From Roseomonas gilardii (GTDB taxonomy: Bacteria > Pseudomonadota > Alphaproteobacteria > Acetobacterales > Acetobacteraceae), in the NCBI RefSeq assembly GCF_001941945.1, contig NZ_CP015583.1, forward strand, positions 3,355,501-3,419,500: a DNA stretch of 64,000 bases. The letters run 5' to 3'. The position numbers and the translations under genes are program-made. Shown here in pieces: positions 1 through 64,000 of this stretch. Positions within the stretch are counted from its first letter, which is position 1, and every line of letters starts with the position of its first letter. The notes under the pieces were generated by a model. The model saw only the letters and a program-made list of their open reading frames with translations. It was not told the DNA's origin and did not search any database.

Positions 1-394
1 CCTTGCCGACATCGACGAATTTCGGGTCCCAGTCGGCGATCTGCAACGTCTGGGGCACATAGGGATCGAGCGGCAGCAGCACGCCGCGGCGTGCGTATTC
101 GAAGAGGTAGCGGTAGTCCATCTGGATCAGGTCCGGCGCGTTGCGGCCGACGACCTGGGTGGCGAGCTTGGGCCAGTAGTCGCTCCAGCCCATGTTCTCG
201 CTGTCCACCGACACGTTCGGGTGGAGCTGGCTGTAGAGGGCGCTGACCCTGGTGGTCCGGTCCGCGCGCTCCTTGGTGCCCCACCAGGTCATGCGCAGCC
301 GCACCGCCGCCTGCGCCCTGGCCAGCCTGCCACCGCCCGCGAGAAGGCCGAGCGACGCCATCCCGCCCAGCATGAGGTTCCGCCTCGTGGACAT
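1..394 (-). CDS. Extracellular sugar-binding protein of an ABC transporter (partial, C-terminus beyond window)
   Basis: The first 131 residues of a family-1 extracellular solute-binding protein are present; the rest lies left of base 1. The ATG at 392-394 follows a strong AGGAGG. The N-terminus has paired arginines, a hydrophobic stretch and an ARA-like cleavage site near residue 26, so it is probably exported to the periplasm. It is the last visible gene of a minus-strand operon with permeases and ATPase upstream, so it should bind the sugar that transporter carries. Its sequence is clearly related to the second binding protein at 27393: both share TQ.xGRNxPD and YARRGxLLPL motifs. Family assignment is firm; the ligand is unknown. 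Confidence 0.85.
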   Translation of the reverse strand, partial: MSTRRNLMLGGMASLGLLAGGGRLARAQAAVRLRMTWWGTKERADRTTRVSALYSQLHPNVSVDSENMGWSDYWPKLATQVVGRNAPDLIQMDYRYLFEYARRGVLLPLDPYVPQTLQIADWDPKFVDVGK

Positions 395-425
395 GTTTCC
401 TCCTGTTCGTTCTTCTTGATTCGGC

Positions 426-1647
426 TCAGTCGAGTTGCGCGGCCACGGGCACGGCCCGGCCGGTCTTCACGCTTTCCACCGCGGCGACGCCGCAGAGCAC
501 GGACAGCGCCCCGGCCCGCGCCCCGGCCCGCTGGTGCAGGGGGTCGGGCATCTCCGGATCGAAGAGCATGGCCTGGAGGCGCTTGTCGCCGCCGAAATGG
601 CCGCCATGCTCGCGCCTGATGCGGATGGCCTCGGAGGGACCGAAGTTCCGCATCAGCAGGATCTCGTCATGGTCGCCGATGCCGAAGGGGTCCTTCTCCT
701 TGTGCCGGATCTCCAGCCGCCCCTTGCGCCCGTTGAAGGCGAGGTGGTGCCCCTCGACCGGCATGCAGGCGTTCAGGGAGTAGGAGACCTGCACGCCGTT
801 GCCATAGACCAGCGAGGCGCTCATCGTGTCGTAGATGTCGATATCCTCGCGGAAGACGCAGGCGTCGCGGACATAGCCGTCCTCCCGCGACGGGTCCTCG
901 TAGAGCATCTCCAGCCATGGGTCGGCGGCGATATCGAGGTGGAAGTCGCAATCCGGCGCATGCAGGCAGTCATGGCAGCGTTCCCCGCGATAGGGGCCGT
1001 TGGCGCCGTAGTGCCGCAGGTTGCCGCGCGCGAAGATCTCCTTCGGCTCATCCGCCACATACCAGTTCAGCAGGTCGAAATGGTGCGTGGACTTGTGGAC
1101 GAACAGGCTGCCGGAGTTCTTCTGGTAGGCGTGCCAGCGGCGGAAGTAGTCCGCCCCGTGCCGTGTATCGAGATACCAGTGGAAGTCGATCGAGGTGATC
1201 TCCCCGATCGCCCCTTCCATCAGCAGCTCCTTGATCTTCGCGCCGAAGGGTGCGTAGCGGTAGTTGAAGGCGACGTTCACCTTGCGCCCGGTCCGCGCCT
1301 CTGCCTCCAGGATGCGGCGGCACTTGGCCGCGGTGGTGGCCATGGGCTTCTCGGTGATGACGTCCGAGCCCGCCTCCAGCGCCTGCACGATCAGGTCGTC
1401 ATGCGTGTCGTCACGGGTGCAGACCATCACCGTGGCGGGACGAAGCGTGGACAGCATCTCCCCGAAATCGGTGAAGACGGGGGCATTGGTGCCGATCGCC
1501 CGCTGCGAGCGATGGGCGCGCATCTCGTTGATGTCGCAGAGCCCGACGAGATCCACCTGCGGGCCGAGGCGGGAGAGCAGCTCCTTGCCCCACATGCCGG
1601 TGCCACGATGGCCCGTGCCGACCAGCGCAATCCGATGTTGCGCGAGA

Positions 1648-1658
<11 letters not shown>
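426..1658 (-). CDS. Gfo/Idh/MocA family NAD(P)-dependent oxidoreductase
   Basis: About 410 residues. An N-terminal Rossmann fold opens with IALVGTGHRGTGMWG, and the family lysine motif ITEKPMATT lies near residue 105. A mid-protein CxxC-x5-C group (RCHDCLHAPDC) is typical of a Gfo/Idh subgroup acting on sugars. It probably oxidises or reduces a cyclic sugar or sugar acid in the cytoplasm. It lies between the ATPase and binding-protein genes of a sugar ABC operon. A GTG at 1664 is possible, but GGGGAG fits the ATG at 1658 better; either start overlaps the end of the ATPase gene, indicating translational coupling. Substrate not determinable. Confidence 0.88.
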
Positions 1659-2750
<1,092 letters not shown>

Positions 2751-2754
<4 letters not shown>

Positions 2755-3617
2755 CGTTTCATCCCCGTGGTGGCGATCCCCTCGATCAGCAGGCGCTGGA
2801 AGAAGAGGAAGAAGAGGAAGACAGGAACCAGGCCCAGGACGGACATGGCGAAGAGCGCGGGCCAGTCGGATTCCCCGCCCGAATCCACGAAGGAGCGCAG
2901 GCCGATCTGGGCCGTGTAGGTGTCCATGTCGTTCAGGTAGATCAGCGGCCCGAAGAAATCGTCCCAGGTCCAGATGAAGGAGAAGATCGCGGCCGTCGCC
3001 ATCACCGGCAGCGAGAGCGGCAGCATGATCTTCCAGTAGATCCGCCAGGGGCTGCACCCGTCCATCATGGCGGCCTCGTCCAGCTCGCGCGGGATGTTGC
3101 GGAAGAACTGGACCATCAGGAAGATGAAGAAGGCGTCCGTGGCCAGGAACTTCGGCACCACCAGAGGCAGGATGGTGTTCACCCAGTCCAGGTTCAGGAA
3201 CAGGATGTACTGCGGGATCAGCGTGACGTGGTAGGGCATCATCAGCGTGCCCAGCATCAGCGCGAACCAGAGGTTCCTGCCGCGGAAGCGCAGCCTGGCA
3301 AAGGCATAGGCGGCGAGCGAGCAGGATACGACGTTGCCGATCACGGAGAGCACCGCGATCACCGCCGAGTTCCAGAAGAACCGGCCGAAGCTGACCTGCA
3401 GGCTGTTCCAGCCGCGGAAATAGGCGTCCAGGCTCAGGCTCTGCGGGATGATGGAGATGGTGGAGAAGATGTCCTGGCTGCTGCGGAAGGAGCTCGCGAG
3501 CATCCAGAGCAGCGGGTAGAGCATGCAGAAGGCGACGGCGATCAGCAGCGCATGCTTCAGGGCGGATCGGCCGGCCTTCGCCGTGCGGGGGCCGCCATGG
3601 CGGAGGGCCTCACTCAT
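2751..3617 (-). CDS. Carbohydrate ABC transporter permease (MalG/UgpE type)
   Basis: 288 residues with about six membrane segments, the first near residues 22-42 (LLIAVAFCMLYPLLWML). The EAA loop that docks the ATPase reads ELDEAAMMDGCSPWRIYWKI near residue 190. This is the inner-membrane CUT1 permease half that pairs with the upstream MalF-like gene, whose end it overlaps by 8 bp. Its stop overlaps the ATPase ATG, so permease, permease and ATPase are translationally coupled. The substrate cannot be read from sequence; context suggests a sugar or oligosaccharide. Confidence 0.92.
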
Positions 3618-4545
3618 CGTAATGCACCCAGAAGCGCGCGGAGAGGAAGGAGACCGCGGTGAAGCCCGCGATGATCAGCACCAGCACCCAGGCGAGGGCC
3701 GAGGCGTAGCCCATGCGGAAGAAGCTGAAGGCCTCCTGGAACAGGTAGAGGGTGTAGAACAGGGTGGAGTTCACCGGCCCGCCGGTGCCCTCGCTGATGA
3801 TGAAGGCCGGGGTGAAGGCCTTGAAGGCGTCGATCACCTGCACGATGGAATTGAAGAAGATGATCGGCGTCAGCAGCGGCAGGGTGATGCGGAAGAACTG
3901 CCGGCGCGGGGAGGCACCATCCAGGCTGGCGGCCTCGTAGAGATCCTGCGGGATCTGCCGCAGCCCGGCCAGGAAGATGATCATCGGGCTGCCGAACTGC
4001 CAGATGCCCAGCACCACCAGCGTGTAGAGCGCGGTGTCCGGGTTGGCGATCCAGCTCGGCCCCTGGATGCCGACCAGGGCGAGGAGCTGGTTCAGCAGGC
4101 CGGTGCCGGAGAAGATCTCCCGCCACAGCACCGCGATGGCCACGCTCGCCCCCAGCAGGGAGGGCAGGTAGAAGATGGCCCGGTAGATGGAGAGTCCGCG
4201 GATGCCCTTGTTGAGCACCATCGCCACGCCCAGGGCGAAGGCGAGCTTCAGCGGGACGGTCAGCACCACATAGGTGAAGGTGACGCGGAGCGATTCCCAG
4301 AACTTCGTGTCCGAGAACAGGATGCGCCGGTAGTTGGCCATCCCCGCCCAGCGCGGGTCGGTCATCAGGTCGAAATGGGTGAAGGACAGCGCCAGCGAGG
4401 CCAGGGCCGGCCCCAGCGTCAGCCCGAAGAAGCCGATCAGCCAGGGCAGCAGGAAGAGGTAGCCGGGCAGGCTTGCCCAGCGTTTCCGGCTGGCCCTATG
4501 CTTCCGGGCGGCGGTCCAGCCCGTCTCAGCGGCGGCGATCTGCAT
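3610..4545 (-). CDS. Carbohydrate ABC transporter permease (MalF/UgpA type)
   Basis: 311 residues, about six membrane helices, with the EAA loop DLYEAASLDGASPRRQFFRI near residues 205-225. It is the first gene of the minus-strand operon permease-permease-ATPase-oxidoreductase-binding protein (4545 down to 1). The ATG at 4543-4545 lies about 90 bp from an 18-bp inverted repeat at 4634-4651 that recurs at three other promoters in the window, so control by the divergent TetR regulator is likely. Confidence 0.92.
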   Translation of the reverse strand: MQIAAAETGWTAARKHRASRKRWASLPGYLFLLPWLIGFFGLTLGPALASLALSFTHFDLMTDPRWAGMANYRRILFSDTKFWESLRVTFTYVVLTVPLKLAFALGVAMVLNKGIRGLSIYRAIFYLPSLLGASVAIAVLWREIFSGTGLLNQLLALVGIQGPSWIANPDTALYTLVVLGIWQFGSPMIIFLAGLRQIPQDLYEAASLDGASPRRQFFRITLPLLTPIIFFNSIVQVIDAFKAFTPAFIISEGTGGPVNSTLFYTLYLFQEAFSFFRMGYASALAWVLVLIIAGFTAVSFLSARFWVHYDE

Positions 4546-4633
4546 GATCCCCCGCCCCGTTTCCGGGTTTCGTCATCGGTCGTCCTCCCCATGGCTCTTG
4601 CGGCCATGTCCGTCAGCCCCTACTCAACAAGCA

Positions 4634-4651
4634 GGTAACCGGTTGGTTCCC
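4634..4651. promoter_or_regulatory. Operator copy 1 of GGTAACC-N4-GGTTACC, before the sugar ABC operon
   Basis: Reads GGTAACC, spacer GGTT, GGTTCCC: one mismatch from a perfect 7-4-7 inverted repeat. It lies between the divergent TetR gene (ATG at 4764) and the ABC operon (ATG at 4545). The same element occurs at 5426, 27134 and 27233. Assignment to the TetR protein is inferred from position and repetition. Confidence 0.65.
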
Positions 4652-4763
4652 ACGCTAGGGAGGCGCCTCCCTTCGTGTCAAGCACGGATATGATCGGTCG
4701 TGATCGTGCGCGAGCGGTCTTTCCTCTGGCCTTGTGCGGCACCCACGGCAATTTTGCGGAACC

Positions 4764-5402
4764 ATGTCGGACATCCTCATCCCGCAGCGCAGCAAGCGCG
4801 CCGAAACCACCCGCCGGAAGATCCTGGACGCCGCGGTTGTCGAGTTCACCGCCAATGGCCTGGCCGGGGCCCGGGTGGACGAGATCGCCGCCCGGGCGGG
4901 GGTGAACAAGCGCATGCTCTATGTGCATTTCGGCAGCAAGGAGGAGCTCTGGATCCAGGTCCTGGAGCATGTCTATAGTGCCAAGCGGGAGGAGGAGCGG
5001 GCGCTCGACGTCGGCAGCCTGCCGCCGGTGGAGGCCATGGCGCGGCTGGTGCGCTTCAACCTGCGATACACGGCGCGGCACCCGGAATTCGTCACCCTGC
5101 TGAACCAGGAGAACATGCACCGGGCCAGTTACCTGGGCCGCAGCGAGCAGGTGCGCGCGCTCTACTCGCCCTTGCTCGAATCCGTGCGTGACGTGCTGGT
5201 GCGTGGCGCGGAGGCGGGCGTCTTCCGGCGCGATGCCGATCCGCTGCAGACCTATGTGACGATCGTGGCGGTCGGCCATTTCTACGTGGCCAACCTCCAT
5301 ACCCTGTCCGCCATCTTCAAGACCGACCTGTCCACCGAGGTGGCGCTGGGCCTGCGCGAGGATCACTGCGTGGATGTGATCCTGGGCTATCTTCGTGCTT
5401 GA
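4764..5402 (+). CDS. TetR/AcrR family transcriptional regulator
   Basis: 212 residues. A TetR helix-turn-helix covers about residues 14-60 (RRKILDAAVVEFTANGLAGA, then VDEIAARAGVNKRMLYVHFG). The ligand-binding half contains NQENMHRASYLGRS, typical of a common TetR C-terminal subfamily. The ATG at 4764 is preferred over an earlier in-frame GTG at 4734 because family members start close to the HTH. The gene diverges from the sugar ABC operon and precedes the oxidoreductase operon; near-identical inverted repeats flank it on both sides. It is the best candidate regulator of the four-operator regulon. The effector is unknown; a sugar or sugar acid is an inference. Confidence 0.88.
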   Translation: MSDILIPQRSKRAETTRRKILDAAVVEFTANGLAGARVDEIAARAGVNKRMLYVHFGSKEELWIQVLEHVYSAKREEERALDVGSLPPVEAMARLVRFNLRYTARHPEFVTLLNQENMHRASYLGRSEQVRALYSPLLESVRDVLVRGAEAGVFRRDADPLQTYVTIVAVGHFYVANLHTLSAIFKTDLSTEVALGLREDHCVDVILGYLRA

Positions 5403-5425
5403 CCGGCGAGGCCCTCCCGTTCTTA

Positions 5426-5443
5426 GGTAACCATGTAGTTACC
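5426..5443. promoter_or_regulatory. Operator copy 2 of GGTAACC-N4-GGTTACC, before the oxidoreductase/DUF993 operon
   Basis: Reads GGTAACC, spacer ATGT, AGTTACC: an almost perfect inverted repeat, 24 bp after the TetR stop and 21 bp before the ATG at 5465. A protein bound here would block the operon promoter. Its presence argues against starting the next gene upstream at 5399. Confidence 0.7.
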
Positions 5444-5464
5444 AAAACACGGGATGGAATCGTC

Positions 5465-6619
5465 ATGGCAGAGCGTCGCATTGGCCTGATCATGCATGGC
5501 GTGACGGGGCGCATGGGCATGAACCAGCACCTGATCCGCTCGATCGCCGCGATCCGGAAGGATGGCGGCGTCCCCCTGAAGAACGGCGACCGGCTGATGC
5601 CCGACCCGATCCTGGTCGGCCGCAACCGGGAGAAGCTGGAGGCCCTGGCCCGGGCGCATGGGGTGGAGCGCGTGGGCACCGATCTCGACGAGGCCCTGGC
5701 CAACAAGGACGACGAGATCTTCTTCGATGCCGGCACGACGCAGATGCGCGCCGCGCTGATCCGCAAGGCCATCGCCGCCGGCAAGCACATCTACACCGAG
5801 AAGCCGACCGCCGATAACCTGGAGGACGCGCTGGACGTGGCACGCCTCGCCCGCAAGGCCGGGGTGAAGAACGGCGCGGTGCAGGACAAGCTCTTCCTGC
5901 CCGGGCTGGTGAAGCTGAAGATGGCCATCGACAGCGGCTTCTTCGGCAAGATCCTCTCGGTGCGGGGCGAGTTCGGCTACTGGGTCTTCGAGGGCGACCT
6001 GCAGCCGACGCAGCGGCCTTCCTGGAACTACAAGAAGGACGAGGGCGGCGGCATCATCCTCGATATGCTCTGCCACTGGCGCTACGTCCTGGACAACCTG
6101 TTCGGCGAGACCAAGGCGGTCTCCTGCCTCGGCGCCACGCATATCCCGCGCCGCATCGACGAGAAGGGCGAGGCCTACGAGGCCGATGCGGACGACGCCG
6201 CCTATGCCACCTTCGAGCTGGAAGGCGGGGTGATCGCGCAGATCAACTCCTCCTGGGTCACGCGGGTGCGGCGGGACGACCTCGTGACCTTCCATGTGGA
6301 CGGCACGCATGGCTCCGCCGTGGCCGGGCTGATGACGTGCCGGACGCAGAGCCGGGTGAACACGCCGAAGCCCGTCTGGAGCCCCGACACGCCACAGCCC
6401 ATCGACTTCTTCGAGGGCTGGGAGGAGATCCCCGACACGCAGGCCTATCCCAACGGCTTCCGGGCGCAGTGGGAGCTCTTCCTGCGCCATGTCGCGGGCG
6501 AGCTGCCGGAGTTCAAATGGAACCTCCTGGCCGCCGCCAAGGGCGTGCAGCTCGCTGAGGCGGGGCTGAAGTCCTGGGCCGAGCGCCGCTGGATCGACCT
6601 GCCGAAGCTGGAGGTCTGA
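5465..6619 (+). CDS. Gfo/Idh/MocA family oxidoreductase
   Basis: 384 residues. The N-terminal nucleotide fold starts RIGLIMHGVTGRMGM, the catalytic lysine region is IYTEKPTADNLEDA near residue 120, and the C-terminal Gfo/Idh alpha-beta domain contains LDMLCHWRYVLDNLFGE. The start at 5465 has GGGATGG about 8 bp upstream; the frame is open back to 5399, but that stretch holds the operator. First gene of an operon with a DUF993 protein and a TIM-barrel isomerase, a layout typical of oxidation-aldol-epimerisation routes for sugars. It is distinct in sequence from the oxidoreductase at 426. Substrate unknown. Confidence 0.88.
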   Translation: MAERRIGLIMHGVTGRMGMNQHLIRSIAAIRKDGGVPLKNGDRLMPDPILVGRNREKLEALARAHGVERVGTDLDEALANKDDEIFFDAGTTQMRAALIRKAIAAGKHIYTEKPTADNLEDALDVARLARKAGVKNGAVQDKLFLPGLVKLKMAIDSGFFGKILSVRGEFGYWVFEGDLQPTQRPSWNYKKDEGGGIILDMLCHWRYVLDNLFGETKAVSCLGATHIPRRIDEKGEAYEADADDAAYATFELEGGVIAQINSSWVTRVRRDDLVTFHVDGTHGSAVAGLMTCRTQSRVNTPKPVWSPDTPQPIDFFEGWEEIPDTQAYPNGFRAQWELFLRHVAGELPEFKWNLLAAAKGVQLAEAGLKSWAERRWIDLPKLEV

Positions 6620-6624
6620 CCGCC

Positions 6625-7785
6625 GTGCCGACCCTGACCCTGCCGGGTGCCGACGGGCGCCTGGCGCCCTATACCACCGGCGCGCCGCGGGAGTTCCCCG
6701 TGGCGAAGCCGCCCTTCCCCCGCATAGCCCTGGCGGCCGCGCATCTGGTGGCCGATCCGCTGGCCGAGCAGGACCCCTGGCTCGACGTGAAGATCGACTG
6801 GGACCGCACCATCGCCTTCCGCCGCCATCTCTGGTCGCTGGGCCTGGGCGTGGCGGAGGCGATGGACACGGCGCAGCGCGGCATGGGCCTCGACTGGGCC
6901 GGGGCGCAGGAGCTGATCCGGCGCTCCCTCGACGCGATGAAGGACGTGCCCGGCGCGGTGATGGCCTCCGGCGCCGGCACCGACCATCTGGCGCCCGGGC
7001 CGGATGTCACGGTGGACGACGTGATCCGCGCCTATGAGGAGCAGTGCTCCGCCGTCGAGGGCATGGGCGGGCGCATCATCCTCATGGCCTCCCGCGCCCT
7101 GGCGAAGGCGGCGCGCGGGCCGGGCGACTATGTGCGCGTCTATGACCGCATCCTGCGGCAGGTGCGGGAGCCGGTGATCATCCACTGGCTGGGCGAGATG
7201 TTCGACCCGGCGCTGGAAGGCTACTGGGGGCATCACGACCACTGGAAGGCCATGGAGGTGGCGCTGGAGGTCATCGCCGACCATGCCGCCAAGGTGGACG
7301 GGGTGAAGATCTCCCTGCTCGACAAGGAGAAGGAGATCACCATGCGCCGCCGCCTGCCTGAAGGCGTGCGCATGTACACGGGCGACGACTTTAACTACGC
7401 CGAGACGATCGCCGGGGATTCCGAGGGGCATTCCGACGCGTTGCTCGGCATCTTCGACCCGATCGCCCCGGCGGTGGGCGGCGCGCTGGCCTGCCTGTCG
7501 CGGGACGACCTGCAGGGCTTCCACGACATCCTGGCGCCGACCGTGCCGCTCAGCCGGCACATCTTCAAGGCGCCGACCCGCTTCTACAAGACGGGCGTGG
7601 TCTTCATGGCCTGGCTGAACGGGCACCAGGACCATTTCACCATGGTCGGCGGGCAGCAGTCGGCCCGCTCCATCGGCCATTTCGCGGAGCTCTTCCGCCT
7701 CGCCGACAAGGCCGGGCTGCTGCGCGACCCGGACCTCGCCGCCACGCGTATGCGGCAGATCCTCGCGGTGCACGGCGTGTCATGA
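6625..7785 (+). CDS. DUF993 (dihydrodipicolinate synthase-like) protein
   Basis: 386 residues, matching the DUF993 family, which is related to the DHDPS/NAL class-I aldolases. Features seen: the VKISLLDKEKE segment near residue 228, where the Schiff-base lysine of DHDPS-like enzymes would be sought, and a conserved MYTGDDFNYAETIAGD motif. It starts with GTG 5 bp after the oxidoreductase stop and overlaps the next gene by ATGA, so the three are co-translated. A role as a sugar-acid aldolase or lyase is inferred from fold relationship and neighbours; to my knowledge the family lacks an assigned reaction. Confidence 0.82.
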   Translation: MPTLTLPGADGRLAPYTTGAPREFPVAKPPFPRIALAAAHLVADPLAEQDPWLDVKIDWDRTIAFRRHLWSLGLGVAEAMDTAQRGMGLDWAGAQELIRRSLDAMKDVPGAVMASGAGTDHLAPGPDVTVDDVIRAYEEQCSAVEGMGGRIILMASRALAKAARGPGDYVRVYDRILRQVREPVIIHWLGEMFDPALEGYWGHHDHWKAMEVALEVIADHAAKVDGVKISLLDKEKEITMRRRLPEGVRMYTGDDFNYAETIAGDSEGHSDALLGIFDPIAPAVGGALACLSRDDLQGFHDILAPTVPLSRHIFKAPTRFYKTGVVFMAWLNGHQDHFTMVGGQQSARSIGHFAELFRLADKAGLLRDPDLAATRMRQILAVHGVS

Positions 7786-8612
7786 GCATGGCGAAGAGCG
7801 ATCCCGGCCCCCTCTCCCTCAACACCGCCACGGTGAAGGAGCGCTGGGGGCTGGCGGAATGCATCGAGGGCTGCGCCCGGCACGGCATTCCCGGCATCTC
7901 CCCCTGGCGCGACGTGCTGCAGGCCATGGGGGTGGAAGAGGCGGCGCGGCAGATCCGCGATGCCGGGCTGCGCGTCACCGGCCTGTGCCGCGGCGGCATG
8001 TTCACGGCCCCCGATGCCGCCAGCCGCGCCGCCGCCATCGAGGACAACCGCCGCGCCATTGCCGAGGCCCATGCCATCGGCGCCGCCTGCCTCGTGATGG
8101 TCTGCGGCGGGCTGCCGCCCGGCTCCCGCGACCTGCCCGGGGCACGGGAGATGGTGCGGGAGGGGCTGCATGCCATCATGGGCGAGGCCCGCGATGCCGG
8201 CGTCACCATCGCGCTGGAGCCGCTGCACCCGATGACCTGCGCCGACCGCTCCGTGCTCGCCACGCTGGGGCAGGCGCTGGATCTCTGCGAGGAGCTGGGG
8301 CACGGCAGCGGCGTGGCGCTGGATGTCTATCATGTCTGGTGGGACCCGGACCTCGCCCGGCAGATGCGGCGTGCCAAGGGGAGGATCGCCGCCTTCCACA
8401 CCTGCGACTGGCTGGTGCCCACCACGGACACGGTCTTCGACCGGGGCATGCCGGGCGACGGGGTGATCGACATTCCCGCCATCCGCGCCATGGCGGAGGA
8501 GGCCGGCTGGCCCGGCGGGGCGGAGGTGGAGATCCTGTCCCGCCGCTGGTGGGCGCGCGATCCGGACGAGGTGCTGCCGCTGCTGAAGGAGCGCCACCAG
8601 AGCGCCTGCTGA
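7782..8612 (+). CDS. Sugar phosphate isomerase/epimerase-like TIM-barrel protein
   Basis: 276 residues of the xylose-isomerase-like TIM barrel (AP-endonuclease-2 superfamily). Metal-ligand positions are visible as ALEPLHPM (Glu, His), ALDVYHVWWDPDL (Asp, His) and the C-terminal GGAEVEILS (Glu). Third gene of the oxidoreductase/DUF993 operon, with its ATG overlapping the previous stop. Probably isomerises or epimerises a keto-sugar intermediate. A 10-bp stem-loop overlaps its stop codon, suggesting the transcript ends here. Confidence 0.86.
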   Translation: MSMAKSDPGPLSLNTATVKERWGLAECIEGCARHGIPGISPWRDVLQAMGVEEAARQIRDAGLRVTGLCRGGMFTAPDAASRAAAIEDNRRAIAEAHAIGAACLVMVCGGLPPGSRDLPGAREMVREGLHAIMGEARDAGVTIALEPLHPMTCADRSVLATLGQALDLCEELGHGSGVALDVYHVWWDPDLARQMRRAKGRIAAFHTCDWLVPTTDTVFDRGMPGDGVIDIPAIRAMAEEAGWPGGAEVEILSRRWWARDPDEVLPLLKERHQSAC

Positions 8613-8638
8613 CGTCATTCGCCTTTCGCGTCAGCAGG
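8605..8638 (+). terminator. Stem-loop at the end of the oxidoreductase operon
   Basis: Perfect 10-bp arms CCTGCTGACG and CGTCAGCAGG with a 14-base loop, overlapping the stop codon at 8610-8612. There is no T tract, so it may act as a Rho-assisted terminator or mRNA stabiliser. Confidence 0.45.
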
Positions 8639-8738
8639 GCGCGAAGGGCACGGCCGGCCTTCCGGCGGAACCGCGGTGCGGACCCGTGCGGCCCGCACCC
8701 GCCCAATCAAGAAGAATACGCTCGGGAGAAGAACGGGA

Positions 8739-9758
8739 ATGTCCCTCAACAGACGCGGCCTGCTGGCCGCCGGGCCGGCCCTGTCATGCCTGGCCCTTCC
8801 TTTCCTGGCCCGGCCCGCGCTGGCCCAAGGGAACGGTGCCCCGGGCAACGGTGCTCTATGGGCGCCGACGCATCCGGTGCGCTTCGTCGTCCCCTTCCCC
8901 GCCGGCGGTGCCACGGATGTGGTGGCACGCGTGCTGGGGGAACGGTTGCAGCAGCGCCTCGGCCAGCCGGTGGTGGTGGAGAACCGGACCGGCTCGGGCG
9001 GCAATCTCGGCATGGAGAATGCCGCGCATTCCGCCGCCGACGGCCATACGCTGGTGATGGCGACCATGGGGACGCTGAGCATCAACCAGCATCTGTACCG
9101 CAACCTCGGCTTCGATCCGGCGAAGAGCTTCGCCCCGATCTCCATGGCCTTCGGCACGGACCATGTGCTGATCGTCAATCCCGGAGTGCCCGCGCGGACG
9201 GCGCAGGACTTCGTGGCGCTGGCGAAGGAGAAGGGCGGCAGCATCAGCTATGGCTCGGCCGGTTCCGGCAGTTCCACCCATATGGTGGCGGAACTCTTCC
9301 GGCTCGCCGCCGGCATCCAGCCGATGCACGTGCCCTATCGCGGCAGCGCCCCGGCGCTGAACGACACGATCGCCGGGACGGTGCAGTTCATGCTGGACCA
9401 GCTTCCCTCCGCCATCGGCCAGATCCAGGCCGGCACGGTGCGTGCCCTGGCGACGACCGGCCCCCGGCGCTCCGCCCTCTTGCCGGAGGTGCCCACCATG
9501 GCGGAGGTCGGGCTGCCGGCGGCGGAGGCGACCTCCTGGGGAGCGGTCCTCGCGCCCGCCGGGACGCCGCCCGCCGCCATCGCCCGCTACAACCAGGCGA
9601 TCCGCGAGATCCTGGCCGAGCCCGGGGCGCAGGAGCGCCTCGCCGCTGCCGGGGCGGATGCGGTCTCGTCCACGCCCGGGGAACTCGCCGCCACTATCCA
9701 GCGGGAAAGCGATAAGTGGGGCCGCGTGGTGCAGGAGGCGAAGATCACCGTGAACTGA
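8739..9758 (+). CDS. Bug family tripartite tricarboxylate transporter substrate-binding protein
   Basis: 339 residues. The signal peptide ends ARPALA near residue 27. The family motif PVRFVVPFPAGGATDVVAR and the ligand loop VVENRTGSGGNLGMENAA are clear, as is PYRGSAPALNDTIAG. The ATG at 8739 has GGGAGAAG upstream; an earlier in-frame start at 8676 would hide the signal peptide. It should bind a carboxylate in the periplasm, but no TctA/TctB membrane subunits are nearby, so it is an orphan. It sits after the sugar operon and may have its own promoter. Confidence 0.9.
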   Translation: MSLNRRGLLAAGPALSCLALPFLARPALAQGNGAPGNGALWAPTHPVRFVVPFPAGGATDVVARVLGERLQQRLGQPVVVENRTGSGGNLGMENAAHSAADGHTLVMATMGTLSINQHLYRNLGFDPAKSFAPISMAFGTDHVLIVNPGVPARTAQDFVALAKEKGGSISYGSAGSGSSTHMVAELFRLAAGIQPMHVPYRGSAPALNDTIAGTVQFMLDQLPSAIGQIQAGTVRALATTGPRRSALLPEVPTMAEVGLPAAEATSWGAVLAPAGTPPAAIARYNQAIREILAEPGAQERLAAAGADAVSSTPGELAATIQRESDKWGRVVQEAKITVN

Positions 9759-9872
9759 TGCACGGGGCGCGGCCCGCGCATCCGGCGTTGCGCCATGCCG
9801 GGGAAAGGTTCCGCCACCGGCGTGGCGCATCGGCCCTCCCGAGTTCGCATTGCCCTTGCCGGACAGTGAGGC

Positions 9873-9896
9873 CCGCCCCGCTCCTTGCCGGGGCGG
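9873..9896. terminator. Stem-loop between convergent Bug and TonB-receptor genes
   Basis: Arms CCGCCCCG and CGGGGCGG with an 8-base loop, in the 148-bp space between genes ending at 9758 (+) and 9907 (-). It could end both transcripts; no T tract is present. Confidence 0.4.
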
Positions 9897-9906
9897 AGCG
9901 CCGCCC

Positions 9907-12081
9907 TCACCAGCGATAGGCGAGCGTGGCGTAAACGGCGCGGCCGACGCCATAGGAACAGGAGCTCGAATAGCAGGCGGCGAAGTAGTCCTTGTCGCCC
10001 AGGTTGGTGCCCGTCACGGTCAGGCGCCACTGCTTGTAGTCCGCGCGCAGCATGGCGTCGTAGAGGGTGAAGCCCGGCGCGTGGAAGATCGGCGTGGTCG
10101 CCGTCGGTGCGTTGTTGGCCATGGTGTTGCCGACGTAGCGGATGCCCGCGCCGGCGCCGAGCGTCAGGTTCTCCGATACCGGATAGCTGTAGTCGGCCCA
10201 GAGCGAGGCCATGTGGTTGGGCACGGTGGTCAGGCGGCGGCCAAGATTGTTGGCGGTGCTGCGCGTCACCTCCGTTTCCTGCGCCGTATAGGCGCCGATC
10301 AGGCTGAGCCCGTCGGTGAGGGCGACATGCGCCTCCAGCTCCACGCCGCGCGACTGCGCCTCGCCCGTCTGGATGGAGTAGTTCGCATAGATCGGATCGG
10401 CGGTCGTGACGTTCTTCTGCGTCAGCTCGAAATAGGCGGCCGAGAAGAGGCTGCGGCTGCCGGGCGGCTGGTACTTCACGCCGCCCTCGTATTGCGTGCC
10501 GGTGGTGGGCTTGAAGGTGTCTCCGCCGCGCTGCGGCGCGTAGGTGCTGAGCACGGGCAGGAAGGAGGTGGCGTAGGAGATGTAGGGCGACAGGCCGAAG
10601 TCGAAGGCGTAGAGCAGCGCCGCGCGGCCGGTGAGGGCGCTGTCGTCCTGGCTGGTGTCGGTGCCGGTGCGGTTGTTGTGCGTGTCGGAGCTGGCCCAGT
10701 CCTGCCGTCCGGTCAGCGTCAGGATCCAGTTGCCCAGCCGCGCCTGGTCCTGCGCATAGAGGCCGAGCTGGTTCTGCTTCTGGTTGTTCAGGGTGACGCT
10801 GGTGGCGCCGCGCGGCAGGGTGGGCACGGTGCCGTAGGAGGGATCGTAGACATCCAGCGTCGTGGTGGCGCCGGCCCAGGTGCGGTTGCTGACGCGCTGG
10901 TAGCGGTAGTCGAGCCCGACCAGCGCGGTATGGCGCAGCGGGCCGGTGTCGAAGCGCGCCTCGGCCTGGTTGTCGAGGGTGAGCGAGGCGGCGAGCGGCT
11001 GGTTGATCGAGGCGACGCGGTTCACCCGGCGCCACTGTCCGGCGACGAGGCCGGAGGCGTAGATCGTGTTGTAGTCGAGGGACTGGTAGGTGTAGCGCAG
11101 GTTCTGCCGCAGCGTCAGCCAGTCGGTCGCCTGGTGCTCCAGCATGTAGCCGAGGCTGTACTGGCTCTTGCGGTAGGTGTCCCAGTCCGGCTCGCCGGTG
11201 GTGCGGCCGCGCGGGATCCTGCCGTTGGGGTTGTAGAGCGCCGTGCCCTGCGGCGGCAGCCACTGGCCGGTCACGCCGTTGTCGTCGCGCAGGTAGCTGC
11301 CGAGCAGGGTGAGCGTGGTGTCCGCGCTCGGGCGCCAGCGCAGCGAGGGCGCGAGGTAGATGCGGTTGTCGTGGCCGCCGTCGAATTCCGTGTCGGCGTC
11401 GCGGATCAGGCCGACGAAGCGGCCGAGTAGCGTGTCATCGCCGGTCAGGCTGCCGCCGACATCCCACATACCCTGGAGGCGGCCGAAGCTGCCGGTCTGG
11501 AAGGCGATCTGCCGCACCTGCCCGGGATAGGGCGTCTTGCTGACCGCGTTGACCAGGCCGCCCAGGTTGCCCTGGCCATAGAGGGCCGAGGTGGTGCCGC
11601 GCAGGAGTTCCATGCGCTCCATGCCCCAGGGCTCGATGCGGAAGGACTGTGCCGTGACGGGGGCCGGCACGCGCGTCCCGTCCAGGAAGACATCGGCGCT
11701 GAAGCCGCGGACGCTGAAATACTCGCCGCGGTAGTCCGTGCCGCTGCTGAAGGCGCCGGGGCTGTAGCGCAGGGCCTCGTTGACCGAGCCGATGTTCAGC
11801 TTCTCGATCTGGTCGCTGGTGATGACGGAGACGGATTGCGGCGTCTCGACCAGCGGGGTGTCGGTCTTGCTGCCGGTGGCGCTGCGCGTGGCGACCAGGC
11901 CCTCGACCGGGCCGCGCGCGGTTTCGGCCGGCCTGCCGCGACCCTCCACGGAGACGGTGGGCAGAACCACCGGCTGGTCGGCCGCCGCGCCGGATTGGCC
12001 GAAGGCGGCGGGGGCACCGGCCATCAGGCCAAGCATGCCCAGGCAGATGGGAAGCTGTCTTGAAGCTGCGGGAACGCGCAC
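9907..12081 (-). CDS. TonB-dependent siderophore receptor (FhuA/FoxA-like)
   Basis: 724 residues. A signal peptide ends GAPAAFGQ near residue 29, followed by a TonB-box-like stretch (LPTVSVEG). The plug domain has ETPQSVSVITSDQIEKLN and the family motif ELLRGTTSALYGQGNLGG; the beta-barrel ends VYATLAYRW with a terminal aromatic residue for outer-membrane assembly. It lacks the N-terminal STN signalling domain found in the two other receptors here, so it transports without signalling to FecR. It starts with GTG and diverges from the first FecI gene. Iron-siderophore uptake is well supported; the particular siderophore is not. Confidence 0.92.
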   Translation of the reverse strand: MRVPAASRQLPICLGMLGLMAGAPAAFGQSGAAADQPVVLPTVSVEGRGRPAETARGPVEGLVATRSATGSKTDTPLVETPQSVSVITSDQIEKLNIGSVNEALRYSPGAFSSGTDYRGEYFSVRGFSADVFLDGTRVPAPVTAQSFRIEPWGMERMELLRGTTSALYGQGNLGGLVNAVSKTPYPGQVRQIAFQTGSFGRLQGMWDVGGSLTGDDTLLGRFVGLIRDADTEFDGGHDNRIYLAPSLRWRPSADTTLTLLGSYLRDDNGVTGQWLPPQGTALYNPNGRIPRGRTTGEPDWDTYRKSQYSLGYMLEHQATDWLTLRQNLRYTYQSLDYNTIYASGLVAGQWRRVNRVASINQPLAASLTLDNQAEARFDTGPLRHTALVGLDYRYQRVSNRTWAGATTTLDVYDPSYGTVPTLPRGATSVTLNNQKQNQLGLYAQDQARLGNWILTLTGRQDWASSDTHNNRTGTDTSQDDSALTGRAALLYAFDFGLSPYISYATSFLPVLSTYAPQRGGDTFKPTTGTQYEGGVKYQPPGSRSLFSAAYFELTQKNVTTADPIYANYSIQTGEAQSRGVELEAHVALTDGLSLIGAYTAQETEVTRSTANNLGRRLTTVPNHMASLWADYSYPVSENLTLGAGAGIRYVGNTMANNAPTATTPIFHAPGFTLYDAMLRADYKQWRLTVTGTNLGDKDYFAACYSSSCSYGVGRAVYATLAYRW

Positions 12082-12117
12082 GATTCGTACCCTTGGAAGC
12101 GGGGCGTCACGCTTAGT

Positions 12118-12132
12118 TGATAATGGATATCA
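12118..12132. promoter_or_regulatory. Candidate Fur-type box between receptor and FecI genes
   Basis: TGATA-N5-TATCA inverted repeat, 37 bp before the receptor GTG at 12081. The stretch from 12119 to 12137 matches 13 of 19 positions of the classical Fur consensus (GATAATGATAATCATTATC). It has the same 5-5-5 geometry as the palindrome at 20381 before the second FecI gene. Iron control is expected for these genes; binding is inferred. Confidence 0.5.
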
Positions 12133-12225
12133 ATCGCAATACCTTGATACATGAGCCCTTGGCATGGCCGGCGATACAGCGACCGAAGCGACCCTTGTGT
12201 TTGCGAATCACTTTTAATATCACTA

Positions 12226-12789
12226 ATGGGTGAGCCGCGCCTGGGATTCCGCAACCTCCGCACGGGCACGGAACCGAACCGCAAGAGGCCGCGCTTGCCC
12301 CGAGACCTGGAGACCCTGTTCCGTCTGCATCATCGGGAGTTGCGGCACATGGCCTATGGGGGTGTGCGCTGTTCCGCCACGGCCGAGGACATCCTTCAGG
12401 ACGCCTTCCTGCGCTATGCCGGGTCGGCCTCCGCAGCCTCCGTGGCCAATCCCTATGCCTTCCTGTGCCGGATCGTGGCCAATCTGGTGCGGGACGAACG
12501 ACGCGTCAGGCGGAACCGGGGCCACCTCCTGCCCCTGGAGGACGCGGAAGCCTGCCCGGCCGCGGAGATCTCCCAGGAACGCCGGCTGGCGGACCGTCAG
12601 GCGCTGGCGATCCTCGTCGCCGCGCTTCATGAGCTGCCCCATGACTGCCGCCGCGCGCTGCTGCTGAACCGGCTCGACGGGTTCACCCATGCCGAGATCG
12701 GCCAGCGGCTCGGCATCTCGACCAGCATGGTCACCAAGCATATCATCCGCGCTCTGCGCCATTGCCAACGCCGCCTTGGCCCGGTCTGA
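12226..12789 (+). CDS. FecI-family ECF RNA polymerase sigma factor
   Basis: 187 residues with sigma-70 regions 2 and 4 only. Region 2 contains ATAEDILQDAFLRY and NPYAFLCRIVANLVRDERR; region 4 contains LPHDCRRALLLNRLDGFTHA and the recognition helix GISTSMVTKHIIRAL. The ATG at 12226 is preferred to one at 12151, because the AT-rich stretch between them looks like promoter DNA. Followed by fecR-like and receptor genes, it should direct RNA polymerase to the receptor operon when ferric siderophore is sensed from outside. Confidence 0.9.
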   Translation: MGEPRLGFRNLRTGTEPNRKRPRLPRDLETLFRLHHRELRHMAYGGVRCSATAEDILQDAFLRYAGSASAASVANPYAFLCRIVANLVRDERRVRRNRGHLLPLEDAEACPAAEISQERRLADRQALAILVAALHELPHDCRRALLLNRLDGFTHAEIGQRLGISTSMVTKHIIRALRHCQRRLGPV

Positions 12790-12846
12790 CCTTGCGGCGC
12801 GGGCAAGCCGGCCAGCCCGCTGCGCGACAGCACCGGAGCCAGTGCC

Positions 12847-13785
12847 ATGCCATCCCTCCCCCAGGCTCGCGACCCGCTGGACGAACCGCTCGACCCGCTG
12901 AGCGAGACCGCGCTGCAATGGGTGGTCCACCTGCACTCCGGCATGGCGACCCCGCAGGACAAGGCTGCCTATGAGGCTTGGCGGAGCAGCGGGCCCGGGC
13001 CCGCCGCCGCGGCTTCCGAGGCGGAAAGGCTCTGGCAGGGCCTGGGCGCGGCACGGGGGCGACGTTCCCTCCTTCCTGGCCTGGCCGCCCTCGCCGTCGC
13101 CGGCGGGGCCGCGGCGCTGTCCGTGCAGGGCGGGCTGCTGCCGCGTCCGGACCGTCTCTGGACGGATATCAGCACGGCCACGGAACGCCGCCACCTCACC
13201 CTGCCGGATGGCTCGGAGCTGGAGGTGGATGCCGCCACGCGGCTGGACCTCGCCTATGACGCGGAACGGCGCGGCCTCGTCCTGCATGCGGGGCGCATCC
13301 ATGTCCATGTCGCCCCGGAGCCCGGCCGCCCCTTCGATGTCCGCGCCGCCGGCGGCACCACCCGCGCCCTGGGCACGCAGTTCGCCGTTTCCCGGGACGG
13401 GGATGCCGTCGCGGTCGTGGTGTCGGAACATGCTGTCCGGGTGAGCTATGCGGGGCGGGCCGTGGAGGTCCCGGTGGCCCAGGGCGTCGCATACGCGCCC
13501 GGGACCGGGCTGGGGGAACCGCAGCCGGTCGATCTGGCGGCCGAGACGGCCTGGCGCCGGGGGACGCTCGTCTTCCATGGCAGGCGCCTGGCGGAAGTGG
13601 TCGGAGAGATCGGCCGGTATCGCAGCGGCTGGATCCTGATCCCCGATGCGGTCCTGCGGGAACGACGGATCACGGGCGTGTTTCCGGCCAACGACGGCGA
13701 CGCCTTCCTCGCGGCCCTGCCCTCCCTGTTGCCGGTCAGGCTGCGCCGCTTCCCCCTGGTGACGGTCATCGAACCCCTGTCGTGA
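12847..13785 (+). CDS. FecR-family anti-sigma/sensor protein
   Basis: 312 residues. The N-terminal cytoplasmic DUF4880-like part includes ALQWVVHLHSG and AYEAWRSSGP; one membrane segment lies at about residues 78-98 (LPGLAALAVAGGAAALSV); the periplasmic FecR domain carries RHLTLPDGSELEVDAATRL and RALGTQFAV. The C-terminal region (residues about 235-312) resembles the STN-contacting part (LAEVVGEIGRYRSG, ITGVFP). It holds or activates the adjacent sigma factor according to the signal from the STN-bearing receptor at 13902. It starts 57 bp after the sigma gene, in one operon. Confidence 0.9.
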   Translation: MPSLPQARDPLDEPLDPLSETALQWVVHLHSGMATPQDKAAYEAWRSSGPGPAAAASEAERLWQGLGAARGRRSLLPGLAALAVAGGAAALSVQGGLLPRPDRLWTDISTATERRHLTLPDGSELEVDAATRLDLAYDAERRGLVLHAGRIHVHVAPEPGRPFDVRAAGGTTRALGTQFAVSRDGDAVAVVVSEHAVRVSYAGRAVEVPVAQGVAYAPGTGLGEPQPVDLAAETAWRRGTLVFHGRRLAEVVGEIGRYRSGWILIPDAVLRERRITGVFPANDGDAFLAALPSLLPVRLRRFPLVTVIEPLS

Positions 13786-13901
13786 GCCGCCCGGCGGGGG
13801 CCGGAAGGACATATTTCGTTCCGGAATCATATCTTCGTTGTCGTAACGCCGCGCTCCTTCGTCCCTGGCTTTGAAGCAACGACAATCCGGACGAGAGATC
13901 G

Positions 13902-16391
13902 ATGGCGAGGAATGCCGGGCGGCGGAAGCCGCGGGGATGGAGGACGGCCGGCTGGGTGCTGGCGGCCCTGGCGGCCGCATCGCCGGCCGGGCGGGCGCTG
14001 GCGCAATCCCGGGTGGAGGCGCCCGCGACGGCCTTCTCCATACCGCCGGGTCCGATAGGCGGAGCCCTCACGCGCTTCGGCGAGGCTTCCGGGCTGCGCG
14101 TGCTCGCCCTCAGCCAGGAGCTCGAAGGCCGCCGGTCGCCCGGTGTCTCGGGGAGGATGCCGGCGGAGGAGGCACTGCGCAGGCTGCTGGCCGGCACCGG
14201 CCTCGGCTACCGTTTCTCGGATGCCGGCAGCGTCACGATCGTCGTGCTGCCTCCGCCAGCCGCCACGGGTGGCGTGGCCGTGGATGGCGATGCCGTCCTG
14301 ATCCCTCCCGTGGATGTCCAGGGCCGCGTGGGGCGCGGCTGGGCGCCGGCACCGGGCCTCATCGCCGAGGCCACCAACACCGGCACCAAGACCGACACGC
14401 CGATCATCGAGACGCCGCAATCCATCTCCGTCGTCACGCGCGACCAGATGGACCGCCAGGCGGTGCAGACGGTCTCCGACGCGTTGCGCTTCGTGCCGGG
14501 CGTGGTGACGGGCACGGCGGGCAACCAGACGCGCTACGACAGCATCTTCCTGCGCGGCTTCGGCGGCTTCGCCAATGATTCCGCCTTCGTGAACTACATG
14601 GACGGGCTCAAGCTGCTGCGCGATGTCCGCATCTCGCCGCAGATCGACCCCTGGGCGCTGGAGCGGGTGGAGGTGTTCCGCGGCCCGTCCTCGGTGCTCT
14701 ACGGCCAGGCCAATCCCGGCGGCTTCGTGAACCTCGTCAGCCGCCGCCCCACCGAAACGCGCTTCGGCGAGGTGAACCTGCAGGCCGGCACGAACGAGCG
14801 GAAGCAGGCCGCCTTCGACCTGGGCGGGCCGATCGACGCGGACGGGAAGTTCCTCTACCGCCTGACCGGACTGATGCGGAACGCGGAGAGCGACGTTCCC
14901 TACCAGAGCGACCGCCGGGTGCTGATCGCCCCCGCCCTCACCTGGCGGCCGGATGCCGATACCTCGGTCACCTTCCTCGGCCAGTACCAGCACGATGCCG
15001 ACGCGCCGAATTTCGGCATCGCGCCGTATAACGGCTCCGTCCTGCCGAACATCAACGGCCGCCTGCCGGCCACCTTCTTCCAGGGCGATCCGAACTGGAA
15101 CGAGCTGCAGCGCACGCAGTGGCTCGGCGGCTGGCTGGCCGAGCACCGGCTGAACAACGTCTTCACCATCCGGCAGAACTTCCGCTACCAGAACTTCTCG
15201 GCGGACACGAAGGACGTCTCGATCGGCTCCCTCGCGGCGGATCAGCGCAGCCTGAGCCGCACCTTCAGCCTGTTCCGCCACCGCTACGAGGCGGTGACGC
15301 TGGATAACCAGGTGCAGGCCGATTTCGCGACCGGCCCCCTGTCGCACACGCTGCTGGTGGGCCTGGACTACCAGCATCTCTGGGGCGACTTCCGCTTCGG
15401 CCAGACGGCGGGCCCCGCGCTCGACATCTTCCAGCCGGTCTATGGCGTGAACTTCACCGCCCCCACCCTCACCAACATGCGCAAGACCGATGCCGACCAG
15501 ATCGGGATCTACGTGCAGGACCAGGTCCGGCTGGACCACTGGGTCCTGTCGCTGGGGGGGCGGCATGACTGGGCCGACAGCCGGCTGACGAGCATCTCGC
15601 TCGCCGCGCGGCGCGGCAGCACGAGCGAGCAGTCGGACAGCGCCTTCACCGGCAAGGCCGGGCTGCTCTACCTCTTCGACAACGGCATCGCGCCCTATGT
15701 CAGCTACTCCGAATCCTTCGAGCCGCAGATCGGCACGACGCTGGAGGGCAAGGCCTACGAGCCGACCGAGGGCCGGCAGTACGAGGCCGGGATCAAGTAC
15801 CAGCCGCCCGGACGCAACAGCTTCGTCACCCTCGCGGCCTATAACCTGACGCGCACGAACCTGCTGACGCCGGACCTTCGCGCGCCCACGCTGTACAGCG
15901 TGCAGACCGGCGAGGTGCGCGTGCGCGGCATCGAGCTGGAGGCGAAGGCCCGCCTGCTCGACGGGCTGGATGTCCTGGCCTCCTATGCCCTCCAGGACGC
16001 GGAGGTCACGAAGGATAACGGCACCGCCTCCGCCCCCAGCGCCCAGGGCAAGCGCCCCACGGCCGTGCCGCGGAACACGGCCTCCGCCTGGGCGGAGTAC
16101 ACCTTCGCGGGCGGGCCGCTCAACGCGCTCTCGGTCGGCGGCGGCATCCGCTATGTCGGCTCCACCTATGCCGACCGGCAGAACACGATCAAGGTGGATT
16201 CCTACACGCTGTGGGATGCCAGCATCCGCTACGACCTGGGCGCCAACATCGCGGCGCTGAAGGGGATGAGCCTCGCCGTCAATGGCCAGAACATCGGCAA
16301 CCAGCGCTATGTCGCCGCCTGCGACCAGTACAACGGCTGCTATTTCGGCGCGAGGCGCAGCGTGATCGCGACGCTGCGCTACCGCTGGTGA
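13902..16391 (+). CDS. TonB-dependent siderophore receptor with STN signalling domain
   Basis: 829 residues. After a signal peptide (about residues 1-35, ending ALAQ) comes the STN domain at about 45-110 (FSIPPGPIGGALTRFGEASG). The plug follows with ETPQSISVVTRDQMDRQAV and VEVFRGPSSVLYGQANPGG; the barrel ends VIATLRYRW. The STN domain contacts FecR, fitting a surface-signalling trio with the sigma and FecR genes upstream. It is of the same FhuA/FoxA class as the receptor at 9907 and shares its NLL.PDLRAPT-like barrel layout. The next gene overlaps its stop as GTGA. It probably takes up a ferric siderophore (hydroxamate-like class by family). Confidence 0.93.
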   Translation: MARNAGRRKPRGWRTAGWVLAALAAASPAGRALAQSRVEAPATAFSIPPGPIGGALTRFGEASGLRVLALSQELEGRRSPGVSGRMPAEEALRRLLAGTGLGYRFSDAGSVTIVVLPPPAATGGVAVDGDAVLIPPVDVQGRVGRGWAPAPGLIAEATNTGTKTDTPIIETPQSISVVTRDQMDRQAVQTVSDALRFVPGVVTGTAGNQTRYDSIFLRGFGGFANDSAFVNYMDGLKLLRDVRISPQIDPWALERVEVFRGPSSVLYGQANPGGFVNLVSRRPTETRFGEVNLQAGTNERKQAAFDLGGPIDADGKFLYRLTGLMRNAESDVPYQSDRRVLIAPALTWRPDADTSVTFLGQYQHDADAPNFGIAPYNGSVLPNINGRLPATFFQGDPNWNELQRTQWLGGWLAEHRLNNVFTIRQNFRYQNFSADTKDVSIGSLAADQRSLSRTFSLFRHRYEAVTLDNQVQADFATGPLSHTLLVGLDYQHLWGDFRFGQTAGPALDIFQPVYGVNFTAPTLTNMRKTDADQIGIYVQDQVRLDHWVLSLGGRHDWADSRLTSISLAARRGSTSEQSDSAFTGKAGLLYLFDNGIAPYVSYSESFEPQIGTTLEGKAYEPTEGRQYEAGIKYQPPGRNSFVTLAAYNLTRTNLLTPDLRAPTLYSVQTGEVRVRGIELEAKARLLDGLDVLASYALQDAEVTKDNGTASAPSAQGKRPTAVPRNTASAWAEYTFAGGPLNALSVGGGIRYVGSTYADRQNTIKVDSYTLWDASIRYDLGANIAALKGMSLAVNGQNIGNQRYVAACDQYNGCYFGARRSVIATLRYRW

Positions 16392-17521
16392 GCGGCTGGC
16401 GGACGGGGCGGCGCCCCGTCCTCGCGGCCGCCGCCGTGATGCTCGCCGCCCCAGCCGTCATTCCCGCCATGGCCCAGTCCGCGCGGGAGGTGACGGACGG
16501 GCTCGGCCGGCATCTCGTGCTGCGGGCGCCGGTGCGCCGGGTCGTGCTGGCGGAGGCGAACGACCTCCTGCTCCTGGCGCTCGTCCACCCCGATCCGGTG
16601 GACCTGCTGGTCGGCTGGGGTGGGGTGGGACGCTTCGACCGGCCGCTGCTGGACGAGTGGCAGCGGCGCGAACCGCGTCTGGGCCATCTGCCCACGATCG
16701 GCGGCGACACGCCCGACAGCGTCTCGCTCGAACGCATCCTGGCCCTGTCGCCCGACCTGGTGCTGATGCCCCGCCTCTTCAGCCCGCAGGGCATGCTGGT
16801 CCGCCAACTGGAGGAGGCGGGGGTCACCGTGGCCTTCGTCTCCTCGCCCTCTCCGGGCAGCCGTGCCTGGGACATGGCGCCGGTGGTGACCATCATGGGC
16901 CGGCTGCTGGATCGCGAGCGCCAGGCCGGGGAATACGCGGATTTCTACCGGCGGCGCATCGAGCGGATCGCGGCGCGGGTCGCGGGGGCCGGGCCCGGCC
17001 CCCGGGTGATGGTGGAGGCCCATGCCGGCCGCGCGGTCTGCTGCGCCTCCCCCGGGCGGCAGGGCAGCATGGGTGACTTCATCGACCTGGCCGGCGGCGA
17101 GAACATCGCCGCCCCGGTGCTGCCGGTGCCGATCGGGCAGATCAGCCTGGAATACGCGGTCTCGCGCGCGCCGGAGGTCTATATCGGCACGGGCGGTGCC
17201 TATCTCGCGGCGGAGGGCGGGCTGGTGCTCGGCCCCGGCCAGGGGGAGGAGCGGGCCCGCGCCAGCCTGGCGGCGACCCTGCGCCGGCCCGGCATCGCCA
17301 CCCTGCCCGCGGTGCGGAACGGGCGGGCGCACGGGCTCTGGCACCAGCTCGTCTCCTCGCCGATCAGCGTCCTGGCGGCCGAGGTCATGGCCCAATGGAT
17401 CCGCCCCGAGCTGTTCGGGGACCTCGATCCCGCCGCGAGCCTCGCCACGCTGAACGAACGCTTCCTGCCCGTCAGCCTGCGGGGCTGCCTGTGGGTCAGC
17501 GCCACGCCACCGGTTCCCTGA
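16388..17521 (+). CDS. Periplasmic siderophore/cobalamin-type binding protein (FhuD/BtuF class)
   Basis: 377 residues. The GTG overlaps the receptor stop (GTGA); a signal peptide ends AVIPAMAQ near residue 33. The BtuF/FhuD fold is indicated by RRVVLAEANDLLLLALVHPD, SLERILALSPDLVLMPR near residue 120 and the SISVLAAEVMAQWI end. It carries ligand delivered by the upstream receptor to an inner-membrane transporter, but no FecCD/FhuB permease or ATPase is in this window, so partners must lie elsewhere. Its position between receptor and ferric-siderophore reductase supports an iron role over cobalamin. Confidence 0.82.
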   Translation: MSGWRTGRRPVLAAAAVMLAAPAVIPAMAQSAREVTDGLGRHLVLRAPVRRVVLAEANDLLLLALVHPDPVDLLVGWGGVGRFDRPLLDEWQRREPRLGHLPTIGGDTPDSVSLERILALSPDLVLMPRLFSPQGMLVRQLEEAGVTVAFVSSPSPGSRAWDMAPVVTIMGRLLDRERQAGEYADFYRRRIERIAARVAGAGPGPRVMVEAHAGRAVCCASPGRQGSMGDFIDLAGGENIAAPVLPVPIGQISLEYAVSRAPEVYIGTGGAYLAAEGGLVLGPGQGEERARASLAATLRRPGIATLPAVRNGRAHGLWHQLVSSPISVLAAEVMAQWIRPELFGDLDPAASLATLNERFLPVSLRGCLWVSATPPVP

Positions 17522-17533
17522 GGAGTGTCCCCC

Positions 17534-18619
17534 ATGCCGAGCGCCGAGACACGCTTCCGCCTTTCCGATCCCGAGCGGCGCATCGCAGCGCTTTGCGAGG
17601 TGCTGGCGGAACTCGATGTGGAGATCACCGGGCGGCCGGAGGGCCGGCGCCACGCGCTCTTTCACTTCGGGGAAGCGGAGCTGGAGCATGGCGAGGGGGA
17701 GGTCCGCTTCCGGGCGGAGGCGCCCGACCTTTCCGGCCTGGCTTCGGTGAAGCTGACGCTCATCGGCCGCCTGGCGCAGCTGGTTCCGGCGGAACCCCTC
17801 GACGTCGTCTGGAACGGCGACGGGACGGAGCTGTCCGTGCCGCCGAACTTCCGGCTGATGCGGGTCGTTTCCGCCCGGTGGGTCACGCCGCACATGCGCC
17901 GCCTGACCCTGGCGGGCGAGGCGCTGGACCGCTTCGCATCCCCCGACCACATCCACGTCAAGCTGCTCATCGCCCCGGACGGCGGCGACCCGGCCTGGCC
18001 CACACTCGACGCCTCGGGCCGTCTGGTGCCGGTGGTGGATCACCGCCGGCCGGCAGTGCGGACCTATACGCTGCGCCATGTGGACCCCGTGCGTGGAGAG
18101 GTGGAGATCGACCTGGTCGCGCATGGCGACGAAGGGCCGGGCTCGCGCTTCGCCCTCATGGCGAGGCCGGGGGACGAGGTGGGCATGATGGGGCCCGGCG
18201 GCAGCGGGGCGCACAACGGCGCGGCGGACTGGATCCTGCTGGTCGGGGACGAGACGGCGCTGCCGGCGATCGCCCGCATGGCGGAGGGGCTGCCGCCCGA
18301 TGCGAAAGGCGTCGCCCTGATCGAGGTCGCCGACGCGGCGGAGCAGCAGGCGATACGCCATCCGCCGGGCCTGGAGATCCGCTGGCTGCACCGTGGCGGC
18401 GCCCCGGCCGGGACGACGCGGCACCTGCTGGAAGCGGCTCTGGCCCTTCCCTGGCCCGGGCCGGATATCCGCGTCTTTGCCTGGGCGGGCTGCGAGTACG
18501 AGACCTTCCGGGCACTCCGCAAGCACTGGCGCGAGAGCTGTGGCCTGCGGAAGGAGGATCATCTCGCCCTGGCCTATTGGCGCCACGGGGTCCGGGAGGG
18601 CGAGTTCAAGAAGCACTGA
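17534..18619 (+). CDS. Siderophore-interacting protein (ferric reductase) with N-terminal DUF2218 domain
   Basis: 361 residues in two parts. Residues 1-90 are DUF2218-like; about 100-361 are the SIP flavoprotein domain, with FAD-binding RPAVRTYTLRHVD near residue 175, GPGGSGAHNGAADWILLVGDE (positions about 220-240), and a C-terminal EDHLALAYWRHG typical of ViuB/YqjH enzymes. It reduces Fe(III)-siderophore in the cytoplasm to release Fe(II). The ATG at 17534 is 8 bp after AGGAG; a GTG at 17525 overlaps that ribosome site. It ends the operon sigma-FecR-receptor-binding protein-reductase. Confidence 0.9.
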   Translation: MPSAETRFRLSDPERRIAALCEVLAELDVEITGRPEGRRHALFHFGEAELEHGEGEVRFRAEAPDLSGLASVKLTLIGRLAQLVPAEPLDVVWNGDGTELSVPPNFRLMRVVSARWVTPHMRRLTLAGEALDRFASPDHIHVKLLIAPDGGDPAWPTLDASGRLVPVVDHRRPAVRTYTLRHVDPVRGEVEIDLVAHGDEGPGSRFALMARPGDEVGMMGPGGSGAHNGAADWILLVGDETALPAIARMAEGLPPDAKGVALIEVADAAEQQAIRHPPGLEIRWLHRGGAPAGTTRHLLEAALALPWPGPDIRVFAWAGCEYETFRALRKHWRESCGLRKEDHLALAYWRHGVREGEFKKH

Positions 18620-18691
18620 GCGGCAGGTCCGGGCGGCGGGCGGGGCGGTCCCGGACCGACCGGTCGGGTCTCGTCGGACCGGCGCGGCACG

Positions 18692-20114
18692 TCAATGCCG
18701 CGGCGGAAGGACGCCGAAGGCCGTCCAGCGGTCACGAAGCGCCCGCATCCCGGGGGGCGCCTCGGCGGCCGGGGATTCCAGCGCGGCGCGGGCCATGGCC
18801 ATCGCCTCCGCCGTCGCCGGCAGGGCGGTGCCGAGCGCGGGAGCGACCAGCCAGCCGGGGCCTCCATCCCGGGCGAGGTGCCGGTTCAGCGCCCAGGCGG
18901 CGGCGGGGTCCGGCAGGGCACGGGCCACCGGGTGCGCGCAGGCGCTCCACAACAGCATCTGGACGGCCTGGTTGAGCATGGCGGGGTGCGGGGAGAAGCC
19001 CGGCAGCCGGGCCAGCTCGGCCACCGTGCGGGGGGCCTGTGCCAGCGCGTCCAGGATCGGCCCGAACAGGGCCCTGTCGCCGCTCACCCGGCCGATGGGG
19101 GTGTCGAAATGGAGGTCCTGCCCGCCGGAGGGCGCGCCCGGCAGGGCGGCAAGGGCCAGGGCTCCCAGCGCCTCCATGTGCCGAGCGGGGGAGAGCGGGC
19201 CGCCGCCGCGCTGGTAGAGATCCCGCCGCAGGGACTGGTTGCGGGCCATGTCCCGGACGGTTTCCGCGACCGAAGGGGCCTGGATGCCGGCCAGCAGCGG
19301 GCGTGTGGCGGCCGGGAGGCTGACGGCATCGATGTTGTCGGCCGGCGTGGCGCTGCCGCGATAGGTGCAGCCGGCGGCGGCGAATTCCTCCATCATCGTG
19401 GCGACGTGGAATGGCTCCCACCCGGCCGTCAGCAGCTCATGCGCCAGGGCATCCCGGTCCTGCCGGGCGGCCGAGGCCAGGCGCAGCTTCTCCTGCGGAT
19501 AGGCGGCATAGAAGCCGGCGCCGGCTTCCGAGAGGCGCGACAGGAAGGCGAGGCCATGCCGCGCGCGTTCGGCGGAACTCCCGGCCAGCGTCTCCCCGTA
19601 GCGGCGGGCCAGATGCTGGGCGGCGGCGGCGGCCGAAAGCCCCGGATGCGTCATGTAGTGCGCATAGACGATGGCCCCCCGGCCTGAGGAAACGCGCCAC
19701 GAAGCGGAAGAAGGCCTGGCGCTGCGGCCGGGAGATCCAGGACAGGACCCCATGCGTGACGATGGCGTCGAAGGGCTCCAGCGGCTCTCCCTCCGGCCCG
19801 TCCCAGGCATCGAAGCCGGCATGGATGACGCGGAGGTTGCGCAGGCCGGCCGCCGTCGCCGCGGCCCGGGCCTGATCCACATGGCGGGCATTGGCATCGA
19901 TGGCGACGAACTCCGCCCGGGGATGGGTCGCGGCGGCGACGAGGCTGTTGAGCCCCGTGCCGCAGCCGAGCTCGCACCAGCGGAAGGGCCGCGCGATGTC
20001 CGGCATGGCATGGCCGAGGCCCCGGGCGACGGCGTCGATCCAGGCCGGCGTCATTTCCCGGTGGAACTGCGCCGGATAGGTCACGTCGTGGATGTAGTCG
20101 TCGGTCTCGCTCAT
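18692..20114 (-). pseudogene. SAM-dependent methyltransferase with regulatory domain, frameshifted
   Basis: Two reading frames together make one protein. From the ATG at 20114 the methyltransferase domain reads WCELGCGTGLNSLVAA and FDAIVTHGVLSWISR up to FRFVARFLRPGG. The continuation, IVYAHYMTHPGLSAAAAAQ onward, is in another frame and runs to the stop at 18692, covering the MethyTransf_Reg-type half. The shift falls in a run of six G (minus strand) at 19675-19680; removing one G, or adding two, restores one frame of about 473 codons. It may be a true lesion, slippage-based switching or a sequencing error. Convergent with the reductase gene; a link to iron uptake is not shown. Confidence 0.75.
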
Positions 20115-20444
20115 GGATGGGCGTCGGTTCCTGGCAGGGGGGGCGGAAGGCGCGTCCTGCGGCCCCTGCCGGCGATCCTGTCCAGGTCGGTGCCTTCTTG
20201 GATGTAGACGGATGAGACAGCCGAAGGGACAGCGGCGAAGGGGCGTCCTCTGTACAAGCTCGGAAGACGTCCCGGATCTGGCTACGCATTCATCCGTTCT
20301 GAAGGCAAAACGTTATAGGAATCAGAGACATGGCAAGCCTGTAGGGGCTCTATCAGGCGGGGGATGGGCTGAATTCATATTGCGATCAATTCGCATTTGC
20401 TTCATAGACCGTCACCGAGTTGTTACAACATTCGGTCCCCTGAC
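20115..20444. other. 330-bp promoter region between methyltransferase and second FecI gene
   Basis: Noticeably more AT-rich than its surroundings from about 20290 to 20410. It holds the palindrome at 20381-20395 and no convincing reading frame. Confidence 0.6.
20381..20395. promoter_or_regulatory. Candidate alphaproteobacterial Fur box before second FecI gene
   Basis: TGCGA-TCAAT-TCGCA: perfect 5-bp arms with a 5-bp centre, 50 bp before the sigma ATG at 20445. It fits the Fur/Mur-type TGCRAAT-N-ATTYGCA pattern reported in alphaproteobacteria at 12 of 14 positions. It would couple the sigma gene to iron starvation. Confidence 0.6.
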
Positions 20445-20954
20445 ATGCTGTCCAGCCACGCCGGCGATCTCTGCGAGAATCTCTATGCCGACTATCGTGG
20501 CTGGCTGGTCTCGTGGCTCGGCAAGCGGATGCGTTGCAACGACAAGGCCAGCGACATCGTCCAGGACCTGTTCTGCCGCCTGGTCGAACGGCCGCCCTCG
20601 GCCATCGGCAAGCCGCGCGCCTTCCTCGCCACCAGCGCCATCCGGCTGCTGATCGACCAGCGACGGCGTTCGGCCGTGGAGCAGGCCTATCTCGAAGCCC
20701 TCGCGGTGGCGGAACAGAGGAACAGTGCCGCCTCTCCCCTGGAGACCTATGAAGCGGTGGAAACGCTCACCGCCATCGCCTGCATGCTGGAGGGCATGGC
20801 GGAGCGCCCGCGCCGGGCCTTCCTGCTGAACCGCCTGGAGGGGCTCAGTTATGCCGAGATCGCGGCGGAACTCGGGGTCTCCACCAGCATGGTGAAGCAG
20901 TACATGGCCAGTGCCCTGGTGCATTGCTACAGCATCGCCCATCCGCCGGCATGA
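20445..20954 (+). CDS. FecI-family ECF sigma factor (second copy)
   Basis: 169 residues with regions 2 (KASDIVQDLFCRLVER, PRAFLATSAIRLLIDQRRR) and 4 (RPRRAFLLNRLEGLSYAEIA, recognition helix GVSTSMVKQYMASAL). The ATG at 20445 is chosen over a TTG at 20397 because the latter lies at the Fur-like palindrome. It overlaps the following fecR-like gene by ATGA, a tight coupling expected for sigma/anti-sigma pairs. It is clearly diverged from the copy at 12226, so the two systems should have separate target promoters. Confidence 0.9.
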   Translation: MLSSHAGDLCENLYADYRGWLVSWLGKRMRCNDKASDIVQDLFCRLVERPPSAIGKPRAFLATSAIRLLIDQRRRSAVEQAYLEALAVAEQRNSAASPLETYEAVETLTAIACMLEGMAERPRRAFLLNRLEGLSYAEIAAELGVSTSMVKQYMASALVHCYSIAHPPA

Positions 20955-21895
20955 CGGAGCCCACCCCGGACATGGTGCGCCATGCCGCCGACTGGCATGC
21001 GGCGCTCAGTTCCGGCGATGCAACGGAAGCCGACTTCGCGCGATGCTCCGCCTGGCAGTCGGAGCATCCGGCCCAGGCCGAGGCCTTCCGCCGCATCGAG
21101 CGGATCATGGGCCGGCTGGACGGCCTGCCTCCCGGCCCGGCGCGGGAAGCGTTGCGAGCGGGTGGCGTGGCGTCGCGGCAGGCGCGGCGGCTGATCGCGG
21201 GCGGGGCCGTGCTGGGGCTGCTCGTCCCCCTCGCCCTGGCCTCGGCGGACTGGCCGTGGATCACCGCCGACTATCACACCGGCACGGGCGAGATCGCCGA
21301 ACGGACGCTTCCGGACGGCACGCGCGTCACGCTGGCGTCCAACAGCGCCATCCGCATCGACTACGACCGGCCGGAGCGGCGCATCCAGCTTGTACGCGGC
21401 GAGATCATGCTGGATGTCGCGCGCGATCCCGTCCGGCCGCTGCTGGTGGAGACCGCGCAAGGCAGCCTGCAGGCGCTGGGGACACGCTTCGCGGTGCGGC
21501 GGGGGGAGTCCGGCTCGGACACGGATGTCATCGTCGAGGAATCCTCGGTGGAGGCCTGCGCCGCCGGGGGCAACTGCCTGGTGCTGAAGCCGGGTGATTC
21601 GGCGCATCTGCGAGGGCATCATGTGGAAGGCCCCATCCCGGTTCCGGCGGATGCGACGGCCTGGACGCGCGGTCTGCTGGTGGCCGATGCCATGCCGCTG
21701 GCGCAAGTGCTTGCCGAGCTGTCCCGCTATCATGCCGGCTTCCTGCGATACGACGCCTCGCGGCTCGCCGATCTCAGGGTCTCCGGGGTCTTTCCGCTGC
21801 GCGATACGGCCACGGCGCTGACCGCGCTGTCCGCCGCCCTGCCCATCGAGGTGCACCGGTACACCGGATTCTTCCTGGCCGTGGAGCGTCGCTAG
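20951..21895 (+). CDS. FecR-family anti-sigma/sensor protein (second copy)
   Basis: 314 residues. N-terminal DUF4880-like segment (AADWHAALSSGDATEADFAR), a membrane helix at about residues 77-97 (LIAGGAVLGLLVPLALA), then the periplasmic FecR domain (AERTLPDGTRVTLASNSAIR, QALGTRFAV) and the STN-contacting C-terminus (LAELSRYHAGFLRY, SGVFPL). The ATG overlaps the sigma stop. It partners the STN-bearing receptor at 21977. Confidence 0.9.
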   Translation: MTEPTPDMVRHAADWHAALSSGDATEADFARCSAWQSEHPAQAEAFRRIERIMGRLDGLPPGPAREALRAGGVASRQARRLIAGGAVLGLLVPLALASADWPWITADYHTGTGEIAERTLPDGTRVTLASNSAIRIDYDRPERRIQLVRGEIMLDVARDPVRPLLVETAQGSLQALGTRFAVRRGESGSDTDVIVEESSVEACAAGGNCLVLKPGDSAHLRGHHVEGPIPVPADATAWTRGLLVADAMPLAQVLAELSRYHAGFLRYDASRLADLRVSGVFPLRDTATALTALSAALPIEVHRYTGFFLAVERR

Positions 21896-21976
21896 AAAAA
21901 GCGCGGCGCCGCTGTCCCTGCGACGATCTCATCCGTCTGCATCTGCAGGAACTCACCGCACCCGGATGAATCGCTC

Positions 21977-24484
21977 ATGTATTCCAGGACTCACCGCTAC
22001 GCGCGCCTCGGGCGCACGCTCAGGGCCGCGCTGCTGGGCAGCGTGACTCTCGCGGCGCTGCCGTGCGGAGTGGCCCTGTCCCAGGACATCGCGCCCGCGC
22101 GTGCCGCCAGCTACAACATCCCGCCGGGCCCGCTCGGGGCGGCCCTGAACAGCTTCGCCCAGCAGGCCGGCGTCACCCTGTCCTTCAACTCGGCGCAGGT
22201 CCAGGGCCTGCGCAGCAACGGGCTGAGGGGGGAGACGAACATCGTCAGCGGTTTCTCCACCCTGCTCGCCGGCACGGGGCTGGAGGCGCATTCCAACGAC
22301 GGCGCCATCTTCACCCTGCGATCCGCGACCCAGGCCGGCAGCGCGGCGGCGCCGTCGCCGGACGGGATGGTCATGCTGCCCGAGGTCAGCGTGGTCGCCA
22401 CGGCGGAGGAGGAGCTGCTCCAGGCGCCAGGCGTGTCGATCATCACGCGCGAGGACATCCAGCGCATGCCGCCCGCGAACGACATCTCCGAGATCGTGCG
22501 GACGATGCCGGGCGTGAACCTCACCGGCAACTCCTCCTCCGGCCAGTATGGCAACAACCGCCAGATCGACCTGCGCGGCATGGGGCCGGAGAACACCCTC
22601 ATCCTGATCGACGGCAAGCCGGTCCGCTCGCGCAACTCCGTCCGCATGGGCCGGAGCGGCGAGCGCAACACGCGCGGCGATTCCAACTGGGTGCCGGCCG
22701 ATGCCATCGACCGCATCGAGGTGATCCGGGGGCCGGCGGCCGCGCGCTACGGCTCGGGCGCCTCCGGCGGCGTCGTCAACATCATCACCAAGCCGCCGAC
22801 CGACGAGACGCATGGCAGCGTCACCCTCTATGCGCTGCAGCCGGAAGACCGGCGGGAGGGCGATGGCCGCCGCGTGACCGCCACGCTCTCCGGACCGACG
22901 ACGGTTCCGGGCTTCAGCTACCGCCTCTATGGGAACTTCAACCGAACGGACGCGGACAGCCTGGATCTGAACAGGGCCGCCTCGGGAACCGCGGCGGATG
23001 CCACGCCGCCCGCCGGGCGGGAGGGCGTGGAGAACCGCGACGTCAACGGACTGCTGCGCTGGGACATCAATCCGCGGCATGTGGTCGAGCTGGAGTTGGG
23101 CTACAGCCGGCAGGGCAACATCTATGCCGGCGACCGCGCGGTGAGCAGCGCCGGCAGCGCGCTGCTGAGCCAGCTCGCCAACGAGGGCGCCGAGACCAAC
23201 ATCATGACGCGGACCACCACCTCGCTGGCGCATCGCGGCGACTGGGGATGGGCGGATTCGCGCGCGCTGTTCCAGTACGAGGGAACGGTCAACAAGCGGC
23301 TCGTGGAGGGCCTCGCGGGTTCCAGCGAAGGCAGCATCAACACCGAAACCGGCTTCAACACGGCGCATCTCAACAACTACACCCTGAATGGCGAGATCAA
23401 CATCCCGCTGGAACTGCTCTTTCCGCAGCGCCTGACCATCGGGGCCGAGTATTTCGGCGAGAACCTCAAGGACCCCGGCTCCGTGGCCCAGGCCTTCTCC
23501 GGCGGCGCCATTCCTGGCATCGACCAAGCCAACCGTCCCGGCAGCGCCAACGCGGAGACCTATTCCGCCTTCATCGAGGACAACATCTCCGCGACGACCC
23601 GGCTGACCGTGACGCCGGGCGTGCGCTTCGACCGGCACAGCCAGTTCGGCTCCAACTGGAGCCCGTCGCTCAACGCGTCCTATGAGGTGCTGGACGGCCT
23701 TTCCCTGAAGGGCGGCATCGCCCGTGCCTTCAAGGCGCCGAACCTTTATCAGTCGAACCCCAACTACATCTACTACACCATGGGCAATGGCTGTCCGGTC
23801 GATTTCCCGTCCCTCGGTGCCGGTTGCTATGTCCAGGGCAATGCGGACCTGAAGGCCGAGCACAGCATCAACAAGGAGATCGGCCTGGCCTATAACCGGG
23901 GCGGCTTCAGCAGCAGCGTGACCTATTTCCACAACGACTACCGCGACAAGATCGTCGCCGGCATCATCCCGGTCGGGCAGACGGCGACCCGTGGCCGCAT
24001 CCTGCGCTGGGAAAACACGCCGGAAGCCGTCGTCCAGGGCATCGAGGGCAACATCCTGATCCCGATCCTCGACGGCCTCGCCTGGAACACCAACGTCACC
24101 TACATGATCGAGAGCAAGGACAAGGCGACGGGCCAGCCGCTTTCCCTGATCCCCGAATACACGATCAACAACTCGCTCGACTGGCAGGCCCGCGACGACC
24201 TCTCCTTCCGGCTCGCCATGACGCATTACGGGCGCCAAGAGGCCCGGACCATCGACTCGCTGGGGGGCGCCAATACCGGCGCCGAACTGTGGGAACGCAA
24301 GCCCTATACCGTGGTCGATGTCAGCGGCAGCTATTTCATCAGCGACAATACGCGGCTGACCGCAGGCATCAACAACCTGTTCGACGAGCAGCTGTTCCGC
24401 CAGGCGAATTCCAGCGGCGCGGGCGCCAATACCTACAACGAACCGGGACGCGCCTATTTCGTGAGCCTGACCGCCAGCTTCTGA
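21977..24484 (+). CDS. TonB-dependent receptor, FepA-like, with STN domain
   Basis: 835 residues. Signal peptide to about residue 36, STN domain near 45-115 (YNIPPGPLGAALNSFAQQAG), plug with GVSIITREDIQRMPPANDIS, LRGMGPENTLILIDGKPV and IEVIRGPAAARYGSGASGG, and a barrel ending FVSLTASF. The DGKPVRSRNSVRMGRSGERN stretch is characteristic of FepA/PfeA-type catecholate (enterobactin-like) receptors, unlike the two FhuA/FoxA-class receptors in this window. It is the third gene of the second sigma/FecR module. Catecholate specificity is a family-level inference. Confidence 0.92.
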   Translation: MYSRTHRYARLGRTLRAALLGSVTLAALPCGVALSQDIAPARAASYNIPPGPLGAALNSFAQQAGVTLSFNSAQVQGLRSNGLRGETNIVSGFSTLLAGTGLEAHSNDGAIFTLRSATQAGSAAAPSPDGMVMLPEVSVVATAEEELLQAPGVSIITREDIQRMPPANDISEIVRTMPGVNLTGNSSSGQYGNNRQIDLRGMGPENTLILIDGKPVRSRNSVRMGRSGERNTRGDSNWVPADAIDRIEVIRGPAAARYGSGASGGVVNIITKPPTDETHGSVTLYALQPEDRREGDGRRVTATLSGPTTVPGFSYRLYGNFNRTDADSLDLNRAASGTAADATPPAGREGVENRDVNGLLRWDINPRHVVELELGYSRQGNIYAGDRAVSSAGSALLSQLANEGAETNIMTRTTTSLAHRGDWGWADSRALFQYEGTVNKRLVEGLAGSSEGSINTETGFNTAHLNNYTLNGEINIPLELLFPQRLTIGAEYFGENLKDPGSVAQAFSGGAIPGIDQANRPGSANAETYSAFIEDNISATTRLTVTPGVRFDRHSQFGSNWSPSLNASYEVLDGLSLKGGIARAFKAPNLYQSNPNYIYYTMGNGCPVDFPSLGAGCYVQGNADLKAEHSINKEIGLAYNRGGFSSSVTYFHNDYRDKIVAGIIPVGQTATRGRILRWENTPEAVVQGIEGNILIPILDGLAWNTNVTYMIESKDKATGQPLSLIPEYTINNSLDWQARDDLSFRLAMTHYGRQEARTIDSLGGANTGAELWERKPYTVVDVSGSYFISDNTRLTAGINNLFDEQLFRQANSSGAGANTYNEPGRAYFVSLTASF

Positions 24485-24495
24485 GGCCGCGCCTT

Positions 24496-24516
24496 CCGCT
24501 CCTCCAGGGGGAGCGG
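24496..24516 (+). terminator. Stem-loop after the FepA-like receptor gene
   Basis: Arms CCGCTCC and GGAGCGG with a 7-base loop, 12 bp after the stop and before the YncE-like gene. Without a T tract it may only reduce read-through or protect the receptor mRNA. Confidence 0.35.
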
Positions 24517-24571
24517 GAGCAGCGGGGTTATCGCAATGCAGCCACATGACATCAACGGAGATGAAACAGCC

Positions 24572-26020
24572 ATGACGCGCCTCGATCCCCGGCCCCGCTG
24601 GACCCTTGCGGGCACGGTGCTGCTCGGCGCCCTTGCCCTGGGCGCCGGCCCGCTGGCGGCCCAGTCCCCCTTCGGTGCCGTCGATCCGGCGCCGGGCTCG
24701 CAGATCAGCTTCTCGGCCGTGGAGCGCAACCGCCCGATCCATGCGGGCGCGGAGGTGGCCGTCGCCGGCCAGGGCTTCAGGCCCGGCCAGCAGGTGACGC
24801 TGCTCTATGGCACGGCGCCCCTGCTCGACCGCGCCCTGGTGGCCGATGGCGAAGGCAGGATCGCGGGGCGGATCGCCGTGCCGGCCAGGGCGGTCGCCGG
24901 CAGCCATCCCATCGTGGTGGTGGCGCAGGAGCCGTACAACGCGACGGTCGCGACGCTGAAGGTCTCGCCCGTCATTCCGCTTTCGGAGCAGGAGCGGTTC
25001 CAGATCGGCGAGAAGCAGATCGCGCGCGGCCTGTACCAGTCCGCCTACAGCGCCCGCAACAACGCCCTGTTCGTCGCCTCCGCCGTCGGCCGTCCGCCGG
25101 TGCGGCAGTCCGAGCTGGTGCGGGTCGATCCGGACACGCTGGCCGTCGTTGCCCGCATCACGCCTGCCGCCGCGCCGGCTCCGGCGCCGCGGCCGGGCGC
25201 TCCCGCGAATGGGCAGGGCGGGGGCGCGGCGGCCGATGGCGGCGTCTATGCCGTCTATGGCGTCGGTGTGGACGATGCCAACGACACCGTCTGGGTCACC
25301 AACTCCCGCCAGAACACCGTGGCCGTCTACAGGCAGTCCGACCTGTCGCTGGTCCGGCAGTTCGAGCCGGGCACGGTCAACCACGCGCGTGACGTCGTGG
25401 TCGATCAGGCGCTGGGGAAGGCCTATTCCAGCGCGACCTTCCAGCCGGAGGTCGTCGTGTTCGACACGCGCAAGCCCGAGGTCGCCAAGCGCGTGAAGAT
25501 CCCGTCGCGGGTGCGGGGCGGCAGCTTCTCGGCGGCCAGCCTTTCCCTGAATGCCGCGGCGCATCGCCTCTATGTCGTCAGCAACTCGACCAACGAGGTC
25601 GCCGTCATCGACACGCGGACGGATGAGGTGGAGAAGGTCCTGCCCGTTCCGGGCACGCGGAGCGCCATCGGCGTGTCGCATGACCCGCAGACCAACCGCA
25701 TCTTCGTGGCCGCCCAGGGGAGCGACAACCTCGTCGTGCTCGACGAGAACGGCAAGACCGTCGCCGACACCCCGGTGGGCGCCAATGCGCTGAACGTGGT
25801 GTTCGACCCGGTGCGCCGTCTGGCCTATGTGAGCAGCCGAGTGGCCGGCACGATCACCGTCACGGATGCCGATGGCAGGATCGTCGCCAATCTGGGCCCG
25901 GCGCCGCTGGCCAACCATGTCGCCCTGGGCCGGAATGGCACCGTCTTCGCGGTCGACAAGTCCGCGGGCGCCCGGAACGAGGAGGGGGACAGGCTTCTGC
26001 GCATCCAGCCGCGTTCCTGA
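24572..26020 (+). CDS. YncE-family periplasmic beta-propeller protein
   Basis: 482 residues with a signal peptide ending GPLAAQ near residue 32. Residues about 45-130 form an IPT/Ig-like module (GQGFRPGQQVTLLYG), followed by YncE-type propeller repeats (VYGVGVDDANDTVWVTNSRQ, NEVAVIDTRTDEVEKVLPVP, LNVVFDPVRRLAYVSSR). A proline/alanine-rich linker sits near residue 205. E. coli YncE is Fur-regulated, and homologues often accompany TonB receptors; here it follows the FepA-like receptor by 87 bp. Function is not established. An alternative upstream ATG at 24536 would extend the N-terminus by 12 residues. Confidence 0.85.
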   Translation: MTRLDPRPRWTLAGTVLLGALALGAGPLAAQSPFGAVDPAPGSQISFSAVERNRPIHAGAEVAVAGQGFRPGQQVTLLYGTAPLLDRALVADGEGRIAGRIAVPARAVAGSHPIVVVAQEPYNATVATLKVSPVIPLSEQERFQIGEKQIARGLYQSAYSARNNALFVASAVGRPPVRQSELVRVDPDTLAVVARITPAAAPAPAPRPGAPANGQGGGAAADGGVYAVYGVGVDDANDTVWVTNSRQNTVAVYRQSDLSLVRQFEPGTVNHARDVVVDQALGKAYSSATFQPEVVVFDTRKPEVAKRVKIPSRVRGGSFSAASLSLNAAAHRLYVVSNSTNEVAVIDTRTDEVEKVLPVPGTRSAIGVSHDPQTNRIFVAAQGSDNLVVLDENGKTVADTPVGANALNVVFDPVRRLAYVSSRVAGTITVTDADGRIVANLGPAPLANHVALGRNGTVFAVDKSAGARNEEGDRLLRIQPRS

Positions 26021-26031
26021 CCAGCGACGGG

Positions 26032-26053
26032 GCCCCGGTGATATCCCCGGGGC
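26032..26053. terminator. Stem-loop between convergent yncE-like and dehydrogenase genes
   Basis: Arms GCCCCGG and CCGGGGC with an 8-base AT-containing loop, in the 64-bp gap between genes converging from both sides. Confidence 0.45.
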
Positions 26054-26084
26054 TCCGGTCGTCCCCATATGGGAAAGGCCCCCG

Positions 26085-27095
26085 TCAGGCCAGATGCGGC
26101 AGGTCCTGCGCCCGGACCTCGTGGCGCAGCGGCTCCCCGGACAGGAAGCGCCGGATCTCCTCGATGACCAGCGCCGTCATGCGCTGCGTTTCCGTCCCCT
26201 CCGCCCCCGCGATATGCGGCGTGAGGAAGACGTTGGGCAGGTCGTAGAGCGGATGCTCCGGCGGCAGCAGGTCGGGTTCCGTCACGTCGATCACCGCGCT
26301 GATCCGCCCGCCCGATAACGCCTCCACCAGCGCCTCCTGATCCACCAGGCCGCCCCGCGCCGTGTTCACCAGCACCGTGCCGTCCCGCATCAGCGCCAGT
26401 TGCCGCCGGCCGATCATGCCGCGCGTGGCGGTCAGAAGCGGCGCATGCAGGCTGACCAGATCGGCTTCGGCGAGCAGGGCCTCCAGCGGCCGCAAGGTGG
26501 CGCCCAGCCGTGCGGCCTCCTCCTCATCCAGGAAGGGATCGCTCAGCAGCACATGCAGGTCGAAGGGACGCAGCAGCTCGATCACCCGCCGCCCGATCCG
26601 GGAGGCGCCGACGATGCCGACCGTCTTGCCGTAATTGCCCAGGCCGGGCGCGAGGTTGCTCCAGGGCTTCGGTGCATCGCGCCGCTCCCGGTACAGGCGG
26701 TTGAGGCGGAAGACCTGCTTGTTGGCGAAGAGGATCACCGCCAGCGTGTATTCCGCCACCGGCAGCGCATTGGCATCGGCGGCATTGACCACGCGGATGC
26801 CGCGCTCCCAGGTCTCGGGCGCGAGATGTCCTTTCACCGTGCCGGCGAGATGCGCCACCAGGCGCAGGCGCGGCATGGCATCCAGCGCCGCCCGGTCCAG
26901 CGGTGGCGCGCCCCAGCCGGTCACCAGCACCTCCACCCGCGGCAGGAGCGGCGCCAGCGCGGGATCGTCGAAGCGGCGCACGGGACCGGGCGATATGACG
27001 TCCAGCAGTTCCCGCAGCCGCGCGTGCTGCGCTGCGGAAACGGTTTCGGGGTTACGGTCCGGATCATAGGCCAGCAGGGCGGCGGGTCCGCTCAT
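26085..27095 (-). CDS. D-isomer-specific 2-hydroxyacid dehydrogenase
   Basis: 336 residues. NAD-binding motif VGIVGASRIGRRV near residue 160; catalytic arginine in LVNTARGGLVD near 240, glutamate in VTEPDLLP, histidine in LTPHIAGAEGT near 292. It interconverts a D-2-hydroxyacid and its 2-keto acid. It diverges from the sugar-binding protein/DUF2264 operon, and an operator copy lies 39 bp upstream of its ATG, so it probably belongs to the same carbohydrate regulon and handles a sugar-derived acid. Exact substrate unknown. Confidence 0.9.
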   Translation of the reverse strand: MSGPAALLAYDPDRNPETVSAAQHARLRELLDVISPGPVRRFDDPALAPLLPRVEVLVTGWGAPPLDRAALDAMPRLRLVAHLAGTVKGHLAPETWERGIRVVNAADANALPVAEYTLAVILFANKQVFRLNRLYRERRDAPKPWSNLAPGLGNYGKTVGIVGASRIGRRVIELLRPFDLHVLLSDPFLDEEEAARLGATLRPLEALLAEADLVSLHAPLLTATRGMIGRRQLALMRDGTVLVNTARGGLVDQEALVEALSGGRISAVIDVTEPDLLPPEHPLYDLPNVFLTPHIAGAEGTETQRMTALVIEEIRRFLSGEPLRHEVRAQDLPHLA

Positions 27096-27133
27096 CGTTC
27101 CTCCCCACGCGGTTCTTTCTGCATCGCAGCAAA

Positions 27134-27151
27134 AGTAACCAATCGTTTACA
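27134..27151. promoter_or_regulatory. Operator copy 3 of GGTAACC-N4-GGTTACC, before the D-2-hydroxyacid dehydrogenase
   Basis: Reads AGTAACC, spacer AATC, GTTTACA: the weakest of the four copies, with the left arm nearly intact. Its centre is 99 bp from copy 4, close to a whole number of helical turns. Confidence 0.5.
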
Positions 27152-27232
27152 TGAGTTCTTGCCCGATCTATCCGCGATGCCCCCTTTCCATCAAGATCAT
27201 CTCTGATGTTGCTTGACAGGCCATGACGCAGG

Positions 27233-27250
27233 AATAACCTTCCGGTTACC
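27233..27250. promoter_or_regulatory. Operator copy 4 of GGTAACC-N4-GGTTACC, before the second sugar-binding protein
   Basis: Reads AATAACC, spacer TTCC, GGTTACC: right arm perfect, left arm five of seven. It lies 143 bp before the ATG at 27393. Confidence 0.6.
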
Positions 27251-27392
27251 AAAAATCGGCGGCCGGCTGCCACGAACCCGCGGCGGCGACAGGGTTCCCG
27301 GATGCGATGGCCCCCGGGGCGTGGAACCCCGGCGTCATCCCCGCGGGACGATCCAGGGCCGGACGACGCCGGACAAAGGGGAGAACACGTCC

Positions 27393-28682
27393 ATGGCGAA
27401 TCTCGCGCGGCGCGATCTGGGTCGCCTGGCCCTGGGGGGCGGCCTCGGCCTGCTGGGGGGCACGCTCGCGGGTGGCCAGTCCGCCCGGGCGGCGGAAACG
27501 AAGATGGCGGTGCAATGGTTCGGCGCCAGCGACCGCGCCCGCCGCACCTTCGCGGTGATCGAGCTCTTCGAGAAGCGCCATCCGGGCCTCAAGATCAACG
27601 GCCAGTACGGCAACTCCACCGACTACTTCCAGAAGATCAACACGCAGATCGCCGGCCGCAACGGGCCGGATGTCTTCCAGCTCGAACCCAACAGCCTGTC
27701 CGACTATGCGCGGCGCGGTGCGCTGCTGCCGCTGGAGCCGATGCTGGGCAAGGCCATCGACGTGTCGGGCATCGATCCCTCGATGCTCGATCTCTGCCGC
27801 GTGGACGGCAAGGTCTATGGCATGGGGCTCGGCCTGAACTCCTTCGCCATGCTCTATGATTCCGAGGTCTTCGCGCGCACCGGCCTGACGCCGCCGGACG
27901 AGAAGACGAGCTGGGACGACTATGTCCGCCTCTCGGTGGAGATGACCAAGGCGGCCAAGCAGGAGAACTGGTGGGGCTCCGCCGATATCAGCCGCAACCA
28001 GCAGGCGCTGACCGTCTGGCTGCGGCAGCACGGCATCGATCTCTTCACGGCGGAGGGCAAGCTCGGCCTCACTCCGGAACTGGCGGCGGAATGGTTCGCC
28101 TTCTGGGACAGGCAGCGCAAGGCCGGCGGCTGCATCACGCCCGACATCGCCTCGCAGGACGTGAATTCCATCCAGTCCATGCCGCTGGTCACCAAGAATG
28201 CCGGCATGGCGCTGATGTTCTCCAACCAGCTCGTCGGGACGCAGGAGGTCGTGCCCTTCAGGCTGGGCATGACCACTTTCCCGCATGGTGGTCCCGGCGC
28301 GAAGCCCGGGCATTTCTACCGGCCCGCGTTGATCTGGTGCCTTTATGGCCGCGGCCGCAACACGCAGCTCGCGGCGGAGTTCGTGAACTTCTTCCTCAAC
28401 GATCCGGAGGCGGTGAAGATCCTCGGCGTCGAGCGCGGCGTGCCGATGGCCAGGTCATCGCGCGAGCTCGTCCTGCCGACCCTGAACGAGCTGGAGCGCC
28501 GCACGGTGGAATACGTCAACTTCCTGGCCGACAAGGTGGGCCCCTACCCGCCCGCCATGCCGGTGAACGCGCAGCAGTTCGGCCAGTTTCTGCGCAACGC
28601 CGCCGACGAGTTCGCCTTCGGCCGGATGGATGCGAAACAGGCCGCCGGGAAGCTGGTCAGCGACACGAACGCCATCCTGTGA
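27393..28682 (+). CDS. Extracellular sugar-binding protein of an ABC transporter
   Basis: 429 residues. The start has AAAGGGGAG upstream; in-frame sequence back to 27213 is rejected because it crosses operator copy 4. A twin-arginine-like N-terminus (ARRDLGRLALGGGLG) and cleavage near ARAA (about residue 33) indicate export. Family-1 solute-binding motifs include FEKRHPGLKINGQYG, TQIAGRNGPDVFQLEPN and YARRGALLPLEPM. It is paralogous to the binding protein at the left window edge. No permease or ATPase is nearby, so it probably feeds the transporter at 1648-4545. Co-translated with DUF2264. Confidence 0.88.
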   Translation: MANLARRDLGRLALGGGLGLLGGTLAGGQSARAAETKMAVQWFGASDRARRTFAVIELFEKRHPGLKINGQYGNSTDYFQKINTQIAGRNGPDVFQLEPNSLSDYARRGALLPLEPMLGKAIDVSGIDPSMLDLCRVDGKVYGMGLGLNSFAMLYDSEVFARTGLTPPDEKTSWDDYVRLSVEMTKAAKQENWWGSADISRNQQALTVWLRQHGIDLFTAEGKLGLTPELAAEWFAFWDRQRKAGGCITPDIASQDVNSIQSMPLVTKNAGMALMFSNQLVGTQEVVPFRLGMTTFPHGGPGAKPGHFYRPALIWCLYGRGRNTQLAAEFVNFFLNDPEAVKILGVERGVPMARSSRELVLPTLNELERRTVEYVNFLADKVGPYPPAMPVNAQQFGQFLRNAADEFAFGRMDAKQAAGKLVSDTNAIL

Positions 28683-30592
28683 TGCACGAGAACCAGCACG
28701 CGGCCATCCGTGGGAACCCGCTGGCCAGCCGCGCCGATGCCGCCCGCCTGCTGCTGGACCTCAACGCGCCGCTGCGCCCGTGCTTCAGCCCGGGACGCGC
28801 GCAGGTGCGGCTGGGGCTGGACAGCGCGCATTTCGACCGCAAGGCCGAATGGTTCGAGGGCTATGCCCGCCCGCTCTGGGGCCTCGCGCCCCTCGCGGCG
28901 GGCGGGGGCGATTTCGACGGCTGGTCCTTGTTCCGCGAGGGGCTGGCCAGCGGCGGCGACCCCGCGCATCCGGAATACTGGGAGGCCGTCACCGACCACG
29001 ACCAGCGCTCGGTGGAGATGGCGGCGCTGGGCTTCGCCCTGGCCCTGGTGCCGGAGCATCTCTGGGACCCATTGCCGGAACCCGCGAAGCGCAACCTCGC
29101 CACCTGGCTCGGCGGCGTGCAGCGCGTCGCCATGGCCGACAACAACTGGCATTTCTTTCCGGTCATGGCCGGGCTCGGGCTGCAGCGTGTCGGCCTGCCG
29201 ATCGACGAGGCTTCCCGCGACCGCCATCTGGCGCGGATCGAGGAGTTCTACCTCCGCGACGGCTGGTACGGGGATGGGGCCGGCGGTCATATCGACCACT
29301 ACAACGGCTTCGCGCTGCAGTTCTACGGCCTCGCCTATGCCGCCCTGGCCGGCGGCCGCGATCCGGAGCGCGCTGCCCGCTACCGCGACCGTGCCGCCGC
29401 CTTCGCCCGGGGTTTCCGCCACTGGTTCGGCGATGACGGCGCCACGCTGGCGATCGGGCGTTCGCTGACCTACCGCTTCGCCACCGCCGCGTTCTGGGGT
29501 GCGCTGGCCTATGCCGGGGTGGAGGCGCTGCCCTGGGGCGTGATCCGCGGGCTCTGGGCGCGGCAGATCCGCTGGTGGCTGCAACAGCCGATGCTGGACG
29601 AGGCCGGGCGGATGCGCGTCGGCTATCGCTGGCCGAACCTGCTGATGAGCGAGAACTACAACTCCCAGGGCTCGCCCTACTGGGCCTTCAAGGCCTTCCT
29701 GCCGCTCGCTTTGCCGGAAACGCACCCCTTCTGGCAGGCCGAGGAGGCGCCGCATCCGGACGCGGACGGCGTGACCCTGATTCCCGGCGCCTCCATGCTG
29801 GTGCAGCGCCAGGGCGGCGACGTCACCGCCCTGCCCGCCGGGCCCAGCCACGACAACATGCGCGGCGGCACGGAGAAATACGCGAAATTCGCCTATTCCA
29901 CGCATCTCGGCCCCTGCATGGAGGCGGCGCGCTGGATCCACAACGGCGCCTGCGGCGACAACATCCTGGCCGTCAGCACGGATGAACGGGACTGGCACAT
30001 CCGCCGCGACATCCCCGCCCGCCGCCTCGGCCCGGACTGGATCGAGACCAGCTGGTCGCCGCTGGCGGGGGTGGAGGTCACGACCCTCCAGTTCTTCAGC
30101 GAGGGCTGGGAGATCCGCCTGCACGACGTCCGGTCCGACCATCCCGTCGCGACCCTGGAATCCGGCCATGCCGTGCCCTGCCGCGTCCGTTCCCGCAAGC
30201 GGCCGGGCGGCTCCGTGCTGGACCTCCTGTCGGAAGGCGGCCTCCTGCTGCGGGCCGGGGACGCGGCGGGGAGCGCGATCCTCGATCCGCTCGGCCGGCG
30301 GCGGAGCGGCGCGATGGATGTCATGGCCAATACCAGCCTGATGTTCCCACAGGCCGCCGTGCCCGTGCTGGGCGGCCGCCTGCCGCCCGGCCGGCACCTG
30401 CTGGCCACCGCGATCCGGGCGGAACGACTGGCGGGGGCGGCATTTCCGCTGCCCGGCTGGGACCGGATCGCGGCCCTGGCCGCCGAGGCCGGCTGGGATG
30501 CGGCATGGAGGGCGGAGGCCGGCCCGCTGCCCGGGCCGTCTCTCATCCTCCGGACCGACAGCCGCGTTCCGGACCCGGTCCTGGTGATGTGA
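28682..30592 (+). CDS. DUF2264 domain protein, probable carbohydrate-active enzyme
   Basis: 636 residues, full length for the family. Motifs: FEGYARPLWGLAPL near residue 60, NNWHFFPVMAGL near 155, DGWYGDGAGGHIDHYNGFAL near 195 and SENYNSQGSPYWAFKAFLPL near 325, consistent with an alpha/alpha barrel. No signal peptide is visible, so it should act in the cytoplasm on imported oligosaccharide. DUF2264 has been connected to glycoside hydrolases acting on uronate-containing glycans; I recall this without certainty. Its ATG overlaps the binding-protein stop (TGATG), so the imported ligand is likely its substrate. Confidence 0.85.
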   Translation: MHENQHAAIRGNPLASRADAARLLLDLNAPLRPCFSPGRAQVRLGLDSAHFDRKAEWFEGYARPLWGLAPLAAGGGDFDGWSLFREGLASGGDPAHPEYWEAVTDHDQRSVEMAALGFALALVPEHLWDPLPEPAKRNLATWLGGVQRVAMADNNWHFFPVMAGLGLQRVGLPIDEASRDRHLARIEEFYLRDGWYGDGAGGHIDHYNGFALQFYGLAYAALAGGRDPERAARYRDRAAAFARGFRHWFGDDGATLAIGRSLTYRFATAAFWGALAYAGVEALPWGVIRGLWARQIRWWLQQPMLDEAGRMRVGYRWPNLLMSENYNSQGSPYWAFKAFLPLALPETHPFWQAEEAPHPDADGVTLIPGASMLVQRQGGDVTALPAGPSHDNMRGGTEKYAKFAYSTHLGPCMEAARWIHNGACGDNILAVSTDERDWHIRRDIPARRLGPDWIETSWSPLAGVEVTTLQFFSEGWEIRLHDVRSDHPVATLESGHAVPCRVRSRKRPGGSVLDLLSEGGLLLRAGDAAGSAILDPLGRRRSGAMDVMANTSLMFPQAAVPVLGGRLPPGRHLLATAIRAERLAGAAFPLPGWDRIAALAAEAGWDAAWRAEAGPLPGPSLILRTDSRVPDPVLVM

Positions 30593-30602
30593 GACCCGGG
30601 GG

Positions 30603-30625
30603 GGGACGCTATCCCGGAGCGTCCC
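30603..30625 (+). terminator. Stem-loop after the DUF2264 gene
   Basis: Perfect 7-bp arms GGGACGC and GCGTCCC with a 9-base loop, followed by TT, 10 bp after the DUF2264 stop and just before the convergent mmcB gene. Confidence 0.5.
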
Positions 30626-30645
30626 TTATGCCGTTGCGCGGAGCA

Positions 30646-31119
30646 TCACTCGCAGCGCAAGGCCGCCCGCATCTCCTGCGCCCCCAGCGGGTCGCAGACC
30701 GCCGCCAGGCGACCGGCGGCGATCACGGCATAGCGGTGCAGCAGCGACTTGCGCCGCGCCGGGGCCAGAGGGCGGTGCGGAGCCTCGCGCAGCACGGCCG
30801 TCTCGTAGCCGTCGGTGCACCAGAGGCCGACCTCTTCCGGGATGAGGTCCTGCGGGAAGTCGCAGTCCACCGCGAAGAACAGCCGGTCGCACCATTCCAG
30901 GTATTGCGGCCATTTCGCGTCGGAGAGGAAGTCGCGCGGCCCGCTCTTCACCTCGATGGCGTTCAACTGCCCTTCCGGCGTCAGGGCCATGATGTCGAGC
31001 CTGCGGCCGCAGGGGATCGGCACTTCCAGCACGGGAGCCCAGCCCAGGCGGGCGCAGTGGCGCATGGCGGAACGGCAGACCAGCGCGGTGCGGTCAGGTA
31101 CGGACAGGTCGAGCGGCAT
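30646..31119 (-). CDS. mmcB: MmcB family DNA repair protein
   Basis: 157 residues. PD-(D/E)xK nuclease-like core: RRLDIMALTPEGQLNAIEVK supplies the Asp and Glu-x-Lys, followed by SGPRDFLSDAKWPQYLEWCD and LFFAVDCDFP. In Caulobacter, mmcB is a LexA-controlled gene linked to mutagenic repair. The ATG at 31119 fits homologue length; a start at 31155 would add 12 unlikely residues. A near-SOS box lies immediately upstream. Solitary gene between converging and diverging neighbours. Confidence 0.85.
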   Translation of the reverse strand: MPLDLSVPDRTALVCRSAMRHCARLGWAPVLEVPIPCGRRLDIMALTPEGQLNAIEVKSGPRDFLSDAKWPQYLEWCDRLFFAVDCDFPQDLIPEEVGLWCTDGYETAVLREAPHRPLAPARRKSLLHRYAVIAAGRLAAVCDPLGAQEMRAALRCE

Positions 31120-31121
31120 GA

Positions 31122-31136
31122 GAACGAATCGGGGAC
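31122..31136 (-). promoter_or_regulatory. Near-match to the alphaproteobacterial SOS box before mmcB
   Basis: On the minus strand it reads GTCC-N7-GTTC, one base from the GTTC-N7-GTTC LexA motif. It ends 2 bp before the ATG, which is closer than usual, so the match may be fortuitous. Confidence 0.3.
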
Positions 31137-31254
31137 AGAATGCCGGCGGAGTCAAGCGCCCGGTGGCCCGCCTTCACGGATGCGCCAGGAAGGCTGTCCC
31201 TTCCTGGCATCGCTCCGGGGAAGCGCCCTAACCTTGCCAAGCAGAGGATGGAGC

Positions 31255-31620
31255 GTGGAACGCGTCATGGGGCCGACCCTGCGCAGGCTGGCTTACGGGC
31301 TCGTCCAGGGCCTGGGATGGATCGGCGTCCTCGCCCTGATCGGGGCGAGCCTGCTCCTGGTCCGGCGGCTGGGCTTCCCGGCCGTGCTGCTGCTCGGCCT
31401 GATCGCCAGCCTGATCTGCGTGCGGGCCGAATTGTCGCAGGACGTGCCCGGCTGGGGGCGGGACATCTTCGCCGCCCGCTGGCACAGCCGCCCCGATGCG
31501 TCGGAACGGCTGGCCTCGGCGGAGCAGATCGCCGCGCTCCGTTTCTACCGGAACTGCGGCTTCGCGCTGATCCTGGCCGGCGCGCTGGGCTCGGTCTGGC
31601 AGGTTTGGCGGATTGGCTGA
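31255..31620 (+). CDS. Small inner-membrane protein, hypothetical
   Basis: About 121 residues (117 if the ATG at 31267 is used). Two close membrane segments lie at about residues 16-36 (LVQGLGWIGVLALIGASLLL) and 40-58 (GFPAVLLLGLIASLICV), and a third near the C-terminus (CGFALILAGALGSVWQVW). The central soluble loop has RPDASERLASAEQIAALRFY. AGAGGA before the GTG and GGAAC before the ATG leave the start open. I do not recognise the family; it diverges from mmcB and appears monocistronic. Confidence 0.6.
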   Translation: MERVMGPTLRRLAYGLVQGLGWIGVLALIGASLLLVRRLGFPAVLLLGLIASLICVRAELSQDVPGWGRDIFAARWHSRPDASERLASAEQIAALRFYRNCGFALILAGALGSVWQVWRIG

Positions 31621-31669
31621 GCCGGATGGGGGGGGACGGCCCCGCCCTCACCCCGACCGGCGTTCCGGT

Positions 31670-32623
31670 TCAGTGCCCGGTATAGGCGGCGCGCTCCTCC
31701 GCCCCATCGTCCCGCCCACCCGTCGGGCGACCGGCCCAGAAGCCCGCGATCAGCGAGCCGGACAGGTTGTGCCAGACGGAGAAGAGCGCCCCCGGCAGGG
31801 CCGCGAGCGGCGAAAAGTAGATCTTGCCCAGGGCGGCGGCGAGGCCGGAATTCTGCATCCCCACCTCCAGCGCCAGGGTGCGGCAGATGCTTTCCTCGAA
31901 GCCGAGCAGCCGCCCGCCCCAGTAGCCGCCGAGCAGGCCGATGCCGTTGTGCAGCACCACGCCCAGCATCACCACCGGCCCCACCGCCGCGATGCTGTTG
32001 CGGGTGCCCGCCACCACGGCGCCGATGATCAGCAGGATCGCGACCATGGAGACCAGCGGCAGCACCGGCTTCACCCCCTGCACGGCGCGCGGCACGAGGT
32101 GGCTCGCCACCAGGCCGGCGGCGATGGGCAGGGCCACGATCTGCAGGATGCTGGTCAGCAGGCCGAAGGTGTCCACCGCGATTTCGGCCGAGACGTAGAG
32201 CCGGGTCAGCAGCGGCGTCGCCACCACGCCCACCAGGGTGGAGAGCGCGCTGATCGTCACCGCCAGCGCCACGTCGCCGCGCGAGAGATAGACCATGACG
32301 GTGGAGGCGGTGCCGCTCGCCACGCTGCCCACCAGCACCATGCCGGCGGACAGGTCGGGCGGCATGTGCAGCAGCCGGGCGATGCCCCAGGCGGCCAGCG
32401 GCATGATCAGGTAGTGCAGCCCGACCCCGGCCAGCACCGGCGCGGGGCGGGTGATCACCCGGCGGAAATCCTCCAGCTTCAGGGTGACGCCCATGGCGAA
32501 CATGATCAGCGACAGGAGCAGCGTGACCCAGGGGGCGACCGGCTGGAACACGGCGGGGGAGAGATAGGCCAGGGCGGCGGCGATCACCGCCCAGAGCGGG
32601 AAGAGCCGGGTGACGGCGGACAT
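31670..32623 (-). CDS. Bile acid:sodium symporter (BASS) family transporter
   Basis: 317 residues with about nine or ten membrane helices. The BASS signature [20 protein letters not shown], then [14 protein letters not shown], is at about residues 100-133, and [13 protein letters not shown] at 260-272 is the second conserved crossover region. It imports an organic anion with sodium; bacterial members carry bile acids, pyruvate, pantothenate or keto acids. The ATG at 32623 gives a clean first helix. It diverges from a Bug binding-protein gene 208 bp away. Confidence 0.87.
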
Positions 32624-32831
32624 GGCGGCAACTCGTGCAAGGCGGTTGTAACGGATGCGGGACCGTTTCCTGTAGAGACTGCCCCCGGCGCCGGTAACCC
32701 ATCCCGCCGCAAGGCAGCCCCGTGCCTTCCGTCCGGCCCGGGGGCACCGCCTTCCGGGGAGCAAAGCGCCGGCTGGTCTTGACCCGGGCGGAGGCCAGGA
32801 GCCTGTTGCGCGGCGGAGGAGACACGTCCGC

Positions 32832-33827
32832 ATGATCCATCGCCGCACCGCCTTGCAGGCCCTGGCCGGCCTCGGCCCCATCGCCGCCGCCAGCCTGTCC
32901 CGCCCCGCCCGCGCCCAGGGTCAGGCCAAGATCCAGGGCGCGCCGCCGCTGCATCTCGTGGTGCCCGCCCCACCGGGCGGGCCGACCGACATCCTGGCCC
33001 GCGTTCTGGCGGAGGGCGCGCATCCCGCCCTGGGCCGCGTCGTGGTGGTGGAGAACAAGCCCGGCGCCGGCGGCGTGATCGGCAGCGAGGCCGTGGCCCG
33101 CGCGGCACCTGACGGCAACACCATCGTGCTGGGCCACAACCAGACCCATGCCTCGAACCAGTGGATGATGCCGAACCTGCCCTATGACGTCATCGCCAGC
33201 TTCACCCCCGTCGCGCGGCTGGGCACGGTCCATCACGCGCTGGTCGTCGGGGCGGACTCGCCCTCGCACACTCTGGCGGAGCTGATCGAGCGCGGGCGGC
33301 GGGAGGATCTGAGCTATGCCTCCTCCCAGGCCGGCTCCGCCTCGCACGTGATCAGCGAGACGCTGGTGCGGCGCACGGGGATGCGGGCGGTCCATGTGCC
33401 CTATCGCGGCGCCGCCCCGGCGGCGACCGACACGATGACCGGGGTGGTGGATTTCTACACCGCCACCTTCCCCTCGGTCGCGCCGCTGGTGCGCGACGGC
33501 AAGCTGCGCGCCCTGGCCATCGGCGCCCCGGCCCGCCTGCCGGACTTCCCCGACATCCCCACCGCCGCCGAGGCCGGGCAGCCGGAGCCCTTCGTGGATG
33601 CCTGGTTCGGCCTTTTCGCCCCGGCGCAGACCCCCGCGCCGCTGGTGGAGCGGATCGCCGGGGCCATGCTCGGCGTGGTGCGGGACCCCTCGATGGGTGA
33701 GAAGCTGCGGAATGCCGGCTTCACCCTGGCCCCGCAGGGTCCGGCGGAATTCGCCGCCTTCCAGAAGCAGGAGGTCGCCCGCTGGCAGGAGATGGTGCGA
33801 CTGACCGGGGTGAAGCTGGAGGGCTGA
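32832..33827 (+). CDS. Bug family tripartite tricarboxylate transporter substrate-binding protein
   Basis: 331 residues. GGAGGAG precedes the ATG; the signal peptide ends RPARAQ near residue 29. Family motifs [40 protein letters not shown] and [15 protein letters not shown] are present. Periplasmic carboxylate binding is expected. No TctAB subunits are adjacent, so it is the second orphan Bug protein in this window, and the two are only moderately similar. Confidence 0.9.
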
Positions 33828-34161
33828 GAGCGGCCGGCCACGTGCCGCCTGCCCCGGCGGCTCCGGGCTCGCATCCCGCCCGCCCGGCCTGACGGATGCG
33901 ACCGCCGCGCCCGACCCTGTGACCGGAAGCGGGCTGGCCAAGCCGCCTGACCGGAGGGATGCTGGCCGCCGCGACCCGCCCCACCCGGCGCTTTCCGCCC
34001 GGGCGAGGTGGGGGCATGACCGTTCCGAAGCCATCCCACCCCGCCGCCGACCGGTCCGGACGCCGCTCCCACGCCCGGTCCGGCGCCCGGCCCGGCGGGG
34101 AGCCGGCCACGGGAACCGCATCGGCCAGGAACGGCGGCAGACACTGAACAAGGACAGGACC
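33828..34161. other. 334-bp intergenic region
   Basis: Very GC-rich, with repeated proline/arginine-type triplets but no ribosome-site-led reading frame, hairpin or operator that I can support. It must contain the promoter of the aldo/keto reductase gene. Confidence 0.4.
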
Positions 34162-35115
34162 ATGGAACGACGCCCGCTTGGCCGATCCGGCCTCACGCTC
34201 CCGCCTCTGGTCTTCGGCGGCAATGTCTTCGGCTGGACGGCGGACGAGACCACCTCCTTCCGCCTGCTCGACCGGCTGGTGGAGGCGGGCTTCAACGCCA
34301 TCGACACGGCCGACATCTATTCGCATTGGGCTCCGGGCCATAGCGGCGGCGAGTCCGAGAACGTCATCGGCAAATGGCTGAAGCAGCGCGGCCGGCGCGA
34401 CGACGTGCTGATCCTGACCAAGGTCGGTGGCGAGATGCCGGGCCAGGGCAAGGGGCTCGGCCGCGCCTGGATCAAGAAGGAGGTGGAGCATTCGCTCAAG
34501 CGCCTGCACACCGACCACATCGACCTCTACCAGTCGCATTTCGACGATCCCGACACGCCACTCGCCGAGACCATGGGCGCCTATGCCGAGCTGATCGCCG
34601 AGGGCAAGGTGCGCGCCGTCGGTGCCTCCAACTACTCCGCCGCGCGGCTGCGCGAGGCGCTGACGGCGGCGGCCGAACTTGGCGTGCCGCGCTATGAGAG
34701 CCTGCAGCCGCACTACAACCTGATGGAGCGCGAGGGCTTCTAGAAGGAGCTGCAGCCGCTCTGCTACGAGGAGGGGATCGGCGTGATCACCTATTTCTCG
34801 CTGGCAGCCGGCTTCCTCACCGGCAAGTACCGCAGCGAGGAGGATCTGGGGCAGAGCCCGCGCGGCAACGGCGTGAAGAAGTACCTGAACCCGCGCGGCC
34901 TCGCCGTGCTGCGCGCCCTGGACGAGGTCTCGGCCCGCCATGGCGTCACCCAGGCCCAGGTCGCCATCGCCTGGCTGGCGAACCGTGGCGGCGTCACGGC
35001 CCCGATCGCCAGCGCCACGAAGCTGGAACAGCTGGAGGATCTGCTGAAGGCCGCCACGCTCAAGCTCTCCGCGGAGGATATGGCGGCGCTCGACAAGGCC
35101 AGCGCACCCGCCTGA
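34162..35115 (+). pseudogene. Aldo/keto reductase interrupted by an in-frame TAG
   Basis: One continuous frame of 318 codons broken only by TAG at 34741-34743. Before it: MERRPLGRSGLTLPPLVFGG, the tetrad region FNAIDTADIYSHW (Asp, Tyr), LILTKVGGE (Lys) and LYQSHFDD (His). After it: KELQPLCYEEGIGVITYFSL, LAAGFLTGKYRS and the C-terminal VTAPIASATKLEQLEDL, which binds NADPH in this family. The stop sits where related proteins usually have Glu in REGFE-like sequence, so a single GAG-to-TAG change explains it. Unless TAG is read through, only a 193-residue fragment lacking the cofactor-binding end is made. Confidence 0.8.
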
Positions 35116-35136
35116 CGGGGTTCGTCTTCACCTTGC

Positions 35137-35172
35137 GGCCCGGGGGGAAGGCGCCGCCTTTCCCCCGGGGCC
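35137..35172. terminator. Long GC hairpin between convergent genes
   Basis: GGCCCGGGGGGAAGGCG pairs with CGCCTTTCCCCCGGGGCC with minor bulges. It lies in the 74-bp gap between the aldo/keto reductase (+) and the permease (-) and probably terminates both. Confidence 0.55.
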
Positions 35173-35189
35173 TGCCAGGGGCGGCCGCC

Positions 35190-35987
35190 CTACCCTTCCT
35201 CCGCCCCGCGCTTCAGCCAGAGATCGACCAGCAGCAGCGCCGCGCTCACCGCCACCAGCAGCACGGCGACCGCCGCGAGGGTGGGGTCGAGGTTCTCGTT
35301 GATCCCGTCCCACATCCGGCGCGGCAGGGTGAAGACGCGCCGCCCCGCGATGAACAGCACCAGCACCAGCTCGTCCCAGCTATGGATGAAGGCGAAGATC
35401 GCGCCGGAGAGGATGGCGGGGAGCAGCGCCGGCAGCAGCACGCTGCGGGTGGAGAGCCAGGCGCTGGCCCCCAGCGAGCGCGCCGCCTGTTCCAGCCGGA
35501 GGTCGAAGCCGGAGAGCGCGGTGGAGGCGATGATCACCACATAGGGCATCCCCGTCACCGCATGGGCCAGCACCACGCCGATCAGGCTGTCCAGCAGGCC
35601 GAGCTGCGCGTAGCTGCGGTACAGGCCCAGCGCATAGACGATGGTGGGCACCACGATCGGCACCAGCATCAGCGCCCGCACCGCCTCCGCCCAGCGCGTG
35701 CCGAGGCGCCAGCAGCCGATGGCGCAGAGCGTGCCCGCCACCACGGCGATGGCGGTGGAGAGGAGCGCGACCAGGAAGCTCTGCGCGATGCTCCCCTGCC
35801 AGGGCGCGGAATGCAGCAGCCTGGCGTAGTGCTGCCAGGAGATCCCGTCCTGCGGCATGGAGAGGTAGCGCTGGTCGGTCAGCGAGACCGGCAGCACCAC
35901 CGCGATCGGCAGCAGCAGGAAGAGCAGCACCGCCCAGGCGCCGAGACGCGTGGCGCGGGCCGGGCGTGTCATCGAGCGGATCGACAT
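35190..35987 (-). CDS. ABC transporter permease (PotC type)
   Basis: 265 residues, six membrane helices, EAA loop LEQAARSLGASAWLSTRSVL near residue 180. GAGG precedes the ATG at 35987. It belongs to the spermidine/putrescine/2-aminoethylphosphonate permease class and is the last gene of a minus-strand set binding protein-PotB-PotC. No ATPase gene is present in the cluster. Substrate uncertain: polyamine, amino acid or small organic acid. Confidence 0.9.
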   Translation of the reverse strand: MSIRSMTRPARATRLGAWAVLLFLLLPIAVVLPVSLTDQRYLSMPQDGISWQHYARLLHSAPWQGSIAQSFLVALLSTAIAVVAGTLCAIGCWRLGTRWAEAVRALMLVPIVVPTIVYALGLYRSYAQLGLLDSLIGVVLAHAVTGMPYVVIIASTALSGFDLRLEQAARSLGASAWLSTRSVLLPALLPAILSGAIFAFIHSWDELVLVLFIAGRRVFTLPRRMWDGINENLDPTLAAVAVLLVAVSAALLLVDLWLKRGAEEG

Positions 35988-36037
35988 GCCAGCCTCACGT
36001 CATGCATCTCATTTTGTCTGCCCTCACTTCGTCCCCC

Positions 36038-36886
36038 TCACTTCGCACCGAGGAGCTGGCGCAGGTCGACCAGCCGCGACAGCGCCAGCAGCAGCGCCGC
36101 GATCACCAGGATCAGCGTGGTGGCGAGCATCGTGCCGGTGCCCCAGCGCAGCAGCTCCTGGATCTGCAGGCTGATGTATTCCGCCACCATCAGCACCCGG
36201 CCGCCCCCGAGCAGCGCCGGCGTGACGTAGAAGCCCAGCGAGAAGATCAGCACCAGCACCCCGGCGCCGATCACCCCGGGCAGGCTGAGCGGCAGGAAGA
36301 CCCAGGCGAAGACCTGGGACCGGCTGGCTCCCAGCCCGCGCGCCGCGGCGAGCAGGCCGGGGCTGATGCCCCGCATCTGCGTCGCCATGGGCAGGATGGC
36401 GAAGGGCAGCATGTAGTGGACCATGCCCACCGCCACGCCGAACTCGTTCCACATCAGCGGCAGCGGCTGCGCGATGAGGCCCGTCGCCTGCAGCCAGGTG
36501 TTCACCAGCCCCTCCCGCCGCAGCAGCGTCATCCAGGCGAAGCTGCGCGCCAGCACCGAGACCCAGAGCGGCAGCAGCACGCAAAGCAGCATCAGCCGCT
36601 GCCGCCGCGCCGGCGACTGCGTCAGCACATAGGCGACGGCATAGCCGAGCACGAGAGAGACCAGAGTCGTGACCGCGCAGATCCGTGCCGTGGTGAGCAG
36701 CATCCGCCCGATGGCCGGGCTGTTCCAGAGCTGGGCATAGTTGCCCAGCCCCGGCCGCGGGTCGGTCACGCTGATCACCAGCACCTGCGACAGCGGCAGC
36801 AGATAGACCCCGAACAGCAGCAGCAGGGCCGGCAGCAGGAAGAGCTGGTAGGTCAGCCCGGCCCGCGATCCCGCGCCGCCCCTCAC
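36038..36886 (-). CDS. ABC transporter permease (PotB type)
   Basis: 282 residues with six helices and the EAA loop GLLAAARGLGASRSQVFAWV near residue 180. The GTG at 36884-36886 overlaps the TGA of the binding-protein gene, so the pair is translationally coupled; a longer frame to 37552 is only the other frame of that upstream gene. It pairs with the PotC-like permease 50 bp downstream. Confidence 0.9.
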   Translation of the reverse strand: MRGGAGSRAGLTYQLFLLPALLLLFGVYLLPLSQVLVISVTDPRPGLGNYAQLWNSPAIGRMLLTTARICAVTTLVSLVLGYAVAYVLTQSPARRQRLMLLCVLLPLWVSVLARSFAWMTLLRREGLVNTWLQATGLIAQPLPLMWNEFGVAVGMVHYMLPFAILPMATQMRGISPGLLAAARGLGASRSQVFAWVFLPLSLPGVIGAGVLVLIFSLGFYVTPALLGGGRVLMVAEYISLQIQELLRWGTGTMLATTLILVIAALLLALSRLVDLRQLLGAK

Positions 36887-37977
36887 GCCGAGATCATGTC
36901 GATGAACTGGCGGTAGCTGTCGCCATAGTGCTCGCGGTACCAGTCGGCGCTGATCTTCACCTGCGCCGCCGCATTGGCCGGCGAGCCGGGATCGGCCTCG
37001 CGCAGTTCCGGCGGCACCAAGGCGCTGGCCTTCGGGTTGGCGGGGCCGTTGGACATGCTTTCCAGCAGGCTGACCTGGCCGGGCGGCTCCTGCATCGAGG
37101 CGATGGCGACCATGGCCTGCCTGCCGGCGGGATTGCCGCGCGGCACGACCCAGAGCCCCGGCTGCAGCACACCGTCCTGGAAGTTCCAGGCGATGCGCCC
37201 CTGCGTTTCCCGCCCCAGCAGGAAGGCGCGCGTGTGCCAGAGCCAGCCCATCACGGCCTCTCCGTCGCGCAGCAGGCTCTGGCTCTGCGCCCCGGTGTCC
37301 CAGGTCAGGAGCGCGTCCCTGATCGAGGCCAGCTTGTCCAGGCCGCGCTTCACGTCGAGGGGATAGAGCTTCTCGCGCGGCACGCCGTCGGCGAGCAGGG
37401 CCATCTCCAGCATCGCCTGGCTGTTCTTGCGGATCATGCGCTTGCCGGGGAACTTCTTCAGGTCGAAGAAATCGGCGAGCGTCGGGGTGCCGGGGACCCG
37501 CTGCTTGTCCCAGGCCATGACGCTGCTGAACATGTAGTTGCAGACCCCGCACTCATAGGCGAATTCCGGGACCACATCGGCCTTGCTCACCACGCCGTAG
37601 TCGATCGGGGCCAGCAGGTTGCGCCCGGCGAGCTCGGCCAGCCCGGTCACGCCGCTGTCGCAGAGGTCCCAGCGCACCGCATTGGCCTCGACCATCGCGC
37701 GCATCTTGCCGTTGGTGGGGCCGCTGCCGTCGATCACCATCCTGCCGCCGGTGCGCTTCTCGTAGGGTTCGACGAAGGCCTTGGTGAAGGCAGGCACGGC
37801 ATCGCCGCCCCAGTTGCACAGGACGACCTCCGGCACCGCGGCCCGGGCGGCGCCTCGCCCGGCCAGGGTCGCGGCCAGCAGGCTGCCGGCCCCGAGGGCG
37901 CCGGCGCCGAGCAGATGGCGCCGCGTGCCCTGCCTTCCGAGGAGCATGGCCAAGTCCTGCCCGAATTCCTGACCCAT
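36883..37977 (-). CDS. Extracellular solute-binding protein (PotD/spermidine-putrescine type)
   Basis: 364 residues. GAGGTGAGAG precedes the ATG. A signal sequence (RRHLLGAGALGAGSLLAATL, cleavage near ARAA at residue 47) is followed by VVLCNWGGDAVPAFTKAFVE, typical of PotD/family-1 binding proteins for polyamines or related cations. First gene of the three-gene transporter set. No ATPase follows; an unlinked PotA-like ATPase must be recruited if the system works. Confidence 0.9.
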   Translation of the reverse strand: MGQEFGQDLAMLLGRQGTRRHLLGAGALGAGSLLAATLAGRGAARAAVPEVVLCNWGGDAVPAFTKAFVEPYEKRTGGRMVIDGSGPTNGKMRAMVEANAVRWDLCDSGVTGLAELAGRNLLAPIDYGVVSKADVVPEFAYECGVCNYMFSSVMAWDKQRVPGTPTLADFFDLKKFPGKRMIRKNSQAMLEMALLADGVPREKLYPLDVKRGLDKLASIRDALLTWDTGAQSQSLLRDGEAVMGWLWHTRAFLLGRETQGRIAWNFQDGVLQPGLWVVPRGNPAGRQAMVAIASMQEPPGQVSLLESMSNGPANPKASALVPPELREADPGSPANAAAQVKISADWYREHYGDSYRQFIDMISA

Positions 37978-38354
37978 GGTCTCTCACCTCTGTCTGACGG
38001 AACGGCCGGACAGTTCACCCGCGGCGATCCGGTCCGTGCCGGGGGAGCAAGCAATCCCGGTGCCATGGCGGGGTCATCCCGGCGGTGGCCGGGAACGGGG
38101 CACAGGGCATCGCCCCGGTTCCGGCGATGATGAGGCGACGATCGGAGCTGCCAGGGTGGCGGATGCGGCGGGCGGGCTGCGTGGGGAGGAGGCAGGAGGC
38201 GCGGCGGGCGGGCAGATCGCCGCTCCCAGCGCGGAGGCTTTTCCTGTCCTCGTGGTTCGGCAGGAAAAATCTCTTAAAGATAGAATTGTTATCTAATTTG
38301 ACTTCTGTATCAAAATTTGTTCTGCTCTGACATCCTTCCAGGCCCGGAGCAAGG
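37978..38354. other. 377-bp intergenic region with an AT-rich island
   Basis: GC-rich to about 38250, then strongly AT-rich from about 38260 to 38325 (runs such as AAAAATCTCTTAAAGATAG and TCAAAATTTG). The AT island probably holds the promoter of the small ORF at 38355. No other gene is supported. Confidence 0.5.
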
Positions 38355-38564
38355 ATGCCGAAAGCAGCACGAATCCTGAACGAAGCGATTCTGACCCAGC
38401 AGAAGATTCACGATGAGGCACTGCGCGGCGCTGGAAGCGCTGTCACAGGACCGGCACGTCTGGCGCTCCACGACATAGCGGATGCCGCCATGCTGGCCAT
38501 CCGGCATCTCCAGAACCGTTTGCTGGCCATGGGGCGCCCTGCGCCCGACACCCGGGGGCACTGA
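38355..38564 (+). CDS. Hypothetical 69-residue protein
   Basis: The ATG at 38355 follows GGAGCAAGG at good spacing and an AT-rich promoter-like stretch. The product (MPKAARILNEAILTQQKIHD..., ending PAPDTRGH) is helical in character, with LALHDIADAAMLAIRHLQNR in its second half. Third-position G/C is lower than in neighbouring genes, so it may be foreign or spurious. No family recognised. Confidence 0.4.
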   Translation: MPKAARILNEAILTQQKIHDEALRGAGSAVTGPARLALHDIADAAMLAIRHLQNRLLAMGRPAPDTRGH

Positions 38565-38623
38565 CCGCCGACCCCTCCCGCGCCACGATGCGGGGGGCGT
38601 GGGCAGGCGCTTCCCGGGATAGG

Positions 38624-38743
38624 TCAGCAGGCGGGCTTCTCGTCGTCCTTCCACCACTCCTGCACCAGGGCAAGCCAGAACGGCTTGGACAGGAGGTGGT
38701 CGGTCGCGAGCCTGAGCATGGAGGGGTTCAGAAGGTCGAGCAT
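38624..38743 (-). CDS. Hypothetical 39-residue small protein
   Basis: Reads MLDLLNPSMLRLATDHLLSK, then PFWLALVQEWWKDDEKPAC. 36 of the 38 codons after ATG end in G or C, matching the strong coding bias of nearby genes, while the surrounding DNA is not coding. An amphipathic helix with a Trp-rich, acidic C-terminus ending in Cys is apparent. A weak GGGAACG precedes the ATG. I do not recognise it. It stands alone, with no neighbour within 60 bp. Confidence 0.5.
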   Translation of the reverse strand: MLDLLNPSMLRLATDHLLSKPFWLALVQEWWKDDEKPAC

Positions 38744-39269
38744 GGGACGTTCCCTGAATCTGCCACAGGGCCTGATTGCCCGGCGGCGACGCCCCTATGC
38801 CTCAGCACGGCACGGGGTGGGAACGAATGAAATTATGATCCTAACTATCAATCGGGCAGATGCCCGTGAGCCATGCGTTTCTGGCACAAGAAAATCGCAT
38901 GAAGCATGACGTTTCATTGATGTGGGCGCATGTCGGGTGGTGAAGGGCAGGATGCGGAAACGACCGCACTGGAGGCAAGGGAGAGCCTCGGAAATTCCGC
39001 TCAGCCAAGTTCCGACCGCTTTCCCGATCGTCAGGCATCCGCTTGTAGAAGAAGGATTTTCCAGGGAGGGCGGGTGCTACCGGTCCGGAAAGTTCCGGCA
39101 GCTCAGCCTGGAGCAGGGGTGGCATCACAGGGGACTGCCGGCCGTCGGGAACCGGTCCGGACAGGGTGCCGCCATCCAACGGGGATGATGGACCTTCTCC
39201 CGCTGGATACACGGGACGGGCAGCGCAGCCATCCCGGTTGGGAATGGCTGCGCAGGCCGCCACCTGGGG
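38744..39269. other. 526-bp intergenic region
   Basis: Contains a moderately AT-rich stretch at about 38820-38925 (likely promoters, including that of the 39-residue ORF on the minus strand). Open frames over 38841-39263 lack ribosome sites and coding bias. Nothing else recognised. Confidence 0.4.
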
Positions 39270-39911
39270 TCAGACGTCGAAGAAGACGGTCTCGTCCGCG
39301 CCGCCCTGGAGGCGGATGTCGAAGGTGTAGACCACCTTGCCGTCGCGTTCGGAACGCTGCGCGATCAGGGTCTTCCGACGCTCCGCCTGCTCGATGATGT
39401 TGAGCACCGGGTCCTTCTTGTTCGCCTCCTCCTCGTCGGAGAAGTACATGCGGGTGCTCAGGCCGATATTGATGCCGCGCGCGGCGATCCAGAAGCTGAC
39501 ATGCGGCGCCATCTCGCCCCGGCCCGAGCGGCCGGCGACCTTGCCGGGCTTGATCGTCTCGAAGGTATAGACGCCGGTGTCGAAGGCCGTGCCGGTGCGG
39601 CCCCAGCCACGGAAGGCCGGGTCCACCGGCTTGTCCTGCTGGTCGGCCTCATGGGCGTACTTGCCGGCGGCATTGGCCTGCCAGATCTCCAGCAGGATGT
39701 CCTTGCAGATCGAGCCGGTGCCGTCGATGACGCGCCCCTCGATGGTGATGCGCTCGCCCTCGGTCTCGGGCGTCACCAGCGTGTTGCTGAAGTCCTTCTC
39801 GAAGATGTCGAAGCCAGCCTGGTGCGGGATCAGCCCGATATGCACATAGGGGCCGGCGGTCTGGGACGGCGTTTCCTGGAGGAAGGAGGCCGGGGCGTTG
39901 ACGTTGAACAT
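39270..39911 (-). CDS. pcaG: Protocatechuate 3,4-dioxygenase alpha subunit
   Basis: 213 residues. Intradiol dioxygenase fold with FLQETPSQTAGPYVHIGLIP at the N-terminus, ITIEGRVIDGTG, LLEIWQANAAGKYAHEADQQ, GVYTFETIKPG and HVSFWIAARGI. The alpha chain lacks the full Fe(III) ligand set, as normal, and pairs with the beta subunit upstream. Together they open the ring of protocatechuate to 3-carboxy-cis,cis-muconate in the cytoplasm. It starts 5 bp after pcaH. Confidence 0.94.
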   Translation of the reverse strand: MFNVNAPASFLQETPSQTAGPYVHIGLIPHQAGFDIFEKDFSNTLVTPETEGERITIEGRVIDGTGSICKDILLEIWQANAAGKYAHEADQQDKPVDPAFRGWGRTGTAFDTGVYTFETIKPGKVAGRSGRGEMAPHVSFWIAARGINIGLSTRMYFSDEEEANKKDPVLNIIEQAERRKTLIAQRSERDGKVVYTFDIRLQGGADETVFFDV

Positions 39912-39916
39912 GGCGC

Positions 39917-40835
<919 letters not shown>

Positions 40836-40847
40836 GAATGTCCCGGG

Positions 40848-41765
40848 ATGACCAATCGCCGCTTCGAATGTTTCGTCACCGCCGCCCGGGAACTGCATAT
40901 CGGGCGTGCCGCCGAGCGCCTCGGCATCGCGCAGCCCGCCCTCAGCCAGCAGATCCGGGCTCTGGAGCAAACGGTGGGAGCACGGCTGCTGCGCCGGGTC
41001 GGGCGCGGCATCGCCCTGACCGAGGCGGGGGCTGCCTTCCTGCCCGAAGCCGTGGCGGCGCTGGAGCAGGAGGCGCGGGCGGTGTATGTCGCCCGCCGTG
41101 CTGCCCGGGGCGAGCTCGGCGAGATCAGCATCGGCTATGTGAACACCGCCATGCTGGGGCCGGAACTGCCCACCCTGCTTTCGGCCTTCCGCCGTTCCGT
41201 GCCCGATGCGCGGATCGACCTGCAGGAAATCTCGGTGCAGGACCAGCTTCCGGCCCTGGAACAGCGGCGCCTGGATCTGGCCGTGGTGCGGGAGCCGGTG
41301 GGAGGCCTGCCGCCCGAGTACCAGGCCCGGCATTTCAGCCGGGATGCGTTACTGGCGGCGGTGCCGCTCTCCCTGGCCGAGCGCCTGCCCCGTCCGCTGC
41401 CGCTGGCGGCACTGGCGGAACAGCCCTTCATCGCCCTGCGTGACCCGCATGGCATGGGGCTCGGCCACCGGCTCTGGCAGCTTTGCCGGGAGGCCGGGTT
41501 CGCGCCCCGGATCGAGCTGCGGGTGAACAATGCCACCAGCATCCTGGGGCTGGTGGCCGCCGGCTTCGGGGTCAGCCTGGTGCCGGCGGTCCTGCGGCGG
41601 GTCGGGATGGCGGGGGTGGCCCTTCTGGAGCTGGAAGGGAGCGAGGCGCATACCGACCTCGCCATCGTGCACCGACCGGCCGATACCTCGCCCCTGAAGC
41701 TGCGCTTTCTGGCCCAGCTGCCGCAGGATGGGACTGCCTTTCCACAACCGGAAGTCATCAGTTAA
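40848..41765 (+). CDS. LysR-family regulator, probable pcaHG activator
   Basis: 305 residues. N-terminal winged HTH (FECFVTAARELHIGRAAERL, GIAQPALSQQIRALEQTVG), followed by a LysR substrate-binding domain with ISIGYVNTAMLGPELP and GLVAAGFGVSLVPAV. It diverges from pcaHG with 160 bp between, the usual layout for LysR control of aromatic catabolism. The inducer is likely protocatechuate or carboxymuconate by analogy; not proven. Confidence 0.88.
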   Translation: MTNRRFECFVTAARELHIGRAAERLGIAQPALSQQIRALEQTVGARLLRRVGRGIALTEAGAAFLPEAVAALEQEARAVYVARRAARGELGEISIGYVNTAMLGPELPTLLSAFRRSVPDARIDLQEISVQDQLPALEQRRLDLAVVREPVGGLPPEYQARHFSRDALLAAVPLSLAERLPRPLPLAALAEQPFIALRDPHGMGLGHRLWQLCREAGFAPRIELRVNNATSILGLVAAGFGVSLVPAVLRRVGMAGVALLELEGSEAHTDLAIVHRPADTSPLKLRFLAQLPQDGTAFPQPEVIS

Positions 41766-41836
41766 CGAAGGTTGAATCAACCCTCGATACTCTCATTCCT
41801 GTTGTGTATGATGCGTCGCAGCAACCATAGGTGGAC

Positions 41837-43537
41837 ATGGCTGAGATGAGCACCATCACGAGGCTGCGGGTCGGCAACGAAGACTTCCTGGTCGCGGCCA
41901 TGATCGAGCGGTGCCCGAAGTCGATGATGATCCGGGAACTGCTGCAGAACGCGCTGGAGGCGGCGCAGAGCGCGCCGGACGGGGAACGGCGCGTGGAGTT
42001 CTCGGCCCTGACGGTCGACGGGGCGCGCAAGCTGGCGCTGTGGAATGCCGGGCGGGGGCTGACCGCGGCGGAACTCTACCGGATGTGCGACATCGCCGCC
42101 TCGATCAACAAGGTGAACGGGCTCGATGCCAATTTCGGCATGGGCGCCAAGGTGGCCTCGCTGCCCTCCAACCAGCACGGGATGCGCTACCGCTCCTGCC
42201 GCGACGGGGTGGTGCATGAGGTGGTGCTGGGCAAGCGGGGCGGCACCTATGGGCGCCTGCACCAGCCCGGCCCGGACGGACGCCTGACCGAGATCGTCGA
42301 GGTCACCGCCCTGGCCCAGGCCGAGGGCCGGGACACCGCAAGCGACTGGACCGAGGTGGTGCTGCTCGGCAACCGGGCGGAGCAGGACACCGTGGCCGAT
42401 CCCTTCGACGGCCATCCGCGCAGCCCGGCCAACTGGCTCATCGAGACCATCGGCGGCCGCTACTTCCGCTTCCTGCCCGGCGGTGCCGTGACGCTGCAGC
42501 CCGGCATCCATCCGGTCACCGCCAGCTATGCGCTGCGCAGCCTGGAACAGCGCCTCGCGGCCCTGCCGCATTACGAGCGCGTGGCGCTGCCGGACGGCGT
42601 CGCGATCCACTACGCCTATGACGCCCCGCATCCGGACAAGCCGGGGGCCAATCTCAGCCAGTCCTCCGGGCTGGAGAATGCGGAGGGCATGGCCGGCATC
42701 GTCTTCCGCGACGAGATCTTCGCGGTGCTGCGCGGCGCGCAGTGGCGGCGCGAGGCACCGAGCTTCGGCGTGCCGGTGGGCGCGCGGCATGTCTCCATCC
42801 TGGTGGAGTTGCCGCCGGATCATCCGGTCCAGGCGGAGGGCTATCGCGAGTTCCTGCGCTATCGCGGCGGCGCGCAGGCACAGGTGCGGCTGGCCGATTT
42901 CGCGCCCCTCATCGCCGAGCACCAGCCGGGCTGGCTGAAGGAGATCCTGGCCGGCAGCTCGCCTTCCGCCGCCCTGGTGGCCGAGGCGCAGCAGGAGATG
43001 GGGGAACTGCTGCGGAGCCTGGGCGTCGCCCGCCGCCGCCCGCCCCGCCCGCGCACGGAGGACATGCCGCCGCCCGCGACGCCGGTGGCGACGCCAGCCC
43101 CCCGCCCGGTGGTGATCGAGACCGCGCCGGCCCTGTTCCTGCTGCGCGGGGCCACCGAGGTGGCCGATGCCGGGCTGACCTTCCGCGCCGCCTGCTACTA
43201 TCCGGAGAGCCACCAGCTCCACATCAACCTGACCTATCCGGCGGTGGCGGTGATGGCCGCCATGCTGACCGGCAGCGAGGACAGCGAGGAGGTCGCCCCG
43301 GCGGTGCAGGCCGCCGCGACCGAGATCGCGGAGCGCAGCCTGGTCATGCGGGTGGCACGCGCACTGGTCCATGGGCTGGCCAAGCGCGGGCGCCCGCGCG
43401 AATGGAATGATGGACAGTTGCGGGTGCTGCTGTCCGCGGAGAGCCTGACCCTGGCGGCCGACGACGTGCATGCCGGCCTCACCGAGGCGCAGGAGAGCTT
43501 CCGCCAGAGCGTGCTGGCCGTACCGGCGGCGGAATAG
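41837..43537 (+). CDS. Stand-alone GHKL (Hsp90/MutL/MORC-like) ATPase-domain protein
   Basis: 566 residues. N-terminal Bergerat fold: the N-box IRELLQNALEAAQ gives Glu34 and Asn38, as in Hsp90/MutL/MORC; a G1-like motif WNAGRGLTAAEL at 69-80 has Asn where DxGxG normally has Asp; the G2 loop is ANFGMGAKVASL at 98-109. A middle region (about 140-390) is of unknown fold, then a proline-rich linker at about 395-425 and a C-terminal domain (about 430-566) with VMRVARALVHGLAKRG. Starts at GTG 41831 or ATG 41846 are also possible. No helicase, nuclease, kinase or chaperone partner is adjacent. Function unknown. Confidence 0.75.
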   Translation: MAEMSTITRLRVGNEDFLVAAMIERCPKSMMIRELLQNALEAAQSAPDGERRVEFSALTVDGARKLALWNAGRGLTAAELYRMCDIAASINKVNGLDANFGMGAKVASLPSNQHGMRYRSCRDGVVHEVVLGKRGGTYGRLHQPGPDGRLTEIVEVTALAQAEGRDTASDWTEVVLLGNRAEQDTVADPFDGHPRSPANWLIETIGGRYFRFLPGGAVTLQPGIHPVTASYALRSLEQRLAALPHYERVALPDGVAIHYAYDAPHPDKPGANLSQSSGLENAEGMAGIVFRDEIFAVLRGAQWRREAPSFGVPVGARHVSILVELPPDHPVQAEGYREFLRYRGGAQAQVRLADFAPLIAEHQPGWLKEILAGSSPSAALVAEAQQEMGELLRSLGVARRRPPRPRTEDMPPPATPVATPAPRPVVIETAPALFLLRGATEVADAGLTFRAACYYPESHQLHINLTYPAVAVMAAMLTGSEDSEEVAPAVQAAATEIAERSLVMRVARALVHGLAKRGRPREWNDGQLRVLLSAESLTLAADDVHAGLTEAQESFRQSVLAVPAAE

Positions 43538-43550
43538 CCGCCACGCTGCT

Positions 43551-43577
43551 TCCCCGGGGGTGCCGCATCCCCGGGGA
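43551..43577 (+). terminator. Stem-loop after the GHKL ATPase gene
   Basis: Perfect 9-bp arms TCCCCGGGG and CCCCGGGGA with a 9-base loop, 14 bp past the stop, between convergent genes. Confidence 0.5.
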
Positions 43578-43633
43578 GCGATGGCCCCGCCAAGCCGGAC
43601 GGCCGCCACGGCCCCGGCGCGACGGGTGACGTT

Positions 43634-43960
43634 TCAGTGGTGCTGCGTTCCGTGTTCCGCGTTCCGGCGCCGGGTTTCCGCGGCCTTTTTGGCGGAGGCC
43701 GAGCGCTCGCTGGCCGGGCGGGAGGCCGAGGCTTTGCCGCCCAGATGGCCGCCCTTGTGCGAGGGCTCGTGCGAAACCGCGTGGCCGCGCCCCGAACCGC
43801 TCTTCTTGCCGCCGCCATCCTGCTTGTTCACCGTGGCCCAGGCCCGCGCCTCGGCCTCCTTCTCCGGCACGCCGCGGTGCTCGTAGCCTTCCTCGATATG
43901 CTCGGCCTGGCGCTTCTGCTTGTCCGTGTATGCGTCCTTGCTGCCGCGTCCCGTTGCCAT
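43634..43960 (-). CDS. Small basic protein of the so-called plasmid stabilization family
   Basis: 108 residues. N-terminal half: DAYTDKQKRQAEHIEEGYEH, then GVPEKEAEARAWATVNKQDG, the conserved block of a widespread alphaproteobacterial family usually labelled plasmid stabilization protein. The C-terminal half is low-complexity Ser/Lys/Gly/His (HEPSHKGGHLGGKA), probably disordered and possibly nucleic-acid binding. The label is historical; no toxin or antitoxin partner is present. Convergent with the GHKL gene. Confidence 0.7.
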   Translation of the reverse strand: MATGRGSKDAYTDKQKRQAEHIEEGYEHRGVPEKEAEARAWATVNKQDGGGKKSGSGRGHAVSHEPSHKGGHLGGKASASRPASERSASAKKAAETRRRNAEHGTQHH

Positions 43961-44078
43961 CCCGCATCTCCCTGCATCCGGCGGCCCGATGACCTCCGCC
44001 CGGTGAGGAAACGTGCCGGCCGCCGGATGGCTGCGCCTCCCACACAGGCGGCGATCCTGATCGGCTGCCGGAAGCCCC

Positions 44079-44975
44079 TCAGGCCGGGGCCCGCGCCCCG
44101 ATGCGCTCGGCCGCCAGCCTCTGCCGCAGCCAGGCGGCGGCGGGGCCGGAGCGGCGCTGCTTGTGCCAGACCATCTCCAGCGCCACGGGCCAGTCGCCGC
44201 GGTCGAACTGGAGTTCCGGCGTGACGAGGTCCGGCGCCGCCGGGGAGGCGGCGATCACGTGGTCGGAGGCGAAGGCCCAGCCGATGCCATGCTTCACGAA
44301 TTCCAGGATCACCCAGTGGCTTTCCACCCACCAGACCTCGGCCGCGACGCGCAGCCGGCTCTTCTCCCGGCTCTCGCTGCGGGTGGCGAGCATGATCTGG
44401 CGGTGGCGCTTCAGCTCCTCCCATTCCACCCGCTCCTTGGCCAGGGGGTGGTCGCGGCCGCAGACCAGCTTCAGCGGCACCCAGCCCAGCGTGTGGAAAC
44501 CCAGTTCGGTCGGCAGCACCTCCGGCCGCCACTGGATGCCGAGATCAGCCTTCCCTTCCAGCACGAGCTGGCTGACATCCTCCATGAGCGAGAAGAGGAT
44601 CTCCAGCTCCACGAAGGGGAAGTGCCGGGCGAAATCGGCGAAGAGGCTGCCGAGCGCGTTCTCCGGATAAAGCTCGTCGATGGCGAGGACCAGGCGGTCC
44701 TCCACCGCTTCCTCCAGGCTGCGCGCCACGCCGATCAGGTGTTCCCGCCGCTCCAGCACCACCCTTGCCTCCTGCAGCAGCCGCTGGCCGGCGCGGGTCA
44801 GGCTCGGGTTGCGGCCCTCGCGGCGGAAGAGCTCCAGCCCGAGATCGGTCTCCAGATTGGCGACATGGGTGCTGACCACCGACTGCGCCCGGCGGAGCTT
44901 CCGGGCGGCAGCAGAAAAGGAGCCGGTCTCGGCGGCGGCCACGAAGGCCTGGAGCTGGTCGAGGGAAACGGTCAT
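44079..44975 (-). CDS. LysR-family regulator, divergent from PACE efflux gene
   Basis: 298 residues. HTH at about 1-60 (MTVSLDQLQAFVAAAETGSF, RRAQSVVSTHVANLETDLG) and a LysR effector domain (ELYPENALGSLFADFARHFP, QLVLEGKADLGIQW). It diverges from the PACE transporter gene, the usual arrangement in which the LysR protein controls the efflux pump. An inverted repeat lies in the 99-bp gap. Confidence 0.88.
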   Translation of the reverse strand: MTVSLDQLQAFVAAAETGSFSAAARKLRRAQSVVSTHVANLETDLGLELFRREGRNPSLTRAGQRLLQEARVVLERREHLIGVARSLEEAVEDRLVLAIDELYPENALGSLFADFARHFPFVELEILFSLMEDVSQLVLEGKADLGIQWRPEVLPTELGFHTLGWVPLKLVCGRDHPLAKERVEWEELKRHRQIMLATRSESREKSRLRVAAEVWWVESHWVILEFVKHGIGWAFASDHVIAASPAAPDLVTPELQFDRGDWPVALEMVWHKQRRSGPAAAWLRQRLAAERIGARAPA

Positions 44976-44999
44976 GGCTGCGATCTATCGCCCAAGACG

Positions 45000-45019
45000 A
45001 TGGCAACCAACTTTGCCAT
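45000..45019. promoter_or_regulatory. Inverted repeat ATGGCAA-N6-TTGCCAT between LysR and PACE genes
   Basis: Perfect 7-bp arms with a 6-bp spacer, 25 bp before the LysR ATG and 55 bp before the PACE ATG. A second pair of inverted 8-mers, TCTATCGC at 44984-44991 and GCGATAGA at 45030-45037, brackets it. Likely LysR operator. Confidence 0.5.
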
Positions 45020-45074
45020 GGAAGGAAAAGCGATAGAAACCCCGCAACAACGCCAGCCGCACAAAGGTTCCTCC

Positions 45075-45524
45075 ATGCGCAGCACAGCGGATCGCATCCG
45101 TCACACCATCCTGTTCGAGATCGTCGGCCTCGCCCTGGTCCTGCCGCTGGGCTCCTGGCTCTTCGGCCTGCCGGTCGAGAAGATGGGGGTCATCGGCGTC
45201 GGCAGCGTCTTCGCCGCGGCGATCTGGAACTACGTCTACAACCTGGGCTTCGACCGGGCGATGCTGGCCCTGCGGGGGCGGGTGGAGAAGACGCTGCCGC
45301 TGCGCGTCCTGCACGCCATCCTGTTCGAGGCCGGGCTGCTGGTGGTGCTGCTGCCGGCCATCGCCTGGTATCTCGGCATCAGCCTGGTGGAGGCCTTCGT
45401 CATGGATATCGCGATCGCGGGCTTCTATGTGGCCTATGCCTTCGTCTTCAACCTGGCCTATGACCGGATCTTCCCGATCCCGGAGCGGCGGGCGCGGGCG
45501 GACGGCCTGCCGGCCCGGGCCTGA
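45075..45524 (+). CDS. PACE family efflux transporter (BTP-domain protein)
   Basis: 149 residues, four membrane helices in two bacterial transmembrane pair repeats: RIRHTILFEIVGLALVLPLG with WNYVYNLGFDRAM, and RVLHAILFEAGLLVVLLPAI with AYAFVFNLAYDRIFP. The repeated HxILFE and YN/FNL.(F/Y)D motifs define the PACE family of proton-coupled exporters (chlorhexidine, acriflavine). Inner membrane; the ATG at 45075 is the natural start, since earlier frame is antisense to the LysR gene. Confidence 0.9.
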   Translation: MRSTADRIRHTILFEIVGLALVLPLGSWLFGLPVEKMGVIGVGSVFAAAIWNYVYNLGFDRAMLALRGRVEKTLPLRVLHAILFEAGLLVVLLPAIAWYLGISLVEAFVMDIAIAGFYVAYAFVFNLAYDRIFPIPERRARADGLPARA

Positions 45525-45541
45525 CCTCGTGGGACAGTGAC

Positions 45542-45961
45542 ATGCGGCAGGCCCTCCATACCCTCCTGGTCGAGACCCCCGGTGCCGGACTGGTCGAGAT
45601 CACCGCCCCCATCCGCCGCTGGGTGACGGGCCAGGGGATCGCGACCGGGCTCCTTACCCTCTGGTGCCGGCACACCTCGGCATCCCTGCTGGTGCAGGAG
45701 AATGCCTCACCGGATGCGCGGGCCGACCTGGAAGCCTTCTTCCGGCGGATCGCACCGGAGGCGCGGGGCCTGTACCGGCATGACGAGGAGGGGCCCGACG
45801 ACATGCCGGCGCATCTGCGCGCCGCGCTGACGCAGACCCAGCTTTCCGTGCCGGTCGCCGATGGGCGGCCGGTCCTGGGCATGTGGCAGGGGATCCACCT
45901 GTTCGAGCACCGGGCGGCGCCGCACCGGAGGGAGGTGGTGCTGCACCTGATCGGGGAGTGA
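45542..45961 (+). CDS. yjbQ: YjbQ / UPF0047 family protein
   Basis: 139 residues, typical of the family. Motifs: LLTLWCRHTSASLLVQENAS and DLEAFFRRIAP near residues 38-75, RHDEEGPDDMPAHLRAALTQ near 79-98, and GMWQGIHLFEHR near 113, including the conserved His, Asp and Glu. The family shows weak thiamin-phosphate synthase activity in vitro, but its physiological role is unsettled. It lies 17 bp after the PACE gene and may be co-transcribed. Confidence 0.9.
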   Translation: MRQALHTLLVETPGAGLVEITAPIRRWVTGQGIATGLLTLWCRHTSASLLVQENASPDARADLEAFFRRIAPEARGLYRHDEEGPDDMPAHLRAALTQTQLSVPVADGRPVLGMWQGIHLFEHRAAPHRREVVLHLIGE

Positions 45962-46018
45962 TCCCCGGCGGGGTGCGGCCGCCCTGCCCCCTTGGTCAGC
46001 GACGCGCCGGGGCCGCCG

Positions 46019-46744
46019 TCACGCCCACTGGGCGGCGCGGGCCAGCCCGGCCCGGATCAGCGCCACATTGCCGTCGGCCTGCCGCCCGTCCGGCAGTTCC
46101 GCCCCGTCCTCCAGGCCCAGCCGGGCCATCAGGCCCAGTTCGGCGGCGAGGTCAAAGCAGGGCCAGACCGACCGTCCCTCGCCATGCAACTGGCGCTCCG
46201 CCCCATGGCCAGCGGCGTCCAGCCGGGCCAGGATGGCCTTCGCCAGCGGCACGGCCCGGTCCGGCGGCAGGTCCGGGATTTCCACCAGCACCCGCCGGCA
46301 GCCCCGGTCCAGCGCCAGGAAGCGGTCCGTGTCCTGGACGGAGGCCAGCCCCGCCTCCACCCCGATGCCCGAGGCGTGCAGGGCATCGATCACCGCGGGG
46401 GCATCGGGTTCGGACAGGTTGACGGACGCCTCCTCGGGCCGTCCTTCGCCCAGCAGCGCCCAGGAGGCGATCATGGCGCGCCGCCGGGCATCGTCGCCGG
46501 CGATCCAGGCCCCGGTGGAGACCGAGACCGGGAGCCCGGACAGCCGCGCCGCCATCACCGCGCTACGGATGGCCTCGGGGGCCAGGCTTTCCACCAGCCG
46601 GGTGTTGCGCGGATGCAGGTGCAGCGCCACGGCCCCGGCCTCGGCGCAGGCGGCGGCATCGCGGGCCACCTCCGCCTCGCCGAGCGGCAGGCCGGGATGG
46701 AAGCCGACCGGGCGGGCCCCGTTCAGGCAGGCCTGGATCCGCAT
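46019..46744 (-). CDS. BKACE-type beta-keto acid cleavage protein (DUF849), short form
   Basis: 241 residues, shorter than the roughly 280-310 usual for the family. Recognisable parts: RDAAACAEAGAVALHLHPRN with the metal-binding His-x-His near residue 43, VSVSTGAWIAGDD, PEEASVNLSEPDA, and the C-terminal ARLGLEDGAELPDGRQADGN, matching the family VGLED...N motif. BKACE enzymes split beta-keto acids with acetyl-CoA, yielding acetoacetate and a CoA ester. The ATG overlaps the stop of the upstream membrane-protein gene (TGATG). The missing segments may mean altered substrate or oligomerisation. Confidence 0.75.
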   Translation of the reverse strand: MRIQACLNGARPVGFHPGLPLGEAEVARDAAACAEAGAVALHLHPRNTRLVESLAPEAIRSAVMAARLSGLPVSVSTGAWIAGDDARRRAMIASWALLGEGRPEEASVNLSEPDAPAVIDALHASGIGVEAGLASVQDTDRFLALDRGCRRVLVEIPDLPPDRAVPLAKAILARLDAAGHGAERQLHGEGRSVWPCFDLAAELGLMARLGLEDGAELPDGRQADGNVALIRAGLARAAQWA

Positions 46745-47025
46745 CAGCGGCGCCCCAGCAGGCGCCCGGCCCGCTGCTTCCAGCCCTTGAAGCGATCGCT
46801 CATCCGTCCCTCCAGCCCTTCCACCTTCCCCACCGCCCCGGGCCAGCGCCGGGCCACCTTGTCCCACCCCCGGGCCGCCCAGCCGTGCTGGTCACGCAGC
46901 ACGAACAGGCCCAGCGCCAGGAACAGGAAGCCCTGCAGGAAGGGCAGGACACAGCCCAGCACGCCCAGGGCCAGGAGGCTCCACCCTGTCGCCTTGCGCG
47001 CCGCGCTCGGCCGCAGAACCACCAT
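46744..47025 (-). CDS. Small PGPGW-type transmembrane protein
   Basis: 93 residues with a strong AGGAGG before the ATG at 47025. A hydrophobic hairpin spans about residues 14-44 (TGWSLLALGVLGCVLPFLQG, FLFLALGLFVLRD), followed by a basic cytoplasmic tail (WARRGWDKV-like, MSDRFKGWKQRAGRLLGRR). It resembles the PGPGW putative transmembrane family, with the turn here PFLQG. Co-translated with the BKACE-like gene, though a functional link is not obvious. Confidence 0.65.
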   Translation of the reverse strand: MVVLRPSAARKATGWSLLALGVLGCVLPFLQGFLFLALGLFVLRDQHGWAARGWDKVARRWPGAVGKVEGLEGRMSDRFKGWKQRAGRLLGRR

Positions 47026-47041
47026 GCTTCGCCTCCTGCCC

Positions 47042-47076
47042 GGCTCGGGGCACCCGCCCTCCGGGCGCCCCGAGCC
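47042..47076 (-). terminator. Stem-loop between amidohydrolase and PGPGW genes
   Basis: Perfect 10-bp arms GGCTCGGGGC and GCCCCGAGCC around a 15-base loop that can pair internally. It lies downstream of the amidohydrolase stop (47161) and 17 bp before the next minus-strand start. Confidence 0.45.
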
Positions 47077-47160
47077 AGCCCAGTTTGGTGCGGAAGCGCC
47101 ATCCTGCAATGGCGGCGGGGCATCATCCGGGGTGCGGGTTCCCCGCCGCCGGAGGAGCGC

Positions 47161-48585
47161 TCAGTGGCCGGCCATGGAGAGCGGGGGCTGCACGTCGTCG
47201 GGGATCGGGTTGACGAAGGGCGTTTCCGCCAGACGGGCCCGATGGTCGGCCTTGGCCTTCTCGATCAGCGTGGGGTCGCGCAGCGCGTCCAGGGCGGTGC
47301 CCGCCATGATCTTGGCCACATGCTCCAGGCCCTTGTGCGCGGCCGGGGTCTTGCCCTGGGCCGTGAGCTGCCAGGAATGCCCCGGCGTGCCCACGGCATA
47401 GGTGGCGCCGCGCGCCTGCACCGTCGGAACCACCCAGCTCACCGTGCCCACATCGGTGGAGCCGAAGCTCTTGGGCTCCGGCGCATCGAGCGGCACGATG
47501 CGTTCGCACAGCGCCTCGCCGGGGATCGGCGGGATGCCGGCGCGGCGGTAGGTGGCGGCGATCTCCTCGGCCGTCAGGGTCTTCTGGATCTCGCGCGCGA
47601 AGGCCTTGTCCGCCTCGTCGAAGCGGGGCGGGCCGAGGCGCTCATAGTTGGCGTTCATCGCCTGTTCCAGCGGCGTGTTGCCGACGAGGTTGGCGTCGGC
47701 GCTCAGCACCTGGTGCGAGACCTTGGTCTCGGTCATCAGCGCGGCGCCCTCGGCGATCTTCTTCACGCGAGCCACCAGGGCCTGCATCTCCGGCAGGGTC
47801 TTGCCGCGCACGAGATAGCGCACGCGCGCCTTGCCCTGCACCACGTTCGGCGCGATGCCGCCGGCATCCTGGAGCGCGTAGTGCACGCGCGCGCCATCCG
47901 GCATGTGCTCGCGCATGTAGTTCACGCCGACATTCATCAGCTCCACCGCATCCAGCGCCGAGCGGCCGAGTTCCGGCGCGGCGGCGGCATGGGAGGAGCG
48001 TCCCAGGAAGGTGAAGTCGATCTCCATGCAGGCCAGCGAGACCGGCTTGGTCACGCCGGAGAAGGGTGCCGGGTGCCAGCAGATGGCGATGTCCACGTCG
48101 TCGAAAGCGCCGCCACGCACCATGAAGCCCTTGGCGGAACCGCCTTCCTCGGCAGGGCAGCCATAGTAGCGCACGCGGCCCTTGATCCCGTTCTCCGCCA
48201 GCCAGTCCTTCACCGCCGTGGCGGCGAGCAGCGAGGCGGCGCCCAGCAGGTTGTGGCCGCAGCCATGGCCCTTGCCCTCCTGCCCCTCGACCGGGCGCGG
48301 CTCGGCCACCCCGGCCTCCTGGCTCAGCCCGGGCAGGGCGTCGTACTCGCCCAGGATGGCGATCACCGGGCCGTCCTCGCCCGCCTCCCCCATCACCGCC
48401 GTCGGGATGCCCGCCACGTCGCGGGTGATGCGGAAGCCCTGCCGTTCCAGCATCTCGGCATGGGCGGCGGCGGAGCGGCGCTCGGCATAGTTCAGCTCGG
48501 GCGTGTCCCAGACGCGGTCGCTCAGCCCGGCGAATTCCTCGCGCTTCGCCTCGACCAGACGCCAGATGTCCTCGCCGTTCTGCAT
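47161..48585 (-). CDS. M20 family amidohydrolase (AbgB-like)
   Basis: 474 residues. M20D peptidase/aminoacylase signature: ILGEYDALPGLSQEAG, GKGHGCGHNLLGAASLLAA near residue 107 with the metal-binding His/Cys/His, GCPAEEGGSAKGFM with the catalytic Glu-Glu near 143, and SSHAAAAPELGRSALDAVEL in the dimerisation domain. Closest in style to p-aminobenzoyl-glutamate hydrolase subunit B. The ATG at 48585 is chosen; extension to 48780 is promoter DNA. It diverges from a DASS transporter, which may import its product or substrate. Confidence 0.9.
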   Translation of the reverse strand: MQNGEDIWRLVEAKREEFAGLSDRVWDTPELNYAERRSAAAHAEMLERQGFRITRDVAGIPTAVMGEAGEDGPVIAILGEYDALPGLSQEAGVAEPRPVEGQEGKGHGCGHNLLGAASLLAATAVKDWLAENGIKGRVRYYGCPAEEGGSAKGFMVRGGAFDDVDIAICWHPAPFSGVTKPVSLACMEIDFTFLGRSSHAAAAPELGRSALDAVELMNVGVNYMREHMPDGARVHYALQDAGGIAPNVVQGKARVRYLVRGKTLPEMQALVARVKKIAEGAALMTETKVSHQVLSADANLVGNTPLEQAMNANYERLGPPRFDEADKAFAREIQKTLTAEEIAATYRRAGIPPIPGEALCERIVPLDAPEPKSFGSTDVGTVSWVVPTVQARGATYAVGTPGHSWQLTAQGKTPAAHKGLEHVAKIMAGTALDALRDPTLIEKAKADHRARLAETPFVNPIPDDVQPPLSMAGH

Positions 48586-48933
48586 GAGCCTGCCACCATT
48601 CCATGATCCCGGGGATGCGGGTTCCCCGGCGGTTATTCCCGAAGAGGGCGCAATCTGCTCCCTTCGGGTCGCCGGGAGAAGAGGGGGAAAGCCGGGAGGG
48701 GACAGGCGGCCGCGTGGCGGAAAAGAGGGGCAGGTTCGCGCATCCGGCACCATCCGTCCTTGCGGCAGATCAAGAAACATTCACACGGAACAAGCGATCA
48801 CAGGAAAAACATCAGTAATACCCATGCCGCATGGTAAATATGTCCCACGGCCATGCAGAACTGCCGAAGTCATGTTGACCAATCCCACCAGCAGGCCAGC
48901 ATCGCCCTTGCCGAACAGGACCGGGAGTCTTCC
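48586..48933. other. 348-bp divergent promoter region
   Basis: AT-rich from about 48770 to 48845 (AAGAAACATTCACACGG, AAAAACATCAGTAATACC). It contains the 13-bp palindrome at 48822-48834 and no supported gene; an in-frame start at 48853 is less likely than the ATG at 48934. Confidence 0.5.
48822..48834. promoter_or_regulatory. Palindrome CCATGC-C-GCATGG before the DASS transporter
   Basis: Perfect 6-bp arms about one centre base, embedded in the AT-rich part of the divergent promoter region, 100 bp before the transporter ATG. Possible operator; the cognate regulator is not in the window. Confidence 0.35.
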
Positions 48934-50415
48934 ATGCTTCTCTCATCACCGGCGGAACCGACCTCGAACCGCAAGCTCGCCTTCCTTGCCTTCGCGCTGG
49001 TCGTCTATGCCGTCATCCTGATGCTGCCGACGCCGGCCGGCCTCACCGCCTCCGGGCAGGTGGCGCTCGGGCTGCTGGCACTGGTGATCATCCTCTGGAT
49101 CAGCGAATGCGTCTCGCCCGCCGCTAGCGCCATCGTGCTGACCGGCATGGCCGTGCTGGGGCTGATGGGCCATCCGCTGACCGAGGGCGGGGCGCCCATG
49201 ACCTCCTCCAGCGCCCTGGCGGTGATGCTCACGGGCTATTCCTCCTCCGCCGTGCTGCTGGTGGCGGGCGCGCTGTTCCTGGCGGTGGCGCTGAAGCTCA
49301 CCGGCCTCGATCGTCGCGTGGCGCTGCTGGTCATGTCGAAGGTCGGCATCTCGCCCGCGCGTCTGATCATCGGGGCGATGGTGGTGGGCTTCGTGCTGGC
49401 GCTCTTCATCCCCTCCGCCACCGCCCGCGTCGGCGCGGTGATCCCGATCATGGTGGGCATCGTCACCGCCCTAGGCCTGCCCGTCGCGAGCAGCCTGGGC
49501 GCCACGCTGATGATCGTCACCGCCATGATCTGCTCGGTCTTCAACATCGGCATCAAGACCGGCGCGGCGCAGAACCTGATCAGCCTGGACTTCATGCAGA
49601 AGGCCTTCGGCGTCAACATCTCCTGGGGCCACTGGTTCATCACCGCCCTGCCCTTCACCATCGGCATGTGCGTCACGATGTTCGTCGTGGCGCTGCTGAT
49701 GCTGCGCCCCCAGGTGCCCGAGGCGGGCGAGGCACAGCGCCTGCTGCGGGCGGAGCTGGACAAGCTCGGCCCCGTCAGCCCGGCGGAGAAGCGGCTGATG
49801 CTGGTCGCCTTCCTGCTGCTCGTCCTCTGGTCCACCGAGGGCTGGCTGCACCCGCTCGACACCACCACCACCACGCAGCTCGGCATCGCGCTGCTGCTGA
49901 TGCCGCGTATCGGCGTCATGAACTGGTCGCAGGCGGAGAAGCTGGTTCCCTGGGGTACGGTCGTGCTCTTCGCGGCCGGCATCTCGCTGGGCCTGCTGCT
50001 GTCCCGCACCGGCGCCGCCGCCTGGCTGGCGGGGGTGACGCTGGGCCAGCTCGGCCTGGGCGGCATGGCCGTGGCCAATGTGGTGCTGGCGCTCTCGGTC
50101 TTCTCCGTCGTGCTGCATCTGGGCTTCGCCTCGGCGACCGGGCTGGCCAGCACGCTGATCCCGATCATGATCGCCTTCACCCAGACCCTGCCCTTCGGCC
50201 CGCAGGCCGCTTTCGGCATCGTGCTGATCCAGAGCTTCGTGGTGTCCTTCGGCTTCATCCTGCCGACCAACGCGCCGCAGAACATGCTCTGCTACGGCAC
50301 CGGCGCCTTCAGCACGATCCAGTTCGCCAAGGTCGGCGTGGTGATGACCGTGGTGGGCCTCGCGCTGATCTGGCTGCTGTCCGTCACCCTCTGGCCGATG
50401 ATGGGAGTGCTGTGA
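48934..50415 (+). CDS. DASS (SLC13) family anion:sodium symporter
   Basis: 493 residues with about eleven to twelve helices. GGGAG precedes the ATG. The two helix-break substrate/sodium motifs of the family are visible: LFIPSATARVGAVIP near residue 155 and FILPTNAPQNMLCYGTG near 445. Likely imports a di- or tricarboxylate or similar organic anion. The next gene, an LDH-like 2-hydroxyacid dehydrogenase, starts 1 bp after its stop, so the transported anion is probably a hydroxy- or keto-acid. Extension to an ATG at 48853 lacks a ribosome site. Confidence 0.88.
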   Translation: MLLSSPAEPTSNRKLAFLAFALVVYAVILMLPTPAGLTASGQVALGLLALVIILWISECVSPAASAIVLTGMAVLGLMGHPLTEGGAPMTSSSALAVMLTGYSSSAVLLVAGALFLAVALKLTGLDRRVALLVMSKVGISPARLIIGAMVVGFVLALFIPSATARVGAVIPIMVGIVTALGLPVASSLGATLMIVTAMICSVFNIGIKTGAAQNLISLDFMQKAFGVNISWGHWFITALPFTIGMCVTMFVVALLMLRPQVPEAGEAQRLLRAELDKLGPVSPAEKRLMLVAFLLLVLWSTEGWLHPLDTTTTTQLGIALLLMPRIGVMNWSQAEKLVPWGTVVLFAAGISLGLLLSRTGAAAWLAGVTLGQLGLGGMAVANVVLALSVFSVVLHLGFASATGLASTLIPIMIAFTQTLPFGPQAAFGIVLIQSFVVSFGFILPTNAPQNMLCYGTGAFSTIQFAKVGVVMTVVGLALIWLLSVTLWPMMGVL

Positions 50416-50416
50416 G

Positions 50417-51355
50417 ATGCGCAAGGTCGGGATCATCGGCGCCGGGCTGGTCGGCGCCGCGGCGGGCTATCTCCTCGCCATCACGCCTGGGGTGCGGGAG
50501 ATCGTGCTGGTCGATCTCGACCAGGCCCGCGCGCGATCCGAGGCGCAGGACATCGCCCATGCCGCCGCCTTCGGCGGCACGGCGCAGATCCGCGCGGGGG
50601 ACTATGCCGACCTCGCCGGGGCGCAGGTGGTGGTGATCACCGCCGGCACCAGCCTGAAGCCGGGGCAGACGCGGCTGGACCTGCTTTCCGCCAACGTGCA
50701 TGTCGTCTCGGCGGTGCTGGAGCGGGTGCTGAAGGTGGCGCCGGAGACGGTGCTGCTCTTCGCCACCAACCCGGTGGACGTGATGCCCGCCATCGCGGTG
50801 CGGCGCTTCGGCGTGCCGCGGGGCCGCGCCATCGGCACGGGCTGCGCGCTGGATTCCGCCCGGTTCCGCGACCGGCTGGCACAGCACCTGGGCGTCTCGC
50901 CCGGTTCCGTCCATGCCAACGTCCTGGGCGAGCACGGCGATTCCGAGGTCCTGCACTGGAGCGGCGCGCATGTGGCCGGCATGCCGCTGACGCTCTTCGC
51001 CGAGAAGCTGGGCCATCCCATCCCGCCCGATGTGCAGGCCACCATCGCGCAGGAGGTCCGCACCTCCGCCTACCGCATCAAGGAAGGCAAGGGCGTGTCG
51101 AATTTCGGCATCGGCGGCTGCATCGCGCGCCTCACCCGCGCACTGCTGAACGACGAGCATGTGCTGTTCAGCGTCTCGACCTTCATGGACGAGGCGCTGG
51201 GCGTGCCGGAGACCTGCATCTCGCTGCCGCATGTCCTGGGCGCGCAGGGGGCCTCGGCGCCACTGCTGCCGCCGCTGGATGCGCAGGAGAACCAGGAGCT
51301 CCGCCACAGCGCCGAGGTTCTGCGCGACGCCATCCGGCACGGGCTGGCCGCCTGA
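50417..51355 (+). CDS. L-lactate/malate dehydrogenase family 2-hydroxyacid dehydrogenase
   Basis: 312 residues. NAD fold VGIIGAGLVGAAAGYLLA with acceptor Asp33; FATNPVDVM; GTGCALDSARFRDRL with substrate Arg; catalytic His in VLGEHGDSEV. The specificity loop reads AGTSLKPGQTRLDLL (about 76-90): the position equal to LDH Gln102 is Leu80, while Arg86 is kept. MDH would have Arg there, so neither lactate nor malate specificity is assured; larger hydrophobic 2-keto acids are possible. It is coupled to the DASS transporter gene. Confidence 0.88.
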   Translation: MRKVGIIGAGLVGAAAGYLLAITPGVREIVLVDLDQARARSEAQDIAHAAAFGGTAQIRAGDYADLAGAQVVVITAGTSLKPGQTRLDLLSANVHVVSAVLERVLKVAPETVLLFATNPVDVMPAIAVRRFGVPRGRAIGTGCALDSARFRDRLAQHLGVSPGSVHANVLGEHGDSEVLHWSGAHVAGMPLTLFAEKLGHPIPPDVQATIAQEVRTSAYRIKEGKGVSNFGIGGCIARLTRALLNDEHVLFSVSTFMDEALGVPETCISLPHVLGAQGASAPLLPPLDAQENQELRHSAEVLRDAIRHGLAA

Positions 51356-51359
51356 GTTT

Positions 51360-51393
51360 CCCCGGCGGGCGCGGCATGACGCGCCCGCCGGGG
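51360..51393. terminator. Strong stem-loop between convergent genes
   Basis: Perfect 14-bp arms CCCCGGCGGGCGCG and CGCGCCCGCCGGGG with a 6-base loop, between the dehydrogenase (ends 51355) and the minus-strand binding-protein gene (ends 51419). Probably a two-way terminator. Confidence 0.6.
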
Positions 51394-51418
51394 GGAGGCC
51401 ACCTATAGCAGTCGCAGG

Positions 51419-53041
51419 CTACTTCTTCCGTTCCACATTCATGGCCACGGTGTACTCGTCGGCCCGCGCCTCGTAGCCCAGCGGGCCGCGGAGCGCCCAG
51501 ATGTTCTTCTGCATGTGCAGCGGGACGAGGCCGACATCGTCCATGCCGACCCGCATCGCCTGCTTGAAGAGCTCCTCGCGCTTCTCGTCGTCCGCCGTGC
51601 GCAGCCCTTCCTCGGTCAGCCGGTCCAGCTCGGCATTGGAATAGCCGCTGAAATTCGTGCTGCCGTAGCCCTTCTCGTTGTTGCGCGTCATCAGGTTGCT
51701 GCGCAGCGCCGTGGAGGGCTCGCCGCCGGTGGCCCAGCCGATCAGCAGGGCGGACAGGTCGTTGCGGGACTGCCGCTGCGCGATCACCGCGAAAGGCAGG
51801 GCCTCCACCGTCGTCTTGATCCCGACGCGCTGCCACATCTGGCCGATGGCCTGGATGACCTGCGCGTCGTTCACATAGCGGTTGTTGGGGCCGATCAGGC
51901 CGATGGCGAAGCCGTTGGGATAGCCGGCCTCGGCCAGCAGCTTCTTCGCCCGGTCCGGATCGAAGGGCGGCGGCGCCAGGTCCGGCACGTAGCCATTGGC
52001 GCCCGGCGGCATCATCTGCCCGGTGGGCAGGGCGGCGCCCTGCATCACGCGTTCCACGATCGCCTGCCGGTTGATGGCGAAGGAGAGCGCCTGGCGGACG
52101 CGCAGGTCCCGCAGCGGGTTCTTGTCGAGTTTCTGGCCGGAATGGTCGGTGATGTAGGGGGACGAATCATGCGCCGTGTCGAGCTTCAGATAGATGCAGC
52201 GCAGGCTCGGGATCTCGGAGAAGCTGACGCCCGGGGTGCCCTTCAGCCGCGGCATGTCCGGCGGCGGCACGACGTCGATCACCTCGACATCGTTGGACAG
52301 CAGCGCGGCCACGCGGACGCCGTCCTTCGAGATGAAGCGATAGGTGACATTGGCCCAGTCGGGCTTGTCGCCCCAGTACCCGTCGTTGCGCACCATCACC
52401 ACGCGGTCATCCGAGGCGAAGGAGACCAGCTTGTAGGGACCGGTGCCGATGACGGCCTTGCCGTTGTTGAAGTCGCCCGTGGAAACGTTCTCTCCCACGC
52501 TCTTGCTGATGATGTAGACCTGACTGAAATCCTGCGTCAGGAGCGGATACACGCCGTCCGTCTTGAAGCGGATGGTGTGGGGATCGACGATCTCCCAGGA
52601 CTTGGCGCCGCGCGTGTAGATGGAGAACGGCCCCGGGCTGTTCACGACCTTCGGCACGCGCGCGAAGGTGGCGGCCACATCCTCGGCCGTGAAGTCGTCG
52701 CCGTTGCTGAACTTCACGCCGCGGCGCAGCTTGAATTCCCAGGTGTCGTCGGAAACGAGGCGCCAGGATTCCGCGAGACCCGGGATCAGCTTCGACTGCG
52801 CGTCCTTGTGGACCAGCTTATCGAAGAAATGTTCCGCCACCATATTGTTGGGCGACAGGGTATGGTAGTGCGGGTCCAGCGAGGTGGGCGGCGCCGCGAC
52901 CGCGAGGCTCAGGGAACTGCCCTTGGAACCGCCCTGGGAATTGCCTTGAGCCTGCGCCTTGAAGGCACCGCCGCTCAGCAGGGCAACCGACGGAATGGCG
53001 AGAACGGCACGGCGGGACAGCCGGGTGGTTTTACGGTCCAA
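51419..53041 (-). CDS. Oligopeptide/dipeptide-type ABC substrate-binding protein
   Basis: 540 residues of the SBP family 5 (DppA/OppA class). Twin-arginine-like leader KTTRLSRRAVLAIPSVALL, cleavage near AQAQ (about residue 32). Motifs SLDPHYHTLSPNNMVAEHFF, WEFKLRRGVKFSNGDDFTAE and VRQALSFAINRQAIVERVM are diagnostic. It begins with TTG, GGAG about 11 bp upstream; no better start is visible. Lacks adjacent Dpp/Opp permease and ATPase genes, so it is an orphan. Ligand may be a peptide, glutathione or another small molecule. Confidence 0.88.
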   Translation of the reverse strand: MDRKTTRLSRRAVLAIPSVALLSGGAFKAQAQGNSQGGSKGSSLSLAVAAPPTSLDPHYHTLSPNNMVAEHFFDKLVHKDAQSKLIPGLAESWRLVSDDTWEFKLRRGVKFSNGDDFTAEDVAATFARVPKVVNSPGPFSIYTRGAKSWEIVDPHTIRFKTDGVYPLLTQDFSQVYIISKSVGENVSTGDFNNGKAVIGTGPYKLVSFASDDRVVMVRNDGYWGDKPDWANVTYRFISKDGVRVAALLSNDVEVIDVVPPPDMPRLKGTPGVSFSEIPSLRCIYLKLDTAHDSSPYITDHSGQKLDKNPLRDLRVRQALSFAINRQAIVERVMQGAALPTGQMMPPGANGYVPDLAPPPFDPDRAKKLLAEAGYPNGFAIGLIGPNNRYVNDAQVIQAIGQMWQRVGIKTTVEALPFAVIAQRQSRNDLSALLIGWATGGEPSTALRSNLMTRNNEKGYGSTNFSGYSNAELDRLTEEGLRTADDEKREELFKQAMRVGMDDVGLVPLHMQKNIWALRGPLGYEARADEYTVAMNVERKK

Positions 53042-53455
53042 GACGTCGATCTCCGTGGTGCAATGTTGGCATGACGGGGCTGCCGCGCTCCACCGGGCCT
53101 AGCGGTGTCGCAGAATAGATTGCTGCACAGTAATGGGCGGACGGTCAACGACCGCGCGACCGGAGTATCGGCTTTTGTGGACATTCCGCCCCGGGCAGTA
53201 ATGGCGGGACATGAACCCTGCCCATAAAGCCGTCATGCTTCCGGCTTCGGTGCTCAACCCGCCGCCATTCCGGGTGCCGGACAGGGTGATGCGCCCGTGT
53301 TGCCATGCGGCGCGGGCAGGGGCGCCATGGCAAGCGCCGGCGATGGCATCGCGGCCATCACCGGCGTGGTGTTCCTCCCGTCCCGGGGTTCCGAGGGACC
53401 CTGGCGGAGGAGGATGGTCCGGGGGGAAGGGCGGCGCCCCTCCCCCCGGAGCCGG
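53042..53455. other. 414-bp intergenic region
   Basis: Holds the promoter of the TTG-started binding-protein gene near 53100-53190 and, at its right end, the ompW terminator hairpin. Short reading frames on both strands here lack ribosome sites and coding bias. Confidence 0.4.
53419..53449 (-). terminator. GC-rich hairpin downstream of ompW
   Basis: CCGGGGGGAAGGGC pairs with GCCCCTCCCCCCGG with one bulge, 6 bp past the ompW stop on the minus strand. Confidence 0.5.
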
Positions 53456-54112
53456 TCAGAAGCGGTAGCGGATGCCGGCGCCGACGATCCAGGGATCGAG
53501 ATCCGCGCGGGCCATGATGGCGCCGCTGTTCACCGAGACACGCGGGTCGAGGAAGAGCTTCTTCGCATCGACGTTGATCACCCAGCGCGGGCTCAGCTCG
53601 TAGTCGATGCCGGCATTCAGCGCCCAGCCCCAGGAATTCTTCACCACGACCTTGTTGACCGGCGCGGAGAGGCTGCCGCCTTCGCCATAGAAGACCGAGT
53701 AGTTCACGCCGACGCCGATATAGGGGCTGAAGCGCGAGGCCGGCAGCGGGTGGAACTGCGCCGTCACGGTCGGCGGCAGGATCCAGGCATGGCCGAGATC
53801 CACGTCGCCGATGGCGGAGCCACGCACGGACAGGTCATGCCGGGTGGTGGCGGCGATCGCGTTCACGGAGAAATAGGGCGTGAAGAAGTAGCTCAGGTCG
53901 AGCTGTGGCGAGGCGCTGTTGCTCGCATCCGGCTTGCCGCCGATCGCGTCCACGCGGCCGCCCTTCTCCGGCAGCACGCCGATGGCGCCGAAGCCCAGAA
54001 CCAGGTCGCCGGCCTGCTTGCCGCGCACGGGCTCCTGCTGCGCCAGGGCCGGGGTGGCCATCAGGCCCGCCGCCATCGCCACCGCAGAAACCATCCGAAA
54101 GGTCTTGTTCAT
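53456..54112 (-). CDS. ompW: OmpW family outer-membrane protein
   Basis: 218 residues. Signal peptide ends MATPALAQ near residue 25. OmpW features: GDLVLGFGAIGVLPEKGG, LDLSYFFTPYFSVNAIAATT, HAWILPPTVTAQFHPLPASR, FSPYIGVGVNYSVFY, and a terminal IVGAGIRYRF with Phe for BAM recognition. An eight-stranded barrel that lets small hydrophobic molecules cross the outer membrane. OmpW is often oxygen-responsive in other bacteria, and here it adjoins hemN and the FNR gene. Confidence 0.93.
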   Translation of the reverse strand: MNKTFRMVSAVAMAAGLMATPALAQQEPVRGKQAGDLVLGFGAIGVLPEKGGRVDAIGGKPDASNSASPQLDLSYFFTPYFSVNAIAATTRHDLSVRGSAIGDVDLGHAWILPPTVTAQFHPLPASRFSPYIGVGVNYSVFYGEGGSLSAPVNKVVVKNSWGWALNAGIDYELSPRWVINVDAKKLFLDPRVSVNSGAIMARADLDPWIVGAGIRYRF

Positions 54113-54193
54113 CGTCTCTCTCGCGTCGAAGCGGCGCAGTCACCGCATGGGCATGTTCATAGGCGGCGGCGGCGCGGGCTTCCTTGATCTGGA

Positions 54194-55591
54194 TCACACC
54201 GCGGCGGAATGCCGCTTCGCATCGGGCGCGAGATACGCATCGAAGCAGGCCGCGACCTGCCGCACGAAGCGCCGGCCGGCGGGCAGCACCTCCAGACGCG
54301 CGCCCTCGCGCCGCACCAGCCCGTTGCGGCAGAGCGGCAGCATCCGCTGCAGCCCCTCGTCGAGGATGGCGCGCATCCCCGGCTCCGACTCCGCCTGCGC
54401 GTCGATGTCGAGCGCGAAGTCGCACATCAGCCGCTCGATCAGCGCGGCGCGCTGCCTGTCCTCCCGCGTCACCGCCACGCCGCGCACGACCGGTAGATGG
54501 CCGGCGAGAACCTGCTCGCGATAGCGCCGCTCATCCGTCTCGTTCTGCGCGTGGCCGCCCGGCAGGCTGCCGATCGCGGAAGGGCCGAGGCCCAGCAGCA
54601 CCGGCGCGCGGTCGGTGGTGTAGCCCTGGAAGTTGCGGCGCAGGCTGCCCTCCCGGGCCGCCCGGGTGAGCGGGTCCGCGGGCAGCGCGAAATGGTCCAG
54701 GCCGAGCGCCTCGTAGCCCATCTGCCGCAGCACCGCCTCGGCGCGTTCCGCCTGCCCCAGCCGCGCGACCACGCCGGGCAGCAGCGTGGCGTCGATCGCC
54801 TGCTGGTGTGGCCGCATCCAGGGCACATGGGCATAGCCGAAGACCGCGATCCGGTCGGCACGAAGCCAGGCGGCGAAGCGGGCGCTGGCCTCCACATGTG
54901 CGATGGTCTGCCCCGGCAGGCCGTACATCAGGTCCAGGTTGATGCCGGGAATCCCCGCCGCGCGCAGCCATTCCATCGCGCGCGCGACCTGTTCCGCCGG
55001 CTGCGGCCGGCCGATCCTGGACTGGACCTCCGGCGCGATGTCCTGCACGCCCAGGCTCGCCCGGTTGAAGCCCATCCCAGCCAGGGCATCGGCCAGGGGT
55101 TCGTCCAGCAGGCGCGGATCGAGCTCGATCGCCAGCTCCGCGTCCGGGCGGATGTGGAAACGCTCCCGCAGCGTTGCCAGCAGGGCGCCCAGCCCTTCCG
55201 CGCCCAGGATCGAGGGGGTGCCGCCGCCCAGATGCAGGTGCGACACGCCGGCATGCGGCGGCAGCGCCTCCGCCAGCAGCGCGACCTCGGCCAGCAGCGC
55301 CTCGGCATAGGCACGGATGCGCGCCGCCGAGCGGGTCGGCTTCGTGTGGCAGGCGCAGTACCAGCAGAGCTCCCGGCAGAAGGGCACATGCACGTAGAGC
55401 GACAGCGTGTCGTCCGGCCGCACGCCCTGGCGGAGCCAGTCGCGGTAGCGGTCCTCCTCCAGCGCCCCGAACTGCGCGGCGGTGGGATAGCTGGTGTAGC
55501 GGGGCACCCGGGCCTCCGCGAGCGCGAGCAGCGCGCGGTCCTGGGGATGGTCCTGAGCCGGGTGCTGGGCCATGTCGATGAAGCCGTCCAT
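54194..55591 (-). CDS. hemN: Oxygen-independent coproporphyrinogen III dehydrogenase
   Basis: About 465 residues. Radical-SAM motif LYVHVPFCRELCWYCACHTK supplies C-x3-C-x2-C plus the extra HemN Cys; also PRYTSYPTA at the N-terminus, HLHLGGGTPSI, NRASLGVQDIAPEVQSRIGR and NLDLMYGLPGQT. It decarboxylates coproporphyrinogen III to protoporphyrinogen IX without oxygen. ATGs at 55603, 55591 and 55573 are all in frame; GAGG favours 55591. An FNR-box-like site at 55627-55640 fits low-oxygen induction. Confidence 0.93.
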   Translation of the reverse strand: MDGFIDMAQHPAQDHPQDRALLALAEARVPRYTSYPTAAQFGALEEDRYRDWLRQGVRPDDTLSLYVHVPFCRELCWYCACHTKPTRSAARIRAYAEALLAEVALLAEALPPHAGVSHLHLGGGTPSILGAEGLGALLATLRERFHIRPDAELAIELDPRLLDEPLADALAGMGFNRASLGVQDIAPEVQSRIGRPQPAEQVARAMEWLRAAGIPGINLDLMYGLPGQTIAHVEASARFAAWLRADRIAVFGYAHVPWMRPHQQAIDATLLPGVVARLGQAERAEAVLRQMGYEALGLDHFALPADPLTRAAREGSLRRNFQGYTTDRAPVLLGLGPSAIGSLPGGHAQNETDERRYREQVLAGHLPVVRGVAVTREDRQRAALIERLMCDFALDIDAQAESEPGMRAILDEGLQRMLPLCRNGLVRREGARLEVLPAGRRFVRQVAACFDAYLAPDAKRHSAAV

Positions 55592-55626
55592 GGCGCGCCT
55601 CATGCGCCCTGGCGCGCCAGCGCGCC

Positions 55627-55640
55627 TTGATCCAGCGCAA
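55627..55640. promoter_or_regulatory. FNR-box-like site before hemN
   Basis: TTGAT-N4-CGCAA, eight of ten positions of TTGAT-N4-ATCAA. Its centre is about 42 bp from the hemN ATG at 55591. Confidence 0.4.
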
Positions 55641-55728
55641 GCGGGCACCCTGGAACACCATGCCCCGGGGCCACGGCTCCCCGCATTGCAGTCACGGCGT
55701 GCGGAGCATGGCCGATCGGGGCGTGGCC

Positions 55729-55742
55729 TTGATTGGGGTCAA
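55729..55742. promoter_or_regulatory. FNR-box-like site before the hemerythrin-like gene
   Basis: TTGAT-TGGG-GTCAA, nine of ten positions of the FNR consensus. A class II activator at -41.5 would place transcription start near 55777, leaving a 16-base leader with GGAGGG before the ATG at 55793. Confidence 0.6.
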
Positions 55743-55792
55743 TGCCGGCCGCTGCTGCCGCCACTATGACCGGCCCGGCAGGAGGGCCGAAG

Positions 55793-56341
55793 ATGGTGGA
55801 GACGACACAGCCAGGGGCACAGCTCTTCCGGCTCTGCGAGCGGTGGCAAGGGGACCTGGACCAGCGCATCCGCGCCCTGGCCGGGGACCATGCCTCGCTG
55901 CGTCAGCTCTGCGACCGGCTGGAACGCATCGCGGACCGGCTGCCGCATCTCCCGGAGATGGAGGAGAAGCAGGCCGTGAGCCGCGAGCTGCGCGTCCTCG
56001 TGCCGCGTCACCAGCAGCAGGAGCAGGCCCTCCTGGCCATGCTCTTTCCCGGGACGGACGGCACGGGGCTGCGGCGCTGTGTCCTCGACCGGATCAGGGG
56101 GCAGCACGCGCTGGACGAGCTGCATGCCAGGGACCTGGGCGGGCAACTGGACGCCGCCGTCCCCGGAGCGCTGGCGGAGGATGCCGAGGCGCTGGGCTAC
56201 ATGCTCCGCTGCTTCTTTGACGGCTATCGCCGCGCCCTGGCCTTCGAGGAACTGGCCATCCTGACCCTGGCCCGCGCGCGCCTTTCCCCGGCCACGGTAG
56301 CCATCCTCTCGGCCAGCCTGGAAGCCGATCCGCAGGCGTGA
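55793..56341 (+). CDS. Hemerythrin-like (HHE) domain protein
   Basis: 182 residues. GGAGGG stands 6 bp before the ATG. Helical throughout, with possible di-iron ligands in AGDHASLRQLCDRLER, VLVPRHQQQEQALLAMLFPG, GQHALDELHARDL and ALAFEELAILTLARARLS. It probably binds oxygen, nitric oxide or iron in the cytoplasm. Location between hemN and the FNR gene, with an FNR-like box upstream, supports a low-oxygen or nitrosative role. The ligand set is incomplete by eye, so metal binding is not certain. Confidence 0.7.
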   Translation: MVETTQPGAQLFRLCERWQGDLDQRIRALAGDHASLRQLCDRLERIADRLPHLPEMEEKQAVSRELRVLVPRHQQQEQALLAMLFPGTDGTGLRRCVLDRIRGQHALDELHARDLGGQLDAAVPGALAEDAEALGYMLRCFFDGYRRALAFEELAILTLARARLSPATVAILSASLEADPQA

Positions 56342-56425
56342 CCGCGGCCCGGACCCCCTCCCCGGGGGCGGCGCAACGGCAGCGATGAAGCGCAACCGGC
56401 GAACGGGTCGCGGCAGCCCTCCGGA

Positions 56426-57184
56426 TCAGGCGGCCTCGGCCCGTTCCTCCAGCGCGTCGCGGTCGCGGATGGTGACGAGGCGGCCGGCGGGCAGGTCGAT
56501 CAGCCCGGCACGCTTCAGGCGCGTCATCTGCCGGCTGACCGTCTCGATGGTCAGGCCCAGCACGTCGGCGATCTGCGCCCGGGTCAGCGGCAGGTCGAAG
56601 GTGACGGCCCGCCCGCCCTGCACCGCCTCCGGCGCCAGATGGACGGACATGTCGAGCAGGAAGCTCGCCACCTTCTCCTCCGCCGTCTTGCGGCCGAGCA
56701 GGAGCATCCGGTTGCGGGCATCGTCCAGCGCCGCCAGGGTGCGGCGGAGCAGCAGGCGCTCCATCCGGACATGCTCCTCCAGCGTCTCCTCGAAGGGCTT
56801 GCGGGGGAAGACGCAGAGCTCCGCGTCGGTCAGGGCAGTGATCGTGTGCTCGGCGGATTCGGCGAAGGGGCGGCCCACGAAATCCGCCGGGTAGAGCAGG
56901 CCGACGATCTGTTCCCGCCCATCGGCCGTCGCGGCGCTGAGCTTCAGCACGCCGGACAGGAGATTGGCGCAGAGCAGCGCATCGTCCCCTGCCCAGAGCA
57001 GGGTCTGCCCGCGCTCCAGCTTCCGGTGGCGGCCGATGGCATTGAGGCTGTGCAGTTCCTCGTCGCTCAGGGAACCGCAGAGCGACTGGTCACGGACCTG
57101 GCAATCGGCACATGGACGGTGAATGGCGCAAGTCCCCCCGGCTGGACCGCGCCAGTATAGCGGGGCCGGGAGGGCTTGTGGCAA
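56426..57184 (-). CDS. FNR/FnrN-type oxygen-sensing transcription regulator
   Basis: 252 residues. N-terminal HRPCADCQVRDQSLC gives C-x2-C-x7-C, as in FnrN/Aadr proteins, with another Cys six residues earlier; the fourth cluster ligand is Cys in ALTDAELCVFPRKPFE, matching E. coli Cys122. The cyclic-nucleotide-like barrel is followed by the HTH LTRAQIADVLGLTIETVSRQ with the Glu-x2-Ser-Arg of FNR. It should bind a [4Fe-4S] cluster and activate TTGAT-N4-ATCAA sites, several of which lie near by. It starts with TTG at 57184; no in-frame ATG precedes the cysteines. Confidence 0.9.
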   Translation of the reverse strand: MPQALPAPLYWRGPAGGTCAIHRPCADCQVRDQSLCGSLSDEELHSLNAIGRHRKLERGQTLLWAGDDALLCANLLSGVLKLSAATADGREQIVGLLYPADFVGRPFAESAEHTITALTDAELCVFPRKPFEETLEEHVRMERLLLRRTLAALDDARNRMLLLGRKTAEEKVASFLLDMSVHLAPEAVQGGRAVTFDLPLTRAQIADVLGLTIETVSRQMTRLKRAGLIDLPAGRLVTIRDRDALEERAEAA

Positions 57185-57342
57185 GGAAGGCCCCGCCGGG
57201 AGCGCATGGCCCCCGGGCGGTCATCCCATACCGGCTCCGGGGCCGGCGGAAGGGGCGGAAGGCGGCCTTGCCGGCCGGCCCCTCCCCGTATCCTCCCCCG
57301 GGGAAACCGGGCCCCGATGGGCCCGTCCCCCCGGGGGGTACG

Positions 57343-57462
57343 TCAGTGGGCCGGATGGATGTCGCTCTCGTCGGGCGGCAGGTGGAACTCCAGCCACATG
57401 CCGTTCAGCACCCCGAAGGTGACCGCCAGGCCGAGGCCCAGCACCCAGGCGAAATACCACAT
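57343..57462 (-). CDS. cydX: Cytochrome bd oxidase small subunit CydX
   Basis: 39 residues: MWYFAWVLGLGLAVTFGVLN, then GMWLEFHLPPDESDIHPAH. The MWYFAWxLG start and single membrane helix are diagnostic of CydX/YbgT, which stabilises the haem groups of the bd oxidase. AGGACGAAG precedes the ATG, 12 bp after cydB, so it is the third gene of cydABX. Confidence 0.92.
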   Translation of the reverse strand: MWYFAWVLGLGLAVTFGVLNGMWLEFHLPPDESDIHPAH

Positions 57463-57474
57463 GGATCTTCGTCC

Positions 57475-58623
57475 TCAGTAGAAATGCGGGTTGGCGGCGA
57501 CGTCCTGGCTGGTCACGCGGCCCCAGAGCACCCGGTAGACCCAGGCGGTGTAGGCCAGCACGATCGGCAGGAAGATCACGGTCACCACCAGCATGATGAA
57601 CAGGGTCCGGTGAGAGGAGGAGGCGTTCCAGACCGTCAGGCTGGAGGAGGCATCCACCGAGCTCGGCAGGATGAAGGGGAACATCGACAGGCCCACCGTG
57701 CTGATGATGCCCAGGGTGGAAAGCGAGGAGCCGAGGAAGGCCGGCACCTCCTTGCGCCACAGGATGCCCAGCAGGGCGAGGACGGCGCCGCCGAAGCCCA
57801 GGGCGGGGGCGATCTTCATCCAGGGATAGGTGCTGTAGTTGTCCAGCCAGGCGCCGGCCGCGGCGACGGTGCCGGAGCGCAGCGGGTTGGAGAAGCCGGC
57901 CGGGTCCACCACGCCGGTCAGGCGGAAGCCCATGTCGCCATAGGCGACGAAGGCGCCGCCGAGGGCGAAGAGCAGGATCGAGGCCAGCGCCGCCACGGTG
58001 CCGAAGCGCCGCGCGCGGTCATGCACCGCGCCATGCTCCAGCTTGACGCTCAGGAAGGCCGTGCCGTGCAGCACCAGCATGGCCACCGAGAGCAGGCCGC
58101 AGACCAGGGTGAAGGGGGTGAAGAGGCCGAGCAGCGTGCCGTCGTAGAAGGCGCGCAGGTCGCCATCCAGCCGGAAGGGCACGCCGCGCAGCACGTTGCC
58201 CACCGCCACGCCGAAGACCAGGGCCGGGACGAAGCCGCCGATGAACAGCGCCCAGTCCCAGCGCGCGCGCCAGGCCGCGCCGGGGCGCTTGCTGCGGTAC
58301 TTGAAGCCGACGGGCCGCAGGATCAGCGCCGCCAGCACCAGGAACATGGCGAGGTAGAAGCCGGAGAAGCTGACGGCATAGACGAAGGGCCAGGCGGCGA
58401 AGATCGCGCCGCCGCCCAGGATGAACCAGACCTGGTTGCCTTCCCAGGTCGGGCCGATGCTGTTGATCACCATCCGCCGCTCCACATCCGTGCGGGCGAC
58501 GAAGGGCAGCAGCGCGGCGACACCCATGTCCCAGCCATCGGTGAGGGCGAAGCCGATGAGCAGCACGCCCATCAGCCCCCACCAGATGACCCGCAGGGTC
58601 GCGTAGTCCAGGGGGAATTCCAT
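57475..58623 (-). CDS. cydB: Cytochrome bd ubiquinol oxidase subunit II
   Basis: 382 residues, about eight or nine helices. Starts MEFPLDYATLRVIWWGLMGV, then GFALTDGWDMGVAALLPFV, NSIGPTWEGNQVWFILGGGA and the C-terminal YTAWVYRVLWGRVT, all typical of CydB. It scaffolds the haem-bearing subunit I in the inner membrane. AAGGAGG lies just before the ATG in the 13-bp gap after cydA. Confidence 0.95.
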   Translation of the reverse strand: MEFPLDYATLRVIWWGLMGVLLIGFALTDGWDMGVAALLPFVARTDVERRMVINSIGPTWEGNQVWFILGGGAIFAAWPFVYAVSFSGFYLAMFLVLAALILRPVGFKYRSKRPGAAWRARWDWALFIGGFVPALVFGVAVGNVLRGVPFRLDGDLRAFYDGTLLGLFTPFTLVCGLLSVAMLVLHGTAFLSVKLEHGAVHDRARRFGTVAALASILLFALGGAFVAYGDMGFRLTGVVDPAGFSNPLRSGTVAAAGAWLDNYSTYPWMKIAPALGFGGAVLALLGILWRKEVPAFLGSSLSTLGIISTVGLSMFPFILPSSVDASSSLTVWNASSSHRTLFIMLVVTVIFLPIVLAYTAWVYRVLWGRVTSQDVAANPHFY

Positions 58624-58636
58624 GACCCGTCCTCCT

Positions 58637-60205
58637 TCAGGCGGTCATCGGCGTCGCGGGCAGCGCGCCGGGTTGGGGCTGCGGGTCCTCATGCCCCGCA
58701 TAGGGTCCGCGGCGGACGGTGCGCAGGATCAGCCCGACCTCGATCACCGCCAGGGTGCCGTAGAGCAGGGTGAAGCCCACGATCGTGGTCCAGAGCGCGG
58801 CACGGGACAGGGAGGAGGCGCCGAGCGCGGTCGGCAGCACGCCCTCGATCGCCCAGGGCTGGCGGCCCATCTCGGCGATGACCCAGCCCAGCTCCGTCGC
58901 CACCCAGGGCAGCGGGAGGGCCAGCACGCAGAGCCGCAGGAACCAGCGCTGGTCGAAGCGGCGCATCGAGCAGAGCACGAAGGCCGTGGCGAAGAGCGCG
59001 ATCATGGTGAAGCCGACCCCGGCCATGATGCGGAAGCTCCAGAACATCAACGGCACGCTCGGCACGGTGTCCCAGGCCGCCTGCTCGACCTGCGCCGGCG
59101 TTGCCTGGCGGGGGTCGTCCACATAGCGCTTCAGCAGCAGCCCGTAGCCCAGGTCACGCCCGTGCTGCGCGAAGGTCGCGCGGGCCGCGGCATCCTTCGG
59201 GTCCTGCTTCAGCACCTGCACGGCGCCATAGGCGATCTGGCCGGAGGCGATGCGCTCCTGCGCCAGCAGCACCAGCTCCGACATGCCCGTCACCTGCTTG
59301 TCCAGGCTGCGGGTGGCGATCAGCCCCAGCACCCAGGGGATCTGCACGGAGTAGTCGGTGCGGCGCTCGGCGAAGTTCGGCAGGCCGAAGAGGGTGAGCC
59401 CGGCGGGCGATTCCTCGGTGTGCCAGGCGGCCTCGATGGCGGCCAGCTTCATCTTCTGGTTGTCGGTGAGCGCGTAGCCGGACTCGTCGCCCAGCACCAC
59501 GACCGAGAGCGAGGAGGCGAGGCCGAAGGCCGCCGCCACCGCCATCGAGCGCCGCGCGAAGCCGACATGCCGGTTGCGCAGCAGGTAGAAGGCGGAGATG
59601 CCCAGCACCACCACCGAGGCGATGACGTAGCCGGCGGAGACGGTGTGGACGAACTTGGCCTGCGCGATCGGGTTGAAGAGCACGGACATGAAGTCCACGA
59701 CTTCCATGCGCATGGTCTCGGGGTTGAAGGCCGCGCCGACCGGATTCTGCATCCAGCCGTTGGCGATCAGGATCCACAGCGCCGAGAGGTTGGTGCCCAG
59801 CGCCACCATGAAGGTGACGAAGAGGTGCCCGAGCCGGCTCAGCCGGTCCCAGCCGAAGAACATCAGCCCGACGAAGGTGGCCTCCAGGAAGAAGGCCATC
59901 AGCCCCTCGATCGCCAGCGGCGCACCGAAGATGTCGCCCACGTAGTGCGAGAAGTAGGACCAGTTCGTGCCGAACTGGAACTCCATCGTCAGGCCGGTGG
60001 CGACGCCGAGCACGAAGTTGATGCCGAAGATCAGGCCCCAGAACTGCGTGATGGTGCGCCAGATGGGGCGCCCGGTCATCACGTAGACGCTCTCCATGAT
60101 GACCAGCATGAAGGAGAGGCCCAGCGTCAGGGGCACGAAGAGGAAGTGGTACAGCGCGGTCAGCGCGAATTGCAGTCGCGATAGGTCGACGACACCCGGA
60201 TCCAT
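58637..60205 (-). CDS. cydA: Cytochrome bd ubiquinol oxidase subunit I
   Basis: 522 residues. Haem b595 ligand His20 in LTALYHFLFVPL; His in AKFVHTVSAGYVIASVVVLG binds b558; TELGWVIAEMGRQPWAIEGV is the CydA signature near residue 420. The quinol-binding Q loop appears to be of the short type. It reduces oxygen to water at very low oxygen. GGAG precedes the ATG at 60205 at 6 bp; upstream sequence to 60331 is promoter, with an FNR-box-like site. Confidence 0.95.
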   Translation of the reverse strand: MDPGVVDLSRLQFALTALYHFLFVPLTLGLSFMLVIMESVYVMTGRPIWRTITQFWGLIFGINFVLGVATGLTMEFQFGTNWSYFSHYVGDIFGAPLAIEGLMAFFLEATFVGLMFFGWDRLSRLGHLFVTFMVALGTNLSALWILIANGWMQNPVGAAFNPETMRMEVVDFMSVLFNPIAQAKFVHTVSAGYVIASVVVLGISAFYLLRNRHVGFARRSMAVAAAFGLASSLSVVVLGDESGYALTDNQKMKLAAIEAAWHTEESPAGLTLFGLPNFAERRTDYSVQIPWVLGLIATRSLDKQVTGMSELVLLAQERIASGQIAYGAVQVLKQDPKDAAARATFAQHGRDLGYGLLLKRYVDDPRQATPAQVEQAAWDTVPSVPLMFWSFRIMAGVGFTMIALFATAFVLCSMRRFDQRWFLRLCVLALPLPWVATELGWVIAEMGRQPWAIEGVLPTALGASSLSRAALWTTIVGFTLLYGTLAVIEVGLILRTVRRGPYAGHEDPQPQPGALPATPMTA

Positions 60206-60317
60206 GGCTTGCTCCGCCGTTTGGGCGCCGCGCCCGGCCCGGACTCCGGAAGGAGCCGCGAAGGGCGGCGCGGTGCGCCTCATGCGGCTCCCTAGGCCGG
60301 CGGGCGGGGCCTCTGCC

Positions 60318-60331
60318 TTGACCTTGATCAA
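60318..60331. promoter_or_regulatory. FNR-box-like site between divergent cydABX and cydDC
   Basis: TTGAC-CTTG-ATCAA, nine of ten positions of TTGAT-N4-ATCAA. It lies 113 bp before the cydA ATG and 36 bp before the cydD ATG and could serve either or both operons. Confidence 0.6.
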
Positions 60332-60366
60332 GGCTCCGCGATCAGCCGCGTGCGAGACCGCCGGTC

Positions 60367-62046
60367 ATGCCGCACCCCGCCCCCGACAGGCAGAGCGCCA
60401 CCCGCCGCCGCGCCTGGCTCCGCGCCGCCAGCCGCGAAGGCGGCCGCTGGAACGCCCTCGCCGTCCTGCTGCTCTGCCTCGACGGCCTTGCCGCCATCGG
60501 CTTCGCCGCCGCGCTGGCGGGCGGGCTGGTGTCGCTGGAGCGGGGCCTCGCCGCCACCGCGCCCTGGCTGCTGCTGGGCCTGGGCGCCGCGCTGGCGCGC
60601 GGGCTGCTCGCCCGGCTCTCGCTGCAGGCCGGGGCACGGGCGGCCCGGCGGGCCAAGACGGCGCTGCGCCGGCGCATCGTGGTGGCGAGCCTTGCCATCC
60701 CCGCCGGGGAGCGTCCGGCCAGCGGCGCCCTGCTGAACGCGGCGGTGGACGAGGTGGAGACGCTGGACGGCTACCTCGCCCGCTTCCTGCCCGCGCGGCA
60801 GGCGGCGGCGCTGGTGCCCTTCCTGGTCCTGCTCGCCGCCGCCTGGGCCAGCCCGGTCAGCGCCGGCATCCTGCTGCTCACCCTGCCGCCCTTCATCCTG
60901 GCCCTGGCCCTGGCCGGCGGGGCCGCGGCGGATGCGCAGCGGCGGCAGTTCTCGGCCCTGTCGCGCCTGTCGGAAGTCTTCGCCGACCGGGTGCGGGCGC
61001 TGCCGGTGCTGCTGGCCTTCGGGGCGGAGGAGCGCGAGGCCACGCGCCTCGCCAGTGCCGCCGAGGAGCTGCGCCGCCGCACCGTGGGCGTGCTGCGCGT
61101 CGCCTTCCTGTCCTCCGGCGCGCTCGAATTCTTCGCCGCCCTCTCGGTGGCGCTGGTCGCCGTCTATGCGGGCTTCAACCTGCTCGGCCTGCTGCCGGTG
61201 AAGATGCCGGGGACGCTGACGCTGGCGGAGGCCTTCTTCGTGCTGGCCCTGGCGCCGGAATTCTACGCCCCGATGCGCCGCCTCGCCGCCGCCTATCACG
61301 AGAAGCAGGCCGCCGAGGTCGCCGCCGACCGGCTTTCCGCGCTGGAGGCCATGGCGAAGGCCCCCGCGAGCCGGGCCGCGCCGCTGCGCCAGGCCCCCGC
61401 GATCCGCTTCCAGGACGTCACGGTCCGCTATCCGGGCGAGGAACGGCCGGCCCTGTCCGGCTTCAGCCTGGACATCGCGCCGGGCGAGACGGTGGCGCTG
61501 CTGGGCCCAAGCGGCGCGGGCAAGAGCACTGTGCTGAACCTGCTGCTGGGCCTGGCGCCGCTGAGCGGGGGCGAGGTGCTGGTGGACGGGCTCGCCCTGT
61601 CGGAGGCGGGCTCCTTCGCCCCCTCCGTCGCCTGGATGGGGCAGGCGCCGCTGATCGTGCCGGGCAGCCTGGCCGGGAACATCGCCCTGTCGCGCCCGGA
61701 TGCGACGCCATCGGCACTGGCGCCCGCCATCGCGGTGGCGGCGGAACAGGCCGGGCTCGGCACGCTCCTCGCCCGGCGCGAGGGCGGCCTGGAGGCACGG
61801 CTGGACGAGCGTGGCAGCGGCCTGTCCGGCGGCGAGCGGCGCCGCGTCGCCCTGGCCCGCGCCCTGCTGAAGCCGGCGCCGATCCTGCTGTTGGACGAGC
61901 CGACCGCGCATCTCGACGCCGCCTCGGAGGCGGCCCTGGTGGAGACCATCCGGCGCGTCACCGCGAAGGGCGGCCACACCACCCTGATCGCCACCCATTC
62001 CGAGCGCCTGGCGGCCGTCGCCGACCGCGTGCTGCGCCTGAGCTGA
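60367..62046 (+). CDS. cydD: Thiol reductant ABC exporter subunit CydD
   Basis: 559 residues: six-helix ABC membrane domain, then the ATPase with GPSGAGKST near residue 380, LSGGERRRVALARALL near 490 and PILLLDEPTAHLDAASE. The heterodimer with CydC exports cysteine/glutathione and is needed to assemble the bd oxidase encoded divergently. Start codon follows the FNR-like site by only 36 bp. Confidence 0.93.
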   Translation: MPHPAPDRQSATRRRAWLRAASREGGRWNALAVLLLCLDGLAAIGFAAALAGGLVSLERGLAATAPWLLLGLGAALARGLLARLSLQAGARAARRAKTALRRRIVVASLAIPAGERPASGALLNAAVDEVETLDGYLARFLPARQAAALVPFLVLLAAAWASPVSAGILLLTLPPFILALALAGGAAADAQRRQFSALSRLSEVFADRVRALPVLLAFGAEEREATRLASAAEELRRRTVGVLRVAFLSSGALEFFAALSVALVAVYAGFNLLGLLPVKMPGTLTLAEAFFVLALAPEFYAPMRRLAAAYHEKQAAEVAADRLSALEAMAKAPASRAAPLRQAPAIRFQDVTVRYPGEERPALSGFSLDIAPGETVALLGPSGAGKSTVLNLLLGLAPLSGGEVLVDGLALSEAGSFAPSVAWMGQAPLIVPGSLAGNIALSRPDATPSALAPAIAVAAEQAGLGTLLARREGGLEARLDERGSGLSGGERRRVALARALLKPAPILLLDEPTAHLDAASEAALVETIRRVTAKGGHTTLIATHSERLAAVADRVLRLS

Positions 62047-62053
62047 GCCCGCC

Positions 62054-63772
62054 ATGACCAAGTCCCATGCCCTGCCGGCCGAAGCCTCCAAGGAGAGCAC
62101 CGGGACCGCGCCCCTGCCCCCGCTCCCCGCCTCCCCCGCCCCGGCCGGCCCGCTGCGCCGGATCCTCGGCGCGGAATGCCGGCGCCAGCGGCCCCGGCTG
62201 CTCCTGGCCGGCCTCCTCGCCGCCCTGGTCGCGGCCGCCTCGGTCACGCTGCTGGGCCTGTCCGGCTGGTTCATCACCGCCGCCGCCCTGGCTGGGCTGG
62301 GCGGGCCGGCGGTGGCGCAGGGCTTCAACTATCTGCTGCCCAGCGCCGCTATCCGCCTGCTCGCCATCCTGCGCACCGGCGGGCGCTATGGCGAAAGGCT
62401 GGTCGGGCACGATGCCGCGCTGCGCGCCCTGGCGCGGCTGCGCCCGGCCCTGTTCCGCGCCCTGGCCGCTTCGCCCCCTGCCACCGCCCTGGCGCTGTCC
62501 ACCGGCGAGGCCACGGCGCGCGTGGTGGGCGACGTGGATGCGCTGGAGGCCGACCTGGTGCGCCGCTCCGCGCGCTGGGGGCTCTGGGCCTCGCTGCTCT
62601 CGGGCACGGCGCTGCTGCTCCTGGCGGGGACAGGCCCCGCTTTGGCGGCGGCCCTGGCGCTGGGCCTGACCGTCGCCGTTGCACGGCGGCTGTCCGCGCA
62701 TCTGACGGAACGCGGGCGGGAGGCCCAGCGCGCCGCCGGCAGGCTGAAGGAGGAGTTGGCCACCCTGCTGGCCGCCGCCACGGAACTGCGCGCGCATGGG
62801 CTGGAGGACTGGGCCGCCGAGCGGATCGCGCAGCGCGGCGCTGCCCTGGGCGCGGCGCAGCAGCGCGCGGCCGCCGGGGCGGGCTGGTTCGAGTTGCTGC
62901 AGGCCGGGGCGACCGGAACGGCCGCCGTTGCTGCGCTGGCGCTGGCGGGACCGGCCGACCTGCCGATGGCCGCCCTGGCGGCGCTGGGCGCGGCCATGGT
63001 GGTGGACGGCGCCTCCGGCTTCGTCCGCGGGCTGGAGCGCCAGGGCAGCGTCGCCGAGGCGGAGGCACGGCTCGACGCGATGCTGGCCCCCGCCGGGGAA
63101 GAAGCTCCGGCCGGCCGCGTCCTGGCTTATCCGCCTTCGATCCGCTTCGCCGGGCTGGCGGCGGGGCTGCTGCCCCCGGGCTGCGTGGCCGCGATCACCG
63201 GCCCCTCCGGCTGCGGCAAGACCACGCTGCTGGAAACCCTGCTGCGCCTGCGGGAACCGGAGCCGGGGCGGATCTTCCTGGGCGGCGTCGATCTGGCGGA
63301 GCTGGATGCCGCGACCGCCCGGCGCTGCTTCTCGCTGCTGCCGCAGGATGCGGCGCTGCTGGCCGGCAGCCTGCGCGACAACCTGCTGCTCGCCGATCCG
63401 GAGGCGAGCGAGGAGCGGCTCTGGCAGGCGTTGCACGATGCCGGGCTGGAGGAGCGCGTGTCGCGGCTGCCGGGCGGGCTCGATGGCTGGCTGGGAGAGA
63501 ACGGGGCCCGGCTGTCGGGCGGCGAACGGCGCCGCCTGGGCCTCGCCCGTGCGCTGCTGCGGCCGGCGCCCTGGCTGCTGCTGGACGAACCCACCGAGGG
63601 GCTGGATGCGGCCACCGAGGCGCTGGTCCTGCGGCGGCTGGCGGCACGCCTCGCGCGGGAGGGCCAGGGCGCGCTGATCGTCACGCACCGGCCGGCCCCG
63701 CTGGCCCTGTGCCGGAGGATCATCCCGCTCGGCGCCCTGGAAGCGGCGGGGCGCCCGGCCCTGTCGCTCTGA
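62054..63772 (+). CDS. cydC: Thiol reductant ABC exporter subunit CydC
   Basis: 572 residues. CydC marker LLGLSGWFITAAALAGLGGP and GGRYGERLVGHDAALRALAR in the membrane domain; ATPase motifs GPSGCGKTTLLE near 380, LSGGERRRLGLARALL and PWLLLDEPTEGLDAATE. It starts 8 bp after cydD and forms the second half of the exporter. The order DC, divergent from ABX, keeps the oxidase and its maturation factor under one control region. Confidence 0.93.
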   Translation: MTKSHALPAEASKESTGTAPLPPLPASPAPAGPLRRILGAECRRQRPRLLLAGLLAALVAAASVTLLGLSGWFITAAALAGLGGPAVAQGFNYLLPSAAIRLLAILRTGGRYGERLVGHDAALRALARLRPALFRALAASPPATALALSTGEATARVVGDVDALEADLVRRSARWGLWASLLSGTALLLLAGTGPALAAALALGLTVAVARRLSAHLTERGREAQRAAGRLKEELATLLAAATELRAHGLEDWAAERIAQRGAALGAAQQRAAAGAGWFELLQAGATGTAAVAALALAGPADLPMAALAALGAAMVVDGASGFVRGLERQGSVAEAEARLDAMLAPAGEEAPAGRVLAYPPSIRFAGLAAGLLPPGCVAAITGPSGCGKTTLLETLLRLREPEPGRIFLGGVDLAELDAATARRCFSLLPQDAALLAGSLRDNLLLADPEASEERLWQALHDAGLEERVSRLPGGLDGWLGENGARLSGGERRRLGLARALLRPAPWLLLDEPTEGLDAATEALVLRRLAARLAREGQGALIVTHRPAPLALCRRIIPLGALEAAGRPALSL

Positions 63773-64000
63773 ACGGCCCAGGAGGCTGGCGAGAGGCCGG
63801 CCGAGCCTGTGCCGCTCCCGCCGCTTCTGTTGAAGCCGTCATCAATCCCCCACAGGGTGTGTCATTTCGATCATGGTCCGCCCGGAAATGCGGCGGCGAC
63901 GGTGTCCCCGTCTCGGAAAACTTCCCTTTCGTCTCCACCTGTCACTAAGAGGCGCTCGCAATTCAGGGCGGAACGATCCGCCCATTTCCCGGAAGCAGAG
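63773..64000. other. Right-end intergenic sequence
   Basis: 228 bp with no supported gene. Less GC-rich after about 63840; it may contain a promoter for a gene beyond the window. Confidence 0.3.

What the first reader, a model, noticed from the sequence alone, without database searches (positions are those of the whole stretch)
4634..27250. Four copies of an 18-bp inverted repeat define a split carbohydrate regulon
GGTAACC-N4-GGTTACC-like sites occur at 4634, 5426, 27134 and 27233, each at a promoter of sugar-uptake or sugar-acid genes: the ABC operon, the Gfo/Idh-DUF993-isomerase operon, the D-2-hydroxyacid dehydrogenase, and the binding protein/DUF2264 operon. The TetR gene at 4764 lies between the first two. 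Seen directly: the repeats and positions. Inferred: that this TetR binds them and that the products form one pathway.
Basis: partly seen in the sequence, partly recalled or inferred. Interest (0 to 1): 0.72.

Follow-up and report, generated by a model that had tools for sequence, protein, structure and literature searches.

The report
TetR operator sites uniting sugar-use genes
Four matching DNA palindromes mark the promoters of one sugar-use gene set that a stretch of inserted genes has pushed apart, and comparison with related bacteria indicates that the TetR-type regulator encoded beside them is what reads them.

Summary
In detail: all four sites lie where stated, and a matrix built only from 12 other genomes ranks them 1st-4th in the window.

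TetR binding is well supported by computation. The site between tetR and the Gfo/Idh gene is kept in 15 of 15 genus genomes, own included. A strict pattern finds 22 places in those genomes against 1 for its control. Seven of seven genomes with the site but no tetR beside it hold a tetR ortholog elsewhere. Recognition-helix residues change with operator bases, though in few independent events.

The "split" is recent: two close relatives have the genes contiguous; the window carries a 16.3-kb insert. Eight Rhizobium-type loci hold the same genes except TctC.

In Rhizobium the D2HDH-DUF2264 part has no TetR site and, in the one locus scanned, a LacI gene, so this TetR probably gained it later.

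Substrate unknown; a uronate glycoside is the best guess. Binding, repression and inducer are untested. New member of a known kind.

The parts
4634..4651 (.). Operator O1, between the ABC-transporter operon (minus strand) and tetR (plus strand)
   Evidence: score 19.7; kept in the two closest genomes, not in the other 12; a near-core site ATAACTAATTGGTTAC lies in the gap between the ABC operon and tetR in 8 of 8 full Rhizobium-type clusters; TTGAC 30 nt upstream on the ABC side
5426..5443 (.). Operator O2, between tetR and the Gfo/Idh operon; preceded by CTTA in all 15 genus genomes
   Evidence: score 25.7; flanks printed for all 15; kept in 15 of 15 genus genomes; TTGAC 26-27 nt upstream in 15 of 15
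27134..27151 (.). Operator O3 (weak), before the D-2-hydroxyacid dehydrogenase gene
   Evidence: score 15.0, 4th best in window; degenerate equivalents in both close relatives (L082:5357; L081 about 14618); no TTGAC upstream
27233..27250 (.). Operator O4, before the binding-protein/DUF2264 operon, placed over the expected -10 region of a TTGACA promoter
   Evidence: score 19.9; equivalents in both close relatives (L081:14719, L082:5258); TTGAC 20 nt upstream
4764..5402 (+). TetR-family regulator (TetR_N + TetR_C_29), the predicted repressor
   Evidence: Pfam; match in 15 of 15 genus genomes at 69-100% identity; helix-operator covariation
5465..6619 (+). Gfo/Idh/MocA oxidoreductase, first gene of the core operon
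   Evidence: close solved relative 3oqb, E 1.6e-173
6625..7785 (+). DUF993 protein, function unknown
   Evidence: PF06187, E 1.4e-184; solved relative 4dnh, E 1.1e-175
7782..8612 (+). Sugar isomerase/epimerase (AP_endonuc_2 TIM barrel)
   Evidence: solved relatives 3ju2 (SMc04130) and 3qc0
8739..9758 (+). TctC-type binding protein, last gene of the core operon
   Evidence: Pfam; follows the isomerase gene in 14 of 14 other genus genomes (in two pieces in G004)
3610..4545 (-). ABC sugar permease (MalF/UgpA type)
2751..3617 (-). ABC sugar permease (MalG/UgpE type)
1648..2748 (-). ABC ATPase (MalK/UgpC type); the open frame runs on to 3057
   Evidence: UgpC subfamily cut-off passed; the shorter start was my choice
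426..1664 (-). Second Gfo/Idh/MocA oxidoreductase
   Evidence: no NCBIfam equivalog cut-off reached
26085..27095 (-). D-2-hydroxyacid dehydrogenase
27393..28682 (+). Extracellular sugar-binding protein (SBP_bac_1/8)
28682..30592 (+). DUF2264 protein, GH154-like predicted uronate dehydratase
9759..26071 (.). 16.3-kb insertion that splits the cluster (ECF sigma, FecR and TonB-receptor genes); not part of the regulon

Best explanation
The four palindromes are operators of the TetR-family protein encoded at 4764-5402. Each arm of the TetR dimer recognises GTAACC/GGTTAC. At O2 and O4 the operator lies where the -10 region and start of a TTGAC promoter should be, so bound TetR should block RNA polymerase; a small molecule from the pathway should release it. 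The genes controlled are a sugar ABC transporter plus a second Gfo/Idh enzyme (O1), the core Gfo/Idh-DUF993-isomerase-TctC operon (O2), a D-2-hydroxyacid dehydrogenase (O3), and a binding protein with a GH154-like uronate dehydratase (O4). O1 and O2 are old. O3 and O4 were probably gained in this branch, whose cluster has no room for the LacI gene found beside that part in Rhizobium. A later 16.3-kb insertion pushed the two halves apart; the trans-acting regulator keeps them one regulon. Shown here: sites, conservation, helix-operator covariation, contiguity in relatives, position behind a TTGAC element. Inferred: binding, repression, inducer, order of gains, and a uronate-containing glycoside as substrate.
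For: A matrix from 12 other genomes puts the four sites first in the window. The site beside tetR is in 15 of 15 genus genomes, own included. The strict pattern RGTAACYN4RGTTACY has 22 places in 15 whole genomes against 1 for the control; 15 of the 22 are the core operon. In 80 named DUF993 loci the exact core GTAACN6GTTAC occurs 62 times against 1 for the control, and 40 loci have it within 150 bp of tetR. Seven of 7 genomes with the site but no local tetR have an ortholog elsewhere: 5 at 70-73%, 2 at 52-53%. Half-site bases follow the recognition helix: with Arg50 and no Tyr54, 88 of 90 half-sites are GTAAC; all 9 TTAAC-type proteins have Tyr54 and all 8 (T/C)CAAC-type have Gln50-Leu51-Val52. 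TTGAC lies 26-27 nt upstream of O2 in 15 of 15. The genes are contiguous in two relatives and together, without TctC, in 8 Rhizobium-type loci.
Against: No binding or expression data. The operator classes need only 4 changes on the tree, so independent covariation events are few, and in 6 of the 9 TTAAC-type sites only one half is TTAAC; 35 of 95 TetR proteins have no palindrome at the first threshold. Fifteen of 55 loci with tetR lack an exact core within 150 bp: 8 of them have the TTAAC type, 1 a near-core site, and in 6 I found none. Whole-genome counts with 2-3 mismatches do not exceed the control. O3 is degenerate, has no TTGAC upstream and scores little above two places outside the regulon (14.7, 14.6). 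O1 is kept in only 2 of 14 other genus genomes. No GH88/GH105 hydrolase was among the regulon genes scanned, so the uronate route is incomplete. A profile comparison of DUF993 with a DHDPS-like protein gave no support for homology.
Confidence: 0.82

Rival explanations
1. A different regulator, such as a TetR paralog, reads the sites, and the neighbouring TetR is a bystander.
For: The own genome has three paralogs at 38-43% identity. Similar sites near amidase, MFS and TRAP-transporter genes elsewhere have no TetR match in the fetched stretch.
Against: The ortholog, not a paralog, tracks the site. The paralog clade with NKQLVY has its own different palindrome, (T/C)CAACC.
Confidence: 0.08
2. 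This TetR controls only O1 and O2. The far pair O3/O4 is read by something else or is decaying.
For: O3 has 3 mismatches and a middling score; in the 8 full Rhizobium-type clusters the D2HDH-DUF2264 part has no such site, and L155, the one scanned, has a LacI gene there.
Against: O4 scores as high as O1, and both O3 and O4 have equivalents in the two close relatives. The relatives' clusters leave no room for a LacI gene beside DUF2264; their whole genomes were not searched for it.
Confidence: 0.15
3. The TetR protein activates rather than represses at these promoters.
For: Some TetR proteins activate (recalled).
Against: O2 begins 26-27 nt after the start of a TTGAC element in 15 of 15 genomes, a blocking position.
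Confidence: 0.07
4. The palindromes are chance or act as RNA hairpins/terminators.
For: They are inverted repeats; mismatch counts in the whole genome do not exceed the control.
Against: Independent matrix ranking, 62 against 1 core counts, fixed promoter position.
Confidence: 0.01

Closest known systems
Local TetR-family repressors with a divergent or adjacent operator (the general TetR/AcrR pattern; recalled)
   Same: TetR_N helix-turn-helix, palindrome between regulator and target gene, operator at the promoter
   Different: No curated NCBIfam TetR equivalog reaches its cut-off (RutR 53.5 of 368 bits; ScbR-type 58.2 of 150); operator and targets not found in print in my searches
Rhizobium-type cluster MalK-permeases-SBP / TetR-Gfo/Idh-DUF993-isomerase-Gfo/Idh / D2HDH-DUF2264 (L155 and 7 others)
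   Same: Same gene set except TctC, sites at the O1-like and O2 positions
   Different: D2HDH-DUF2264 part has no TetR site and, in L155, a LacI gene; TetR 47-49% identical; regulator and substrate not described in the papers I searched
BcGDH and GH154 (beta-D-glucuronate dehydratases; PDB 9o4u, 9nwf; PMC12269599, passages seen)
   Same: The window DUF2264 protein keeps all 8 alignable active-site residues
   Different: 636 aa with a DUF2264_C domain; no GH88/GH105 partner among the regulon genes scanned; substrate unknown
LacI-family sugar regulons (PMC4052901, search listing with the start of its abstract only)
   Same: Local regulator of a sugar transport and catabolism set
   Different: Here the regulator is TetR-type

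Membership tests
TetR/AcrR transcription factor family | TetR_N DNA-binding domain and a TetR C-terminal ligand domain | tested here: met
   PF00440 53.7 bits (cut-off 24), PF17938 TetR_C_29 137.2 bits (cut-off 26.2)
TetR/AcrR transcription factor family | Palindromic site at its own or a neighbouring promoter | tested here: met
TetR/AcrR transcription factor family | Direct binding and ligand-released repression | not testable with these tools
   Needs EMSA and a deletion mutant; helix-operator covariation is indirect support
Named TetR regulators (RutR, AcrR, BetI, FadR, AcuR and others in NCBIfam) | Reaching the curated equivalog cut-off | tested here: not met
   19 families listed, none at its cut-off
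GH154 uronate dehydratases | Sequence match to BcGDH and kin | tested here: met
   9o4u E 6.5e-24, 9nwf E 4.8e-23, 8oi4 E 8.3e-23
GH154 uronate dehydratases | Ten active-site residues mutated in BcGDH (E74 R78 N176 N177 W178 F181 Y229 R285 Y289 Y354) | tested here: met
   8 of the 8 that fall inside the alignment are identical (residues named, alignment, mapped by hand); E74 and R78 lie outside it and were not tested
GH154 uronate dehydratases | Dehydratase activity on a beta-glucuronide | not testable with these tools
   Needs an assay at 232 nm
Inositol dehydrogenase IolG (both Gfo/Idh proteins) | TIGR04380 cut-off | tested here: not met
   100.9 and 60.8 bits against 355
DHDPS/DapA superfamily (for DUF993) | Profile similarity to a DHDPS-family member | tested here: inconclusive
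   hhalign probability 0.5 with shallow profiles; structure prediction never started

The most novel reading that the evidence does not exclude
A TetR regulator conserved across Alphaproteobacteria, with relatives in Beta- and Gammaproteobacteria, controls an undescribed catabolic route for a uronate-containing glycoside, in which DUF993 is a new enzyme; in one Roseomonas-type branch this TetR took over a gene module that a LacI protein controls in rhizobia.
Probability: 0.45. Interest if true: 0.65.

Novelty: new member of a known kind. Interest (0 to 1): 0.5.

Why it matters
It gives an operator, a regulator and a gene set for a widely conserved cluster whose three core enzymes have close solved relatives under vague names (4dnh "Uncharacterized protein", 3oqb "Oxidoreductase", 3ju2 "uncharacterized protein SMc04130", 3qc0 "sugar isomerase") but no function that I found in print. 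Derepression of this operon is a direct handle for finding the substrate. It also offers a clean case of regulon growth: one strict operator in 11 of 15 genus genomes, several in one branch, including a module that has its own LacI gene in a Rhizobium.

Tried and rejected
Mismatch counting in the whole genome was rejected as evidence because the reversed control gave as many or more matches; I replaced it by the matrix and the strict pattern. The lists were cut, so not every place with 2-3 mismatches was looked at.

Other own-genome matches: C2:196406 and C1:1808945 lie inside predicted genes and were set aside. C3:201339 is intergenic, 12 bp before a doubtful open frame, with a GGTGACC half (13.4). 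C1:2260782 (14.7) and C1:2778859 (11.0) are intergenic, before a Gfo/Idh-SIS-cytidylyltransferase set and a gene without Pfam match. I left these out of the regulon for their scores and lack of related genes; C1:2260782 scores almost as high as O3, so this cut is a judgement.

DUF993 as a DapA-like aldolase: motif resemblance seen by eye, profile comparison negative, structure prediction unavailable (not completed). Not claimed.

Literature: DUF993; DUF2264; SMc04129-04133 and SMc04135-04140; six general terms; Roseomonas + TetR + regulon; TetR family + operator + GGTAACC; PDB codes 4DNH/3OQB/3JU2/3QC0 gave nothing that I saw on this regulator, most of it from listings only. "Not in print" means these searches of open-licence PMC papers only. 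One paper lists SMc04132, 04133, 04135, 04138 and 04139 in a table of PhaR-dependent genes (PMC12542648, one passage).
Full report
THE OBSERVATION. The four repeats are at the stated coordinates. With up to 3 mismatches to GGTAACC-N4-GGTTACC the window has 5 matches where 0.61 are expected; no shuffle of 100 reached 5. I built a matrix from the equivalent site in 12 other genomes of the genus, leaving out the window's genome and its two closest relatives. It ranks the window's four sites first to fourth (25.7, 19.9, 19.7, 15.0; the next place 7.2), and 0 of 3,000,000 first-order random positions reach 15.0. Simple mismatch counts over the whole genome do not stand out: 7 places with up to 2 mismatches against 6 for the reversed pattern, and 76 against 118 with up to 3. 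Among the fetched places outside the window, two that I do not count as members score 14.7 and 14.6, close to O3. Of the four window sites only 5426 fits that strict form.

THE GENES. Pfam gives two Gfo/Idh enzymes, a MalK/UgpC-type ATPase and two sugar permeases, the TetR (TetR_N and TetR_C_29), DUF993, an AP_endonuc_2 sugar isomerase, a D-2-hydroxyacid dehydrogenase and a sugar-binding protein, then DUF2264 and, at the end of the core operon, a TctC binding protein. No NCBIfam TetR equivalog reaches its cut-off.

CONSERVATION IN THE GENUS. All 15 genomes searched, own included, have a tetR match at 69-100% identity, and in all 15 the palindrome stands between tetR and the Gfo/Idh gene, followed by DUF993, the isomerase and TctC in 14 of 14 others.

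THE SPLIT. In G004 and G007, the closest relatives, ABC operon, tetR, core operon, dehydrogenase, binding protein and DUF2264 form one contiguous cluster (in G004 the TctC and DUF2264 matches come in two pieces). The window has 16.3 kb (9759-26071) where these have 18-19 bp between matching blocks. The insert holds ECF sigma, FecR and TonB-receptor genes and shows no shared 11-mers near its ends. One part (window 9900-12151) is 92% identical to a stretch elsewhere in G004. The two far sites have equivalents in both relatives, so they probably predate the insertion.

WIDER CONSERVATION. In these 80 loci (1,426,036 bases) GTAAC-N6-GTTAC occurs 62 times, the reversed control once. Of the 80, 40 have tetR with the exact core within 150 bp, 15 have tetR without it, 7 have the site without tetR, 18 have neither, several of them short contigs. 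Of the 15, eight have a TTAAC-type site, one a near-core site, and six none that I found; three of the 15 have an exact core elsewhere in the locus. I searched the genomes of all 7 site-only loci and of 9 of the 18 "neither" loci for tetR. All 7 hold an ortholog elsewhere (70-73% in five, 52 and 53% in two). Of the 9, four have no hit at E 1e-35, three have only 41-44% matches, one has a 56% match with a site beside it (L188) and one a 48% match. In six of the seven site-only loci the site stands before an extra DHDPS-like gene ahead of the Gfo/Idh gene; L130 differs.

RECOGNITION HELIX. From 95 different TetR proteins in these loci and the genus (4 identical ones dropped) I took, by script, the best nearby palindrome of the form AAC-N6-GTT with at least 6 of 8 arm bases complementary; 60 have one, 35 do not. 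I then lowered the threshold to 5 of 8 for a tree, giving 72: 52 of GTAAC type, 9 with at least one TTAAC half (both halves in 3), 8 (T/C)CAAC, 3 (T/C)GAAC. All 9 TTAAC proteins have Tyr at position 54; all 8 (T/C)CAAC proteins have Gln50-Leu51-Val52; the 3 others read TKRMIYYY. I saw no GTAAC-type protein with Tyr 54 in the listing; several Tyr-54 proteins have no palindrome there. On a tree the four classes need 4 changes (shuffled mean 19.5), so the link is clear but rests on few independent events.

PROMOTERS. A TTGAC -35-like element begins 26-27 nt before the core-operon operator in 15 of 15 genus genomes, and 15-35 nt upstream in 48 of 62 sites of the 80 loci; random places in the window have it in 0.56%. 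It is 30 nt upstream of O1 on the ABC side and 20 nt upstream of O4, and absent at O3 and on the tetR side of O1. By that spacing the operator lies over the -10 region and start, a blocking position. Repression is inferred.

THE FAR MODULE. Eight Rhizobium-type loci (L155, L156, L157, L161, L168, L177, L179, L180) hold ATPase, permeases, both Gfo/Idh enzymes, DUF993, isomerase, dehydrogenase and DUF2264, with tetR and binding proteins but no TctC match. They have an O2-type site and a near-core site in the gap between ABC operon and tetR, like O1, in 8 of 8; with up to 1 mismatch in the core there is no other site in these loci. In L155, the one scanned, a LacI gene lies directly ahead of DUF2264 on the same strand. 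I read this as O1 and O2 being old, and O3 and O4 a later capture of the dehydrogenase-DUF2264 part by this TetR. Against an old O1: 12 of the 14 other genus genomes lack it at the tetR locus, most of them without the ABC genes there.

MORE SITES. The own genome has a strict site at C1:17980 before a binding protein, a sugar isomerase and another D-2-hydroxyacid dehydrogenase. The site is kept in G004 and G007, which lack the binding-protein and dehydrogenase genes there but keep the isomerase at about 90% identity. I count it as a fifth likely member. A pair at C1:1325964/1326029 stands before an MFS transporter and an amidase, one site kept in G004; membership is open.

PATHWAY. The DUF2264 protein matches GH154-type proteins (9o4u E 6.5e-24). 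PMC12269599 (passages seen) reports that BcGDH and BT_3677 of that family are beta-D-glucuronate dehydratases. Mapped by hand onto the alignment, the eight of ten mutated active-site residues that lie within it (N176, N177, W178, F181, Y229, R285, Y289, Y354) are identical in the window protein; E74 and R78 lie outside it. This makes a uronate-containing glycoside the best guess for the substrate, at perhaps one chance in three. The core enzymes have very close solved relatives without a function that I found.

VERDICT.

Noticed in passing
window 9759-26071: 16.3-kb insertion relative to two close relatives: an ECF sigma-FecR-TonB receptor set, a second FecR-TonB pair (the gene before it, 20397-20954, was not scanned), a further TonB receptor and a protein with only sub-cut-off beta-propeller matches; no shared 11-mers at its ends; part is 92% identical to another place in G004.
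   Followed up: partly
L024:7965-8047 (G000:C1:1325964 and 1326029): Two operator-like sites 65 bp apart before an MFS transporter and an amidase; the second is kept in G004. No TetR match in the fetched stretch.
   Followed up: partly
L072:7434, L073:7706, L075:7380, L077:7525: In four genomes of the genus a similar site (1-2 mismatches) lies near the 5' end of an amidase-like gene, in L072 (the one scanned) divergent from a TRAP DctP gene; regulator unknown.
   Followed up: partly
L047-L054 flanks: TetR paralogs of the genus have their own palindrome (T/C)CAAC-N6-GTTG(A/G), a second, related regulator-operator family.
   Followed up: partly
L107, L108, L109, L117-L120, L123, L124, L127, L129, L130, L138, L143, L146, L148: An extra DHDPS-like gene in 16 of 80 DUF993 loci, in several ahead of the Gfo/Idh gene and behind the operator.
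   Followed up: partly
L082:1916-3822 and 6443-7437: In G004 the DUF2264 and TctC matches come in two pieces, so these genes may be broken there.
   Followed up: no
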